Part shown: piece by piece, positions 1-64,000 of the stretch
Layout of the letters: each line of letters begins with the position of its first letter
Numbering within the stretch: the first letter of the stretch is position 1
DNA from: Dioscorea cayenensis subsp. rotundata
Taxonomy: Eukaryota; Streptophyta; Magnoliopsida; Dioscoreales; Dioscoreaceae
Length of the DNA stretch: 64,000 bases
Assembly (NCBI RefSeq): GCF_009730915.1
Contig: NC_052472.1
Location: forward strand, 1,922,001 to 1,986,000
Direction: 5' to 3'
Notes under the pieces: generated by a model
What the model was told of the DNA's origin: nothing
The model's database searches: none
What the model saw: the letters and a program-made list of their open reading frames with translations, nothing else
Made by a program: the position numbers and the translations under genes

Positions 1-354
1 TTCATAAGAGATGTTCTACTTACAAGTTGAGATTTCAATAAAGTTAATAAATTAATCAATTTAATCATAATTTTCATACAACATATTTATCTATAATAAG
101 AAATAAAATAGTTTTGAATAAAATTTTTAAAACAATTTTTCATATAATTATCTCCAAGTATTGCATTAGAATAACACTAATTTTTATCAAAAATCTAAAA
201 CATTATTAATAAATACCAAAAATAAAATTTTAAAACCCAAATATTTGGTCATTATAATATAATATAAATATTGAATTTTTTTAATAAATAAAATTAATTA
301 TATCAATTATTTTTAATATAATATATATATATATATATAATTTAAAAATCGAGG
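1..354. other. AT-rich noncoding stretch
   Basis: Very AT-rich sequence with poly-A/T runs and a TA dinucleotide tract near 318-340. I see no coding signal, no RNA gene and no recognisable element terminus. Confidence 0.6.
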
Positions 355-560
355 AATCCTTCTCCCCATGGGGATTCCCCATGGGTATCCCTAAGGGGAG
401 CGGGATTCCAATTCCCTGTGCCCGCCCCGCCCAGCGGGTAAGGGAAAGGTTTTCCCCCATTCCTCGCCCCGCGGGGGGTTTATTTCGGGGGATCCCCACC
501 CCGTTGGGGCGGGTCCTAGTAGGGAACATGAATTTTCCGCCCCACTTGCATCCCTACATC
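355..560. repeat. GC-rich repetitive block, probable hAT-type MITE remnant
   Basis: An abrupt GC-rich island in AT-rich surroundings, made of short palindromes of C and G runs (CCCCATGGGG, CCCCGCGGGG, CCCCGTTGGGG). Its right edge, read on the - strand, is TAGGGATGCAAGTGGGGCGG, which resembles the TAGGG-type terminus of non-autonomous hAT elements. No matching left terminus is visible, so I cannot define boundaries or a target duplication. The open frames here are compositional artefacts. Confidence 0.45.
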
Positions 561-1657
561 CATGAGCTTGCTTATCTTTCCACAAGATTCCTGAACTTTA
601 GGATTATCTTTGCCAACAACTTCTCCCATTACATTTTCAACAAAGTTGCATCGTAAAGCATCAGTTTTAAAAGCATAAATAATTACGTAAATAGTTAACT
701 ATTTACCAAATAATTTTTTTCGTTGAGTTCACATGAAACCAAAATATCGGCAAATTATCTAAACCTAAAACATTGCCCTGGAAAATTTTCATCTACAACA
801 TCTATAACATTAGTTTCGAACATAAAATTTAGCTTTTACTTGTGGCTTGTCGATTTATATGGCATATTATTATTTCTAAACATTAAATTACACATAAAAT
901 ATAGTTTTCCTTCAAAAATCAAAAGTTTGAATTGTCGAGCCAATGCACGTTTTTATTGACGCATGGATCCTTCCACACTACAAATTTAGCAAAAAAATGT
1001 AGTAAGTTTTGAAAACAAAAAACAATCAATGTCACATATAATAGTTTTATATTAAGAAAAAAAAAACTGTTCATCCCCCATTTCGATGCTATTAATTTTC
1101 GATTTATCTTGGAAACATGGAATCTCCAAAAGTCTAATAACCCGAGCATTCAATATCCATTGTGTCTTGTTGGCAATAATTTGCTCCATAAAATCAACCA
1201 TTTGTGCCATATTTTGAGAAGCTCTATTTTAAAAACATTAATAAAACTTGAAAATATTAATAAAATTTGAACATAATCTCTCTCTCTATATATATATATA
1301 TATGAAAAAATTTCTAATATTTAAATTTAGATAAGATAGGATATTTATTATTATTAATTTTACGATTGATATATGATAAATAAAATACTTTAATTTATCA
1401 TATAAATTAACATATTTTATATTTTAAATTTTAAAAAGCTATTTTAAAAATATTAATTAAATGAGAGAGATGAGTTTTATTATTATGAAAAATAATCTAT
1501 TTGTATTTTAAATTAAATTAGTAAATAATTATACTACATTATAATTATTGAATGTTTAATATTATTATAATATTTTATATTTTATTTAGGATTTGAAGAG
1601 AATACTTTCTGTGAGAGCTTGCCACATCGCACATTTGTTTTCTACTTTAATATATAA
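561..1657. other. AT-rich intergenic sequence
   Basis: No gene or convincing element found. It contains short TA microsatellites (for example 1286-1304) and poly-A/T runs. The short open frames have no similarity I recognise and are not codon-like. Confidence 0.5.
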
Positions 1658-1691
1658 CTAGTATTGATGCCCGTGCTTGCGCGCCACGGGC
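1658..1691 (-). mobile_element. Helitron-type 3' terminus
   Basis: Read on the - strand, a hairpin with 7-bp perfect arms (GCCCGTG at 1685-1691 pairing with CACGGGC at 1669-1675) and a 9-nt loop is followed 7 nt later by CTAG (1661-1658) and then a T. A short GC-rich hairpin just before CTRR, with insertion before a T, is the diagnostic 3' end of plant Helitrons. The element would extend to higher coordinates. Its 5' TC end is not identifiable in the AT-rich repeats that follow, and no Rep/helicase is seen, so it would be non-autonomous. Confidence 0.6.
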
Positions 1692-3303
1692 TTCATCTAA
1701 TAATACATATCATTTAAAAAACACTTAACAAAAAATATAAAAAAATACCAATATTATTAGATAAATTAAATAAAACAAATACAAAAAATAATAATAATAA
1801 TAATCATATATATAGATGAAAAACAATGAAAATAAATTTAAAATAAAAATACAATATATCTAACAAAAGAAAATTAAAATATATAAAATCATGTTTATAT
1901 ATATATATATATATATGAAAAATAATAAAAAAATTTAAAACAAAATTAAGAAAAAATAAAAGCAAATAATAATAATATTATTATTATTAGTAATCATATA
2001 ATATATTGTACTGTATTGAGAGAAAAAGGAAGGTGAGTGGTGTGTGATCCACTTAACTCAAATAAATAAATAAATAAAATATAGGTCAATCAATATCAAG
2101 CCATTGACACCATAAGAGGCATTTAGGTAGTATGTGTTTATATAATCAATCAACCATCGGATGATGATCCAACGGCTTAGATTAAAAACGTCGAAATCTA
2201 GGGACTTACTTAGATGATGTTTTCCCATATATATATATATATATACACACAACATAAGTGGCACTTAGGAAGTATATAAATTTAGCATTGAGAGAAAAAG
2301 TTGGTGTGGAACCAATTAAAAAAAAAAACCAATCAAAACCAAACAAATTTAAAAAAAAATAAAATCACTTAGATTAATATTATGTATGCCAACATAGATA
2401 TCGGTGTTTATGCTATGATCTTCATCTAATTTGAATTATACAAAATAAATTGTAAAAAAAAATAAAATCATTTAAAAAATATGAAAATTAACCAAACATT
2501 AATATTATCAAATAAATTTAATCAAATAATAACATATAATATAATATATAAATAATAAAAACAAAAAATCATATATAGAATTATATGAAAAACAATAAAA
2601 AAAATAACATAAAAACACAATATATCTATTTATTTATTATATTCTTTTACAATTAAAATACGAAAAAATCATGTAGATATCTATACACACATGAACAATA
2701 ATAGGAAAAAATGAAAACAAAATTAAAACTGACAAAATCATGCCTATATTTATATATGTATGAAAAACAATAAAAAAATTAAATTTTTTTTTTAAATAAG
2801 TAATATATATTAATATCATATATGTATTGAGAGGGATGGTGGATTGGTGTGGGACCCACTCAATTAAAAAAATAAAAAATAAAAACCAATAAGAACCTTT
2901 TGAATGTTGTGTTTCTCTAAAATGAAATGTGTTTCTTGTTTTTATCTAATCAAGATTAAGTTAATCAAATCACTTAATCAAGCTTAGTGTTATGATGAAA
3001 AGTCCAAATGAAAAAAATTTTGCCAAATGCCCCATGAAGAAAGCTGCAAGGCACCACTATTAGAGGGGAATAACTTTAATATATAGTTATATAATATATG
3101 ATATTTACACTTTAAGTAATACCAAATTATCAGATACTGTTCGGATTTTCTTGAACTCAGGATAAATACCAAAATTCAATGTTTTACATTCTATTCTATG
3201 CGTGTGGCAATATCTTATATATAATTTTTTTTATTTTGTATAATAATTAAATAACACATCTATAAAATGGATTTTTTTTTAAATTATATATATATATATA
3301 TTA
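1692..3303. other. AT-rich sequence with dispersed similar sub-blocks
   Basis: This holds three loosely similar blocks, each beginning with an ATTGAGAG-like string followed by GTGG and GACCCACT-like text (near 2017, 2286 and 2825), separated by A-rich runs. It also has a second, weaker copy of the CTTCATCTAA string adjoining the Helitron hairpin (near 2422). It may be the body of one or more Helitrons. No coding sequence is seen. Confidence 0.35.
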
Positions 3304-6300
3304 TAACCCAGCGTGTTACTATAGCATTTTTAAAAGCCCAACACTGTAGTAACGTGTACTGTAGTAACCCGAATTTTTTTTTCTTTTTAAAAGCTTCAGC
3401 TTTTCTCTTCCATTTTTCATTCATACCCAGTTGGAAACCCTAACCATTTCTTTATCCTTTTCTTGCCTTTTGATGGTTAAAGGTAAGTAAGTATTTTTAT
3501 TTTCCTTAAGTTTCATCTTGTGTTTTTGATCATAACCTTAGAATAACTTAGATCTTGTGTTCTTCTTGTTTCCTCTCTTGTTTTCCTTGGGTTAGTAGAA
3601 GTAGAGAGGATGAGAAGAGAAGATTCTAAGGTGAGTGGGCTAACCGAATTCTTTTTGATCTATTTCAATGTTTCATCATGTATTTGCTTGATTTGGTGTT
3701 GTTTAAATGTGATTGATTATATTGGAAATTTTGGTTTACTTTTGATGGATTATCATATTAGGTTTACATGTGAGATTTTTGAGAATTTATTTGTTTTTTT
3801 TAGTGAAGTTCAAGGCTTGTATATATGTTGACTCATTATTATCCTAATTGCCAACTCATTTTGTTTTGCATAGCCCACTTGAAAATTGTGGTATGTTGTT
3901 GATGAGGAAAATTGATAACCTTTGGGAGTGAGATTTATCATGGTTGGTGCAAAAGGAGGTGTGTGAACCTTTTTCACTAGATATGGTTGATTTGAGTTGA
4001 GGAATAATGCTCAATGAATGAGGTATGTAAATTGGTCATATTCTTGACTTATGTGGGATTTATGGGGTGGAATTTGGGTGATGCATACAAAGTGTTTAAT
4101 ATAATGCCTTTAAGGACAATATGTAAGCCATGCCCAATTGATTATTAGATTATGATGATGTGAGTTTATGGATTGTTTGAGATGATGTTATATGTGAGAG
4201 TTTTATATTAATGTTAATGGCACGGGTATTTATGATTATATGAGGTGTGTATGAAATCGTTAGAATAGATTGGTACATTGGTGAATGAAGACTTTATTTT
4301 TTCCCTATATCTACATTTGAAGTGTAAAATAGTCTTAGATTTGTGAAGAGTATGCCCAAGTTTATTTATGGATGTAAATTTACAAGTGTTTGAGCTTGTA
4401 GCCAAATGAATTTGATTCTGCGAGGGACTTATACTTATGTAATTAGTATGTTTGGATATGGGAGAGATTGTATATGTTTTGATGGGTTAGGAGTATTGAA
4501 GGAGATAGAGAGATGATTGTTCATTATAAAATGTAAGGCATGGATGGAAGCTTATGTGAAGGAATGCAAAAGGCACGAATGTTCAAGAATGAAAATAGTA
4601 TATTGAGTTGCAATTGAATCTAGAGGAATGGAGTGGTAAGAATCTAGAATTGAAAAGATGGTAATTTTGACTTAGTTTCATTGCATCTTTGATATTGAAG
4701 GTAATCTTGATTTAATGTAAACTCAAATTGGGATAATTGCTTTACATAGCTTATTTTGGTTGATGTAGCATGGTGTTTCAAGGGTTGTTTTGATATTGGA
4801 AGGGAAAACTAGGTTTATAGTCTTTGAATTGATAACTTACTTTAAAATGTCAATTTTGATAAGGTGCATGGTTGATAACATGAAAATGATGGAAAAAACC
4901 ATGGGTGTGGATTGGATATGTAATTATAGCCATTGCAAATGTAATACTCTCAATATGTAATTGTTGAGTATGTTAGTGTATGGAAATAAAAGAGAGACTT
5001 GATTAATGATGCATGTATGGATGTGAGGAATTAAGGTCAATGTTACTGTAGCTATCACTGTACCACTGACTCTTTTTCTTCAATTTTTATTCCGGAGTTA
5101 AATCTCGATTTGATATGAATTCAGTAATGTTAAGGTGATTTAATATGGAAGTTTATTAGAAAATGTTAAGTTGAAGCATGCTTATAATCCTTTGGTTTAA
5201 TCTTTATAAGTTTGTGAGAATAATGATATGCTATTTCATTATAATTGGAGTCTGATAGAGGGGCTTGATGGTTTAACTTGAGTGGACTTAGGTTGTTGAG
5301 GAAGGATGGAGCTACTCCCATTTACCACCTGGTTTTACTCATGTATTTTATCATGTCCCTTGAACATACTTTCATATTATATTATCACTGATCTTACACT
5401 CAGTATTTTTTTATTTTATTCCTTATCTAGATTATTGCTATTATTAATTATTTGTCATCTTAGCATTTTGTCTGGTTTTCTTCACTAAATTGGGACTCTG
5501 AAATTCTGTATTTCTGTTAGTGTGAGTACTTGGGTAAATTTGTGAATACTCTATATTTCGACTATGATATTTTGTTTGAATAATTTATTATATCATTTTG
5601 TTTATTTTTATATAATTTATTCTGTTTATCTAGTTATTTGTTCCCGAAGTGAATCTTGGAATTTATTAGTATTTCTGAGTTTATGTGAACTTATGAATTT
5701 ACAATTTCTGAACTTGAACTCTGTGTTTTTGGTGTGTGATTATTTATTTTGTTCTTGCATTCATTATTCGGTATTTTCTCTGCCTGTATTCTGTGTTTCT
5801 GCGATTTTAGTATATCTCCATTCCTGGCTCGCCCAGTTAGGAGGAGTAAGCCCTAGCCATGTGCATATGTTTTCTGTAGTAGTGCTACCCTCTGACTGCG
5901 GTCGAAGATCTGGCTTCAGATGTTGATATTCTGTTCTGTTCTGACGTCACAGTCGATGATCCAGCCTCGTGCTGTTGATTTCTGTTATTAGTCAGGGAGA
6001 TGTACATGTTTGTATTCGTGTATTCTCTGTATTTTTTATTATTTCTGAATTCTGAGTATTTTCTGTATTTTCGTTCAATTATTAGTCTGTCTGTATTCTG
6101 AGCATTTTCTGTTTTTCCGTTCCACTATTGTTCTGCTATTTTCCATTCATTTATTTATTATTTTACCCACTTCTGAAATTCCTGTTGTAGTCTAATTGGA
6201 AAGTATTATATTTTGGAAATGTTTAGATAACCAATTTTTCCGTATTCTGCTGGTATTTATGAGTTTTCCTCTTGTTTTCGCCCCACTCACTGAGTAACCG

Positions 6301-6626
6301 AGTTACTCAGCCTCTCTTCTTCTATCTTTTCAGGTACTCGACTTTTAGGTTGTCGTGCTTAAGACTTTATTGTTCAACCAGTGCTAGGATGGATCCATTA
6401 GGGTTGTCGTTTTCTTGTAAATTTTTATTTACCTGTATTTGTACTTTGGATTCTTGTATATGTAAGTCTGTGTTGTATTTTTGTACCATTTTATATTGTT
6501 CCATGTTCTACTTGTTAAGGTTAACTCTGACCAGGTCAAATCTGAGGCTTTGCACCCAGTGGGGCCCAGTCCCGTTGGATGCAGCCGATCTATCAGCGGG
6601 CCCTTCTTTGGGGTTGGGGCGTGACA
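3304..6626 (+). mobile_element. LTR-like block (solo LTR or fragment)
   Basis: About 3.3 kb ending in GGGGCGTGACA at 6616-6626, the complement of TGTCACGCCCC, a start common in long plant Ty3/gypsy LTRs. The interior has motifs often seen in such LTRs: repeated CTGTAGTAAC-like strings near 3345 and 5045, a CCACTCACTGAGTAAC string near 6284, a pyrimidine-rich stretch and no long coding frame. The left boundary near 3304 abuts a TA tract, so a clean TG start and a 5-bp target duplication cannot be confirmed. No gag or pol sequence is visible, which fits a solo LTR. Superfamily assignment is inference. Confidence 0.4.
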
Positions 6627-7286
6627 ATATATATAAATATGTGACAAGCATATATACATGAACATACACACAAGGACAATGATAATCCGTTTATATGCCC
6701 TCACCAGCTAATAAAGAGATTAGGTCGCAAACCCGCACCCACAACCAGGGACCCTATATATATTTATGCATACTTTGATTAAATTTTTTGAGTTGGTTGC
6801 AAAGAAGTTAAGGTGAGCTGGTTGCATTCCTTGATTATATAGAAAGAGTGATAACTATTTAATCGCATGTTAATGGACTATGCGATTTCTATAAAACCAA
6901 GTTTAAAACAATTCAAACATATAATAGATTACATCTTCTCATGTTTTAATACCGACAAAGCTAGCATCATTGTCTTTTTCAAACCCGAAAAATAAAAATC
7001 TCATAAACCAAAATTTAAATAGTAAAGTCATTATCATTGGACCAAAAACCGCTCGATTATTTTGATGTAAGTTCCAGGGTGTAAATGCATTTTACTCAAT
7101 AAAAAATAATTAAATTTTCAATTTTGTTATTTTTTTAAGGTGCACCTACTTACCCGTTTGTTCTTTGCTATGTTACTTGTCTTGGCTGTGTAAAAAAAAA
7201 AAAAAAATGTTTTTTTAAACCGGACTGGAATCATTTCCGGTTCAATTTCCAGACCGGTCTAAATAGACCAAAACCATCCCAAATCG
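6627..7286. other. Intergenic region upstream of the complex I subunit gene
   Basis: This contains a short fragment, CCCGCACCCACAACCA at 6735-6750, that recurs in similar form near 41146, marking a dispersed repeat. The part nearest 7287 is presumably promoter. It has an A run at 7191-7207 but no TATA box I would defend. Confidence 0.4.

Positions 7287-7317
<31 letters not shown>
7287..7317 (+). repeat. GA microsatellite in the 5' leader
   Basis: A GA dinucleotide run about 20 nt upstream of the start codon at 7337. GA/CT tracts are common in plant 5' UTRs. Whether it affects expression is unknown. Confidence 0.8.
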
Positions 7318-7336
7318 GGCGGCGGAGAAGAAGAAG

Positions 7337-7716
7337 ATGAACACCGATATCACGGCGGCGGAGAAGCCGGAGTATCCGGTGATTGATCGGAACCCTCCCT
7401 TCACCAAGACCGTGGCCAACTTCAGCACCCTCGACTACCTCCGCCTCTTCACCATCACCGGTGTCTCAGTCACCGTCGGCTACCTCTCTGGTAACCCTAG
7501 ATCCATCCCTCTTTGATTTGATCTTCATCGTCGTTGGAATCATCGTGATTGGTTTTGGTTTGCGTAGGTATCAAGCCTAACATCCGGGGACCGTCCATGG
7601 TCACCGGTGGCCTCATCGGCGTCATGGGAGGGTTTATGTATGCCTACCAGAACTCCGCTGGAAGGCTCATGGGTTTCTTTCCTAATGATGAGGAGGTGAA
7701 GCGTTACAAGAAGTAG
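7337..7716 (+). CDS. Complex I membrane-arm accessory subunit (20.9 kDa subunit-like)
   Basis: Two exons, 7337-7490 and 7568-7716, joined across a 77-nt GT-AG intron (7491-7567) that splits the codon for Gly52, give a 100-residue protein. The sequence (MNTDITAAEKPEYPVIDRNP at the start, a GPSMVTGGLIG core, a GRLMGFFPN end) matches from memory the small plant protein annotated as NADH-ubiquinone oxidoreductase 20.9 kDa subunit (about 106 residues in Arabidopsis). It would sit in the mitochondrial inner membrane as an accessory subunit of respiratory complex I. Two hydrophobic segments are visible, about residues 35-53 and 61-79, with a charged C terminus. It has no cleavable presequence. The first ATG after a GA-rich leader is used and no upstream ATG lies in frame. 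GC content is higher than in the flanks, as expected of a real plant exon. It is the only supported host gene on the + strand. Confidence 0.85.
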
Positions 7717-10651
7717 GGAGAGGGAGTGTGGCTTTTATGGTGAATAATCAGACTTTTTTGGCTGAATTTTTCTATTTGAGCTTTATACTTGATTAAATTT
7801 AGATGTTTGGAATGTCTCTTGTGGTGCTTTGTGAATGATTTTATTGGCATCATTTTACTTTTTCTTGAACAAATTTGGATGAACTTTAGCTTGTCTTGCC
7901 TCTGAATGTTACCAATAATCAAAATTGGGGGTTTTCAATGATGGGAACTAACATTGGAAATCTATGTCTTGTAGGTTGAAGAAGTTGTTTTAGTTGGAAG
8001 TATTTTGCTTGATTTCTGGGAATTCTGCTTTCCAGTTCATTATTTTGGTATTAAATCAAAGATTTTTGTGCTCAAGTGCATTGTTACACTTACCAAACAT
8101 GTGGGAGTGTCCTCCTGATGATGTAAGGAGAAAAGATCATTAGACATTTGAGCTTTGAACATGTCTTCAGATGGTGCAAGTCTTTATGTGCAGTTGATGG
8201 GAAGGGAGTTTATAATTATGTACTTTTCATAGGATTGAGATATATCTGTGTGGAGCTTCTAACGATGCATGGGAATTAAAATGAGTAAGGCATTTAGTAG
8301 GGTAAATTGTGGCAAATGCTTTAGGGTAGCTTTGTCATTCTTTTGCCCCATTGTGTGGCGTAGTTTCAGTAAAGGTGATTCAATTAAAATAACTTGAGTT
8401 TTAGGTTATAGACTGCTTCGGATTTATGAAATAACAATGCTCAGGCGAATAGATTCATATAGTCTGGAGATTGTCCACATCCTAGTGAGGCAGTCAGCTC
8501 CAAGGATAAATATACTTCTTGGATGAGCTTTACCAATCTTGCTTCTAAACAATGGCCAACCTACTTACATTTAGTCTGAGAAAAAAAAAATCATCAGATT
8601 GAAGAAATCTTTTTGTGCAATTGAGGGGCAAAATGTTTTGAACTTCTCTTGAGTATTTATCGTAGTATATACACCTTTACAACATACTAGAGGAGGTCTG
8701 AAAATGTTAGGTAATTGCAAGAAGGTTTGAGCCACATTGATATTTTCATCTGTGGTGCATTCTTTTACATAGCTATATTAGTTTTTGATCCTTTCTCTCC
8801 ATCTTACTACTGAGAATAGTTTCTGTGGTTAGAATGAAACTGGAATTGAAATAGGATACACCATCATCAAATTCGAGGATGGAATCAAAGATTGATTACT
8901 TTATGAAACCAATCACACTGGTAAGTCTTAACCAGTTGTTTTCAAGATTATGATTGGTGGAAAGTGATGAAAATATACCTTATAAAAAGACCACTCGTAT
9001 GGTTAGACAACAATGAATCTGAGTTTCTTCATTATTAGAAGGTCACTCAGTCTAAACACTCTCCATCCCTTGAATACATTGAGACAATAATATATTTTTA
9101 TTGATTACAAAGCCAATCTAAATTTTTATTTATAAATTATATTTTAAATTGATGTGTTAAGTTGACCTGTCTGTTCATGTGTAAGAAAATTGAAAATAAT
9201 GCCTGCTTAACATTGGTTCACTGAGTTGCTTGTTAGTGTGTGTATCCAATCCCTAAATTGCGATAATTAAGCTTGAACGATTTATATAACTTTTTGGATG
9301 TCATCCACTTGGTTCAGGTATATAGTATTTCTTAGAGGGTTTTAATTCTATGGCCATGCAAAAGTGTGCAATTGCTGATATACCCCTTACAAAATTGGTA
9401 TTTGCTCTTATAACCTCACAGATCTCATTTTTTGATGATATGTCACTATGTTTTGTATTCCCCCTGATGCCACCAAATAGATGGTCATGAAGATAGGAAA
9501 TGACTAAATTTAGCTTGCTAAAATACCCTTGTCATTATTGTTAAAATCCCTATTAACGACCGGCGGTGAGTGACGATAAGTTTATACAAGGGGAAAAACT
9601 ATGCTGGCATTTGAAAAAATTCCATTTTTGCTGGGTGTGTGAACAAATGCCCACTTTTGCATCGCTATATAGTGGAATTTCTCTGCAACACTTGCTTTGA
9701 TTTAATGTTATATTTGTTTTGTTTCCTTGGGAGAAATATTTTTGGATATGTTATATTTGTTTAGTTTCCTAGGAAGAAATATCTTTGGATACATCCATTG
9801 GTATTTGGTTTCATGGGCAAAGATTATTGTAGGGTTTTTTGAGTTTTGAACAGAAGTACTGTTTAGATGAGGGTGGGCTTCAAATTCACTAAAACCTAGT
9901 TTCCATTGGATAATTGAAGTTCTGATTGAATTTTATAGTGCAGTTGTCATCAAGAAGTTAAGAATATTGTTTAAATTAATGAACTATGACCAACAAGTAA
10001 ACTAGATAGGCCTGAAGCAGTTTATTGAATACTTTGATTGCAAACTACAAATGAGAGGCTTAGTCATCCTTCTTCTTCTTCTTAAACTCAAAACAAACAA
10101 CTAGCTAAGAGGCAAGTGGCATATAATTCTTTATCCTTTTGTTTTTCTTTTTGATCTGAGATGATTATTTATAGCTTGATTGAGCTCAATATTGGCTATT
10201 CATCTGTGTTTCAATGATTAAGTTTTAAGAGGACCTCTTCCCAGGTGTTAGCATTTAGTTGGTGATATTAGGAGTTCCTTCAACCCAGTATCTGGTTCGT
10301 GACCCAGTTTGGGTGTTTGGTTAGAAAGGGATGCAAATCCAGTTTCAGTTCTTAAATGTGGGATTTAGAAGATGTACCTTAAACCATACATTAGAAAGTT
10401 TTTAAAAAAATCCGTTGTACATGCAGAACATAATCAATATTATGGAAAAACATAAAACAATATAGTTTTTTATTTTTGGTAGTAAGGAATATGCAAAGAA
10501 TTTCTGCTGAACTTGTAAAGAAAACACACACAAGTGTTTTACATTAGGAAGGTACTAGTACTTAGTCAGTTGGCTTGAAGACCTTTCTTTCACTTGAACA
10601 ATTTAAGGATTTCTAGGTCTAAAGCAAGCTCTGATACTAACCCTAATAGAT
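7717..10651. other. Intergenic region between the complex I gene and monooxygenase copy 1
   Basis: About 2.9 kb covering the 3' UTRs of the two convergent genes. It has one small inverted-repeat element candidate (9356-9662). Otherwise I see no coding sequence, RNA gene or defined transposon. Confidence 0.5.
9356..9662. mobile_element. Small terminal-inverted-repeat element candidate
   Basis: ATGCAAAAGTGTGCAATTG at the left end (from 9356) faces the complement of ATGCAAAAGTGGGCATTTGT at the right end (9643-9662), enclosing about 300 bp without coding capacity. That is the size and form of a MITE. I find no clear target duplication, so superfamily and exact ends are open. Confidence 0.35.
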
Positions 10652-13600
10652 CTAAATCATCCCACAATCATAATATGACTTTTTAATCAAAGTCCTAGCC
10701 ATAATGCCAGCCAACACCTTCTCTCTCAAGAAACTTATGAATGGATTATCGCTCTGTTGAAGCGTTCCTAAAACATAAGCAGTAGTGACAAGATCGAAGC
10801 CCCTCCATTTCCTCTCTGCAACATACTTCTCCAACCCTGACCTAATCCTAACATGCTCTTCTTTTGCACCTTCATTGTTATCTTCCTTGAAAGCTTCAGC
10901 CAAGCACCTTGCAAGCACAACACCATCCTCCAATGCTGAACAGCCTCCTTGACCTAGATCTGGTGTCATCGGATGCAACGCATCACCAGCCACAGTAACA
11001 TTTCCTTTACATACGTTCCCCCAAAGAAGCTCCAATGGCCACCTGAATCGTAGTGGGGAGGATACTAGACCACTCATGTCGCTTCTCTCAACGACTTCTA
11101 TGAAATTTTGTGGGACATTTGCTTCTTTCATCTTGGTTATCACAAATTGCCTCATCTTTGTTGCATCCTTCTCCATTTCATTGTCTGACAAATCAGGAGG
11201 GGAAAAAATGAGTTTTGTGTTGTAATGTATTAAATGTAATGTGTGAACATTCTAGGACTAATACCGATTTCGGTTTTGTTTTTTGTACTATGATGCAATG
11301 TTCTTATCCGTATACTTCTATCCTTTTATTCAGTTTAGGCCTGGAGCTTGATGCCATCTCTTGTGTGACACGTTGGCTGTTAATAGGGTTTAAAATATTA
11401 TTTTTCATGTGGCCAGAACACATTTATCTGATTATGGTATGCCTTGTTGGAGATATATTTTATATACTTTGGCATGCGTATTTGAATATGTTCTTGTTTG
11501 TTGTGTATTCATGTTGCTGAGCTGGGACACTTTTGCTGCAGCAACAACATGAAGTACTTTTAAGCACTCATGTCAAGTGACTTGGCATAATTCTTAATCT
11601 TAGTTAACAAACAATATGCCACATAGAAGGGAAAAAAAGTTTTTAAGTCTCATTAAACATTTAAAAGTATGAAAATAAACATCAGGCAATATATATATAA
11701 GTAAATATGTCAAGTAGAGCTTGCCTTTTGATGATGAAAACCAAGTGAAGAACCAATAGATGCTTTTCTCATCACAAGGCAATGTCCCAGCTCGGAAACC
11801 TTCTCCAAAGTATTGAACAAACTCAGGGCTAAAGCCATGGCCATCAGGAAAATTAGTAAAGCCTCTGGTGGCTGACCGCCCGGCAAAGGATGGCTTCTTG
11901 AGTCCCAACCATCTAGATACTACTGAATTCACTCCATCACAACCAATCAACACCTGTCTTACCAACAAAAAAGGATGATGAATTGAGTACTTTGTAACTA
12001 GAATAAGAAAATGATTGCAAGGTGGCAAGTTTCAAGTTTTCCCTCCATTTCTTGTTGCTTTGTTTGTATTAATAGCTTCAGTTGTCAGATTGGAAAAGCG
12101 TCACAATGTCAGAGTTGTTGCTTACTTTTCGTTTGTTTATTTTGCTAATATTGATATTTTCATCACTTTGTTTCAACTAATAATGATATTTTGGTGTCTT
12201 AGATTTGATCATTTCGATTTCATGTTAGCCATATGCGTCACAATGCCAGAGTTGTTGCTTACTTTTCATTTGTTTATTTTGCTAATATTGATATTTTCAT
12301 CACTTTGTGATGACTAATAATGATATTTTTGGTGTCTTAGATTTGATCATTTCGATTTCATGTTAGCCATATGTGTTTCGATGTTTTCAGTAGTCAATAG
12401 GGAACAACAGAAATGATAGAAGAACATCACAGATAAATTTATTGAAACAATCAAGAGATTACTAATTTTTCATCCATTTGTTTTATTATTATTGATATTT
12501 ATATAACTTGATTTTCAGCAATTAGTTTTCCTATTCGGATTATGGACCTTTCTTTCATTGATTAGTTTTCCTGACACTGGCATGCAGTTACCCTTGTTTT
12601 AATTGATTTGATTTCATGTTAAATATACAGATACAATCAATTTCAGCAGTGAATAAGAGCTGCAAAAATGAAAGAACAACAATGACAGAGATATTCTATA
12701 AACAAATACACAGAAACAATCAAGATTAGTGATTTTTCACCCATTTGTTTCCTTAACATTGGGGCTTGCATAACTTAGTTCTAATCGATTTGTTTTTCTA
12801 TCAGATTCAATATACAATAGTTTTTAGTATGGACTAGAGATCCACAAAATCGGAGTTAACAGATAGAGTGAAACATTCAACAAATTATGAACCTCTTGTC
12901 ATATAGTTTTACTGTATCTGGTATTCAGATAACTTATCTATTATCATGTAGATCTCAGGTTCAAAATTTATAGATAGTGTAATTTTCATGATGGATCAAA
13001 GAACTGTGAAGATGAAAACAAAACAATGGTAGGACATTCCACAAATAAATGTTCTGAAACAATCCATTAGTTTCATTAATACTGATATTTGTATGCCTTA
13101 GTTTTCATCAATTTGCTTTTCAGTCAGATATATGGATACTATATAGTTTTCCATTGTTAATAGAGAACAAAACAAGGATCAATTACTAAGTTCTTACCGG
13201 TTGCTTTAACTTATTTTCATCAATTTGTTTCCTTGTGACATATACAGGGGTCATGAATTTTCATGATAGGAAATCAGACACATACACTGAAATAATCTAA
13301 GAGATTGCAAGCTTTTCATTCGTAAGCTCTACTGATTCTCTTATGCAGATATATTTTCTTGTTAGATATGCATGCCAATATTTCGAAGTTTGGAATGCAG
13401 AACTACTAGCAGAGATACTTTATAAACAAATATGCCAACTTGTTATTATAGGACTAGTAACTTTTCATTCATTAATTGTTATCGATAATTAGAAATCACA
13501 TTACCTTAGTTTTCAATATAGAGCCATCTGCTAAGTGTAAGACTTTCAAGTTCCCAGATTCCTCAATCAATACGACCTTTGATGAGTATCTAATTGTATC

Positions 13601-14301
13601 ACTTGGAAGTTCTTTCGCAAGTGTTTCTAACAGCAAATCCCTCCTCACATTCCGAATTTCAATCCCTTCACTGCAATTTTCATAAACTTTGCAAATAGTC
13701 AGTAACTTTCTGTCTTTCTCCATCAGCTATAGTCAAAAGTTTAAGCTTGCATTTTATTAGAGGTATTAAGTTTTTCTCATGATTAGATAAACAACTTACC
13801 TTGGTTTGATTGGTCTTTTAGAAGTAATTGCCCCACTTGATGCAGAATAAATAGCCAATCTGAAGATAAACGAAAGAATACGAAGATGATGAACATATAT
13901 ATATATATATATAACCCATATAAAGTAACAATCTGAGATCAAGATATACAAGTTAATAATCTTAGTTAAGTTGTTACCCTTCCAGTCGAATATGATGCCG
14001 GCGGAGCTCGTCTCCGATGCCAAGTGCATCCAATGCTTTCCAGGCATTTGTCCATGTTGTGAAGGCAAATCCTGCAGCTCTCAAAACCTCTGATGATTCC
14101 AACACCACACTCCTTACTCCTTTCCTGTATATATATATATAAGAACTCCATGAACTCAAGCATATATATATATATATATACATGGTAGGGTTCTAAAGCT
14201 AATGATATATTTCTTTATTGTAATTACCTGTAAAGTCCTAGTGCAGTTGCAAGGCCAGCAAGGCCAGCACCAACAATAACTATATCTTCAATGGCTTCCA
14301 T
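10652..14301 (-). CDS. FAD-dependent monooxygenase, copy 1 (CTF2/monooxygenase 2-like)
   Basis: Six exons: 14228-14301, 13978-14124, 13800-13859, 13505-13670, 11725-11953, 10652-11184. They sum to 1209 nt, giving 402 residues with no internal stop. Three flavoprotein hydroxylase hallmarks are present: GAGLAG at residues 11-16 (Rossmann ADP-binding, followed by a VVLES strand end), GCDG at 153-156, and GDALHPMTP at about 292-300 followed by DLGQGG. These bind FAD in class A aromatic-type monooxygenases, which use NAD(P)H and O2. Plant members of this subfamily are annotated as CTF2 or monooxygenase 1/2, and their substrate is not established. There is no N-terminal extension before the first strand, so a plastid transit peptide is unlikely. 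Intron 5 has a GC donor (11724-11723), intron 4 is long and repetitive (11954-13504), and the C terminus is CGMI, unlike CGKL in the other copies. The start is the first in-frame ATG before the dinucleotide fold. Confidence 0.9.
12099..12372. repeat. 137-bp direct tandem duplication in intron 4 of copy 1
   Basis: Two adjacent units, 12099-12235 and 12236-12372, both begin CGTCACAATG and differ at few positions. The duplication is recent relative to the rest of the intron, which is made of older, degenerate repeats. It is intronic and not coding. Confidence 0.85.
12373..13504. repeat. Degenerate repeat array filling intron 4 of copy 1
   Basis: Recurring blocks contain AACAATCAAGAGATT-like, TTTTCATCCATTTGTTTC-like, TTTTCATCAATTTG-like and GAATAGAGAACAACA-like strings (anchors near 12451, 12720, 12876, 13060, 13295 and 13445), spaced irregularly at roughly 115 to 270 bp. 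The same text fills intron 4 of copies 2 and 3. In copy 4 the intron is only 171 nt and lacks it. Confidence 0.6.
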
Positions 14302-16895
14302 TAAATTAGAAGTTTATAGGTTGATTATAATAAGGGCTGTCATATTGATGCATATATATAAGGTATGAAAGAAGAGTGAGGTCAGTGCTGATGAAGTTGA
14401 TAGAGTTTGTTTTTGTCTTTACTCTCTACATATATCTCTTTTAAAGAGATGCAATTGGTGCCACCAAAAGTCATACTTGATAACATGTGGTCAAGATGCG
14501 CAGCTGTTTATTCTTTCATTTGTACTTAAGGAAAAAAAAAAAAGGTTTAAGACGGCTAAGGTGTGAAGAATTCAAGATGCATTCTTCCTAAACATGAATA
14601 TTTTCAAGTGAAGAAGAAAAACTAGAATCATTATTAAAGTTATAATGAATATTTCCCATTACATAAAAATTGCATTGTGTGAAATTTGAGATTAAATACA
14701 GAAAAAATGCATTTAATTAATTTTTTATCGATAATAAAAAAAAATTGGATATAGTACCATAATTGTGTCTAAAAGGCATTTTTTTTTTATTCAACCTACT
14801 CTTCATGGGAATTTAGAGTATATGGTTAATTTATTTTTTATTTTTTAAATCCTATTGTATTATTTTTTTTAGTTTTATTTTTATTTTAAAATGATATTTT
14901 TGTGTTTTTGTTTCTTAAAAATCTATTTTTTCTTAAGAAAAATATTTGACTTATTGGCCACCATTATGTATATTGTCTATAAATCTCTCATAATTATAAC
15001 TATAATAACCAATATTTTTTTTTTAGTTTCTTAAATTATCAACAGATTTTCTGAGCCACAATATTCAAAGTCTACATAGTAACTTAGATAAAGTGTACAT
15101 ACATTAAAGTATAATATTTAGATTTTTTTTATGCTGTAAAAATTTATTTTTATATATTTTATCAAATAATTTGAGGAAAATTCTTATATACTAATAGTAC
15201 ACATTTTGAAAAAACATATGGCCGACAAAATAGTAATAATACTACCGGTCAGCTGAATGTGGTCTAAATAATACTAAAATGATATTAGGGAGGGGTACAA
15301 ATGGAATAAAAAAATAGTGGTCCTACTTTAACAATTACAATGAATTCAAAAAGTGATAATTAGTCTAAATTTTATAATATCTGCATGTGGTCTAAATAAT
15401 ACTAATAATAGTAATAATATAAATGATATTATAGAGCAGGGGTCAAGCTTCAACCAACTCAAACTCAGTTTGAATAATTGGTGCCAATAATAAAATATAT
15501 ATAAAAACATGTTTATTAATTATATAATATAAAATATAATTATTTAAATTTGATATTTACATCCATATTTTACTCAAATAAACACATACTAACCAACACT
15601 TGTGTAGTCTGGTTGTAAAAGACATGTAACAGTGTATGGGCAAATGCAAGTTCGAAATTTTATGCTCGTAGTAGTGTTCATAGTATTATTATGAAGCCTG
15701 GTATTATTCATGGTAATGTTTAAATAGGTTCTGGTAGACGAGTAGATCTTCTTTGAAAGGGGATTACATTACATGGTATCAAGATTTATTAGCTTGGTAT
15801 GGTTCTTGTATATTTTCTACACATGCACATGGTGGATTTTCATTACTTTATGCAGGGCATGACTGAGTAATAAGTTTTTAGGGGTTGATAAGCTACTGTA
15901 ACTGGTGCATTTTTGTACCTACTTGTCTTTTTACAAACCCTTAAGTGATGGGCACTTGTGACCTATTATTTAAATATATATATATATTAATCAAAAGTAT
16001 ATAATAAAAAATAACTGTAGTTATTCAAGCGTTTAAACACAACATGCATAAGTCAAATTGATCAACTTGGATTAATACTCAAATCAGTGTCATTATCACT
16101 TTCACATCTTTTTTTCTAAATTTTGTGAATTGAGGAAGGATTGTATAAAACTATAATATCACATTAAATTTTATCCCATTCCAATTAGAAATTGCCACTT
16201 GAAGGTTTCTAATCAAATATGATTTCCAAATGACTTAGATGTCAATTTGGCATCACATTATCATCAAGGTCATTCGTTTTTTCATAAACTTCAAATTCAA
16301 ATCCTTATATTCAAACAATTTAAAAAAAAAATATATAAAACCCTATTAAAATTTTGAAAATGTTAAACCCAAATACAAACTCTATGCCAAAAATTCTAAA
16401 ATTCTTAATCTTAAATTTTAGTTTTTACAGGTTTAAATTTAGGGTTTAGATACAGAAAAATTAATTTTCAAAAATAAATAAATAAATAAATGGCAAACAA
16501 AATAAATCAAAATAGACAAGTACAAGTATGAGAGAAAACTATACAATCCACCAAGAGTTTAAAAACAATAAAATAATAAATAATAAATAATAAATAAAAT
16601 ACCACTGTCACTTAGGAAACAATGAACAAAACAACCAACTAGCTGTCAATTAGTGTTACTAAAAGGAGTTGAACTCTGAACTCTCACTCAAAATAAATGA
16701 GTTGCCACCTTTCTGCTATGGAGGTGCAATAAAGGTTTTTAATTTACTAACTTCAGATGTTTTTTTTTTCATTTAAAAATCAAATAAAATTTTATGACAT
16801 GCAATTTTATTTTATGATGATATGTGGTCTCTCACATATATTTAATTTTAACATTGAACTTTCAATTCCATAATTCTAGTGCCTGGTCACAAAAA

Positions 16896-16926
<31 letters not shown>

Positions 16927-17210
16927 TAAAAATAAATAATAAATAATAAATAAATAAAAACTAATGCTAAAATGTCTGATTTAAAAGATTACCTTAGAAA
17001 TTAATATATATATATATATATACATATATATATGTAAATATATATATTGTAGCAAGGAATACACAAAGAAGGTTAATTACTAAACTAGGAAAGACATGCA
17101 AACAAATATATTACATATGAGCAACAACATTCTTTCCTTAAGAACAATTTAAGTATGTCTACTACAACAAAAAGCAAGCCTAGAAAAACCAACCCTAACA
17201 TATCTCTAAA
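14302..17210. other. Intergenic region between monooxygenase copies 1 and 2
   Basis: The first part (about 14640-15000) resembles the sequence upstream of copies 2 and 3 (for example around 30530-30720 and 45190-45390), so the duplicated unit includes promoter-side DNA. The left flank of the copy 2 block begins near 16676, where similarity to 34520 onward starts. Simple repeats occur: AAAAT at 16892-16936 and TA tracts near 15974 and 17004-17047. No gene is seen. Confidence 0.5.
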
Positions 17211-20200
17211 TTAAAGCTTTCCACAATCATAATATGTCTTCTTAATCAAAGTCCTAGCCATAATTCCAACCAACATCTTCTCTGTCAGAAATCTTGTGAA
17301 TGCATTATCACTTTGTTGAATCCTTCCAAATACATAAGAAGTGAAAATAAGATCAAAGCCCCTCCATTTTCTTTCTGCAACATAATTCTCCAACCCTGAT
17401 TTAAGTCTAACACACTCATCTTCTTTTGCATCTTCATTGTCATTTTCCTTCAAAGCTTCAGCCAAGCATCTCGCAAGCACGACGGCGTCCTCTAATGCCG
17501 CACAACCTCCTTGGCCTAGATCGGGTGTCATCGGATGCAATGCATCGCCGGCCACGGTAACATTTCCTTTACATATGTTCCTCCAAAGGAGCTCCGATGG
17601 CCACCGGAATTTTAGTGGGAAGGATACCAAATCACCCATGTCGCTCTTTTCGATAACTTGTATGAAATTTTGCGACACATTTGCTTCTTGCATTTTGGTT
17701 ATCACAAATTGCCTCATCTTTGTCACATCCTTCTCCATTTCCTTGTCTAACAAATCAAGAGAAGGAAAAAAAGTGTTTTGTCTAGTTATGTTTTGAATCT
17801 TATTATGAACATACAATGGGTTAAACTAACTTTGGTTTTTGTACTATGATGCAATGTTCTTGTATGATGATAAGTAAAAGAAAAAAAAAAATCAAAATTG
17901 TGAAAACAACCACCAGTAAAAAGGAGAAGATGATTCCATTATGTTAGAAATTAAGTACACTGGTGGCGGCTTAATTTGCCAAAGTCATTACATAATAATA
18001 AAACAGAGCCATATCACTTAAATTCTCTGGATATATAGATTCATACAAAATTTGATTCATAAACTCTAATAGTTCTAATTCATGTATTTCTATTTTCTTT
18101 TTATTCGATTTAATCTTGAAACATGATATCTTCTCTTTTGTGGCACATAGATTGTCAATAGAAATGATAATTTTTTTTTTATTAACACAGAATGTGTCTA
18201 GTTGAAGAAAAGAAAAGAAAAATGAAAGTTTGCAAATCAAATCAAACATTTTAAAGTAGAGAAACGAAAAAATAAACACCATGCCTTGTTTGTATGTCCA
18301 TAGATAAATATGTAGAGTGAAACTTGCCTTTTGATGATGAAGACCAAGTGAAGTACCAATACATGCTTTTCTCATCGCAAGGCATTATGCCAGCCCGGAA
18401 ACCTTGTCCAAAGAATTGAACAAACTCAGAGTTGAACCCATGGCCATCAGGAAACTCAGAAAAACCTCTAGTTGCTGACCGGCCGGCAAATGATGGCTTC
18501 TTCAGTCCTAACCATTCAGCTACTACCGAGTTCACTCCGTCGCAGCCGATCAGTACCTGTTAATTACCAACAGAAAGAAAGACGATGATTTATGTTCTTA
18601 GTAACTAGAAATCATAATAAAATAATTGCAAGACAGCGACTTTAAAGTTTTCTCTTCATTTCTTCTTGTTTTTTTATGTATTGATATCAGAGTTGTTGCT
18701 AATTTTTCATTCATTTGTGTCACTGATATTGATATTTTGGTACCATAAATTTGATCATTTTGGTTTCCGAGTTTCATAGTTTTGAGTAGTGAATAGAGAA
18801 CAACAGAAATGATGGGAAGACAACATCAGAGGTAAATTTATATAAAAATACACTGAAACAATCAAGAGATTAATATAACTTCTAGCTCCTTTTTGTTTCA
18901 TTCCTATTGATATTTACATTCCTTGATTCTCATCAATTAGTTTTCCTTACTGGATTTCGGCCTATTATCGATTAGATTTACTGATACTACCATGCAGTAC
19001 CATAGTCATAGAACTAAACAACCAACAAATTATAAACCTCATCCCAAATAGTTTTACTGATACTGGTATTCAGATAACTTATCTTGTATATATCAATTAG
19101 AACTCATGTTAGACATATGTCCATACCGTAGTTTTCATTATGGACTAAAGTACAGCAAAGATGAAAAGACAACAATTAATGACAGAGATATGCTATATAC
19201 AAATGTAATGAAACAACAAAGAGATTTCTAATTTTTCATCTGTTAGTTTCATTAATGCCAATATTTAAATGCCTCAGTTTTCACTATTTTGCTTTTCTGT
19301 CAGATTTGTGCATACCATATATAGGTTTCAGTTGTGAATTGAAAACAACAAAATAAGCGATAAATTCTTAACTTTTCATTGATTTCTTTTACCTTATTTT
19401 CATCAATTATTTTCATTGTTAGATATATAAGATCAGAGGTGAACTCTATCTACACAAACATACAGAAATAATCAAGAGATTGCAAACATATAGTTCATTA
19501 ATTTTACTGATTCTTCTCATATGCATATACTTTCTCTTCTCATCAATTTATGTTTTGTATGGAATATTGCATAACCACAAACAAATACACCGGATTATCA
19601 TAGTAGGATCAGTAACTTTTCATTCATTGATTCTTATCGATAATTAGAAATCACATTACCTTAGTCCTCAATGTCGAGCCATTTGCTAAATGTAAGACTT
19701 TCAAGTTCCCGGATTCCTCGATTAATACAACCTTTGATGAGTAACGAATTGTACCACTTGGAAGCTCCTTTGCAAGTGTTTCTAACAGCAAATCTCTCCT
19801 CACACACCGCATTTCAGGCCCTTCACTGCAATTCTCAGAAATTTTGCATGTTTACAGTATATTGTCGACAATTTAACATCGGCTTGGATTACAAGTAGGT
19901 AGTTAGATTTTGCGTAAATCCAAGTTATATTTTGCACTAGTGAGTCATTATAGTCCCATGTTTAGGATTGGGAGGTCACATCTCTTGTAAATATTGATTT
20001 GTTCACTTTATCGAACAAAAAAACAACTGATTTATCACAAAATGACAGCTTGATTTATAACCAACTACAAAAATAACCACATTTTTTGTTTATTTCTTTT
20101 GAAACAAAGTGGTTGACAAACAACTCACCTTGTTTTGAATGGTATTTGGAAAGTAATTGCTCCAGCAGATGCAGAATATATACCCAATCTGAAGATAAAA

Positions 20201-20651
20201 TTTTTTAAAATATATATATATATATATATAAACAAAGATGATCAATAGACACACACATATATTATATATACAAGATAATAATCTAAATTAGTTTTAGCAA
20301 TTACCCTTCAAGCCGGAGATGATGCTGCCGGAGCTCGCCGGCGATGCCAAGAGCTTCCAAAGCTTTCCAAGCATTTGTCCATGTTGAGAAGGCAAATCCT
20401 GCAGCTCTCAACGCTTCTGATGATTCCAACACTACACTCTTCACTCCTTTCCTGTATATATTTATATATATATATGAACATCATGAATTCAACCAACATA
20501 TATAGACATATATGGATATATATTATGTACAATTGAAAAAGTAATTATATATTTCTTCATTGGAATTAATTAATTACCTGTGGAGTCCTAGTGCAGTGGC
20601 AAGGCCACAAAGACCAGCACCAATAATGACAACATCTTCAATGGTTTCCAT
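17211..20651 (-). CDS. FAD-dependent monooxygenase, copy 2 (CTF2/monooxygenase 2-like)
   Basis: Exons: 20578-20651, 20305-20451, 20129-20188, 19660-19825, 18328-18556, 17211-17746. They total 1212 nt, 403 residues, with no stop. It keeps GAGLCG at residues 11-16, GCDG in exon 5 and [15 protein letters not shown] in exon 6, so FAD binding should be intact. Its exon 1 to 5 lengths equal those of the other copies. Intron 5 (17747-18327) has a GC donor and introns 1 to 3 are short (126, 116 and 303 nt). It is closest to copy 3: both read GLGIY in exon 3, [13 protein letters not shown] in exon 4 and end TYYDCGKL. The start ATG, GAA-ACC-ATT context, is in the same place as in copies 1, 3 and 4. Substrate is unknown. 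The upstream side is interrupted by a Mutator-like element only about 170 bp from the ATG, which could affect its promoter (inference). Confidence 0.9.
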
Positions 20652-21754
20652 GGAATTAGAAAAAGCTTTGTTGGGGCTTGAATTAGAAGTTTATTAATCA
20701 GATGAGAACTGAGAAGAAGGGTTTCCAGACTGATGTATGAAGATAAATTAGTAAAGGACTCATGAGTCAATGGAAAAATTTGACTATCAAAGCCAGTATA
20801 AAACTATTATTATTATTAGTGAAAATTGCCAAAAAAACACCCTAAGTTTCCAATATTTTCAAAAACACCCTCTTAATTTGAGAATTCTTAAAAACCCCTT
20901 TTTTTTAAATTCAATGTTTTCCAACCCCCAAAGCATGTAACGGTGGTTAACAGAGTGATTTTTATGGACAAAATTGCCCGCGCATGGGAAGTCGTGGCAC
21001 TGCAATCATTTCGGCGGTTTAAGAGAAAGTGGCGTTAGGGTAATCCCAAGAGAGGACTTTAGTGGAGCCGTATACTTGTTTTTTCTCAACTCGCCTCTTC
21101 AGCTTTTCCCTTTCCGAAGTTGTCTCTACTGGAACATCCTCTACAATTTTAGCTTTTTTTTTTCCACCGGTGTCTCGAAGGAGAAGTCTCGCGCAAGTAT
21201 TCGGCATTTTATCAATATGCAATCTAAGGTATTGAAGAAGTTGTGATTATGGGTTTATGTTAACTATTCTGTTACAACAAAAGATTTTTCGGTTTTGTTT
21301 TATGGTTATGTTTTTATCGGAAGACATTGAAGCCTGCAGAGGGATTTATCGGTTGGGGTTTTGTTAGTCTGCAGGGAGATTTCTCGGCTAGGGTTTTGTT
21401 TTGTTTTACATTTTCTTCTGTGTAGACAATCGAAATAGTTTTCGATTGTTATGATTTGTGTAATGTTTATAATGTACGTTTCCCTTTTTCATTTGATATG
21501 TTTGAAGTTTTACAAATGAGGTCTCCGTTTAAGAAATGAGTTTTGGTTTAAAAAAATATGTCTCCATTTAAATATTATTGTCTTTGTTTAAGAAATGAGG
21601 TCTATGTTTAATAAGTGTTATCTCTGTTTAAAAATTGACAGGTTACCGTTTAACTTTTATTTCTAGCTTAAAAAATTATGAATACTGGTGAATGTGTTGT
21701 TATTGTCGCATGCTAGTGATTATGGCGGCTAACCTAGTTAATGGGTGATGCTAC

Positions 21755-22328
21755 TTGACACCGGTAGTGGAGACCTTGGCTGAATTGAAAGTTCACATGA
21801 TCCCTCGACACTGGGAGATCATCCGAAGGACATCGTTTGCAACACTTATTGAGTTGGAAGCTGTATTCCAAGAGCGGACCCTTCTTGATTCTCTGTTGCA
21901 AAGGTATGATGGCCGCACCAATAAATTCAGGATCAGGGGAAGTCTGCTAAGTTTTAGGCCTGAAGATGTGGCCCTCGTTCTTGGTCTGCGTTGAGATGGA
22001 GATGCAGTCGTGTTTCAGAAGAAGAAAACACGCTCAGCTTTCTAAGGGAGGTATTTATCAAAAACCTACGAGAGACACAGAGACTCCATCAAGAGAACTC
22101 TTGAGAAACTTGTTCGACAGAGGAGAGAAGAAGACAATTTTGTCAAACTCATGATGATGTATCTCATGAGTACAATCTTCTTCCCAAATACCTCATGCTC
22201 GGTTCCGAACTGGATCGTTGATTATGTCGATGATCTACCTGGCATGGGGCGATACGCATGGCGCGCAGGCGACGCACAAGTAGCTTATGGAAGACATTCC
22301 ACAAGCAGCCACTCTAGTGTAAACTAGA
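21755..22328 (+). pseudogene. Plant mobile domain (PMD) protein fragment, decayed
   Basis: One frame from 21755 reads a helical N-terminal part (HMIPRHWEIIRR), then LLDSLLQRYDGRTNKFRIRG and EDVALVLGLR, and after the stops EEDNFVKLMMMYLM, FPNTSCSVP and DDLPGMGRYAWRAG. This order (a short helical start, an F/H-x-F strand before EDVA-LLGL, then a helical core and a final YAW or YNWG motif) is that of the plant mobile domain family, which is frequent in plant transposons and in the MAIN/MAIL proteins. The frame is broken by TGA after GLR (21992) and by a TAA about 50 nt later, and ends at a stop near 22328. It is therefore not functional as read. The second stop may reflect frameshifts instead. 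Family assignment is from motif memory. Confidence 0.55.
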
Positions 22329-22631
22329 TACGCGGGGAAGAAGACCAACACAGGGATACTATAAACTTGCCATCTGCCACCTGCCAACACTTTAGTTTAA
22401 ACGTAAAAGATAAATATTTTAAGCAGAGACATAAAATGTTTAAATGATAAATTAAAATTTTAAACAGTAATTTAAATAGTTAAATACTAACAAATAAATT
22501 AAACGAAGAAGACAATGTTTAAATGGAAACGTAATGTATTTAAACGGAGATGGGAAAAGTTAAACAATAATGAACGTATATAACTAGATAAACATAAAAG
22601 AGAAGAATCTCACAACGAGAAAAACTCGTTT

Positions 22632-22820
22632 TCAGTAGGATTCGACAATGGCACATTGTCTGTCTCGACAAGATCGACAATAGCACATCCGCTGGAAGTC
22701 AACCTCCTTTTCTATTAGACAAATCGTTTTATATCCATCGGGTGTGATAAACTTCACCCTGACACGGGAAACATCGAGACCCCATCGCTCACGTATCTCA
22801 GCTGAGCTAACACCGATTCC
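22632..22820 (-). pseudogene. PB1-like N-terminal fragment of a Mutator-type transposase
   Basis: The - strand frame contains VRVKFITPDGYKTICLIEKE followed by VDFQRMCY. The pattern 'V-x-V-K-x-P-x-x-x-K-T-L/I ... D-x-D-x-x-x-M' is that of the PB1-like domain at the start of many plant Mutator transposases. Only about 60 residues survive and the frame then ends in TGA. Its position just inside the right terminus, reading inward, is where a transposase gene would start. No DDE catalytic core is present, so the element would be non-autonomous. Confidence 0.4.
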
Positions 22821-23212
22821 CAAGAAGTCACTGCCGTGAACATTAGCACTCGAATCGAAGAAATTCTCTCCTTATCAAGAAACCGGCAGAATTCAAATCG
22901 AACAAACCAATTAAGGAGAAGAAGAAAAAGAAGAAGATGTGATGAGCCTTCTAAACTTTGTTTGACAAAAAGCAAGCGTAAAAGGCATGCAAAATTGTAT
23001 GTATAAAGGTTGGACATGATGTGATTGGGCGGTTTTTTCCCGCTATTTTCAAGGGCAAAAATGAAATTTCATAACATGGACCCATTTGAAGTGAACGGTA
23101 GGGGGTAAAAGGGAAGTTGAACAATAACGGAAGGGTTATCCGGGGTTTGCCAAAGTTGGAGGGACTATTTGGGAATATTTGAAATTCACGAGGGATAAAT
23201 AGTAATTTTCCC

Positions 23213-23834
23213 TTATTATTATTATTATTATTATTATAAAACTGTATTTTTATTTTTCTCCTTAGTATGGGGCTCACCCCATCAGCAACGGATGAGGTTT
23301 ACCGTATTTATTTTTATTTCCCAATTTTAGTAAGGGTTAATGATAAAAAAATAAAAAAATTAGATAATATAAACTCTATATCAATGGCAGGGTCAAGTGG
23401 CGTGCAACTTTTTGAGGGGTCAGATAAGGCGTCCGAGGTTCTTGAATTGAAAGTTTTGGTCACATGTTGGGAGGTTGTTGAAACATGGGAGGAAGAGATA
23501 TTGGTGGCTCCCATGAATGGGTTTGTTGGGCTTTATTTTGGAGTGGTCCTGGTACCAATTGGGGGATATTTCTCTGATCAGACTGAAGACCCTCTTGTGG
23601 TATGTGATGTGGGCAACTTTGTGCGTCATGATGGTACTCTTGTTTCTAAAGTAAGTGAGAAGAGGCTTACATTGAGTGATGGGCCAGATTTGCCTAGTGG
23701 GTTGGGGATGGGCACCTCTATGTGTACCATCCAACGCAATTTGGATTATATTGGTCGTCGCTTGGAGATGGTTAGTGGGGCACCCACATTGGTAGAAACC
23801 GCATATCACTTCACACTTTGCCATTCTTCTTTAA
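23213..23834. other. Segment between Mutator element A and the Tourist MITE
   Basis: After the ATT microsatellite, the strings ATAAAACTGTATTTTTATTTTTC and onward resemble the DNA upstream of copy 3 (near 40520-40560), so this resumes the ancestral upstream block. The remainder is occupied by an unexplained open frame described separately. Confidence 0.4.
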
Positions 23835-23887
23835 GGGCTTGTTTGGATGGGCCAGAATTATGGCATAATCTGTATAATATGCCATAA
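23267..23887 (+). CDS. Unrecognised open frame of 206 codons
   Basis: I do not recognise this protein. The frame is 206 codons, starts at ATG 23267 (a second ATG, SMAGSSGVQLF, at about 23381 starts a more protein-like part), and has mixed, non-repetitive composition with stretches such as LVTCWEVVETWEEEIL and RLTLSDGPDLPSGLG. No membrane segment or catalytic motif is evident. The last 17 codons run into the terminus of the Tourist MITE at 23835, so the native 3' end is lost or this is a truncated exon or gene fragment. It lies between two transposons in the disrupted upstream block of copy 2 and has no counterpart upstream of copy 3, which suggests inserted cargo. It may equally be chance. 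Confidence 0.2.
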   Translation: MGLTPSATDEVYRIYFYFPILVRVNDKKIKKLDNINSISMAGSSGVQLFEGSDKASEVLELKVLVTCWEVVETWEEEILVAPMNGFVGLYFGVVLVPIGGYFSDQTEDPLVVCDVGNFVRHDGTLVSKVSEKRLTLSDGPDLPSGLGMGTSMCTIQRNLDYIGRRLEMVSGAPTLVETAYHFTLCHSSLRACLDGPELWHNLYNMP

Positions 23888-24499
23888 TTTAATATTTTCT
23901 GAGAATTATGCCATATTGGCTGTTTGGGTACTTATTTTAGAGTTTAAAATTATGGCATAATATAGGCATTATGGCATAAAAAAATATTCCACTCCTAGTG
24001 GAATATTTTTTTATTGTAAAAAGTCTTTCTCTTTTGATCTAGCAACCAACTACCAGTCCACCGGTGGCTCGGCCAGCCTCCGGCCGGCGGTCCAACCGGC
24101 CTCCGGCGACCGGTCATCGGTCCACCGACGGTCGGATCACCTGTCCACCGGCCTCCGGTGACACATCGGTGATCCACCGGTGGTCCAACAGGCTTCCAGC
24201 AACTGGTCACCGGTCCACCGGTCTCCGGTGACACGCCGGCGATACACTAGTGGTCTGCCCGGATAGCCTTTGGTGACACACCAGCGATCCACCAGTGCTC
24301 CAGCTGACCTCCGATGACCGACCACAGGTCCATTGGTGGTCTAGTTGCCGATCGGTCGATCTCCATAATTTTTTTTATTTTGTTAACCAAACACTCATTA
24401 TGTAAGAATAAAATATGCTATAATTTCTGTAATAATCACTTGCACTTCCTACATAATAAAATTATGCAATATTTTTTTATTTTGCAGCCAAACAGGCCC
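23835..24499. mobile_element. Tourist-type (PIF/Harbinger) MITE
   Basis: The left end GGGCTTGTTTGG and right end CCAAACAGGCCC form a 12-bp inverted repeat with one mismatch. Each is flanked by TAA (23832-23834 and 24500-24502). A GGGCCTGTTTGG-like terminus with a TWA duplication is the signature of PIF/Harbinger MITEs. It is 665 bp long, non-coding, with subterminal repeats of ATTATGGCATAAT-like text and a GC-rich minisatellite in its centre. Confidence 0.85.
24040..24365. repeat. GC-rich minisatellite inside the Tourist MITE
   Basis: Degenerate tandem units rich in CACCGGT, CCTCCGG and GATCCACC strings make a GC-rich core of about 325 bp inside an otherwise AT-rich element. The open frames on both strands here are products of the repeat, not genes. 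Confidence 0.7.
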
Positions 24500-24502
24500 T
24501 AA

Positions 24503-24770
24503 AGAGAGATGAAATATTATTTTAAAAACTTATTGGGTATTTAAAAAATATTTGTGGCCTAAGACATCTTTAAAACTTTGCCTAGGAGCTCTCTGTCCTT
24601 ACTACTTAACTGGCAACAGCATATCAAGATTAGATGTGTGAGGTGACCACGAAGCCAATTATTCTCTGGTCTTTTACTTAAAAAGTTCCCAACTTAGAAA
24701 GAAAAAGTAGACATACATTTCTTTAGATATTATTATATAAAATGCTAGGTTATCTTTATCTTAATAAAAG
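24503..24770. other. Remnant of the ancestral block upstream of copy 2
   Basis: The text around 24528-24635 (TTATTGGGTATTT, ATTTGTGGCCTA, then GAGCTCTCTG and CAACAGCATATCAAGAT) matches 41003-41035 and 41287-41338 upstream of copy 3. This is homologous flanking DNA left between insertions. Confidence 0.65.
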
Positions 24771-25033
24771 TAGAGAGGGGCACAGATCGGTTAACCAGGC
24801 CTGACGGACCCAACCCGCCGGGTCCGATTCACTGGACGACGGACCAGGAATCGTCCCGTGCTACAGGATAGACCCGCCGGGCCTGGTTGACCCGGCAGAA
24901 TTTCCAGGTCCTGCTCAACACAGAACTCGCCGGGTCTGGGCCAGGCTCGACTGGTTTTTACATTATTATTGTTATTATATTAAATGATAGTTTATTATTA
25001 AATTCAAAATTTAAAAAATTGGTGTGATGGAAG

Positions 25034-25095
25034 GGATTCGAACCAAAATACACCAAATAGGACATCTTTACCTTTACCAATTGCCCTACAAACTT
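25034..25095 (-). mobile_element. tRNA-derived SINE-like remnant
   Basis: On the - strand a perfect B-box consensus, GGTTCGAATCC (25044-25034), is preceded about 40 nt upstream by an imperfect A-box-like TAGGGCAATTGG. This is the internal RNA polymerase III promoter layout of tRNA-derived SINEs. Stems of a true tRNA are not formed, and no clear ends or tail are visible. Confidence 0.35.
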
Positions 25096-25621
25096 TCATT
25101 AACATAATGTAAAACATAAATAAATATAAAGAAGACACAAAATATATATATTTTTTAATTTAATCCTAAACAATAAAAAAAATTAAAATAATTTATAACA
25201 ACTTAAAAAATTTTGAGACATGCCAAAATTATATTTAAAATGGATAACAAAGTAATATTTTAATTTATTTAGCTATCAAATTAAATATTAGCATATTTTT
25301 TTAAGTGAAAAAATTAAATATCAAATAGTTCTCCTATTTTAAATTGAATTTATAATCAACTTATTTATTTATCACAATTAGGGTTGGCTCTGATATTTTA
25401 CTTTGGGCTCGAACTACAGGGTTATTATTATTATGCTCATCATGTTGCTATTGAAAAAAAAATTACTAACATAAAATTTCATATATTTTTATAATTAATT
25501 AAAATAACGTGTTAACCATTATTAAAAAATATTCTTTTTTTACTAATATATATTTTTTACTAATTAATATACACATTTTTAAAACTATTTTTTATTTTAT
25601 AAATAGAAACAAAATAATTTA

Positions 25622-25660
<39 letters not shown>

Positions 25661-26011
25661 ACAAATAAGAGTGCCTCTATTTAAGAGAATTTAAGAGCTT
25701 GCATGTATAGGGACTTAGTGCTTATGAGCCAAAAGACGATTAACAGAATAATTATTCTTTTTAAAAAGTATTTATGAAAATTTATTGTTTGGTACTTTGA
25801 TATTTTACAAATTTGTTTATATATATATATTTTTTAAAATTATTATATAGTTTCTTAATTTTTTTATAAATTAATATATATAGTATAAAAAATAATTAAA
25901 AAAATATTTGTGAAAGTGCAATCCCATAATTGTCTGCCCATAAATATTTTGATCCATCTTTCACATCTATCTATATATAATCCTTTCCAATAATGTACGA
26001 ATAATAAATTG

Positions 26012-26117
26012 TGGCTCAAGTGGTTTGATTTGTGCTCCCCAACTTCAAGCTCATGGGTTCAAATCCCATGAGCAACATGCTTTTAATTAAAAAAAAACAA
26101 TAAAATTAAAAAAAAAT
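26012..26117 (+). mobile_element. tRNA-derived SINE-like sequence with A-rich tail
   Basis: TGGCTCAAGTG (26012-26022) fits the A-box consensus and GGTTCAAATCC (26056-26066) fits the B box, about 34 nt apart. The block ends in an A-rich tail (26086-26117). This looks like the head of a short tRNA-derived SINE. I do not call it a tRNA because acceptor-stem pairing is not evident. Confidence 0.45.
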
Positions 26118-26325
26118 TCTACTCGGCTGGTTGCCCGGGCCAACTCACCAGGTTGATGAACCTGGTTGACTTGGCGGGTCAACCCGTCGGGTCACGGGTT
26201 CCAAAATGTATGACCCATAACTGGGCCCGCTATAGTGCGGGCCAGTTACGGGTTGCCAGCCCGGCCCGCCGGGTCCACTAAACCGGCGGGTTTTTCCAGG
26301 CCGGTTATGGGGTGGGCTTGGTCGG

Positions 26326-26874
26326 TAGGGGTGGACATGGGCCGGGCGACCCATGGGCTGGCCCGAACCCAGCCCAAAAAATACAGGGCCTGGGTTTAGA
26401 AAGTTGGCCCAAAAAACTGGGTTGGGCTCAAATGTTTTGGCCCGATTGAATTTCGGGCTGGGTTTGGGTCAGATGAATTTTGACCCGACCCGACCCGGCC
26501 CGACCCGAATAAATAAATAATATATATATCATATATTATTTATAATATATATAATTATATATATAATAGTAATAGGCTTGAAAAGAGTAAACATTTATAA
26601 TACTTGTGTTGTATTTTTTTTAAATGTTTGAAAAAATTTTAGGGGTTGTAGTAGTAGTTTTATTTAGTTATTTCAATTATTTCATAAAAAAATTATTTAT
26701 TTTTTGGGTCGGGTTGGGCTGGGCCTGGGCCTAATGACAATCAAATGGGTCGGGTTTGGATCAAAACAATTTGGCCCGAACATGGCCCGGCCCAGCCCAA
26801 CCCGAATATATGGGTTGTATTTTTGAGTCTAGCCCAGTCCAGACCCGACCCAGCCGGGCCCATGTCCACCCCTA
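26326..26874. mobile_element. hAT-superfamily MITE with 8-bp target duplication
   Basis: The termini TAGGGGTGGACATGGGCC and its near-perfect complement at the right end are flanked by identical 8-bp repeats TTGGTCGG (26318-26325 and 26875-26882). An 8-bp duplication with TAGGGGTGG ends is diagnostic of hAT elements. It is 549 bp, non-coding, with GC-rich subterminal runs of GACCCGACCCG-like text around an AT core. It sits inside the right arm of the older hAT-like element and is therefore the younger insertion. Confidence 0.85.
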
Positions 26875-26894
26875 TTGGTCGGTGCCCACCTCTA

Positions 26895-29800
26895 GTGGTA
26901 ATTATCAAAAACACCTTGGAAGTTGTCAACGTGCACAATTTGCCCTCTTAATTTTGAGTATTCCTAAAAGCTCTTTCCTTTTGAATCCACTTATTTTCAA
27001 ACCCCTCAATCATGTAACGGTGTGAAACGGAGTTAGTTTTGGATTGATTGGACGATAATGTCCCTTGCCAGGGAAGTTGTGGCAACCATCACATGGTTGG
27101 AAATGATGATAATGCCCTTTAACTGCAACCACTTTGGCCTGGTGAGATATAAGTGGAGAGGAACCTAAGAGAACTTCATTACTGGCGCAACCTTTGTCCA
27201 CTCTTAGCCTCTTCATCTTTCACCTCTTCGTCAAGCTTCTCATTCCTAGACATCTTCTCTTGGGCCTAATTTTCATTCGACTAATCAACCATAGGGGAAT
27301 TTCCGGTTTTCATTCCATACAAGTCATTAGTTTGCGCTTGAAGGTAGAAAGGCAAGTTGGAACAAATGAAGATTTGTGAATGTATTTTTTTTTTTTTTAG
27401 TTTTTTTGCCTTTTTGATTTGTAATGTAATCGGTTACGAAGAAAGATTTTTCGGTTTTATAGTGTGATTATGGGTTGATCTGGTAGTTAGGCATGGCTAG
27501 GGTTTTGTTTATCATTTTTCTCTGTGTATGCAACCCAAAGCGATAATGTTGCATTTAAGGAGATTTTTTTCTTTGGACCTGTCATTTGTTATGCAGATCT
27601 CACATGTGTGTTTTCTCCATGGTGATGTCTAATTTGTATAATGTATGTTTCCCCTTTTAATTTGACATGGTTACATTATGTGTGTTAGGTAAGTCATTTC
27701 CGTTTAACAATTTTTGTTTCTGTTTAAGTTTACGAGTTTTCGTGTCACTTTGGTTTTTTCTGTTTAAGAAAACTTGTTCCTATTTAACAATATTGGTTCT
27801 TGTTTAAGTTTTTTGGTTCCCGTTTAACAATTATTATTTCTAGTTATGAACGTACTCTTATGCTAAATTAGAATTATTTTGTGTTTCATAGTTGCTATGT
27901 CACTTAACTATCGTTGTTTTTGCTTAGTCATCGATAGGATGCAAGATCTTTGGTTGTGACTAGCCATGTGGTAGCGACTATAGCGGACGCTTGTGAAGAA
28001 CCTAAAATTTAAGCATCAACAAATTAGTGTAAACGGTAACAAGTGTTCTTAAGAGAAAATAATGTACGTTAAGCATTATCAGATGTAATTAAAAAAAAAA
28101 CTAATCAAATACGCAAGAACAAATCCATGTCCATACAAATCGTTGTCCAATATCCAACAACGAAACTTCAGATTGATCGGACGAGGGTTCATTGTAAGAT
28201 CTTCTTGGAAGCAAGCATCGTTAGGACCCATGTTGTCATCGCTCGATGGCAATTATGTAATAAGTCATTGAGAATATGCGTTATAATTTCACATTGTATG
28301 TTAATATGTGTCTGGTAAGTTGTTTTTGTTTAGAAAACTTTGTTTCTATTTAAGTTTATGTGCTTTCGTGTAACTTTGGTCCTTTTTTTCGTTTTAAATA
28401 ATTCGTTCTTGTTTAACAATATTGGTTATTGTTTAATTTTAGGGGTTACCTTTTAACATTATTACTTTTTGTTTAAGTTAACCCAGAAGCTGAATCTGAA
28501 TCCCTGGTAAAATAGAAGATTAAATACAAACATAAAATATTAAGTGGAAACTACATTAATTGAGCGAAAATAGAAAATCCTAATGTGTTCAAACAATGTG
28601 AACATAAAGGAGAGTCATGCAAGGAAGAGATAGCCGGCAAGGAAAATATTGTATGATTCAATCAATCACACCTCCTTTGGTATGATTGAGAATCAATCAA
28701 TCAATCACACATTCTTGGTATGATTGATTGATCCTCAAATCATAACAAAAATGCATAATTGATTGATTCTCAATCATACTAACGAAGGTGTGATTGATTA
28801 ATCCTCAAATCATGCCATGTAACATTATGTGATTACATGCTTAATATATTATGTTTTCATTTATCCGTATGTATTTTTATTTACATAATGTTGTTATCAT
28901 TTAATATAAGCCTTTTGTATTTATCATTAGTTATTTCTGTTTAAAAAGATTTCATACGTAACAATGAAACCATACTTAACCAACATGCATTAACTACTTT
29001 GAATATACTTAATGAAATACATTCAATAGTTCCAAAATGCGTGACAAAAGCATTTGTAACCAACATAACTAATCATTTATGCTTAGTCAACGATAGGTCA
29101 TTGAGAATATGTGTTATAATTTCACATTATATGTTAACATGTGTCTAGTAAGTCGTTTTTGTTTAGAAAACTTTGTTTCTTTTTAAGTTTACAAGTTTTT
29201 GTGTAACTTTGGTCTTTTCTGTTTAAGATAATTTGTTTTTGTTTAACTATATTGGTTATTTTTTAAGTAAATACATTAACATATTTTGATAAAAGTAAAC
29301 ATGTTAACTTAAACTGGAAATAATAATTTTAAATGAGACCCTGTAACTTAAACAAGAACCAATATTGTTAAACAGAAACAAGTTTTCTTAAACAGAAAAG
29401 ACCAAAGTTACATGAAAACGCATAAACTTAAACAGAAATAGGAGAACTCCCATAGCACATTGGCTACAAATTCGAAGACTCGTTTTAATCCGTGCAAGTC
29501 AAAGGTCATGCTCTAAGGTAGGGAGACAAGTTGGGAATGGATGAAGAAGATCAACAATGAGAATATGCATGATTTCTACGCAACCCAAAACGAGAATTTC
29601 TTTTGGTTGTCTTTTGTTATGCAAACTTACATGTGTGTATTCCATGGTGTCAACTTGGCAAGGAAGAGATGGTAGCCAAGGTTACACAAATGGCCAAAAG
29701 GATGAAAATAGAAAAATGCCAAGACACCTTATAGGGGAACCAGAAAAACTCCAAGACACCAAATGGGATGTAAAACTCCAAAACACGAAGTGGGGAACAA

Positions 29801-30051
29801 TAAAACTCCAAGAGTCCAAGATGAAAGATGGTTCAAGGTACAATTTTTTAAAAAATGATGTGATTGGGAAATTCTTTTCCCACCACTGCCAAGGGTAAGG
29901 TTGGAATTCACTCAAACAAAGCTAGAAGGACTGAGTTGCAAGGGGCAAAAATGAAGTAAAACCAAAAGGAAGGGCTATCCGGGATGTTCATAACTTAGAG
30001 GGGTTGTTTGGAAAGATTTGAAATTCCTAAGGGGTAAACAATAATTTTCCC
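26895..30051. mobile_element. Mutator-like element B (non-autonomous)
   Basis: The left end GTGGTAATTATCAAAAACACC and right end ATAATTTTCCC, with the subterminal CCCTCTTAATTTTGAG, AACGG and CTATCCGGG texts, match elements A and C. There is no 9-bp duplication at these coordinates. TAATAAAA occurs after the right end (30052-30059) and also at 24762-24769, left of the outer hAT-like element, which may mean the two form one composite insertion. The interior has no transposase but holds arrays of GTTTAA-type repeats (27695-27845, 28315-28490, 29145-29275, then inverted 29275-29440) and a foldback at 28660-28799. Confidence 0.6.
28660..28799. repeat. Foldback with about 43-bp arms
   Basis: The sequence from 28660 (AATCAATCACACC...) is nearly the exact complement of 28757-28799 (ending GGTGTGATTGATT), with a 54-nt loop that repeats the same TGATTGATTG text. 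It could form a strong hairpin in RNA or be a nested small MITE. Confidence 0.7.
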
Positions 30052-31180
30052 TAATAAAAAACCTTAAGATTTTATTTATTAAAAATTAATTATATATCTA
30101 ATGCCAAATATAATGAAATATAAAAAATAAATTATAGCAAAAAAAAAGGGAATTAATTTATGTATGTAATATAACTCAAGTTAATACAATAAAAATTATG
30201 TGAGGGGTTGACAAGTAAAAATAAATGAAGAAGGGATTATGAGGTATTTTTGATAAAGAAAGAACTAGGGTATGTGATTTCGCTATAGTTCAGAGGGTGA
30301 TAAGTAAAACCAGTACAATGGAAAAGCTGAAATTTTTATGTTTTTGATAAAATTGTTATATTAAATTACTCCAGCCAAAAATTAACTAAATAAATAAATA
30401 AAATTTTATGTGTCTGCATTAATATTTGAAACAATCATTAGGATCATAATGAATATATTTATTTTCTTTTTCAAAACATAGAGATTTTATTGGACATTTT
30501 TGGGTAAATACAAGTGAAAATTGAAATTAAATATAGAAAGAAAGTACTTTTAATTAAATTTTTATTAATAATAAAGAGATTGGATATCTGGTTAATTTAT
30601 TTTTAATTTTATTTCTTGTATATTATTTTTCATTTAAAAATGGTACTTATGAGTTTTTGTTTTTTAAAATTCTTATTTTAAAAAAAAATGTTTGATTTCT
30701 TGGCCGCCATTTATTTTGCAATACACATTCTTTCATATTTTAAGTATAGTAACCAACATCAAGGTTACATAATAATGAATATGGTGCTGAGATATTTTAT
30801 TTGATTGTTTTATTGTTCTAGAGTTTTATTTATTTATTTTGCAAAACAATTTAATAAAAAAATTATATAAAAAACAAATGTACATATGTGATGCAAGTGC
30901 CAACGATTATTTTGTCTATTGGCTTTGGGTCCTCTGCATAAGGTGTTCGCTTCACTGAGAAGATGAGTTCTAATTTTAGTTCACACAGATAGAGGGCGTA
31001 GATGTTATAGAGCTTAACTCCTCAAGTGTATGATCTGACATCAAATTGGTATCTAGGTTAACAAGAATATCCATTTTTCGGGTGGATTTACACTGTCACT
31101 TGGCTCACTGACTGCAATTATTCCATTTATATTATATCCTTTATAGTTTCTAGTGCTTAGTTTTTCTGGAAAACTAGATT
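30052..31180. other. Ancestral upstream block of copy 2, resumed
   Basis: From about 30240 to 31040 the sequence is homologous to 41340-41560 and then 45170-45830 upstream of copy 3, interrupted there by a LINE. It includes the string AAACAATCATTAGGATCATAATGA in both. The part at 30900-31040 has SINE-like text also seen near 45690, 54590 and 55150. No gene is found. Confidence 0.6.
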
Positions 31181-32080
31181 GATGTAATTTTCAGGAATAC
31201 TCAACCAAGGTTTGAGGCAATTGTTAGCAGAGCTTTAGCCCACATAAATGACTATCGTACGGGTAGCAGGAGTTTATAAGGCAAAAGACTTATTCTCAAC
31301 AACTTTCCTTGGACGGATAAGTATTTCTTATTCATTTTCACCTATCACAACATCAACAGAGATGTATTTCAGTTGGTTTCTTTGCTTCGAGTTCTAATTA
31401 TGCTATCTCCATTGCAGGCTGTCTCTCTCGGCCTGCATTTGACAACACTAATGGAGAGTTGTTTGCAATGGATGTGGCCTTACAAACCGCTTTGGATGTG
31501 GCCACAAGACTTTTACCGACGGTAAAAGCAGTGTTGGAATAGGTATTTTTACCGTTGGTATAGAGTTTTAAAACCTTTACCAACGAATTATTGATTTTTA
31601 CCAACATTTTTTATACTGTTACTATATGGCAATTTATTTGTAGTGTGGGTATTCCAATTAGACAAGTGTTAATCACCAACTAATCAGTTATTGATTCATT
31701 GAACAGCCAATAGCTTGGCGATGGAATGAGAATATTTTCAACTTGAATTTCCTCATGGATATGAAGGCAACCCTCGTTTTCACGTTATTCCAAAGACTTG
31801 GATTCACCCTGCTATCAATCTTGCTAACCATAGAGCTAGTTTTCAAACTCTGAATCTCTTTTTGTTTGGTAGTGATTTTCCTCATTGGATTATGAAAAGC
31901 TTCATTGTTGATGGCTTTAGCTTTAGTAATTAGTTGGTTTCAGTAACCTGTGATCTTCTTTTTTGTTTTTTCTTTCCTTTTCATTCAGTTCTTAGGATTC
32001 TTTCTGTAGTTGTGGTGCTTTCATTTTGTAATTTACTTGGTGTTTAATAAATTAGCACCATTTGGGGTTCTTTAAAAAAA
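31181..32080 (+). pseudogene. LINE 3' remnant (RNase H-like end of the polyprotein)
   Basis: Broken frames on + spell the C-terminal part of a plant LINE polyprotein: FRNTQPRFEAIVSRALAHI near 31195, then AGCLSRPAFDNTNGELFAMD near 31413 (an RNase H-like region), and a last frame ending FPHWIMKSFIVDGFSFSN before TAG at about 31932. A 3' UTR of some 150 bp and an A run (32072-32080) follow, as expected for a LINE. There are frameshifts and stops throughout and a CACTA MITE inside, so it is dead. It inserted into the copy 2 upstream block; the copy 3 block lacks it. Confidence 0.6.
31502..31645. mobile_element. Short CACTA-type MITE inside the LINE remnant
   Basis: This 144-bp insertion begins CCACAAGACTTTTACCGACGG-like (a degraded CACTACAAGA start followed by the usual TTTACCGACGG) and ends TTTGTAGTG. 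It is flanked by TGG on both sides (31499-31501 and 31646-31648), a 3-bp duplication as in CACTA elements. Removing it restores the LINE frame across ALDVG-IPIRQV, which supports the boundaries. Confidence 0.65.
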
Positions 32081-32887
32081 AAGTGTACTGTCCTTGATAT
32101 GTGGCATGCCAACATTTATATAAAAACAAATATGTGATGAATGTGTAGGTTAGAAAATCTTAAGTTTTCTGTTTTTTTAGTCATCACATTGATGCTTGCG
32201 GGTTAGAAAATCTTAAGTTTTTTTTTTTTTAGTTATCACGTTTGGTGTTTTGCAGTGAAAGACTTTCCCTGCAAAGTCATTTACTGTAAAGTTTTTCCCT
32301 ACAATTATTTTCCCAGCAAAGTAACAACACAATGTTTGGTATATAAAATGAAAACTGTAATTGAAATACATCTAAAGTTAATTCCTTCGTTTGGTATGAA
32401 TAGTTTTTTTTTGTAAAGTTTATGCATTCTCAATTTTGCCCTTAATTACTCTAATTAATATAATTAAAAAAAAATACAAAAGCCATATAATAAGTCAAAA
32501 TCCCATCACCAAACCCTTGTAACATCAAATGAACTCATTAAAACCATGCACAGAACTAAAATCTCGTTCCAAAAAGATAAATATTTAACAAAAAACAAGT
32601 ATCATCATAAAAAAAAACATTGAAAAAGTAAGAAAAATATCAGAAAATATCCAAGGAGTGGTCCCCCTTGCCCTAGGGTTTTGGAAAGTAATGAAAAACG
32701 GAGGAGTTTTGCTATAGAGTTTTCATAAGCAAGAAAAGATAAAGAAATTTTTTACTTAAATAAGGGTAGTATCGAAATTTCACTTGCCTAATATTTTCAC
32801 ACTCACCATGTAATCTTTTTCACACCCTTCTCCTGTGAATCATTTTCCCTAGTCAAAGGGAAAGTAATTGTATGAAAACCGTTAATT
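32081..32887. other. Noncoding region between LINE and LTR remnants
   Basis: The first 170 bp (GGTTAGAAAATCTTAAGTTTTCT, twice) matches the end of the copy 3 upstream block near 45875. The rest has CGTTTGGTNTTTTGCAGTGAAA-like text at 32228 and GGAAAGTAATTGTATGAAAA near 32859 that may be ends of another small element. No gene. Confidence 0.4.
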
Positions 32888-34323
32888 TGCATAGTTCAGA
32901 TTAAAACCAAATGTGTAAAAGTCTTTTGTAAGTGATAGTTCCGGTAGGTTAGTGCGTTTAGGGAAGTCACTCAATCTCACAAGAATATAAAACACACACA
33001 TACAATCAAGTAAGAGAAAGAAGACACACAAGTTGGTTACCCAGTTCGGCACAACCTTGCCTACATCCAGGGGGCCAAGTCCGGAGAAACAATTCACTAA
33101 AAGAGGTGATAGAATAAAGAGTACAACACTCCCTTACTCACTCAAGACAAAGAATATCCTCTTAAGATTGCTTGATGCCTACTCTCCTCAACCCTCACTG
33201 AAGGGTCTCTCACTCGTGGTTCAATTCATCCTAAATCTTCAAGCAGGATATCTTATATAGACGCACCTACGTCTACTTAATCTTTCCTCTTTTAGAATTC
33301 TCCGCGGCCTCCTAACTTGGACACCTTCCAAAGTTAGATGTTGCAATACTGCCCACCTTACCGAACATGACTGGGTTCTAGCCAGTTGCACCCGAACTTG
33401 GGACACCTTCAACCCTCCCTGTTCCTTCAGTCTGCTTTGTAGCAGTCAACACGTCCCGAGCTCCTCTTGCCTGCAACTGCTTCCTTCCTTACATCACTTA
33501 GCAGATCTCCTCTCTCGAGGAATGCGTCTATCAATGCACAAGCAACCATCTCACCAAAGATGGTCACCGAAGATCTCCCGATCTTCTTTCCAAACTTGGT
33601 ATAAGTTTGGTCTTCCCAAATAATCTTCGTTTGACTTATGGAAATATTTTTACTAAACTTGATCTCCTCTCATCCAAGTTTAGCCTTTAATGAACTTCTA
33701 TCATCCATGCTTGGATCTCCAAATCTTCAATCAAATCTTCAAGTAATCTTCAAGTAATCTTCAATATGTGATTTGTCTCCTTGAATAGCTCTAGCTATAA
33801 TTAGCTCTTAGATCTTCCTTCAAATTGTGTTGCTAAATATGGTCTTGATAATCACATTAGCTTGTCCTTGCCTATCTTAGTTTGTGTCTTCAAATAGCTT
33901 TACACCAAACTAAGTTTGTCCTTGCAATCTTTATGATGATCTTTTATTCTTGCCAATAATAGAATAGATCTTTCCTACAATGAGTTTTACCAAGGATATG
34001 GTTTATCATCCCGGATCTTACCAAGGATAGATACAATCATACCTAAAATAAAACTTATCCTTCTTGAAGAAATCCTTCTAACTTGATGCACTTTCCAAAT
34101 TAGTTAATCATCACATGAACCATTGAGAGGAATTTCTTCTAAACATGGTCTCCAACATGATCTTCTAAGCCTTATATCTTCATATGCCATGTCACCAAGC
34201 TTTAGCCACATCATCATCCTTGTCACTCCTTTTTTTCTAAGTCATTACGCCATGTCATCTCTCTTTTGCCATGTCACCTCTTGGCTTGTCACATAATGTC
34301 AATCCATGTCATCAGACTTAACA
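32888..34323 (-). mobile_element. Probable solo LTR, Ty1/copia-like
   Basis: Read on the - strand the block starts TGTTAAGTCTGATGACATGG (34323 downward), has repeated GAAGATTACTTGAAGATT text, a TATATAAGATATCC box-like string near 33250 and then a transcribed-like part ending near 32888. Such TCTTCAA-rich, 1.4-kb noncoding sequences are typical of Ty1/copia LTRs. A TG start and a CA end can be placed, but no 5-bp target duplication is found and no internal retrotransposon region is present. Confidence 0.4.
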
Positions 34324-34328
34324 GTGTT

Positions 34329-34360
<32 letters not shown>

Positions 34361-34363
34361 CAG

Positions 34364-34510
34364 GAAAGGAGTAAAGAGTGTAGTGTTGGAATCATCAGAA
34401 GTGTTGAGAGATGCAAGATTTGCCTTCTCAACCTGAACAAATGCTTGGAACGCTTTGGAAGCTCTTGGCATCGCCGGCGAGCTCCGGCAGCATCATCTCG
34501 AGCTGGAAAG
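34364..34510 (+). pseudogene. Orphan exon 2 of the monooxygenase family, inverted and broken
   Basis: Directly after a TA tract and a CAG acceptor-like triplet, the + strand reads the family's exon 2 ([20 protein letters not shown], then FST, a stop, [20 protein letters not shown]). It has a TGG-to-TGA nonsense change after FST, extra replacements (AAG to DAR), and a mutated end where GAAGG|GTAA should be. It points opposite to the four intact genes and lies about 470 bp beyond the 3' end of copy 3, next to the solo LTR. No other exon of this copy is nearby. It is a relic of a further duplicate, or of an inversion at the edge of the copy 3 block. Confidence 0.85.
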
Positions 34511-34983
34511 GTTGAGAAGGATTTAAACTCTCAACCTTTCACTCAAAAATATACAAGTTATCACCTTTTTTGTTGTGGAGCTCGAATAAACGTTTTTAAT
34601 TTACCAACTTTGGATTTTTTTCATTTACAAATAAAATAAAATTTTATGACACGCAATTTTATTTTATGATATGTGGCCTCTCACATATATTCAATTTTAA
34701 CATTGAACTTTCAATTCCATTGTTCATGACCTGGATTTGGTGCCTGGTCACAAAAAAAATAAAATAAAATAAAATAAAATAATTTTTTTAAAAAAAATCT
34801 AATTCTAAAATATCTGATTTTAAAATATTACCTTAAACAATACATTAGAAATTAATATATAAATTTATAATGTAGTAAGAAATACACAAATATATCACAT
34901 ATGAATAACATCTTTCTTTCCTTGGAATAATTCAAGGATTTCTACAACAAAAAGCAAGCCTTGAAACCAACCCTTACGCATCT
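34511..34983. other. 3' flank of monooxygenase copy 3
   Basis: From about 34520 the sequence parallels 16676-16990 downstream of copy 2 (GTGCCTGGTCACAAAAAAA in both), so the duplicated block begins here. It includes an AAAAT microsatellite near 34755-34782. No gene. Confidence 0.6.
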
Positions 34984-37900
34984 CTAAAGCTTTCCACAAT
35001 CATAATATGTCTTCTTAATCTTAGTCCTAGCCATAATTCCAACCAACATCTTCTCTGTCAGAAATCTTGTGAATGCATTATCACCTTGTTGAATACTTCC
35101 AAATACATAAGAAGTGAAGACAAGATCAAAGTCCCTCCATTTTCTTTCCGCAACATAATTCTCCAATCCTGATTTAACTCTAACATACTCATCTTCTTTT
35201 GCATCTCCATTGTCATTTCCCTTCAAAGCTTGAGCCAAGCATCTCGCAAGAACGACGGCGTCCTCTAATGCCGCACAACCTCCTTGGCCAAGTTCCGGTG
35301 TCATCGGATGCAATGCATCACCGGCCACAGTAACATTTCCTTTACATATGTTCCGCCAAAGGAGCTCCCATGGCCACCGGAATTTTAGTGGGAAGGATAC
35401 TGAATCACCCATGTCACTCTTTTCAATTAGTTGTATGAAATTATGCGGGACATTTGCTTCTTGCATCTTGGTTATCACAAATTGTCTCATCTTGGTTGCA
35501 TCCTTCTCCATTTCCTTGTCTAACATTTCAAGAGAAGGAACAAAAGGTTTTTTTTTTTTGACAAGTTATGTTTTGAATCTAATGTGCGAACATACAATGG
35601 ATTAAACTGTTTTTGTACTATGATGCAATGTTCTCAATGTTCTTGTAGCAAATAATAATTGATAATAAGTAAAAGAAAAAAAAATCAAAATTACGTACAA
35701 TAAATAATAGTAAAACAGGGCCAGATCACTTAAATCCTCTGGATATATAGATTCATACAAAATTTGATTCATAAACTCTAATAGTTATAATTCATGTATT
35801 TCTATTTTCTTTTTATTCAATTTAATGCAGAAACATAATATCTTCTCTTTTTGTGGCACATATATTGTCAATAAAAATGATAATTTTTTTTTATTAACAC
35901 ATAATGTGTCTAGCTAGTTGAAGAAAAGAAAAGAAAAGAAAAATGAAACTTTGTAAATCAAATCAAACATTTTAAAGTAGAGAAATGACAAATAAACACC
36001 ATGCATGCCTTATTTGTATGTCCATATATAGATAAATATGTAGAGTAGAGCTTGCCTTTTGATGATGAAGACCAATTGAAGTACCAATACATGCTTTTCT
36101 CATCACAAGGCATTATGCCAGCTCGGAAACCTTGCCCAAATAATTGAACAAACTCAGGGTTGAAGCCATGGCCATCAGGAAACTCAGTAAAACCTCTAGT
36201 TGCTGACCGTCCGGCAAATGATGGCTTCTTCAGTCCTAACCATTTAGATACTACCGAGCTCACTCCATCACAACCTATCAACACCTGTTAATTACCAACA
36301 AATAAGAAAGACGATGATTTGTGCTTGTAATTATTAACTAGAAATCATAACAAAATAATTGCAAGACATGAACTCTAAAGTTTTCTCTTCATTTATTTCT
36401 TGTTGTTTTTTATAACTTTTCATTCATTTGTGTCACTGATATTGATATTTTGGTGCCATAAATTTGATCGTTTTGGCTCCAAGTTTCATAGTTTTGAGTA
36501 GTGAATAGAGAACAACAGAAACAATTGGAAGACAACATCAGAGGTAAATTTATATAAAAATACACCAAAATAATCAAGAGATTAATATAACATCTCCTTC
36601 ATTTGTTTCATTCATATTGATAATTACATTACTTGATTCTCCTCAATTAATTAGTTTTCCTTCATGTATTACAGCCTTTCATCAATTACTTTAACTGATA
36701 CTTACATGCAGAAACCATAGTAATAGAACTAAACAACCAACAAATTTTTTTTTTTTTTGAATAATAGACGACAAGCGCCCTTTTTATATGAATATAAATA
36801 GTACTGAACAGTATTGGAACCAGGATGTACAGTATATATATAGTATGAGAATAGTATAAGAATCCCGGATGAACAGTGTATGAACAATATGATGAACAGT
36901 GCTACCAGGGAAGGGATTTGAACCCATGACTTCCCCCTTATACTTTGGTGTCATACCATGGGCTATCCAATGGTTGACTACCACCAACAAATTATAAACC
37001 TCTTTTCAAATAGTTTTTGCTGATACTGGAGGTTTATAATTTGACATATGTCATTACCGTAGTTTTCATTATGGATTAAAGAACAACAAAGATGAAAAGA
37101 CAACAATTAATGACAGAGATATGCTATATACAAATGTACTGAAACAAAATTTTCATCGATTAGTTTCATTAATGCCAATATTTAAATGCCTCAGTTTTCA
37201 CTAATTTGCTTTTCTATCAGATTTGTGCGCGCATGCCATATATATATAGGTTTCAGGTGTGAATTGAAAACAACAAAATAAGCGATAAATTACTAACTTT
37301 CACTGATTTCTTTTACCTTATTTTCATCAATTTTATTTACTTGTTAGATATAAAAGATCAGAGGTAAACTCTATCTTACACAAACATACAGAAATAATCA
37401 AGATTGGAAACATTTAGTTCATTAATTTTACTGATTCTTCTCATATGCATATACTTTTTCTTTTCATCAATTTATGTTTTGTATGGCATGTAGAACTACA
37501 AATACACCGGATTTTCATTGTAGGATCAGTAACTTTTCATTCATTGATTCTTATCAATACTCAGAAATCACATTACCTTAGTTTTCAATGTTGAGCCATT
37601 TGATAAATGTAAGACTTTCAAGTTCCCGGATTCCTCAATTAATACAACCTTTGATGAATATCGAATTGTATCACTTGGAAGCTCCTTTGCAAGTGTTTCT
37701 AAAAGCAAATCTCTCCTCACACACCGCATTTCAGGCCCTTCACTGCAATTCTCAGAAATTTTGCATGTTTTCGGTATATTGTCAAAAATTTAACATCAGC
37801 TTTGATTACAGGCAAGTATTTAGATTTCGTATAAATCTAAGTTATATTCTGCACTATTTCTGTTGAAAACTAAGCGCATAGCTAGCACTCGTGGCAAGAA

Positions 37901-39374
37901 TTGGGCCTAACAGTTATCACATGTTCAGATAGATGTGTTGGGGATGCAGTTGCTGATATTTTAATTCTATTTGCAGTTTGATTATCGATATTTTAGTTAG
38001 AAGTGTATTATTTGGTTCAAATCGCAAAAATTTGAGTCGGTTAAATAAGTGTTTTTGAATTCAAATACTTGTGTAAATAAAAAAAAATCTACTAGAAGAG
38101 ATCTATCCCTTTATGAAGTTCCTAGTGCATCACACTGGATTAATTTAGATTATTTTGGAGAACATGTGACTATTAAAAATCAGTGAACAGTCATTGTTTT
38201 AAATTAGATAGTACTCATACCAAATACACTTAGGTGCCATTTGGTTGAATGTCGAAAATTTAACATCGGCTTTGATAACAGGCAAGTATTTAGATTTCGT
38301 ATAAATCTAATATTTTGCACTATTTCTGTTGAAAACTAAGCGCATAGCTAGCATTCGTGGCAAGAATTGGGCCTAACAGTTATCACATGTTCAGATAGAT
38401 GTGTTGGGGATGCAGTTGCTGATATTTTAATTCTATTTGCAGTTTGATTATCGATATTTTAGTTAGAAGTGTATTATTTGGTTCAAATCGCAAAAATTTG
38501 AGTTAGTTAAATAAGTGTTTTTGAATTCAAATACTTGTGTAAGTAAAAAAAAAATCTACTAGAAGAGATCTATCCCTTTATGAAGTTCCTAGTGCATCAC
38601 ACTGGATTAATTTAGATTATTTTGGAGAACATGTGACTATTAAAAATCAGTGAACAATCGTTACATTAAATTAGATAGTACTCATACCAAATACACTTAG
38701 GTGGCGTTTGGTTGAATGTAAGTTTAAATGCAGTGAATTTCCAGTTACAATGTAATTTGAAGTACTTGCTTTTTAAAATATAATGCAGCCAAATTTAGTG
38801 TTTGGTTGTATGCACTTAGAGATGTTGTATTATAAAATTTTATGTTTGGTTGGAGAGATTTGTTATATATATATATATGTGTATATACACATATACATAT
38901 ATATGTATATTTACATATTTACATATGTATATTTATACAAACATACATATGTATGTTTATATTTATATATATACACTTATACACACACTTATACATATAC
39001 ATACATACATGCATGCATGTATATATACATGTGTATAGGTGTATGTATATGTGTGTATATATGCATATATACATATGTGTATATGAGAATATATATATCT
39101 GTATAAGTATATATATAAGTGTCTATATATATGCATGTATGCATATATGAGTATATGTAAAGATATTATGTATAGGTATATATGTATCTATGTAGAGGTG
39201 TACATATGTAAACATACCCATGTATGTTTATATATATATATATATATATATGCATGTGTGTGTATATATGCATATGCATATGTGTATGTGTATATATCTC
39301 TATATATGTATATATATGCATGTGTGTGTATATATGCATATGCATATGTGTATGTGTATATATCTCTATATATG

Positions 39375-39414
<40 letters not shown>

Positions 39415-39771
39415 TATGAATTCATATGCATAGACATATTAATGTATATGCATATGTATATATACACATATATACATCACCAAAAGATTTTTAACGTCGG
39501 GATTTCAACTTACGCCCAATTTGGACGTAAGTCCAAATACATCCGTGGGAGTAATTGATTTTATCTTGAAATGTTTAAATACATTGTAATTTCAAATACC
39601 ACAAAACAAACACTATCTTACATTTTTGAAATATTTGCATATACCAATTTTTGCTAATCAAACATTATTATTATCAACAACTTATGCTAACATTGGTATA
39701 ACCTAACAATGAAACACAGGATTCCCGCAACAGAATGAATAATATAAATAGTGATTTATTGACTATATCAC

Positions 39772-39818
<47 letters not shown>

Positions 39819-40350
39819 GTCTTCGACTTTTTGAAACAAAGTGGTTGACACAAACAACTCACCTTGTTTTGAATGGTATTTGGTAAGTAATTGCTCCAGC
39901 AGTTGCAGTATATATACCCAATCTGAAGATAAAATTCAAAATATATATATATATATACACACACAAAGATGATCAACAGACACATATATATACACAAGAT
40001 AATAATCTTAGTTGAACAATTACCCTTCCAGCCGGAGATGATGCTGCCGAAGCTCATCGGCGATGCCAAGAGCTTCCAAAGCTTTCCAAGCATTTGTCCA
40101 GGTTGAGAAGGCAAAGCCTGCAGCTCTCAACACCTCTGATGATTCCAACACTACACTCTTCACTCCTTTTCTGCATATATATATATATATATATATAAAC
40201 ATCCTGAACTCAAGCATGTATATATATAGAATTGAAAAGGTAATTATATATTTCTTCATTGGAATTAGTTAGTTACCTGTGGAGTCCTAGTGCAGTGGCA
40301 AGGCCACAAAGGCCAGCGCCAACAATGATAACATCTTCAATGGTTTCCAT
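34984..40350 (-). CDS. FAD-dependent monooxygenase, copy 3 (CTF2/monooxygenase 2-like)
   Basis: Exons: 40277-40350, 40024-40170, 39863-39922, 37577-37742, 36056-36284, 34984-35519. They total 1212 nt, 403 residues, with no stop. FAD motifs are GAGLCG at residues 11-16, GCDGVSS in exon 5 (the others have GCDGVNS) and [15 protein letters not shown] in exon 6 (Glu where the others have Asp). The Asn-to-Ser and Asp-to-Glu changes are conservative but near the flavin, so altered activity is possible. Intron 5 has a GC donor. Introns 3 (2120 nt) and 4 (1292 nt) are enlarged by a 470-bp tandem duplication, a long TA-rich repeat and a SINE. Exon sequence is closest to copy 2. The substrate is unknown; the family is a class A flavin monooxygenase. 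An inverted exon 2 relic lies beyond its 3' end. Confidence 0.9.
36747..36982 (-). mobile_element. tRNA-derived SINE in intron 4 of copy 3
   Basis: On the - strand the 236-bp insert starts with a tRNA-like head, has a perfect B box GGTTCAAATCC (36924-36914) and ends in a poly-A tail (the T run on + from 36747). It is flanked by an 11-bp direct repeat ACCAACAAATT (36736-36746 and 36983-36993). The same intron of copy 2 reads straight through this site (around 19019-19032) without the insert, which is a natural empty-site proof of transposition after the two copies separated. Confidence 0.9.
37781..38718. repeat. 470-bp direct tandem duplication in intron 3 of copy 3
   Basis: Unit 1 (37781-38250) and unit 2 (38251-38718) are nearly identical, both starting with an AAAATTTAACATC-like string and ending GTTTGGTTGAATG. 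The start of the unit also occurs once in intron 3 of copy 2 (near 19860), so the duplication arose after copies 2 and 3 separated. Confidence 0.85.
38719..39700. repeat. TA/CATA-rich cryptic satellite inside a probable MITE
   Basis: The core, 38865-39480, is an irregular TATACATATG-type satellite, with an exact internal repeat of a unit of about 60 bp at 39243-39302 and 39303-39362. It is bracketed by TTACAATGTAATTTGAA near 38743 and the inverse-like ACATTGTAATTTCAAATACC near 39582, which may be ends of a MITE that carried the satellite in. Long open frames rich in Tyr, Ile and Cys on + are artefacts of the repeat. Confidence 0.5.
39776..39814. repeat. TA dinucleotide microsatellite
   Basis: An uninterrupted TA run in intron 3 of copy 3, close upstream of the exon 3 donor side. 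Likely length-polymorphic. Confidence 0.9.
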
Positions 40351-41573
40351 TGATAAAATTAGTAGTTTATCAGATGAGAAACAAAGCTTTCAAACTGATC
40401 TATGTTAAGTAGACAAAAAGAAAAAGACCCATTAGTCAATTAAAAAAAAAAGGACACGTGGTGCTATCAAGTCCATAATAATTGCAAGGTTTTTTAAAAT
40501 TTAATTATTATTTTTTTTATAAAATTATATTTTTATTTTCCAATTTTTTCAACCACGCATATAGGGTATCAAGTCCATAATATTCCAAGGTTTTTTAAAG
40601 TTTAATTATTATTATGATTATGATTATTATTATAAAATTATATTTTTATTTTTCAAATTTTTCAACCAAGCATAGAGGGTATCAACTATCAAGTCCTTAA
40701 TAATTCCAAGGTTTTTTAAAATTTTAAGAAAAATATTGTGACAAATTAATAAATAATTTTTTTAGTATAATTTTTTTATAATTGAGTGAAAATAATCTTA
40801 TAATAATATCTCTCTATATATAAATATAAAATAATTTTTCTATTGGACAAGGTAAAATAAAACCAATACCTACCTACTCAGCATTCTTTGTTAAAAAAAA
40901 GACATATCCGATTAAAAACCGCGGATCTATTCACGCATTATTATTCCTTAATATAGTTTAAAAAAGAAGATGTTATATTATTTTTAAAATTTTAAAATTT
41001 TATTGGGTATTTTAAAAAATATTTGTGGCCTAGAAATCTTTTTGATGAAAGTGACAAGTACACCAAGGGCGTGTGCACAGGCTCAGAATTAATCGTTTAA
41101 CCCGCACACTCTCAGCCGGGGAGGAGGAGATTGAGCTACGAGTCTGCACCCACAACCAACGATCCGTTGCTATTATTATTTCTAATGAGTCTTGAACTCG
41201 AGATCTTTTAAATATCTCACTCTCTCGCTTTCTTTAATAAGGTCAAATATCTCTAGGCTATGAGCCTTTTGGTGCTTTAAAACTATAACTAAGAGCTTTC
41301 TGGCCTTGCTATTTTTTTTGGCAACATCGTATCAAGATAAAAAAAAAGATAGGGGCATGTAATTTCACTATTTTTCAGAGGGTGATATGTAAAATTATTA
41401 CAACGGAAAACACTGAGATTTTAATGTTTTTGATAATAATGTTATGTTAAGTTATAAAAGAAAGAGAAAAAACCAAAACTAACTGAAAAATCAAATAAAA
41501 TTTTATGTGTTTGCATTTGAAACAATCATTAGGATCATAATGAAAATTTTTTTTCATAACATAGAGCATTGGG
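40351..41573. other. Upstream region of monooxygenase copy 3
   Basis: Two related blocks of about 120 bp (near 40456-40560 and 40563-40690) each contain ATCAAGTCC, AAGGTTTTTTAAA and ATAAAATTATATTTTTATTTT. The part near 41003-41035 and 41287-41340 matches 24528-24640 upstream of copy 2, with an extra roughly 250-bp fragment (41036-41286) containing the dispersed CTGCACCCACAACCAACGATCC repeat. A promoter is presumably near 40360-40420, but no clear TATA box is chosen. Confidence 0.5.
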
Positions 41574-44500
41574 AAGGTGCTCTTCACTGGGTCTTTCTGC
41601 CTTTCTGTGGAATTTACCAATGTCTCCGATAATTCCCATTGGGTATGCACAACAGTGTACGGACCCAACTATAGACACCTGAAGGAAGTTTTTTGGGAAG
41701 AAATAAGATTATGCCAAACTGATTTACCTTGGGTTATTTGTGGCGACTTTAACACTATTTTTTCAGTCAGTGACAAGAATGGGGGTGTCCCCAATCTAGT
41801 AGATATCAACTCCGCTCAGAACCTTCTAAATGACCTCAATCTATGTGAACCACCTTTGGTTGGGAGAAAATTCACCTGGACCAACGGTCAAATCGACCCA
41901 ACTTGGGTTCGCCTTGATCGTTTTCTTGTTAATCCAGCTTGGATCTCTCTTTTTCCTAGAGTTCATCAAACAAGCCTCCCGAGATTAGGATTTGATCATG
42001 TTCCTTTAAGGTTGGAAGCTGGTGTTTTTCTTCCTAAGGTCAAGCGCTTCAGATTCGAGCAAGTGTGGTTCTTGGAGAATAATTTGGGGGAACTTATTCA
42101 AGAATGGTGGTTGGAGAATGCTCCGGAAGGTTGCGGGGCTTTCATCCTAGCAAAAAAACTCAAGAGACTCAAAGGAAAACTAAGGGAGTGGGCCAAAGTT
42201 AGCTTTGGGTGAATAAAATTGAAAAAGCTCGGAATTCTTAATGAACTGGATGGTTTTGATCTCATAAAGGAGACCAGGAGTCTAACTCTTGAGGAGAATC
42301 AAAGACAAAATGAGTTGCTTACTTCTCTTAACACCCTGCTCAAACAAGAGGAGATATACTGGCGTCAAAGATCTAGAGTCAAATGGGTCAAAGAAGGAGA
42401 TGAAAACACTAAATTCTTTCATGCTTTTGCGAATGGAAGGCGCAACAGGAATTACATCCCACGACTTCTAGTTAACAACAATTTGGTGGAAGGATCAAAG
42501 GAGTTAGGGCGAACCTTTGCTAATCATTTTCGATCTTATTTTGGATCAAATGAGGGGTTCCGCTTCTTATTCTCTTGGAACACGCTCTAAAGAGGAAAAC
42601 AGAGGGTAGATCTCACACCCCTAGAATTCCCATTCTCAAGAGAAGAGATTAAGCAAGCCACATTCGATCTAGGAGCAGACAAAGCCCCGGGACCAGATGA
42701 TTTCCCAATTTCTTTCTTCCAAAAATATTGGTTCATCGTAGAAAGTGACATTCTCAATCTCTGTGCTGGATTTTACGATGGAACGACTAACCTGGAAAGA
42801 ATCAATTGGGCGAGCATTATGCTAATTCCTAAACTTGATAACCCGGAAAGCCCAAGTGATTTTCGGCCAATTAGTCTTATAAATTCTGTTCTTAAAATCC
42901 TCTTCAAAATTTTGGCAAATAGACTAAGCAAGATCATCGACTCCATCATTGATCATTCCCAATCCGCTTTCATCAAAGGAAGATGCATTCTTGACAACAT
43001 CATGGCGGCGGAAGAGCTCATCTTTAGCCTACAAAAGCGACGCATCAAAGGACATATAGTTAAAGTTGACTTTGCTAAAGCCTTCGACATGGTAAATTGG
43101 GAATTTTTAGTGGAACTTATGCATGCTTATGGTTTTGGATCAAAGTGGATTGGATGGGTCAAAGCAATTCTCCTGTCCTCAAAAGCTAACTTTATTGTAA
43201 ATGGCGAACAGAATGGATATGTTAGATACCTTCGTGGGCTGAGACAGGGAGATCCACTTTCACCCCTTCTCTTTGCCCTAGTTACTGACGTCCTAAGCCT
43301 TATGTTCAAACATGCTTTGAACTCAGGGATTTTGTATGGAGTACCTATCGGGAATTGGGGCAAAATGTGCAATTTACAATACGCAGATAACCTGCTAATC
43401 GTGACAGCATGCGGTGTTGAGGACTTGAGAATCATTAAACTCATTCTGTTGCTTTTTCAAAGCATGTCTGGGCTAGCGGTCAACTTCCATAAAACATGTT
43501 TATTTGAATCCTCAGGTATTCAATTACCTAATAACCATCTAGCAAGGACACTCAACTGTACAAGGGGTACTCTCCCGGTATTTTACCTCGGTGTGCCAAT
43601 CTCTGGCAAAAGACCTCGTAGGCAAGACTGGGAGATTCTAATTGTAAAAATTCGTTCTAAATTAACTTCTTGGAAATCCAAGCTTTTATCTCTAGGTGGA
43701 CGACTAACACTCGTCAACTCTGTTCTTTCTGCCGTCCCAACCTATTGGATGTCCATTTTTAGACTTCCCTCTTGGGTTATCAAAGCTATTGATAGGATTA
43801 GGAGGGATTTCCTTTGGTCAGGTGCAGAAAATGATAAACCTAAGATGCGTTTAGTCAGTTGGAATCGTATCTGCAGACCCAGAGAACATGGGGGTTGGGG
43901 AATTATAAATTTAGATGACTTCAATCTTGCACTCTTAGGGAAATGGTGGTGGAAATTTACCACCGGAGTACCTTGGTGTGGAAGAGAGATAATTCTTTAT
44001 AATTATTTCCAATATTCCCCGCTTTGGAATCTCCATAATCGCCCCCCACAAAGAAGGTCATTTATCTGGAATGGCCTCTTACAATGTCTTCCTGCCTTTA
44101 GAAATTGTATTCCTTCAATTGTACACAATGGGGACTCCACTCTTTTTTGGCTTGATAAATGGGTGGAGAATCGTGCGCCAATGTTACTTTGGCCAGAGCA
44201 GTTCATCCTCTCCAATCGCTCCTTTGATACAGTTCAAAATCTGGCTCATTTATTACAATCTCCTTGGTTCGTAGACGGGACTCACTCTACAATTGGGCTC
44301 TTAAGTAGCAGTGTCCCAAACACACATGGTCTGAGAGATAGCAAAAAGTGGAGTCTTACGGCAAATGGAAGATACTACGTCAAATCGTTTCTACGGTTTT
44401 CTTAGACACGGGCGCAGTGGCGGGGAGCCATGTGTAAGACCACCAATTTGATTTGGAAGAGTCCTTGTCCAAAAAAAATTTGTGTTTAGTTGGCTAGCTT

Positions 44501-45165
44501 AGGACAATAGTATCCTCACTCAAGATAAGCTGGCAGCACGAGGATGTAACAGACTCCCCACTGCGACATGTGATATGTGTAACGCAGGCATTGAAACTGT
44601 TGATCACTTATTCTTTTTCCCCGCCCATTTGCCACGCTTTATCCGGAATTCTCTCATTCCAATTTTTTTCGACTACTGCCACCTCACGATCGGCTCATGC
44701 TCTTTGGGGATCTTGGAGGCCCAAACTCTCTTCTCATGTGAGAGATGCGGGGGACCTCATTATCCGTGCTTTAATGTGGAACATTTGGCTAGAAAGAAAT
44801 GCTCGCATTTTTAGGGATACATACTCTGCATGTAAATCTGTATTATGCAAATGTATTCATATGTTTCTACTTTGGTTGAATGCAGTACCAGATAAAAAAA
44901 AGCCAAGATTGGAGGATTTAGCGGTGTCTGCTAAACGCAGCCTGGACTTCCTGAATGACCAGCCAAGATCCGGCGAAGAAGACAAAGCTGAGTAGTCAGT
45001 GATTTTTTTACCCTAACCTTTGGGTGGGTTAGGGGTCTTGTTATGTTATTTTGTTTCGACCTTGTTATCTTGTACTTTGTTTTTGCTCCACTTCTAGTGG
45101 ATGTTGCTTGGACTTATTTTCAGTTAATGCATGTGGTTTATTCACTTTTTCAAACAAAAAAAAAA
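41574..45165 (+). mobile_element. 5'-truncated L1-type LINE
   Basis: About 3.6 kb from within the endonuclease domain to an A run at 45156-45165. The host sequence on either side (ATAACATAGAG left, CATTTTTTGGTAAATGC right) is contiguous at 30474-30515 upstream of copy 2, which gives an empty site. No clear target duplication remains. Domain content is described under the pseudogene entry. Confidence 0.85.
41577..44995 (+). pseudogene. LINE polyprotein: endonuclease C-terminal part, reverse transcriptase, zinc-binding region
   Basis: One frame runs from 41577 to 44405, broken by two in-frame stops (TGA at 42210, TAA at 42588). It reads the end of an AP-type endonuclease (WVICGDFNT, FTWTNGQ, RLDRFLV, FDHVPL), then reverse transcriptase (DFRPISLINS, SAFIKGRCILDN, VDFAKAFDMVNW, LRGLRQGDPLSPLLFAL). 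The catalytic YADD box has become YADN. A zf-RVT-like segment follows in shifted frames (CDMCNAGIETVDHLFF near 44570). The N-terminal half of the endonuclease and the first open frame are missing. Nonsense codons, frameshifts and the active-site change show it is dead. It is relatively well preserved, so insertion was not ancient, consistent with its absence from the copy 2 block. Confidence 0.9.
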
Positions 45166-45390
45166 CATTTTTTGGTAAATGCAAGTGAAAATTGAAACTA
45201 AATATAGAGAGTAAGTGCTTTTAATCAAATTTTTATAAATAATAAAGAAATTGATATCTGGTTAATTTATTTTTATTTTAATGCATGTAAATTATTTTTT
45301 TGTCATTATTTTTCATTTAAAAATGATACTCATGAGTTTGTGTTTCTGAAAATTCTCATTTTTTTTAAATGTTTGACTTATTGGCCACCA

Positions 45391-45441
<51 letters not shown>

Positions 45442-45940
45442 TTTCAATACCCAATCTTCATATGTCACGTATAGTAACTAACATCTTAGGTTTTTTTTTA
45501 AAAAATAAATTTTAATATTAATCTAGCAATTTTTAAGCCAAGGTTACATAATAAACATCGTGCTAAGATATTCTATTTTATTTATTTATTTATTGTTATC
45601 GAATTTGATTTGTTTATTTTGCAAAATAATTCGATAAAAAAAATTTATATAAGAAACAAATACACACATGCGATCCATGACCAACAATTATTTGGTCTAT
45701 TATGTAAAAAGTATTTATTTTGTTGAGGAGACAGATTTGAATCTTAACTCGAACACATAGAGAGCACTATTGTTGTAGAGCTTAAGTCATCGCATGTACA
45801 CGTCCCTAACACGTGATTTGTCCACATTTGTATATATATATTAAAAAAAAAATACATGAGATGGCTATGCTAGTTAGAAAAACTTAAGTTTTCTTATTAT
45901 AGTCATAATTTAATGGTATCAAAGTTTGGATTAAATAGTA
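45166..45940. other. Resumed upstream block of copy 3
   Basis: Homologous to 30500-31040 and 32130-32180 upstream of copy 2, and in its first 200 bp to 14680-14960 upstream of copy 1. It contains an ATT microsatellite (45391-45440) and SINE-like text near 45690. No gene. Confidence 0.6.
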
Positions 45941-46241
45941 CTCCCTCCATTCCAAAATACATGTCGATTTAAGAAAAAAAAATTATTCCAAAATAAATGT
46001 CGTTTTACAATATAAAGGCAATATTTATTATTATTATTTTTTTCAATTTTACCCATTTTCAATTTCCTAAGTTATATAAATGAACAGAGTAATATTTATA
46101 ATCCAAAAAAAAATATATGGTTCCAAGAGAGGGATAATTTATTAATTTGGATGTTTTTTATGTTAACTTTTAAAAAATTTAATGCTATGCTTAATTCTTG
46201 TACAACATCCTTAAACGATATGTAATTTGGAATGGAGGGAG
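45941..46241 (+). mobile_element. Stowaway MITE 1 (Tc1/mariner type)
   Basis: The termini CTCCCTCCATTCC and GGAATGGAGGGAG are perfect inverted repeats, flanked by TA on each side (45939-45940 and 46242-46243). It is 301 bp and non-coding. CTCCCTCC ends with a TA duplication define Stowaway. Its interior is the reverse complement of the element at 46290. Confidence 0.95.
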
Positions 46242-46289
46242 TACCAATAATATACATGATATGAAGGTGATGAAAATGAGAAGAACATA

Positions 46290-46904
46290 CTCCCTCCATT
46301 TCAAAATACAAGTTGTTTAAGTATGTTGGACAAGATTTAAGAATATCATTAAATTTTCTAAAATTTAACATAAAAATTATCCAAATTACTAAACTATCCC
46401 TCTTTTGGGACCATATATATATATTTGGAACTATCAATATTACTCTCTTCATTTATACTCCCTCCTTTCCTTTTTAGTTGCCACATTTAACTAATTCACA
46501 CCGATTAAGAAAAATTGGTTAAAATTAGTTGATTACCTATATTTTATACAAAAAAATCATTACTTTACAAAATTACCCCTATTTAAAACCCCACTAGTGG
46601 AGAATATAATTTAATGCTTAATTGATTTTTTTTATTGGAAATTGTACAAGTATATTAAATTAAAGGCTAAATTTAAAAGAAATTATTTAATGATGCACAA
46701 AGTTTATAATGTGACAAGTAAAAAAGAACAGAGAAGAGCTCCGAAAAGTGACAACTAAAAAAGAATGGAGGGTGTATAACTTAGGAAATTGAAGATGGGT
46801 AAAATTAGAAAAAAAATAATAAATATTGCCTTGATATTGTAAAAACAACTATTTTAGAATAAATTTTTTCTCTTAAAACGACTTGTATTTCAGAATGGAG
46901 GGAG
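46290..46904 (-). mobile_element. Stowaway MITE 2, interrupted
   Basis: The termini CTCCCTCCATTTC and GAATGGAGGGAG are flanked by TA (46288-46289 and 46905-46906). Without the nested element it would be about 296 bp, the size of MITE 1, whose interior it matches in inverted orientation. The two copies 48 bp apart form a long imperfect inverted repeat. Confidence 0.92.
46458..46774. mobile_element. Stowaway MITE 3, nested in MITE 2
   Basis: The termini CTCCCTCCTTTCC and GAATGGAGGGTG are flanked by TA (46456-46457 and 46775-46776). It is 317 bp and belongs to a different subfamily (TTTTTAGTTGCCACATTT subterminus). It landed inside MITE 2, so it is the youngest of the three. Confidence 0.92.
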
Positions 46905-47329
46905 TAATTTTCTTTTGGATATTAGGGCAATTTTAATAGTTATACTAGCATAGAATTTGATGCTTATGTTACATCATCAATCCATTAAACTCTTATTCAT
47001 TATACTATCTCCCATAATAATTATACCATAATGCATAATATGAAACCAACAATTATTTTATTCATCTTTTTAACTATTTAAATTATATGTTTTTTAAAGT
47101 GGAAATTGCTAAAAACACCCTCAAAATTTGCAATATGCACAGATTCTCCCCTTAAATTTGGCTATCCATAAAAACCCCTTCCTTTTGAATACAATGATTT
47201 TTTAAACCCCCCAAACATCTAACAGTGATTGATAGAGTTAATTTGGAATTTTTTGGACGAAATTGTCGCTCGCGTGGGAAGTTGTGGCAAGTGTGACAGG
47301 GTTTGACTATAATGCCCTTGGGTGCAATG

Positions 47330-47630
47330 AGCTTCTATTTAAAAATGAGGCTTCTATTTAAAATATGAGGTATGAGGTTCTGTTTAAAAAATGAGTTTCT
47401 TGTTTAAAAAATGAGTTTTCTATTTAAAAAAATTAGTTTTTTGTTTAAAAAAATGAGTTTTCTGTTTAAGAAATGAGTTTTTTGTTAAAAAAAAAAAAGA
47501 GTTTTCTGTTTAATAAATGAGGTTTCTGTTTAAAAAAATAAGGTCTCTGTTTAAGAAATGAGTTTTCTGTTTAAGAAATGAGGTTTTTGTTTAAAAAAAT
47601 GAAGTCTCTATTTAAGAAATGAGTTTTTTG
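47330..47630 (+). repeat. GTTTAAGAAATGAG array, left
   Basis: About 14 units of a 20-22 bp repeat built on TTTCTGTTTAAGAAATGAG with A-run length variation. The same motif recurs in elements A (21525-21640) and B and in the right array of this element. Confidence 0.85.
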
Positions 47631-47639
47631 GGGTGTATT

Positions 47640-48297
47640 TATCACCCCCCAAAATCTCTTTATTGCAGTTGGGCTGGGCCAGTGAGACAAAGCATGCGGC
47701 TCACAATCACAGTCACGTTGCATGAAAACTGGGATTTCGAACCCTAGAATTTTGATCTCCACCTCGATCTAGATCTCGATCTTGCCAGAGAAAAAGGTGC
47801 AACCTTTCGATGCCTTCGCTCGACGACGAGGAGCGTGCGGTCTTCCCCGAGGTCGACGACGAAAAAGATGAAAGAAATGAGGTCGACGACAGGGAAGACG
47901 ATGAAGATGAAGACGAAGACGAAGACGGCGAGATCGAACCCTCATCGGCGCCGCTTCCTCCCTCAGTTCCCGTCACCGACTTAGGCACCATGGATAGAAA
48001 CCCCAGAATGATCCCTAACCCTAACCCTAACCCTATTGATATCCATGTTGCGGTCTCCGCAGTCAAGAATGGTTCCGTTCAAGTTCAGCCTGTCTTATCC
48101 GACGTCGCCACCGAAGACCTCACCACTCCGACCGTCGAGGAACGTCGCCAACCGGATCGCCAACACCGACAAAGATTTCTCTTTTAAGACCCCACACGAG
48201 CAGACCACCTTCGAGATCGCTCGCCAGATCTGGAGCTCAGGACTCAAGCGTTCGCGCGAGATATGCGACAATGAGATACTCAATATCCCTACTCAAT
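47640..48297 (+). pseudogene. Captured host gene fragment (5' region and acidic N-terminal coding part)
   Basis: An abrupt GC-rich, codon-like island between two AT-rich arrays. From ATG 47810 a frame of 125 codons reads an acidic N terminus (MPSLDDEERAVFPEVDDEKD, then D/E-rich), a PNPNPNP stretch and ends at 48187. A second frame overlapping it reads NRIANTDKDFSFKTPHEQTT, then FEIARQIWSSGLKRSREICD to a stop at 48299, and looks more protein-like after about 48140. A frameshift or lost intron between them is likely. I do not recognise the parent gene. The antisense polyserine frame is a shadow of the acidic codons. The island includes about 170 bp of leader-like sequence upstream, as is usual when Mutator elements capture gene 5' ends. 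Confidence 0.55.
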
Positions 48298-48760
48298 GAG
48301 GTTTCTGTTTAAAAAAATGAGGTCTCTGTTTAAAAAATAAGCTCTCTGTTTAAGAAATGAGTTCTCTGTTTATATGCTTGTTTGTCTTTGTTTAACTATC
48401 GATGTTTTTGTTTAATATATTGCGTTTACGTTTAAAAAAAGTGATTAAATATCGTTGTTTCTATTTAAATATGTACGAGTGGCCAAGATTAATTGGTTTT
48501 TATATCCAGGATTAATTTATCACGTAAATATTTGTTTTTCTGTTTAAATATTAATGTTTTTGTTTAAAAAATGAGTTTTATGTTTAAAAAAATGAGGTTT
48601 CTGTTTAAGAAATGAGTTTTCTGTTTAAGAAATGAGTTTTTTGTTTAAGAAATGAGGTTTCTGTTTAAGAAATGAACACTCTTTTTAAGAAATGAACTCT
48701 CTGTTTAAGAAATGAGTTCTCTGTTTAAAAAATGAGCTCTCTGTTTAAGAAATAAGTACA
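48298..48760 (+). repeat. GTTTAAGAAATGAG array, right
   Basis: A second array of the same unit in the same orientation as the left array, interrupted by a unique stretch near 48375-48540. Together the arrays bracket the captured fragment. Confidence 0.85.
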
Positions 48761-48960
48761 TGCAAAAAGAAATGCAAAAAAGAATGAAAAAAATGTATGC
48801 AAAAATGTTTAAGGGCAATGATGGAATTTCATAATGCAGGGGGTAAAAAGGAAGTGAAACAATAAAGGAAGGGCTGTCTGAGGTATGCAAAACTCACAGG
48901 GGCTGTTTGGGAAGTTTTGAAATTATCGAGGGGTAAACAGTAATTTTCCCTTTTTTAAAA

Positions 48961-50149
48961 CATATTTATTTACAACATATTGCATATTATAATAAAATAA
49001 TTAAATAAATATATTAAAAATTGATTTAAAAAATACATATTTACATAATAAAATATATACTAACAATAATATTTTAGTATATATCGGTGCCATTTTAATT
49101 ATTTGAATATTTTTAAAAATTAAAAATAAAAAGAGCCTCACATTTGAGACCCCAATAGTGTTTATACTATACACCTCTATGGCCCCCAATTTTACTATCA
49201 ATAGTGTTTCTAACAAGGATTTATGGAGCACTTAGCGCTCATTGAACGATCATCAATCCCTATTAAAGATGCTATTATACGATAAAGAAACTCTTGCATT
49301 ATACCAAAAGATAAAAAAAAAAAAAGTACATTTATCTCAATTTTACTATTTAAAATACTTTTTAGGGCGATATATTATTCTCCCAAATAAAGTAATAAAA
49401 TATTTCATTATAAAGTATAGACATTAATGTTTTAGATTTGTGAAAATAAGTTCTAATGGAGTTAATGAAATTGTTGGTGGATTATTATTATTACTAATTA
49501 TTATTATTATTTTCCTTGATTTGAGATGATTCGGAATATGTATGTATGTATATATATATATATATATATATCGTTGTACAAAAATAAGGTTAAAGCATTT
49601 TTGGTTAATGTATTAATGTTCAATTTTTGTCATTCAATTTAAAATATTGAAAATATTTCATATTTTTTTATTTATTTTTGTCTCTCTATTTTAAAAACGT
49701 AGCCATTGAATTTAAGTGTAAAGACGAAAACTACACTTTATGAATAATTTATTAATTAAATATTCTTTTTACTAATGTTCAAAATAAAATTCACATCAAT
49801 ATATTGATGGGAAAAATTATATCCTTTTGACATGTATGCTACACATACAATAGCCATTGCAATATGAAAAATACAGAATAAAACTCAACTACACAAGATC
49901 AAATTTACACAAAAATAGGACGAAAAAACTACATAGCACAGATATGCTAAGCACACAATAAAAATTAGGGTTTAGTACAAAACACTTCTCTTAAAACCTA
50001 AATTAATCGTTTGATAATAATAATACACTCTATTACTGTTGCATTGATCAATGCACTAAAAAGTAAAACTCTAAATGAAACTCAAAAAGTAATACATAAA
50101 GATAACAATTAAAGCTTGTCGAGGCAAAAACAAACCCTAACCCTAAAAT
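48961..50149. other. Intergenic region downstream of monooxygenase copy 4
   Basis: AT-rich sequence with an ATT microsatellite (49483-49512), a TGTA/TA microsatellite (49537-49570) and the 3' UTR side of copy 4. No gene or defined element seen. Confidence 0.5.
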
Positions 50150-51981
50150 TTAAAGCTTTCCACAATCATAATATGACCTTTTGACCATAGCCCTACCCAA
50201 AATCCCAGCCAAAACTTTCTCCCTCAAAAACCTTATAAATGTATTATCACTTTGTTGAAGTATTCCCAAAACATAAGAAGTAGTGATAAGATCAAAGCCC
50301 CTCCACTTCCTTTCTTTAACATACTTCTCCAACCCTAATCTAACCCTAACATGCTCTTCTTTTGCATCTCCATTGTTACCTCCCTTCAAAGCTTCACTCA
50401 AACACCTTGCAAGCACAACACCATCTTCCAATGCTGAGCAACCACCTTGCCCTAAATCTGGTGTCATTGGATGAAATGCATCACCTGTCACTGTTACATT
50501 GCTTTTGCATATGTTCCCATAAAGAAGCTCTAAAGGCCACCTTAATCTTAGTGGAGAGCACAGCAAGCCATTGATGTCACTCTTCTCTATGACTTTTATG
50601 AAGTTTTGGGGCACTTTTGCTTCTTTGAACTTGTTTATCACAAGTTGTTGAATTTCCACACCATCTTCCATCTTCTTGTCTAAAGCACCAATTAAATAAA
50701 ATCATGAGTTCTCTTTTAATAATGAAGTATGCAATGCTTTTGTTTTTAATCTGAGGTAATAGAAAATTGCTTAATATTTTTATGTTTAGTCTAGGTTTTT
50801 TTTTTTCAACAACCCACACAGACCTTTATTTATGACTCAATTATGCATTGGAAGAGAGCTTGCATTAAAGTCAAATATCTTATATTTTGTGATTGTAACG
50901 ATAGTCAATGTTGTGCTACGTAGTGTGTCAAATGATATTTTTATTTGGATACTTTATTATTATTATTATTATTATTTTGAAATTGTTTTAAGTCTTTTCA
51001 ATTATATAAGTTATTTGGTTTTGGTTTTGGTTTTGGTTTTGGTTTTAAAGCATTTGGTGTATTTCTATTTTTTATATTAGATGAGATGAAGATATTATTT
51101 TTTGAGTTTGCTTTATAATTAACTAGTGCGTATGAATTAAAAATTATGTATTCACAATATAAGCTTTGGAAAAGTCAGGATTATAAAGTTTTTCATGTTA
51201 GCCACTCAATATATGAAAAATATTTTTTTAATATAAATACATTTTCTTTGAGCAAATCAAACCTCTAATATATATTTTTCTGCATTAAATAATCAACTTA
51301 TATAATAATATTAATATTTTGAAAGTAAAAGCTAACATAATATTATATATATGCATAAAATCATACAATTTTAACAAAGTAATATATGTATATATTGCCC
51401 GAGTTTGTGATAATCATAAACTCATGTTTACTTAAAATAAGATTAATTATCATTTAAGTTATCTACTTGGAGTTTTGAAAGACTAATCTAATTTAAATCT
51501 TAATTGAACCTAATTAATATGGTTTATATATAATTATATATAAAGCACCATGTATACAAATAAGGCGCTTGCTTAGTTATGAAAGTCTAGTGTGTCTAAT
51601 ACAGCGGGGTGGTGTGCTCACTAACTTATCATGGTGTGTGAAGTTTGTCTCATTGAATGCATGCATATTTACATATTCACTTTAATTTAATTAATTCACA
51701 CCCAATAAAAAAATCAGTTAAAATTAGTTATTATTTTTAAATTCATAAAAAAAGTTAGTTGTTATTTTGAATTCATAAAAAATTCTATTAATTTTCTAAA
51801 AATACCCCAAGTTAAAAAATAAAAAACTCATCAAAATGTTATTAATTTTTATTTAAAATTTAATTGTAAAGTTGGAAAAAAAAATATTTAATTCTTCACA
51901 GATTTCTAAATAGATATGAAGAAATAAAAAAAAACTTCTAAAATAAGACAAATAACAAGGACCGGAAAGAGTATTTCTAAC

Positions 51982-52012
<31 letters not shown>

Positions 52013-55000
52013 AGAAGATTTACCTTTAAATGATGGAGACCAAGTGAAGAACCAGTATACCATTTTATCGTCACAAGGTAATATGCCGGCTTTGAAACCT
52101 TCCCCAAAAAATTGAAAAAAATTGGCATCGAAGCCATGGCCATCAGGAAACTCGGCAAAGCCTCTGATGCCTGACCTTCCTGAAAAAGATGCCTTCTTGA
52201 GACCCAACCATTTAGATACTACAGAGTTCACTCCATCACACCCTATCAACACCTGTTAGTTATAAAAATAATTAAAAAAAATAAAAATAAATTGATGAAT
52301 TGATGAATTGATTACCTCCTTAACTAAAAATTAGCAATAAATGAATTGAACTTTTTTTAAAAAAAAAATGTGCTATCTTTATCATTAAAAGTTTTTTTAA
52401 ATTATGAGAAGAAATAACATTACCTTTGTTCTCAATGTCGAACCATCTACTAATTGTAAGATCTTCACATTATCGGATTCTTCGATTGATACAACCTTTG
52501 ATGAGTATCTAATTGTGTCACTTGGAAGCTCTTTTGCAAGAGTTTTTAGTAACAAATCCCTCTGCAAACACCGAATTTCAAGCCCTTCACTGTAAATTTT
52601 TTAAGCATATTTTAGTTCATGATTAATAGGATACATTTATATATATATATAATGATTTTTAGAAATTTTCAGGGGTACATATGCATGGATTTATTTGATC
52701 ATGTAATATGTAAAAATATATTTCATTATATATAGTGTAGAAAGACATATATGTAAAAAGAAAAAAAAGAAAAATTAAATTTGCAAAGGTATACATGATA
52801 TTTGATTTCTTGCAAATTATCATAAATATGTATATATATATATATATATATATAACCTTCTTTTAATGCTTGAACAAGGACCAAAAATGTTTCATTCTTT
52901 TAAAGTTTAAGGATTATACATGAACTTCACTTTTTATTTCAAGGATCAAATTGAATTCTTATGTAGGTATAATTATTTATCTTCCAGATATTTACATATA
53001 TCATCACTTTTGGTAGATGCTTCATGAAAAATTGAATTGAGACAATATATTTGGCTAAAAAAACTAATAGTAAAAATTAAATATTTTTTTCTTGTGGCAT
53101 GTATATCCCTAAAATGAAATTATATTGGGTGATGAAGCCCTTTGAAACTGAGATTTTACAATTTACACATATGCATAGGGTTACTACTACATAAAATGTT
53201 GCTAGGGCATATAAGAAATTAACCACTTTTATTAGGGTATATGTAATTTTGAGATTTTCTTTTAACTCCCATGCGTAACATCAATGGGTAATAATTGGGG
53301 GTTTATACTTTGGTGGAGTAAGTGGGGCCATATCCATGTTGGGACGATTCACACACAATCATTGCTCACACACTCTTAAAAATGTGTCTTAACTAGCAAA
53401 ACGAGCTCTTGCTACTTATGAAAAATTCTTATGAAGACATAAATATTAATAGATGTCTTGATCATTAACATTTATATTGTTATAATTGATAAACACTTAC
53501 TTAGCAGTGAATGGAATTTTCGTACCAACTTCACCATTTGACTCAGAATAAACTGTCAATCTGACAAAATAAAAAAATATATCAATTCCATTTGAAAAAT
53601 TACATGAGACAAGAGCAAGATATATGCATATATATATATATATATATATACACAAAAGAATTAGAGTAATGTTAAATAAAAGAGAACAATTACAGACAAA
53701 TGTAAAAAATTTCAAACCCAATTATGACAATTATTGTAAAAGAGAAGTTGTATTTCATTTCCTTTTAAATCTAAAGTTTGAATTCCTCTCAACTCAAAAG
53801 TATTATATATATATAATCAAGGAACAAAAACTAAGAGCGGCATTCTTAATATCTGCTTTTTCATCCTTCACCCTAAAAAAATAGCAAAATTATACCTTCC
53901 ACCCTCTTTTCAATAAAATTTCTCTCAGCTCCCTCTAAATTTTTTTCCTTTTTGTTGTAGCATCCTCGAACAATTTTTGATATTTTAAATTAAAATACAT
54001 TCTTTGTTTCAATTCTTTGTTTATATAAAATCTCTTTTGTAATACAAATTTTTTATTAAAAATAAAAATTCTTCCATATTTTAAATATAGTGCACAATAT
54101 AACTTTTTCTTATCCACTTAAGGTTTATATTCCGACTAGCTTGTATTATACTAATTTAACATAACGTAGATATATAAAATAAGTGATCATGTACTAAACC
54201 CTTCAAGATGGAGATGATGGTGGCGGAGCTCGTCGCCGACGCCAAGGGCATCCAAAGCTCTCCATGCATTGGCCCAAGTTGAGAAGGCAAACCCTGCAGC
54301 TCTCAATACATCTGATGATTCCAAAACTACACTCTTCACTCCCTTCCTGCATGCATAATATTGTACCTTTTATGGAGTGATTAATCTACTGCTAAATTTG
54401 TATTTAGTCCTTGTTTTATAATTCACAATAAATTAGTAAGAGATTGATGTTTTAAGGGATCAGTAGTAGATTTACATTTGGTCCTCATTGTTTCACAACT
54501 TCAAGATATATATACACACTGCCAAATTTGTATTTAGTCCTTTTATAACTCATAAGAAACTAATAACAAATAAAAATTTTTATCAACAACCTTTTGGCCT
54601 ATTGATATCAGATTTTTTGTATAAGGTGTTTGTATCCTACTGAGAAAATCGGTTCAAACCTTAGCTAGCGTAAGGTGAAAGCACATGTATATTTTGATAT
54701 TAACTCCAAACTTGTACATATCCCTAACATTGATGTTCACATTCATAAAAAAAAAATATTTCAAATGATCACTAATAAATTTTATCGTACGTCTCGAGTG
54801 TAAAAGAAAGAGTGATATTGTTTCCAAAACATTAAAAAAAAAAAAGGAGCAAAATTGTTTGAATTCTTCTAAATTACTCCACTCTGATATTGTAGATATT
54901 ATAAATCAATATAATTATAACACACGCACACACACAACACACACACAGAATTGAAGGTAACCAGGTAATTAGTATGATAGTAATCTAATAATAAATAAAT

Positions 55001-56210
55001 AAATGTCTTCCAAAAGAGAGATTTGTTTTTTAGGTAATCAAGTAATTAAACTACTGCTAAATTTTAGAGAAAAAAAATTTTTATCGTACTATTAAAGTTT
55101 ATAAAAAAAATCCTAAAAAAACACTTTTTTTTGACATTAAATAGAGATTTCCGTCAATAACCTTTTGGTTTATTGACATCAGATTTTTTATATAGGGTGT
55201 TTGTATCTTGCTGAGAAAATCGGTTCGAATTTCAATTCAAATAGGGTAAGTGCACATATATATTATGATATTAACTCCACACCTGTACACGTGCCTGACA
55301 TCACTTGTTCACATTCATAAAAAATATTTCAAAGAATCAGTAATAAATTTTATCCTTTTAGTTTCCTTATAAACTTTCCCTCTCCATTATCATGGTTTTG
55401 ATGTTGAGTTCAAAAGAAAGAGTGAGATAGTTTCCAAAACATAAAAAATAATTTTAAAAAAAAGCAAAATTTTTTGAATTCTTCTAAATTACTACACTAG
55501 ATATTATAAATCAATATAATTATAGCACACACACATAGAATTGAAGCTAACCATGCAATTAGTATGATACTAATCTAATAAATAAATGTCTTCCAAAAGA
55601 GAGACTTTCTTTTTAGGTAATCAAGTAATTAATCTAATGCTAAATTTTATAGTAAAAAATTAATTAGTCTACTACTAAATTTTATTAAAAAAAAATTCTT
55701 AAAAATAGTTTTTTTTAGATAATAAGGGCATTAATTAGTCTGCTACTAAAGTACCACTAAATTTATATATATATATATATATAATCACCTAGATCAGAGA
55801 ACTCTAGTTTAATTGTAATCAAAGTATTCAATCTGCTACTAAATTTTATAAAAGTTTTATTACTCTGCAAGGAAGAGTTCTCTTTTGAAGGTAAAAACAA
55901 TAATTAGTCTGCTACTACTAGAGTTAATAAAAAACACATCCACCAGTGACGTTTTATATCGTTATTTTTTACACAGTACTAATTACTGTTAAATAAAGCC
56001 AAATATTAATCATACACAATAAACAACAGTAATTTTATATAATTCTCTGTACAAATAATATCTTGTAACTTGTAAATTAATGATGATTTAACAGCTATCA
56101 TCAAACATTATTAAAAAACAGTTAGTGAGAGAGAACCTGTGAAGGCCTAGTGCAGTGGCAAGGCCAGCAAGTCCAGCACCAACAATGACTATATCTTCAA
56201 TGGCTTCCAT
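50150..56210 (-). CDS. FAD-dependent monooxygenase, copy 4 (CTF2/monooxygenase 2-like, most diverged)
   Basis: Exons: 56137-56210, 54200-54346, 53501-53560, 52424-52589, 52024-52252, 50150-50679. They total 1206 nt, 401 residues, with no stop. It has GAGLAG at residues 11-16, GCDGVNS in exon 5 and [15 protein letters not shown] in exon 6 (Phe where the others have Leu). Differences from the other copies include LTVYSESNGEV in exon 3, a shorter acidic loop, and an exon 6 start DKKMEDGVEIQQL. Intron 5 has a canonical GT donor (52023-52022), unlike the GC donor of copies 1 to 3. Intron 4 is only 171 nt, while introns 1 (1790 nt), 2 and 3 are longer than in the others. It appears to be the outgroup member of the cluster. 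Whether it shares the substrate of the others is unknown. Confidence 0.9.
51017..51046. repeat. GGTTTT hexamer microsatellite
   Basis: Five tandem GGTTTT units in intron 5 of copy 4. This is a simple repeat and not the plant telomere unit. Confidence 0.9.
54583..55655. repeat. Direct duplication of about 500 bp in intron 1 of copy 4
   Basis: Block 1 (about 54583-55075) and block 2 (about 55147-55655) align over most of their length: AACCTTTTGG, GAGAAAATCGGTTC, TTCACATTCATAAAAAA, GAAAGAGTGA, a CA microsatellite and GTCTTCCAAAAGAGAGA occur in the same order. The beginning of each block has SINE-like text with a B-box-like GGTTCAAAC or GGTTCGAAT string, so a SINE may have been included before the duplication. 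Confidence 0.75.
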
Positions 56211-57837
56211 TAATTGAACAAGAGAGAACAAAAGAAGAAGAAGAAGCTTGCTTGGTTCCACTCAGGGATTCAATAATTAAGAACAATGCTCTCTCATGTG
56301 GGTATATATATATATATATATATTGTTCATAAATTCACTTGTTTAGTTTAATATACATACATAATATATATATAAAAAAAAAGACAAAGGAAAGAAGGAA
56401 AGGAGAAGAAGAGTGAGTTCATTGATGATGATAAAATGCATGAATGATTGGAGCTAGTTATGGCTGCTTGTTGCTGTTCAACATTGGCTAATCAATGATG
56501 TAACAACCCATTAAATTATAAAACAAAAGAACAACCATTTATAAACATTGTTGGTGCAGTGTTTGTCACTTCATCACAGATCTATCTCTTTTTTTATTAT
56601 TTAGGGGGAAAAAAAAATGAACCCACCAAGAATGGTCTGTTAATAATTTTTTTTTTCTTTGTGATAATGTTGGAAACAAACAAGGAACCATAATTGAGGG
56701 CTAGAGCCACATCATATATTGGTAATAATTTTGTGATAAGTAAACTAAATATTTGAAGATTAAAAATGTATGTTATTAACTTACAACTTAATAATTGATA
56801 TTCATTAATATTAACTTTATTTAAAAAATCCTTAATATATATATATATATATATATATATTTCTGAGGATCATCCTTGGAATTCATTCTCTTTGGAGATG
56901 GTGGTGGAATAAACCAAAATTAGAACATGACCTTTGAGGATTTAAGACAAATTATTTGTTTGAGGATAAAAAATAGAGAAAAGAAAGAAAAACAAAATTA
57001 AAGCAAACATTTTGTTTTTCTTAATCAACATTTATTTGATTTTATTGTTTTAAATTTATATTAGTAAGATGAATTAACTCTTTTCTATTTAAAGCTTTAT
57101 TTTTTTATGTTTTTATTTTTTTAAAAAAGAGAACTGAGTATGAGTTACTTCTTGATGTATCAAAAATTTAAGCCGACCTTGAGTTATTTATGTGCAAACA
57201 ATACGCTAAAACAATTAGAATTATGTATTAAAATATTTAAAATTGTAGCAAAATTCCAATAAAATCAATTATATCTCTTTCTTGCAATGGCCGGCTCACA
57301 TGACATTGAACCTTTCAAATTTTATTAGAAAAAAAAACTAGATATTGACATAATAAATTATCTCATTTTGAGAACATTTTGCATGTATCCACCAAAAAAA
57401 CATCAAAAAAATAAAAAGAAGTAAAAAGAAACATGATTTTTCTTGCAAATTTCAAGTTTTCAAGAGACGTACAAGCAAAAATTCCCTATCAATGACTTTG
57501 TTCCTATTTCATTCCATCATTTTAGCAAATCCAAAACAAATTGGACAAGTTCTAATAAAATCCTGCAAACTTATAGAGAGAAATTATTCGATGATAACCG
57601 AGTCAAATATACAAAAAGTAAAAAGAAAAAAAACTAAAACAAACGGTAATGACCCGAAAAACAACAACAAAAAAACAAACAAACAGATAAAAATAAATTG
57701 CATGAAAGAGAGGCAGATCCCTCACAAAGTTAGCAACAAAGCATGAGTTTTCTTAAGTCCAAAAGAAATCATCATCCACCCGGTAATGGTCGGAATTGTA
57801 TTTTTACCTTTACCCATAACTTTGAGGATGAACACAT
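56211..57837. other. Intergenic region between copy 4 and the splicing-factor gene
   Basis: Copy 4's 5' leader and promoter occupy the first few hundred bases (a GAAGAA run at 56233-56247 and TA tracts at 56302-56321). The 3' UTR of the splicing-factor gene occupies the end. No other gene is seen. Confidence 0.5.
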
Positions 57838-60800
57838 CTAACTATTGGCAGGAAATTTGGTTTCATAAATCTCGGGAAGCTGAAATCAGGGAAAAAAAGG
57901 AAAGCGATAAGAGAATTGAATTGGAACATTTCATAAGGAACAAAGGCGATAATGTCTTTCGATGTTACCATGAATGTGGCTGTGATCATCTTTCCTGCAA
58001 ACCACCTTCCGTGCAGAGCATGTTGGGCGTTAATGGCCGCAGTTGGACTATCGAAGCGGAGATATACAAAGCCGGCACTATTTCTGAATGATAAAAGGGA
58101 TAACGGTGGTTAGACATGGGCAGGAAAAAGCTTAGATGTAAGACTATGCTCAGAACCACCAAAACATGTATTGAATAAAACACTGATCTCAAACTTTTTC
58201 CTTATAAAAGACTGTAAACCTACATGAAAGTTTTGATAAATAAAAAATTTAATTGAAAAAAATCATGTTGTTCAGTGCAGCTGGCACTAATTCTATATCA
58301 TAATCTTAGTATTCATTCTAGATACAAGGTCACATAAAACAGTAGTAATGAAATAGCGGAGTACTAACTATAATAGAACCAAGATAACAAGAAAGTTATC
58401 AAATACAAACAAATAGTGTTGTAATTTGAATTAAAAAGAAAGTTAGAAGTTAAAGCGATGGCAAACAGTATTCTCACTTGTCCACAAAAATGTGCTTCAC
58501 TGTGCCAAACTTTGAGCATTCGTCTCGCACATCTTCTTTGATATCTATATCAAAATCTGGTTGGGCCTGCAAAAGAAGTAACTTGTGTCAACCTAAGTTA
58601 TGGGATGCGACACTGCACAAGTAATACATCATTCTGTGTAATATATCAAAAAATAGCATGAGAGACCAACCAACCTCAATGCTGGGATCAAACATGTTCT
58701 TCAGAAGTAAACATTCGCTGGGAACTCCAGCGATATCTATAGTTGGAGCAGGAGGAGGAATTTGAAGACTTAAATCATGTAAACCAAGGATTGAAGGTGC
58801 TGGGGGTTGTAAAAGAGGAGCAACCACGGGAGGCATACCAAGAACTGAAGTTGCTGGTGTGGGAAGAGCAGAATTAACTGTTGCACTGGCAACAACAAAG
58901 AAAAACATCAGAAAATTAATTTATGAAATCATGTGTACAATACTGTGGGTTTGACAAATAATGAGTGGGAAAACAATGTGATACCTGGTAGTAGTGCCAC
59001 TGCGATCCAATTTCTGCATGAGAAGAGCTCTAGAGCGAGCATTTAGACCCTGCATGGTTAAAAGAGTAAGCTGCAATGTAATGCTTATATTTATAAATTT
59101 AGTGAAACTTGATAACAGCATAAAGTTCAACCAAAACATGAAAAGATAATGATATGCACAAGAGCTGTCAAATTAGCAAAAAGTTCATTTGGGTTTGACT
59201 TCAGACCAAGATAAACTCAAATTGAGTATCAAGTCAGAAAATCAATCATATTGAGCACACATAACCAGATTCAGTTCACATTAGTTCAAACAGATAGATC
59301 GTTATATGATTAGCATGTGATTTCAGATTGTGATGCTGTGCCAACTATAAGGTTCAATGGACACAAGGTGATCTTCATTTTTGTCTAGCTTTTCATATTT
59401 TATTAACAAATTTCAAAGTTTACATATGAATATGCAGCGATTTAAATGGAATAAACATATGATTTGAACTATTATAACCAAACTCAAACTTGTCCCACAA
59501 TGTAGGTAAACCAAACTCAGAGTATATCAAACTTGTCCCACAATGTAGGTAAACCAAACTCAGAGTATATCAAAGTGACCAAAGCTTAGCCGATGCACTG
59601 GCTGACTTAAATCTCCTACAATGACAATCCATTATTGTGTAATACTAGAAAAGATAATAGCAGACCCTTGCAAGGGCATGAGATGGCAAAGCAGTATTAC
59701 ATACCAAGCCACCACCATCATCATCGTCAAAATCACCAGCATTTGTGCCAGCTTCTTGTATCCCAACTTGGTCAGATACAGCTGAAACCTAAACAGAGAC
59801 AAAGGAAAATAAGGACAAACATAAGCAAGGAATCATTCTCAAAATATTGTTAAATAAGAACTTCAATTTTGCCTTGATTGGCTTGCCAGCGATTTCAATT
59901 TGCCCATTTAAACTCTGAGCAGCCCTTGCATCTTCAAGCCGTGCAAACTTGCAAATGTGAACCAGAATTTTTAGTTACAAAAAAACACGAAAACAGGTCT
60001 TCAAGGCGATTGAAATGCTAGAGTGTAACTTACTTGGACAAAACCATAGCCTTTGCAATGACCAGTCTCTGGATCAGCAGGCAATTGAACTAACTCCACA
60101 GAGCCAAACGGTTCAAAAACCTAGTAACCACATTTCATGAATAACAAAAACACTTTGAACTATACTTTCACTCAAATAAGTGTGCATTCAAGACAAATTA
60201 AAAAAAAAATGTCAACGAATTCTACTGAATAATTCTACCAAACTATGTTTGACACTACACAAAAATGGCCTTCGAGGGAGCCATCAATTCTAATGGAATA
60301 TTAAAACTTTGACCGAAAGAGACATCCTTTATACAACTATTATACAAAGATCGCCCATACCCCAAAAGCTTATAGATAGCGAAGATATAATTTTTTTGCT
60401 AACCAGTTGCCAACAAGTCGTGATCATTTTACTTGACCTCATTTCACACAATTACTGTTTATTGTATAAGTGCATTTCTACGCAGAAGCACTGGTATAAT
60501 ATCTATAAACAAAAAATACAAACAATAAAAACCCTTACCATGAGCTTATTCAAGCTAATTGAAAGTATGCCTGGGCATTAATTGTATTAATCAGCCCAGC
60601 GTTCTGTATCTAGATTAATTAGAATAATTTGGCAGGACAGTTTGCAATTCAGCTAACAATTCTTTGAATTTGATGTGGTTGAGTAAATTCCCACCAATTT
60701 GTATCTAAATCAGCCCTTTAGCTCTGACCTAAGATTGAACACACAGAATGGCTGGACCACAAGCAGATATTTCCACATATTATGATAATTACAGATAGCA

Positions 60801-62695
60801 TCATGCAATGCAATATATAGAACCAGAAAAGGGGGTAAAATGGAATATGTAACAACACCACAAAGAGAGTCCAATGCCAATACATTAGATTAGTAACAGA
60901 TCGCTTCTGATCATCAACATTAAAGCATTATAAAATAACAAAATACAAAATAAAAATGAAGCCATCTCACACATTAAAATCAGCATAACTTGATAGAAAA
61001 AGCAAGGTGCAAATGGGAACTAATTTCTACAAATATAACTGAATCAAGCAATTAGGAAAGAAAATAAAAACAATGGACTTAAAAGCTAAATAGTCAAAGT
61101 TCCTATATTAAAAGTTGGAAACACCTTCGCATTACCTGTCGAAGTTGATCTTCTGATATGTTGTAATGAAGATTGCCAACATACAACCTTCTAGCTCCAC
61201 CTGAATAAGGCCCAATAACCCCACCCACACCTGCAGCAGCAGTTGACTGAACTAAATTCTTCTCGGCCTCTGAGGGCTTAACCATAACTGGTTGACCAAG
61301 AAGTGGCTGACCAGAGAGAGCTATTGCCATTGGAACTGACATTGCATCATAAAACTCGATGTATCTGCAAATGCAATATCAAAAATGACACAACAAAAGT
61401 AGAAACTACACATAACACAAATACATACATTTAATCCAAAAATCAAATAACTACCAACATCAAATTGGTGAACCTATGGAAAGAGCTACTTGAAAATAGG
61501 TGATATATATGTTACAAGTGAGTGCCAGTAGTGGAAAGTGCAGCTACAAAAGGAAGGATGCATATTTTGTGATCTCATATTCATAGGATTCTAGAGCATA
61601 AAAGAGAACATTTCTTTAATCACTTAAAATTCATAGGATTATAGAATAAAATGGAGATAATTTCTTTCAACCTATTGTATTACTCCTTTAAATAGCAGGC
61701 TCATTACATCATTCAAGAGTATAGATTCAAATTCAGCTTCTAATAATATGTTAGTAGTACTCAAGCAATAGTTGAGGGTACTTAACCCATCTGTATGTTT
61801 ATAGACTTCCATGTCTTGTACCACCTTATTTCCCTCAGTTCCTGCATATGTTTGGTTGTGGGGACCAAAAACCCAAGGTTACCCCATCAACCTTTCTGTA
61901 CAAGATTTAATTATTTACTTAATAATTAATTTTTTAAAAGTGTCAATATTAATAAACAACTATGTTAATTGGAAAATTAAATTTTTACTCTTAACATATG
62001 TTTTTCTATTAGTATTAATACAGTCAGTTAGAACAACTCCATATAAAAGTTTTCCTCCAAAACAATCTCAAACTTCTAGATCTTATCACCCCCTTTATCC
62101 TAACCCCTAACTAAACACAAAAGTTCCTTCTTTCACTAAACATATTTTAAACGTCAATATGATTTGAGGTATCTAATTGGACTAATATAACTTGGACTGA
62201 AAAATACTTGTTTTAACTACTATCAAACCCAAGCCAAAGCTTATGATAACTTGATATGCCTTGCAAACAAAAAGTTTTCCATAAAAAATAATTCAATTTC
62301 CAAAACTCTTCTGCCAAACTATTCCAAGTTACTAGTGTTACTAGAACACAGGTAAGGGTGTCCAGTATCCAAGTATCAGAGGGTATCCAACGCTTAAATT
62401 TAATGAAAACCGAATACATGGACATGATTGTAAATATGCTCATACAGTAGCCAAGGGTAAATTCTGCCAAAATTTGCCCAATTTTACACAAAGTCTTTTT
62501 AGGTGTAAATAATTAATATTTGATGAACATAAAGTGAAAATTACCAAGTATCGCCAAATAGCAAGTCAATAGGCATTATAAATATATCAACACGAAAGCT
62601 CTTCCCTACTAAATTAAAAAGAACAAAATAAAAGCATACCCTACTCCCTTCGAACGCCTTGAATTGCGATCCATTATTAGACGAACATCCCGCAC
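57838..62695 (-). CDS. RBM39/CC1-like RNA-binding splicing factor, 3' part
   Basis: Ten exons: 62640-62695, 61136-61364, 60034-60120, 59873-59947, 59705-59788, 58985-59049, 58675-58885, 58478-58566, 57969-58083, 57838-57879. They join in frame to 350 residues plus stop. Domains in order: the end of RRM1 (RNP1 SKGVGYIEF), RRM2 (RNP2 RLYVGNLHYN, RNP1 CKGYGFVQF), an acidic linker (DFDDDDGGG), the conserved LNARSRALLMQKLDR stretch, a Pro-rich linker, and a C-terminal UHM-type RRM3 (LLLKNMFDP, SAGFVYLRF) ending IYETKFPANS. This is the CC1/RBM39 family, spliceosome-associated RRM proteins whose UHM binds tryptophan-containing ligand motifs in other splicing factors. The RS-rich N terminus and the first half of RRM1 must lie beyond 64000, since no matching exon is found in 62700-64000. 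The intron after exon 59873-59947 has a GC donor (59872-59871). Confidence 0.9.
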
Positions 62696-64000
62696 CTATA
62701 AATGGCAAACATCAAGCTCTCATTAAGACAATAGGCTAGAAGGTACAATCCCAATTCCCAAATATGTAACTTACAAAACTATGATCTCCAGAAAATGATA
62801 CGATACAGGTTATAATATTGCACAAAGGCATCCTATACTGCCTGTCACGATTCCAGTGCACAGATGAATCCATAAATAAAAAAAAAATTAAGTTTAAACC
62901 ACAACAATATATTAAACAAATACTTCGAATGGCAAAGTCTAACATATAAAACCAAAGCTTCAATCAAATAACTCGATTTCAATTTATTGTACCAAAGCAT
63001 TTGCTTTGATAAATTGTCACTTGGGTATCCATATTGTAGAATACAGAGATAAGTTTGTCTAGCACAGCAAAAACATATTAGCCACTCTAGTGATTTCTGA
63101 ATGTGCATGAATTCAGTATTACATGCTTATAAGTTATATCAAGTTTAAATTAATTTATCCACAATTCACTCAAACTGATATTCTAACTCTTGTGTTATGT
63201 ACATTCAGATTGTCAATATGAGATACTTGGCGCAAGTTAAGTCAAAACCAAGGCTAAAGATTTTAAGTGAAAAACAGAAGCAATTATAATCAACAATAGA
63301 TATATACTGAACTTCAAATGTAAGAGTTGACACCCAAGTGTATCCATCTTTTTACAATGCAGACACTATTACAAAGTTTAACATAATGAGGTATAAAACA
63401 AATGACAAAATTTAGGTTCAAAGGCATTTAGGTACCTTTCTTTTAGCATATTAATTATTTTGATCCATATTTTTCTAAATTCATATTGAATAGTGTTCTT
63501 GTACTTTTAGTTTTCTTTATTTTAGCCATATAGAAACTAAAATACAACCCCCATTTTATGATTTCTTTTAATTCCCTTTTCTATTAGGTGATGATGGAAT
63601 TCAAAATGCCAGTAACAAGGGTAGTTAACACTGATTTTCATGGGATATACCACATGGATTTAAATTATTTAAACAAAAATATATATATGTTTTAAAATAA
63701 AAATTTTTAAAGTTAAAATAATTCTTAAAATAAAAATATAGTAACTTAAAAAAATAAAAATAATTTTTAAAGAAATAAAAATAGATTTCTTTTTTAAAAG
63801 TTACGTTTAAATCAATATGGTATATGGCATGGCAACCAATGTTACAAGGACACCATTTTGAATTACATCACCACATAATAAAAAATAATAATAACTTTAA
63901 AAATATTAAAAAAAAAGTGGAGGTGCATTCCAAATGTGCCAAGTATATAAACCAAAATAAATAATTGAAAAAAAAAACCATAAGTCTAAAGAGAATATTA
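62696..64000 (-). other. Intron of the RBM39-like gene running off the window
   Basis: AT-rich sequence with no coding match to the missing RRM1 or RS region on either strand. By gene structure it is the start of a long intron upstream of exon 62640-62695. Confidence 0.6.

Follow-up and report, generated by a model that had tools for sequence, protein, structure and literature searches.

Arrays of GTTTAA motifs at 20-bp spacing in a Mutator-like transposon family: possible binding sites for a VANC-like anti-silencing factor

Mutator-like elements often have long terminal inverted repeats, which are sometimes absent, and an autonomous member encodes a MULE transposase with a DDE domain. The VANDAL group among them has a transposase, VANA, and a VANC gene with DUF1985, and its arrays lose DNA methylation once VANC is expressed. 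Target-site duplications of Mutator-like elements measure 8-11 bp according to the available part of PMC6446971. In Arabidopsis, VANDAL elements of this class encode an anti-silencing protein, VANC, that binds short motifs arrayed in their non-coding DNA; as far as the accessible text of PMC5735166 describes them, the VANC targets are tandem arrays that gain and lose repeats, occur in two motif types and have units that diverge together. The portion of PMC13317346 at hand describes sequence-specific transposon anti-silencing for Arabidopsis VANDALs only and mentions eudicot relatives. Related cases there and in the available part of PMC5418596 are KAONASHI/KIU, in which VANC occurs with an Ulp1 domain, and other MULEs that have captured a plant mobile domain (PMD). 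Here we describe three elements, A, B and C, in a 64-kb stretch of Dioscorea DNA (the window), together with copies of C elsewhere in the genome.

The three elements share both termini, with 72-73% identity at the 5' end and 70-81% at the 3' end in pairwise comparison, as a sequence-only reading of this DNA had proposed. Its perfect 9-bp duplication at C was also confirmed, with TTTTTTAAA directly flanking the element on either side. TTATTATTA flanks A on both sides, but this is weak evidence because it sits within a TTA microsatellite, and no target-site duplication was found at B, where the flanks differ (CCACCTCTA and TAATAAAAA); a clear duplication is present in one of the three elements. 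Inverted similarity between the ends was no better than in shuffles over the first 20 bases (z -0.6 to 1.6) and weak over 60 or 180 bases (best z 4.8 for A, 6.8 for B and 3.2 for C). The duplication at C and this degenerate long inverted similarity fit the Mutator-like assignment made earlier, and from their sequence A, B and C are best read as non-autonomous members of one Mutator-like family. Within the 64-kb window we saw no intact element gene, whether for a transposase, VANC or anything else. Contamination controls, of small value, gave no match of C to plasmids or of B to phages.

Table 1. Elements, arrays and gene remnants located in the window.
Feature	Position	Strand	Basis
Element A, Mutator-like, without intact gene	20819..23212	+	termini match B and C; TTATTATTA flanks
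A left GTTTAA array, 6 motifs	21527..21653	+	motif positions; gaps 19, 40, 20, 20, 22
A gene remnant, shifted frames	21749..22327	+	sub-threshold PMD/DUF1985 similarity
A right GTTTAA group, 5 motifs on -, 3 on +	22395..22565	-	motif positions
Element B, no target-site duplication	26895..30051	+	termini match A and C; flanks differ
B left GTTTAA array, 5 motifs	27702..27827	+	gaps 20, 40, 40, 20
B inner GTTTAA motifs, 6, loosely grouped	28411..29246	+	motif positions
B right GTTTAA array, reversed, 5 motifs	29309..29433	-	gaps 39, 20, 20, 40
C left target-site duplication TTTTTTAAA	47090..47098	.	flank comparison
Element C	47099..48950	+	termini match A and B; 3' 150 bases repeated genome-wide
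C left array, 20-bp units	47326..47627	+	Tandem Repeats Finder rows and motif positions
C cargo and inner array module, element positions 699-1383	47797..48481	+	tandem in 5 of 8 loci
C cargo part, weakly GeBP-like DNA-binding domain	48012..48299	+	profile score below cut-off
C inner array, 6 GTTTAA motifs	48295..48435	+	repeat finder and motif positions
C right array, 20-bp units, period 20, 11.1 copies	48536..48757	+	Tandem Repeats Finder and motifs
C right target-site duplication TTTTTTAAA	48951..48959	.	flank comparison

GTTTAA arrays are present in all three elements, as had been claimed. Counted on both strands against 500 shuffles per element, there are 15 motifs in A (shuffle mean 3.1, maximum 11), 16 in B (mean 5.7, maximum 16) and 27 in C (mean 2.6, maximum 8). 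Since at least one shuffle equals the count for B, the case for this element rests on spacing, and all 11 of its gaps of 65 bp or less lie near 20 or 40 bp. Taken over the elements, 38 of 44 short inter-motif gaps measure 20, 40 or 60 bp, give or take 1 bp, and the 20-bp register holds in A and B (18 of 21 gaps; 7/10 in A, 11/11 in B) even though the sequence between the motifs differs. The 56.6 kb outside the elements hold 48 GTTTAA, with a single same-strand gap of 65 bp or less that is not near 20. Similarly, GTTTAAGAAATGAG with up to two mismatches matches the window 22 times, where 100 shuffles gave a mean of 1.6 and a maximum of 8. All but one of these lie inside elements (3 in A, 18 in C), the exception being at 32042, outside any element; none lies in B at this tolerance, and B has the shorter core only. 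The orientations described earlier apply to C, where the arrays are direct (26 of 27 motifs on +), and to B, with 11 left and inner motifs on + and 5 right motifs on -. For A they apply in part: the left array is on +, and the right side mixes strands, with 5 motifs on - and 3 on +; one GTTTAAAC site, read on both strands, supplies two of these counts. Beyond the arrays and roughly 200 bp at the termini, A, B and C have almost nothing in common.

The last 150 bases of C have at least 40 near-identical copies in the genome, C included; all 40 scored places, from 1,276 first-look candidates, matched at 98-100%. We compared eight loci, namely C and seven others chosen by near-identity to it. Arrays and the same cargo are present in all eight, and the cargo-plus-array module is in tandem in five. 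Inside the element each locus has 6-26 GTTTAA per 1,650 bases, plus 0-15 GCTTAA or GCTTTAA, and the 1,500 bases beyond it have 0-1 GTTTAA. Copies differ from one another by whole units of the array, and are best conserved in the extreme 100-150 bases, where the array is absent. The suggestion that the arrays served as spacers for cargo capture found no support, as one array-and-cargo module recurs throughout these loci, all near-identical to C. Nor do array and cargo vary independently among the eight, where both travel together and no copy lacks arrays.

Additionally, the motif itself differs between copies, as measured over the whole 1,650 bases compared per locus. At one locus, L008, 10 of 20 aligned motifs have GCTTAA in place of GTTTAA, a T/C difference at the second base that may have arisen in either direction; T to C is seen at 29 of 428 T positions elsewhere (p 7.7e-7). 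With L002 as the reference the figures are 7/18 motifs and 31/414 other positions (p 3.7e-4). In L005 the T-to-C change alone was not significant (3/20 motifs versus 18/428, p 0.06). GCTT(T)AA forms number 14 in L008 and 15 in L005, and GCTTTAA sites number 9 in L005 and 4 in L004. In both L008 and L005 the change also reached scattered motifs beyond the tandem blocks, in step with those in the arrays. We had expected purifying selection on the motif core and did not see it in these close copies, since the core changed no less than adjacent sequence (29/487 versus 58/1,125 with L007 as the reference, p 0.55; 25/418 versus 47/989 with L002, p 0.36).

Part of the cargo of C is weakly similar to a GeBP-like domain at E 0.0012 and 20 bits, below the cut-off of 29.5. 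The remnant in A is faintly similar to the PMD at E 0.0051 and to DUF1985, a domain of VANC, at E 0.042-0.064 (14 bits, cut-off 35), both far below Pfam's cut-offs; only A gave a DUF1985 signal. An unrelated family, JMY, scored equally on one piece in the same domain scan.

Based on these results, we propose that the GTTTAA arrays of this non-autonomous Mutator-like family may be clustered sites at which a trans-acting protein binds, with a VANC-like anti-silencing factor as the most likely candidate. We hold this tentatively, at a probability of roughly 0.4. An autonomous relative would supply the array-binding protein, which would settle on the arrays and strip silencing marks from the element, and the element thus freed would be transcribed and moved. 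The arrays would gain and lose whole units of ~20 bp, and a new motif form could take over within one element in response to changes in the binding protein or the host defence. The binding of a protein, its VANC-like nature and its action against silencing are inferred, and observations bear on them from both sides. Counted in favor were the near restriction of sharing to arrays and ends, the kept spacing, the presence of motifs inside elements and their rarity beyond, the whole-unit differences between copies, the motif change in L008, the GCTT(T)AA forms of L008 and L005, the likeness to the VANC target traits given in the available text of PMC5735166, and the faint PMD/DUF1985 signal of A. 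Counted against were the lack of an intact element gene in the window, the sub-threshold scores for DUF1985 and PMD, the unchanged core rate and the absence of the VANC21 and VANC6 motifs.

The sequence-only reading knew of no standard Mutator feature that explains such arrays. This is not quite so, because VANDALs are Mutator-like and carry non-coding arrays bound by VANC (PMC5735166, available in part). The GTTTAA array system appears to resemble that of Arabidopsis VANDAL and VANC but does not copy it. As in VANDAL21 and VANDAL6, so far as the accessible parts of PMC5735166 and PMC6446971 describe them, a Mutator-like element with apparently poor or no terminal inverted repeats carries non-coding tandem arrays of a short motif, and these arrays gain and lose units, have two motif types and consist of units that change in concert. 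In contrast, the motif here is GTTTAA/GCTTAA in 20-bp units and not YAGTATTAY or AGTTGTMC. Neither the VANC21 nor the VANC6 binding motif is present in any of the three elements; YAGTATTAY occurs 7 times in the 64-kb window, never in an element, and AGTTGTMC is not found in the window at all. Furthermore, A, B and C are non-autonomous and cargo-bearing, and the available part of PMC6446971 places VANDALs in Brassicaceae.

C also resembles a Pack-MULE in its small size (1.85 kb), its 9-bp duplication and a fragment that may be a piece of a host gene (GeBP-like, sub-threshold). To our knowledge, the definition of a Pack-MULE includes neither arrays flanking the cargo nor tandem duplication of cargo plus array. 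C has arrays on either side of its cargo, and five of the eight loci have the cargo-plus-array module in tandem; neither trait is mentioned in the available text of PMC13317346. With KAONASHI/KIU and the PMD-bearing MULEs the family shares Mutator-like character, and the extra gene thought to affect silencing in those elements (PMC13317346 and PMC5418596, in the parts available) recalls the faint PMD/DUF1985 remnant of A; however, no Ulp1 match was found among the scanned ORFs, and the signal in A is below Pfam's cut-offs. Rehavkus, which is Mutator-related, has a minisatellite ahead of its 3' end but is reported from insects and annelids in the accessible part of PMC6446971. No GTTTAA array in a Mutator-like element was found in the literature searched, part of whose text was available, which is not proof of absence.

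Alternatively, the arrays could be subterminal sites for the family's own transposase, which would pair both ends before excision. In A, B and C alike, arrays are placed inward of both termini, their regular spacing suits cooperative binding, and the Herves (hAT) and Galileo (P) transposases are described, in the portions of their sources at hand, as binding several near-end sites. However, arrays also occur mid-element in C and B, between and after cargo, and were duplicated along with cargo, none of which would be required for recognition of the ends. Moreover, the arrays of C point one way, whereas end recognition would favor mirror orientation, and the best-conserved extreme ends have no array. 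We regard this explanation as somewhat unlikely. Whole-unit gains and losses, a core that changes as fast as its surroundings and a low-complexity composition would also suit a neutral minisatellite of single ancestral origin, kept by slippage and hitch-hiking. We judge this unlikely, as most of the unit similarity has gone from A and B, yet both keep the motif and its register, and slippage alone does not give the joint change of dispersed and arrayed motifs in L008 and L005.

The motif changes might instead come from methylated cytosines decaying (CGCTTAA to TGTTTAA), with no switch in specificity. GCTTAA to GTTTAA is indeed a C-to-T change, and L008 is the richest in CpG of the eight loci (115 per 1,650 bases versus 60-104). 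Such decay would need to strike cytosines in the motif much more often than cytosines elsewhere, and the GCTTTAA sites of L005 and L004 differ from GTTTAA in length, so that deamination cannot make them; this account seems unlikely. Very improbable is the idea that inverted arrays yield hairpin transcripts feeding small-RNA silencing or regulation. Positions 21600-22590 of A fold more stably than every one of 20 shuffles (z -4.6), but this MFE draws in the gene remnant and not the arrays alone, and positions 47380-48370 of C fold at chance level (z -0.55; 5 of 20 shuffles as good). The C type, with direct arrays, is moreover the one seen at all eight loci.

If the arrays do bind a VANC-like factor, this would be another family with an arrayed motif of its own, many copies and two motif forms among close relatives; it would help to test if arrayed targets are a general response of Mutator-like elements to silencing, and how motif and protein co-change. 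A further and rather doubtful proposal is that some Mutator-like lineage separate from the VANDALs known so far possesses a sequence-specific anti-silencing system of its own, with a new motif, GTTTAA, at a 20-bp pitch, GCTTAA in one subfamily, a PMD/DUF1985-type protein aligned along one face of the DNA, carriers that duplicate docking arrays with their cargo to stay visible, and protein and target changing together. If so, non-autonomous carriers of gene fragments would keep and duplicate docking arrays to remain visible to the protein, and the motif change within close copies would be a snapshot of protein and target changing together. Should the arrays be transposase sites or neutral repeats, they would still illustrate clearly how a repeat array can be duplicated along with captured cargo.

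No Rfam family reached its gathering score in positions 20600-49200; 33 matches at E up to 0.1, all below gathering scores and mostly in the TA-rich tract 38864-39474, were rejected as low complexity. A and B also have in common three blocks of 38-54 bp, which lie to the left of the array.

Three related non-autonomous Mutator-like elements in the window, A, B and C, share their ends, with pairwise identities of 72.4, 71.8 and 72.9% at the 5′ end and 80.9, 70.3 and 80.3% at the 3′ end. Together with the counts and spacing of their GTTTAA motifs, these identities bear out the sequence-only reading that the three carry arrays and common termini, and its Mutator-like assignment is accepted here. 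When the two ends of each element were compared, similarity over the first 20 bases was no better than in shuffled sequences. Over 60 or 180 bases a weak likeness was seen (z up to 4.8 for A, 6.8 for B and 3.2 for C), consistent with a putative degenerate inverted repeat. C is directly flanked on both sides by the 9-base TTTTTTAAA; TTATTATTA flanks A on both sides, but within a microsatellite, and the left and right flanks of B are unlike, with no matching duplication at its borders. At another genomic copy, L004, TTTTTTAAA directly follows the 3′ end as in C, in different surroundings, which hints at an AT-rich target preference.

Positions in the window of the elements and neighbouring features
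Feature	Positions	Strand	Basis
Element A	20819-23212		terminal GTG...CCC
Element B	26895-30051		terminal GTG...CCC
Element C	47099-48950		terminal GTG...CCC
Similar open frames (4)	10655-11251, 17214-17825, 34987-35565, 50153-50701	all -	frame list
Run of long frames between B and C	41565-44992	+	frame list
TA-rich tract, 66-bp unit x2.3 at 98%	38864-39474		tandem repeat listing
Diverged 35-bp repeats in B	28675-28813		tandem repeat listing

GTTTAA occurs 15 times in A, 16 in B and 27 in C; over 500 shuffles the means were 3.1, 5.7 and 2.6, and the highest counts reached 11, 16 and 8. The count in B alone is not beyond chance, since the shuffle maximum was also 16, yet its motifs are regularly spaced. 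Across the elements, 38 of 44 same-strand gaps of up to 65 bp measured 20, 40 or 60 bp to within 1 bp (A 7/10, B 11/11, C 20/23), where an even chance would be about 14%. Because gaps inside one tandem array are non-independent, most weight in this evidence falls on the two elements with diverged units, A and B. The rest of the window held a single same-strand gap in this range, of 18 bp. Pairwise comparison (for A against C, among the matches listed) showed termini and arrays to be common to the elements. A and B also have in common three blocks of 38-54 bp on the left side of the array. The consensus T(T)TCTGTTTAA surrounds the motif in B and C and is weaker in A.

The genome (584 Mb, 2,249 contigs) was searched for the 3′ end of C. 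Of 1,276 first-look candidates 40 were scored, C among them, and all 40 matched its last 150 bases at 98-100% identity over the full query, giving at least 40 copies of this end. Eight loci (L001, which is C, and seven more) were fetched, a sample biased by its choice for near-identity, and the 1,650 bases ending at the 3′ end were examined in each. All eight carried arrays (26, 18, 23, 18, 8, 22, 22 and 6 GTTTAA motifs in L001-L008), and the 1,500 bases past the element end held 0 or 1 motif at each. The internal cargo of C was also matched in 8/8, and no array-less copy was seen among these loci fetched for near-identity to C. Therefore array and cargo are not independently variable within this sample, and the independent variation that the sequence-only reading had suggested looking for did not appear among the near-identical loci. 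Lengths differ between copies in whole-unit steps of roughly 20 bp, and in five of the eight (L002, L004, L005, L007 and L008) the stretch of C from 699 to 1383, which holds the cargo and the inner array, is doubled in tandem.

GCTTAA or GCTTTAA was found 0, 3, 1, 6, 15, 0, 2 and 14 times in L001-L008. Relative to L007, L008 has GC for GT in 10 of 20 aligned motifs, as compared with a T-to-C change at 29/428 T positions elsewhere (p = 7.7e-7); with L002 as reference the figures were 7/18 versus 31/414 (p = 3.7e-4). The same test on L005 gave 3/20 versus 18/428 (p = 0.06), but GCTTAA and GCTTTAA together make up 15 of the 23 motif-like sites at this locus. Motif sites beyond the tandem blocks were also altered between copies. 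Loss of methylated cytosines by deamination could turn GCTTAA into GTTTAA, but the longer GCTTTAA is not explicable in this way; deamination bears only on the direction of change and is compatible with our confidence in the readings below. The lower change rate expected in the motif core was not found in either comparison with adjacent bases (29/487 versus 58/1,125, p = 0.55; 25/418 versus 47/989, p = 0.36).

In Arabidopsis VANDAL21, PMC5735166 describes YAGTATTAY motifs bound by VANC21 as tandem repeats in non-coding DNA, with fast copy-number change, two motif types and units that diverge together within one repeat; VANC21 lifts silencing of its own family (PMC10398659). The Mutator-like part of the sequence-only reading stands; its remark that no standard Mutator feature is known to explain such arrays gives way to the VANDAL21 precedent (PMC5735166). 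The present family resembles VANDAL21, as portrayed there, in arrays, unit turnover and motif change, and differs in the motif itself: none of the three elements contains YAGTATTAY, and the second VANC target motif, AGTTGTMC, does not occur anywhere in the window.

Because this pattern is the same as in VANDAL21, we favour, at a probability of roughly 0.4, the reading that the GTTTAA arrays are putative binding sites for a VANC-like factor, which would be encoded elsewhere and bind them in trans. That they are transposase sites appears less likely, and that they are a neutral minisatellite slightly less likely still. Hairpin formation is an idea that agrees with the folding of A (z -4.6) and is at odds with that of C (z -0.55). 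The array mechanism is a proposal, and the interest of the family depends on an autonomous partner.

No intact element gene was seen in A, B or C. A holds a frame-shifted gene remnant, pieces of which matched the plant mobile domain (PMD; E = 0.0051, 16.5 bits, under the cut-off of 34.9) and DUF1985, which is present in VANC (E = 0.042, 14.3 bits, under the cut-off of 35.1); a single piece gave E values of 0.041 for JMY, 0.064 for DUF1985 and 0.092 for PMD. The cargo of C weakly resembles a GeBP-like domain (E = 0.0012, 20 bits, under the cut-off of 29.5). The PMD, DUF1985 and GeBP-like matches are leads, not identifications. The families hit are plant-specific, which gives the host genome a plant-like character. 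The cargo also contains CCCTAA x3.8 (48013-48035), which may be coding rather than telomeric since one frame gives an Asn-Pro run.

The four similar frames share the motif GDA(L/F)HPMTP(D/E)LGQGGC, which we take to be that of FAD-dependent monooxygenases, and probably make up a cluster of tandem genes; A, B and C appear to be insertions into it. The long frames between B and C look like the endonuclease and reverse transcriptase of a LINE-type element. Of the seven YAGTATTAY sites in the window, four fall inside 450 bases (15236-15689), possibly an AT-rich repeat, which is not one of the elements described here. The TA-rich tract accounts for most sub-threshold Rfam matches, and the 35-bp repeats in B matched MIR9746 below threshold in both orientations.
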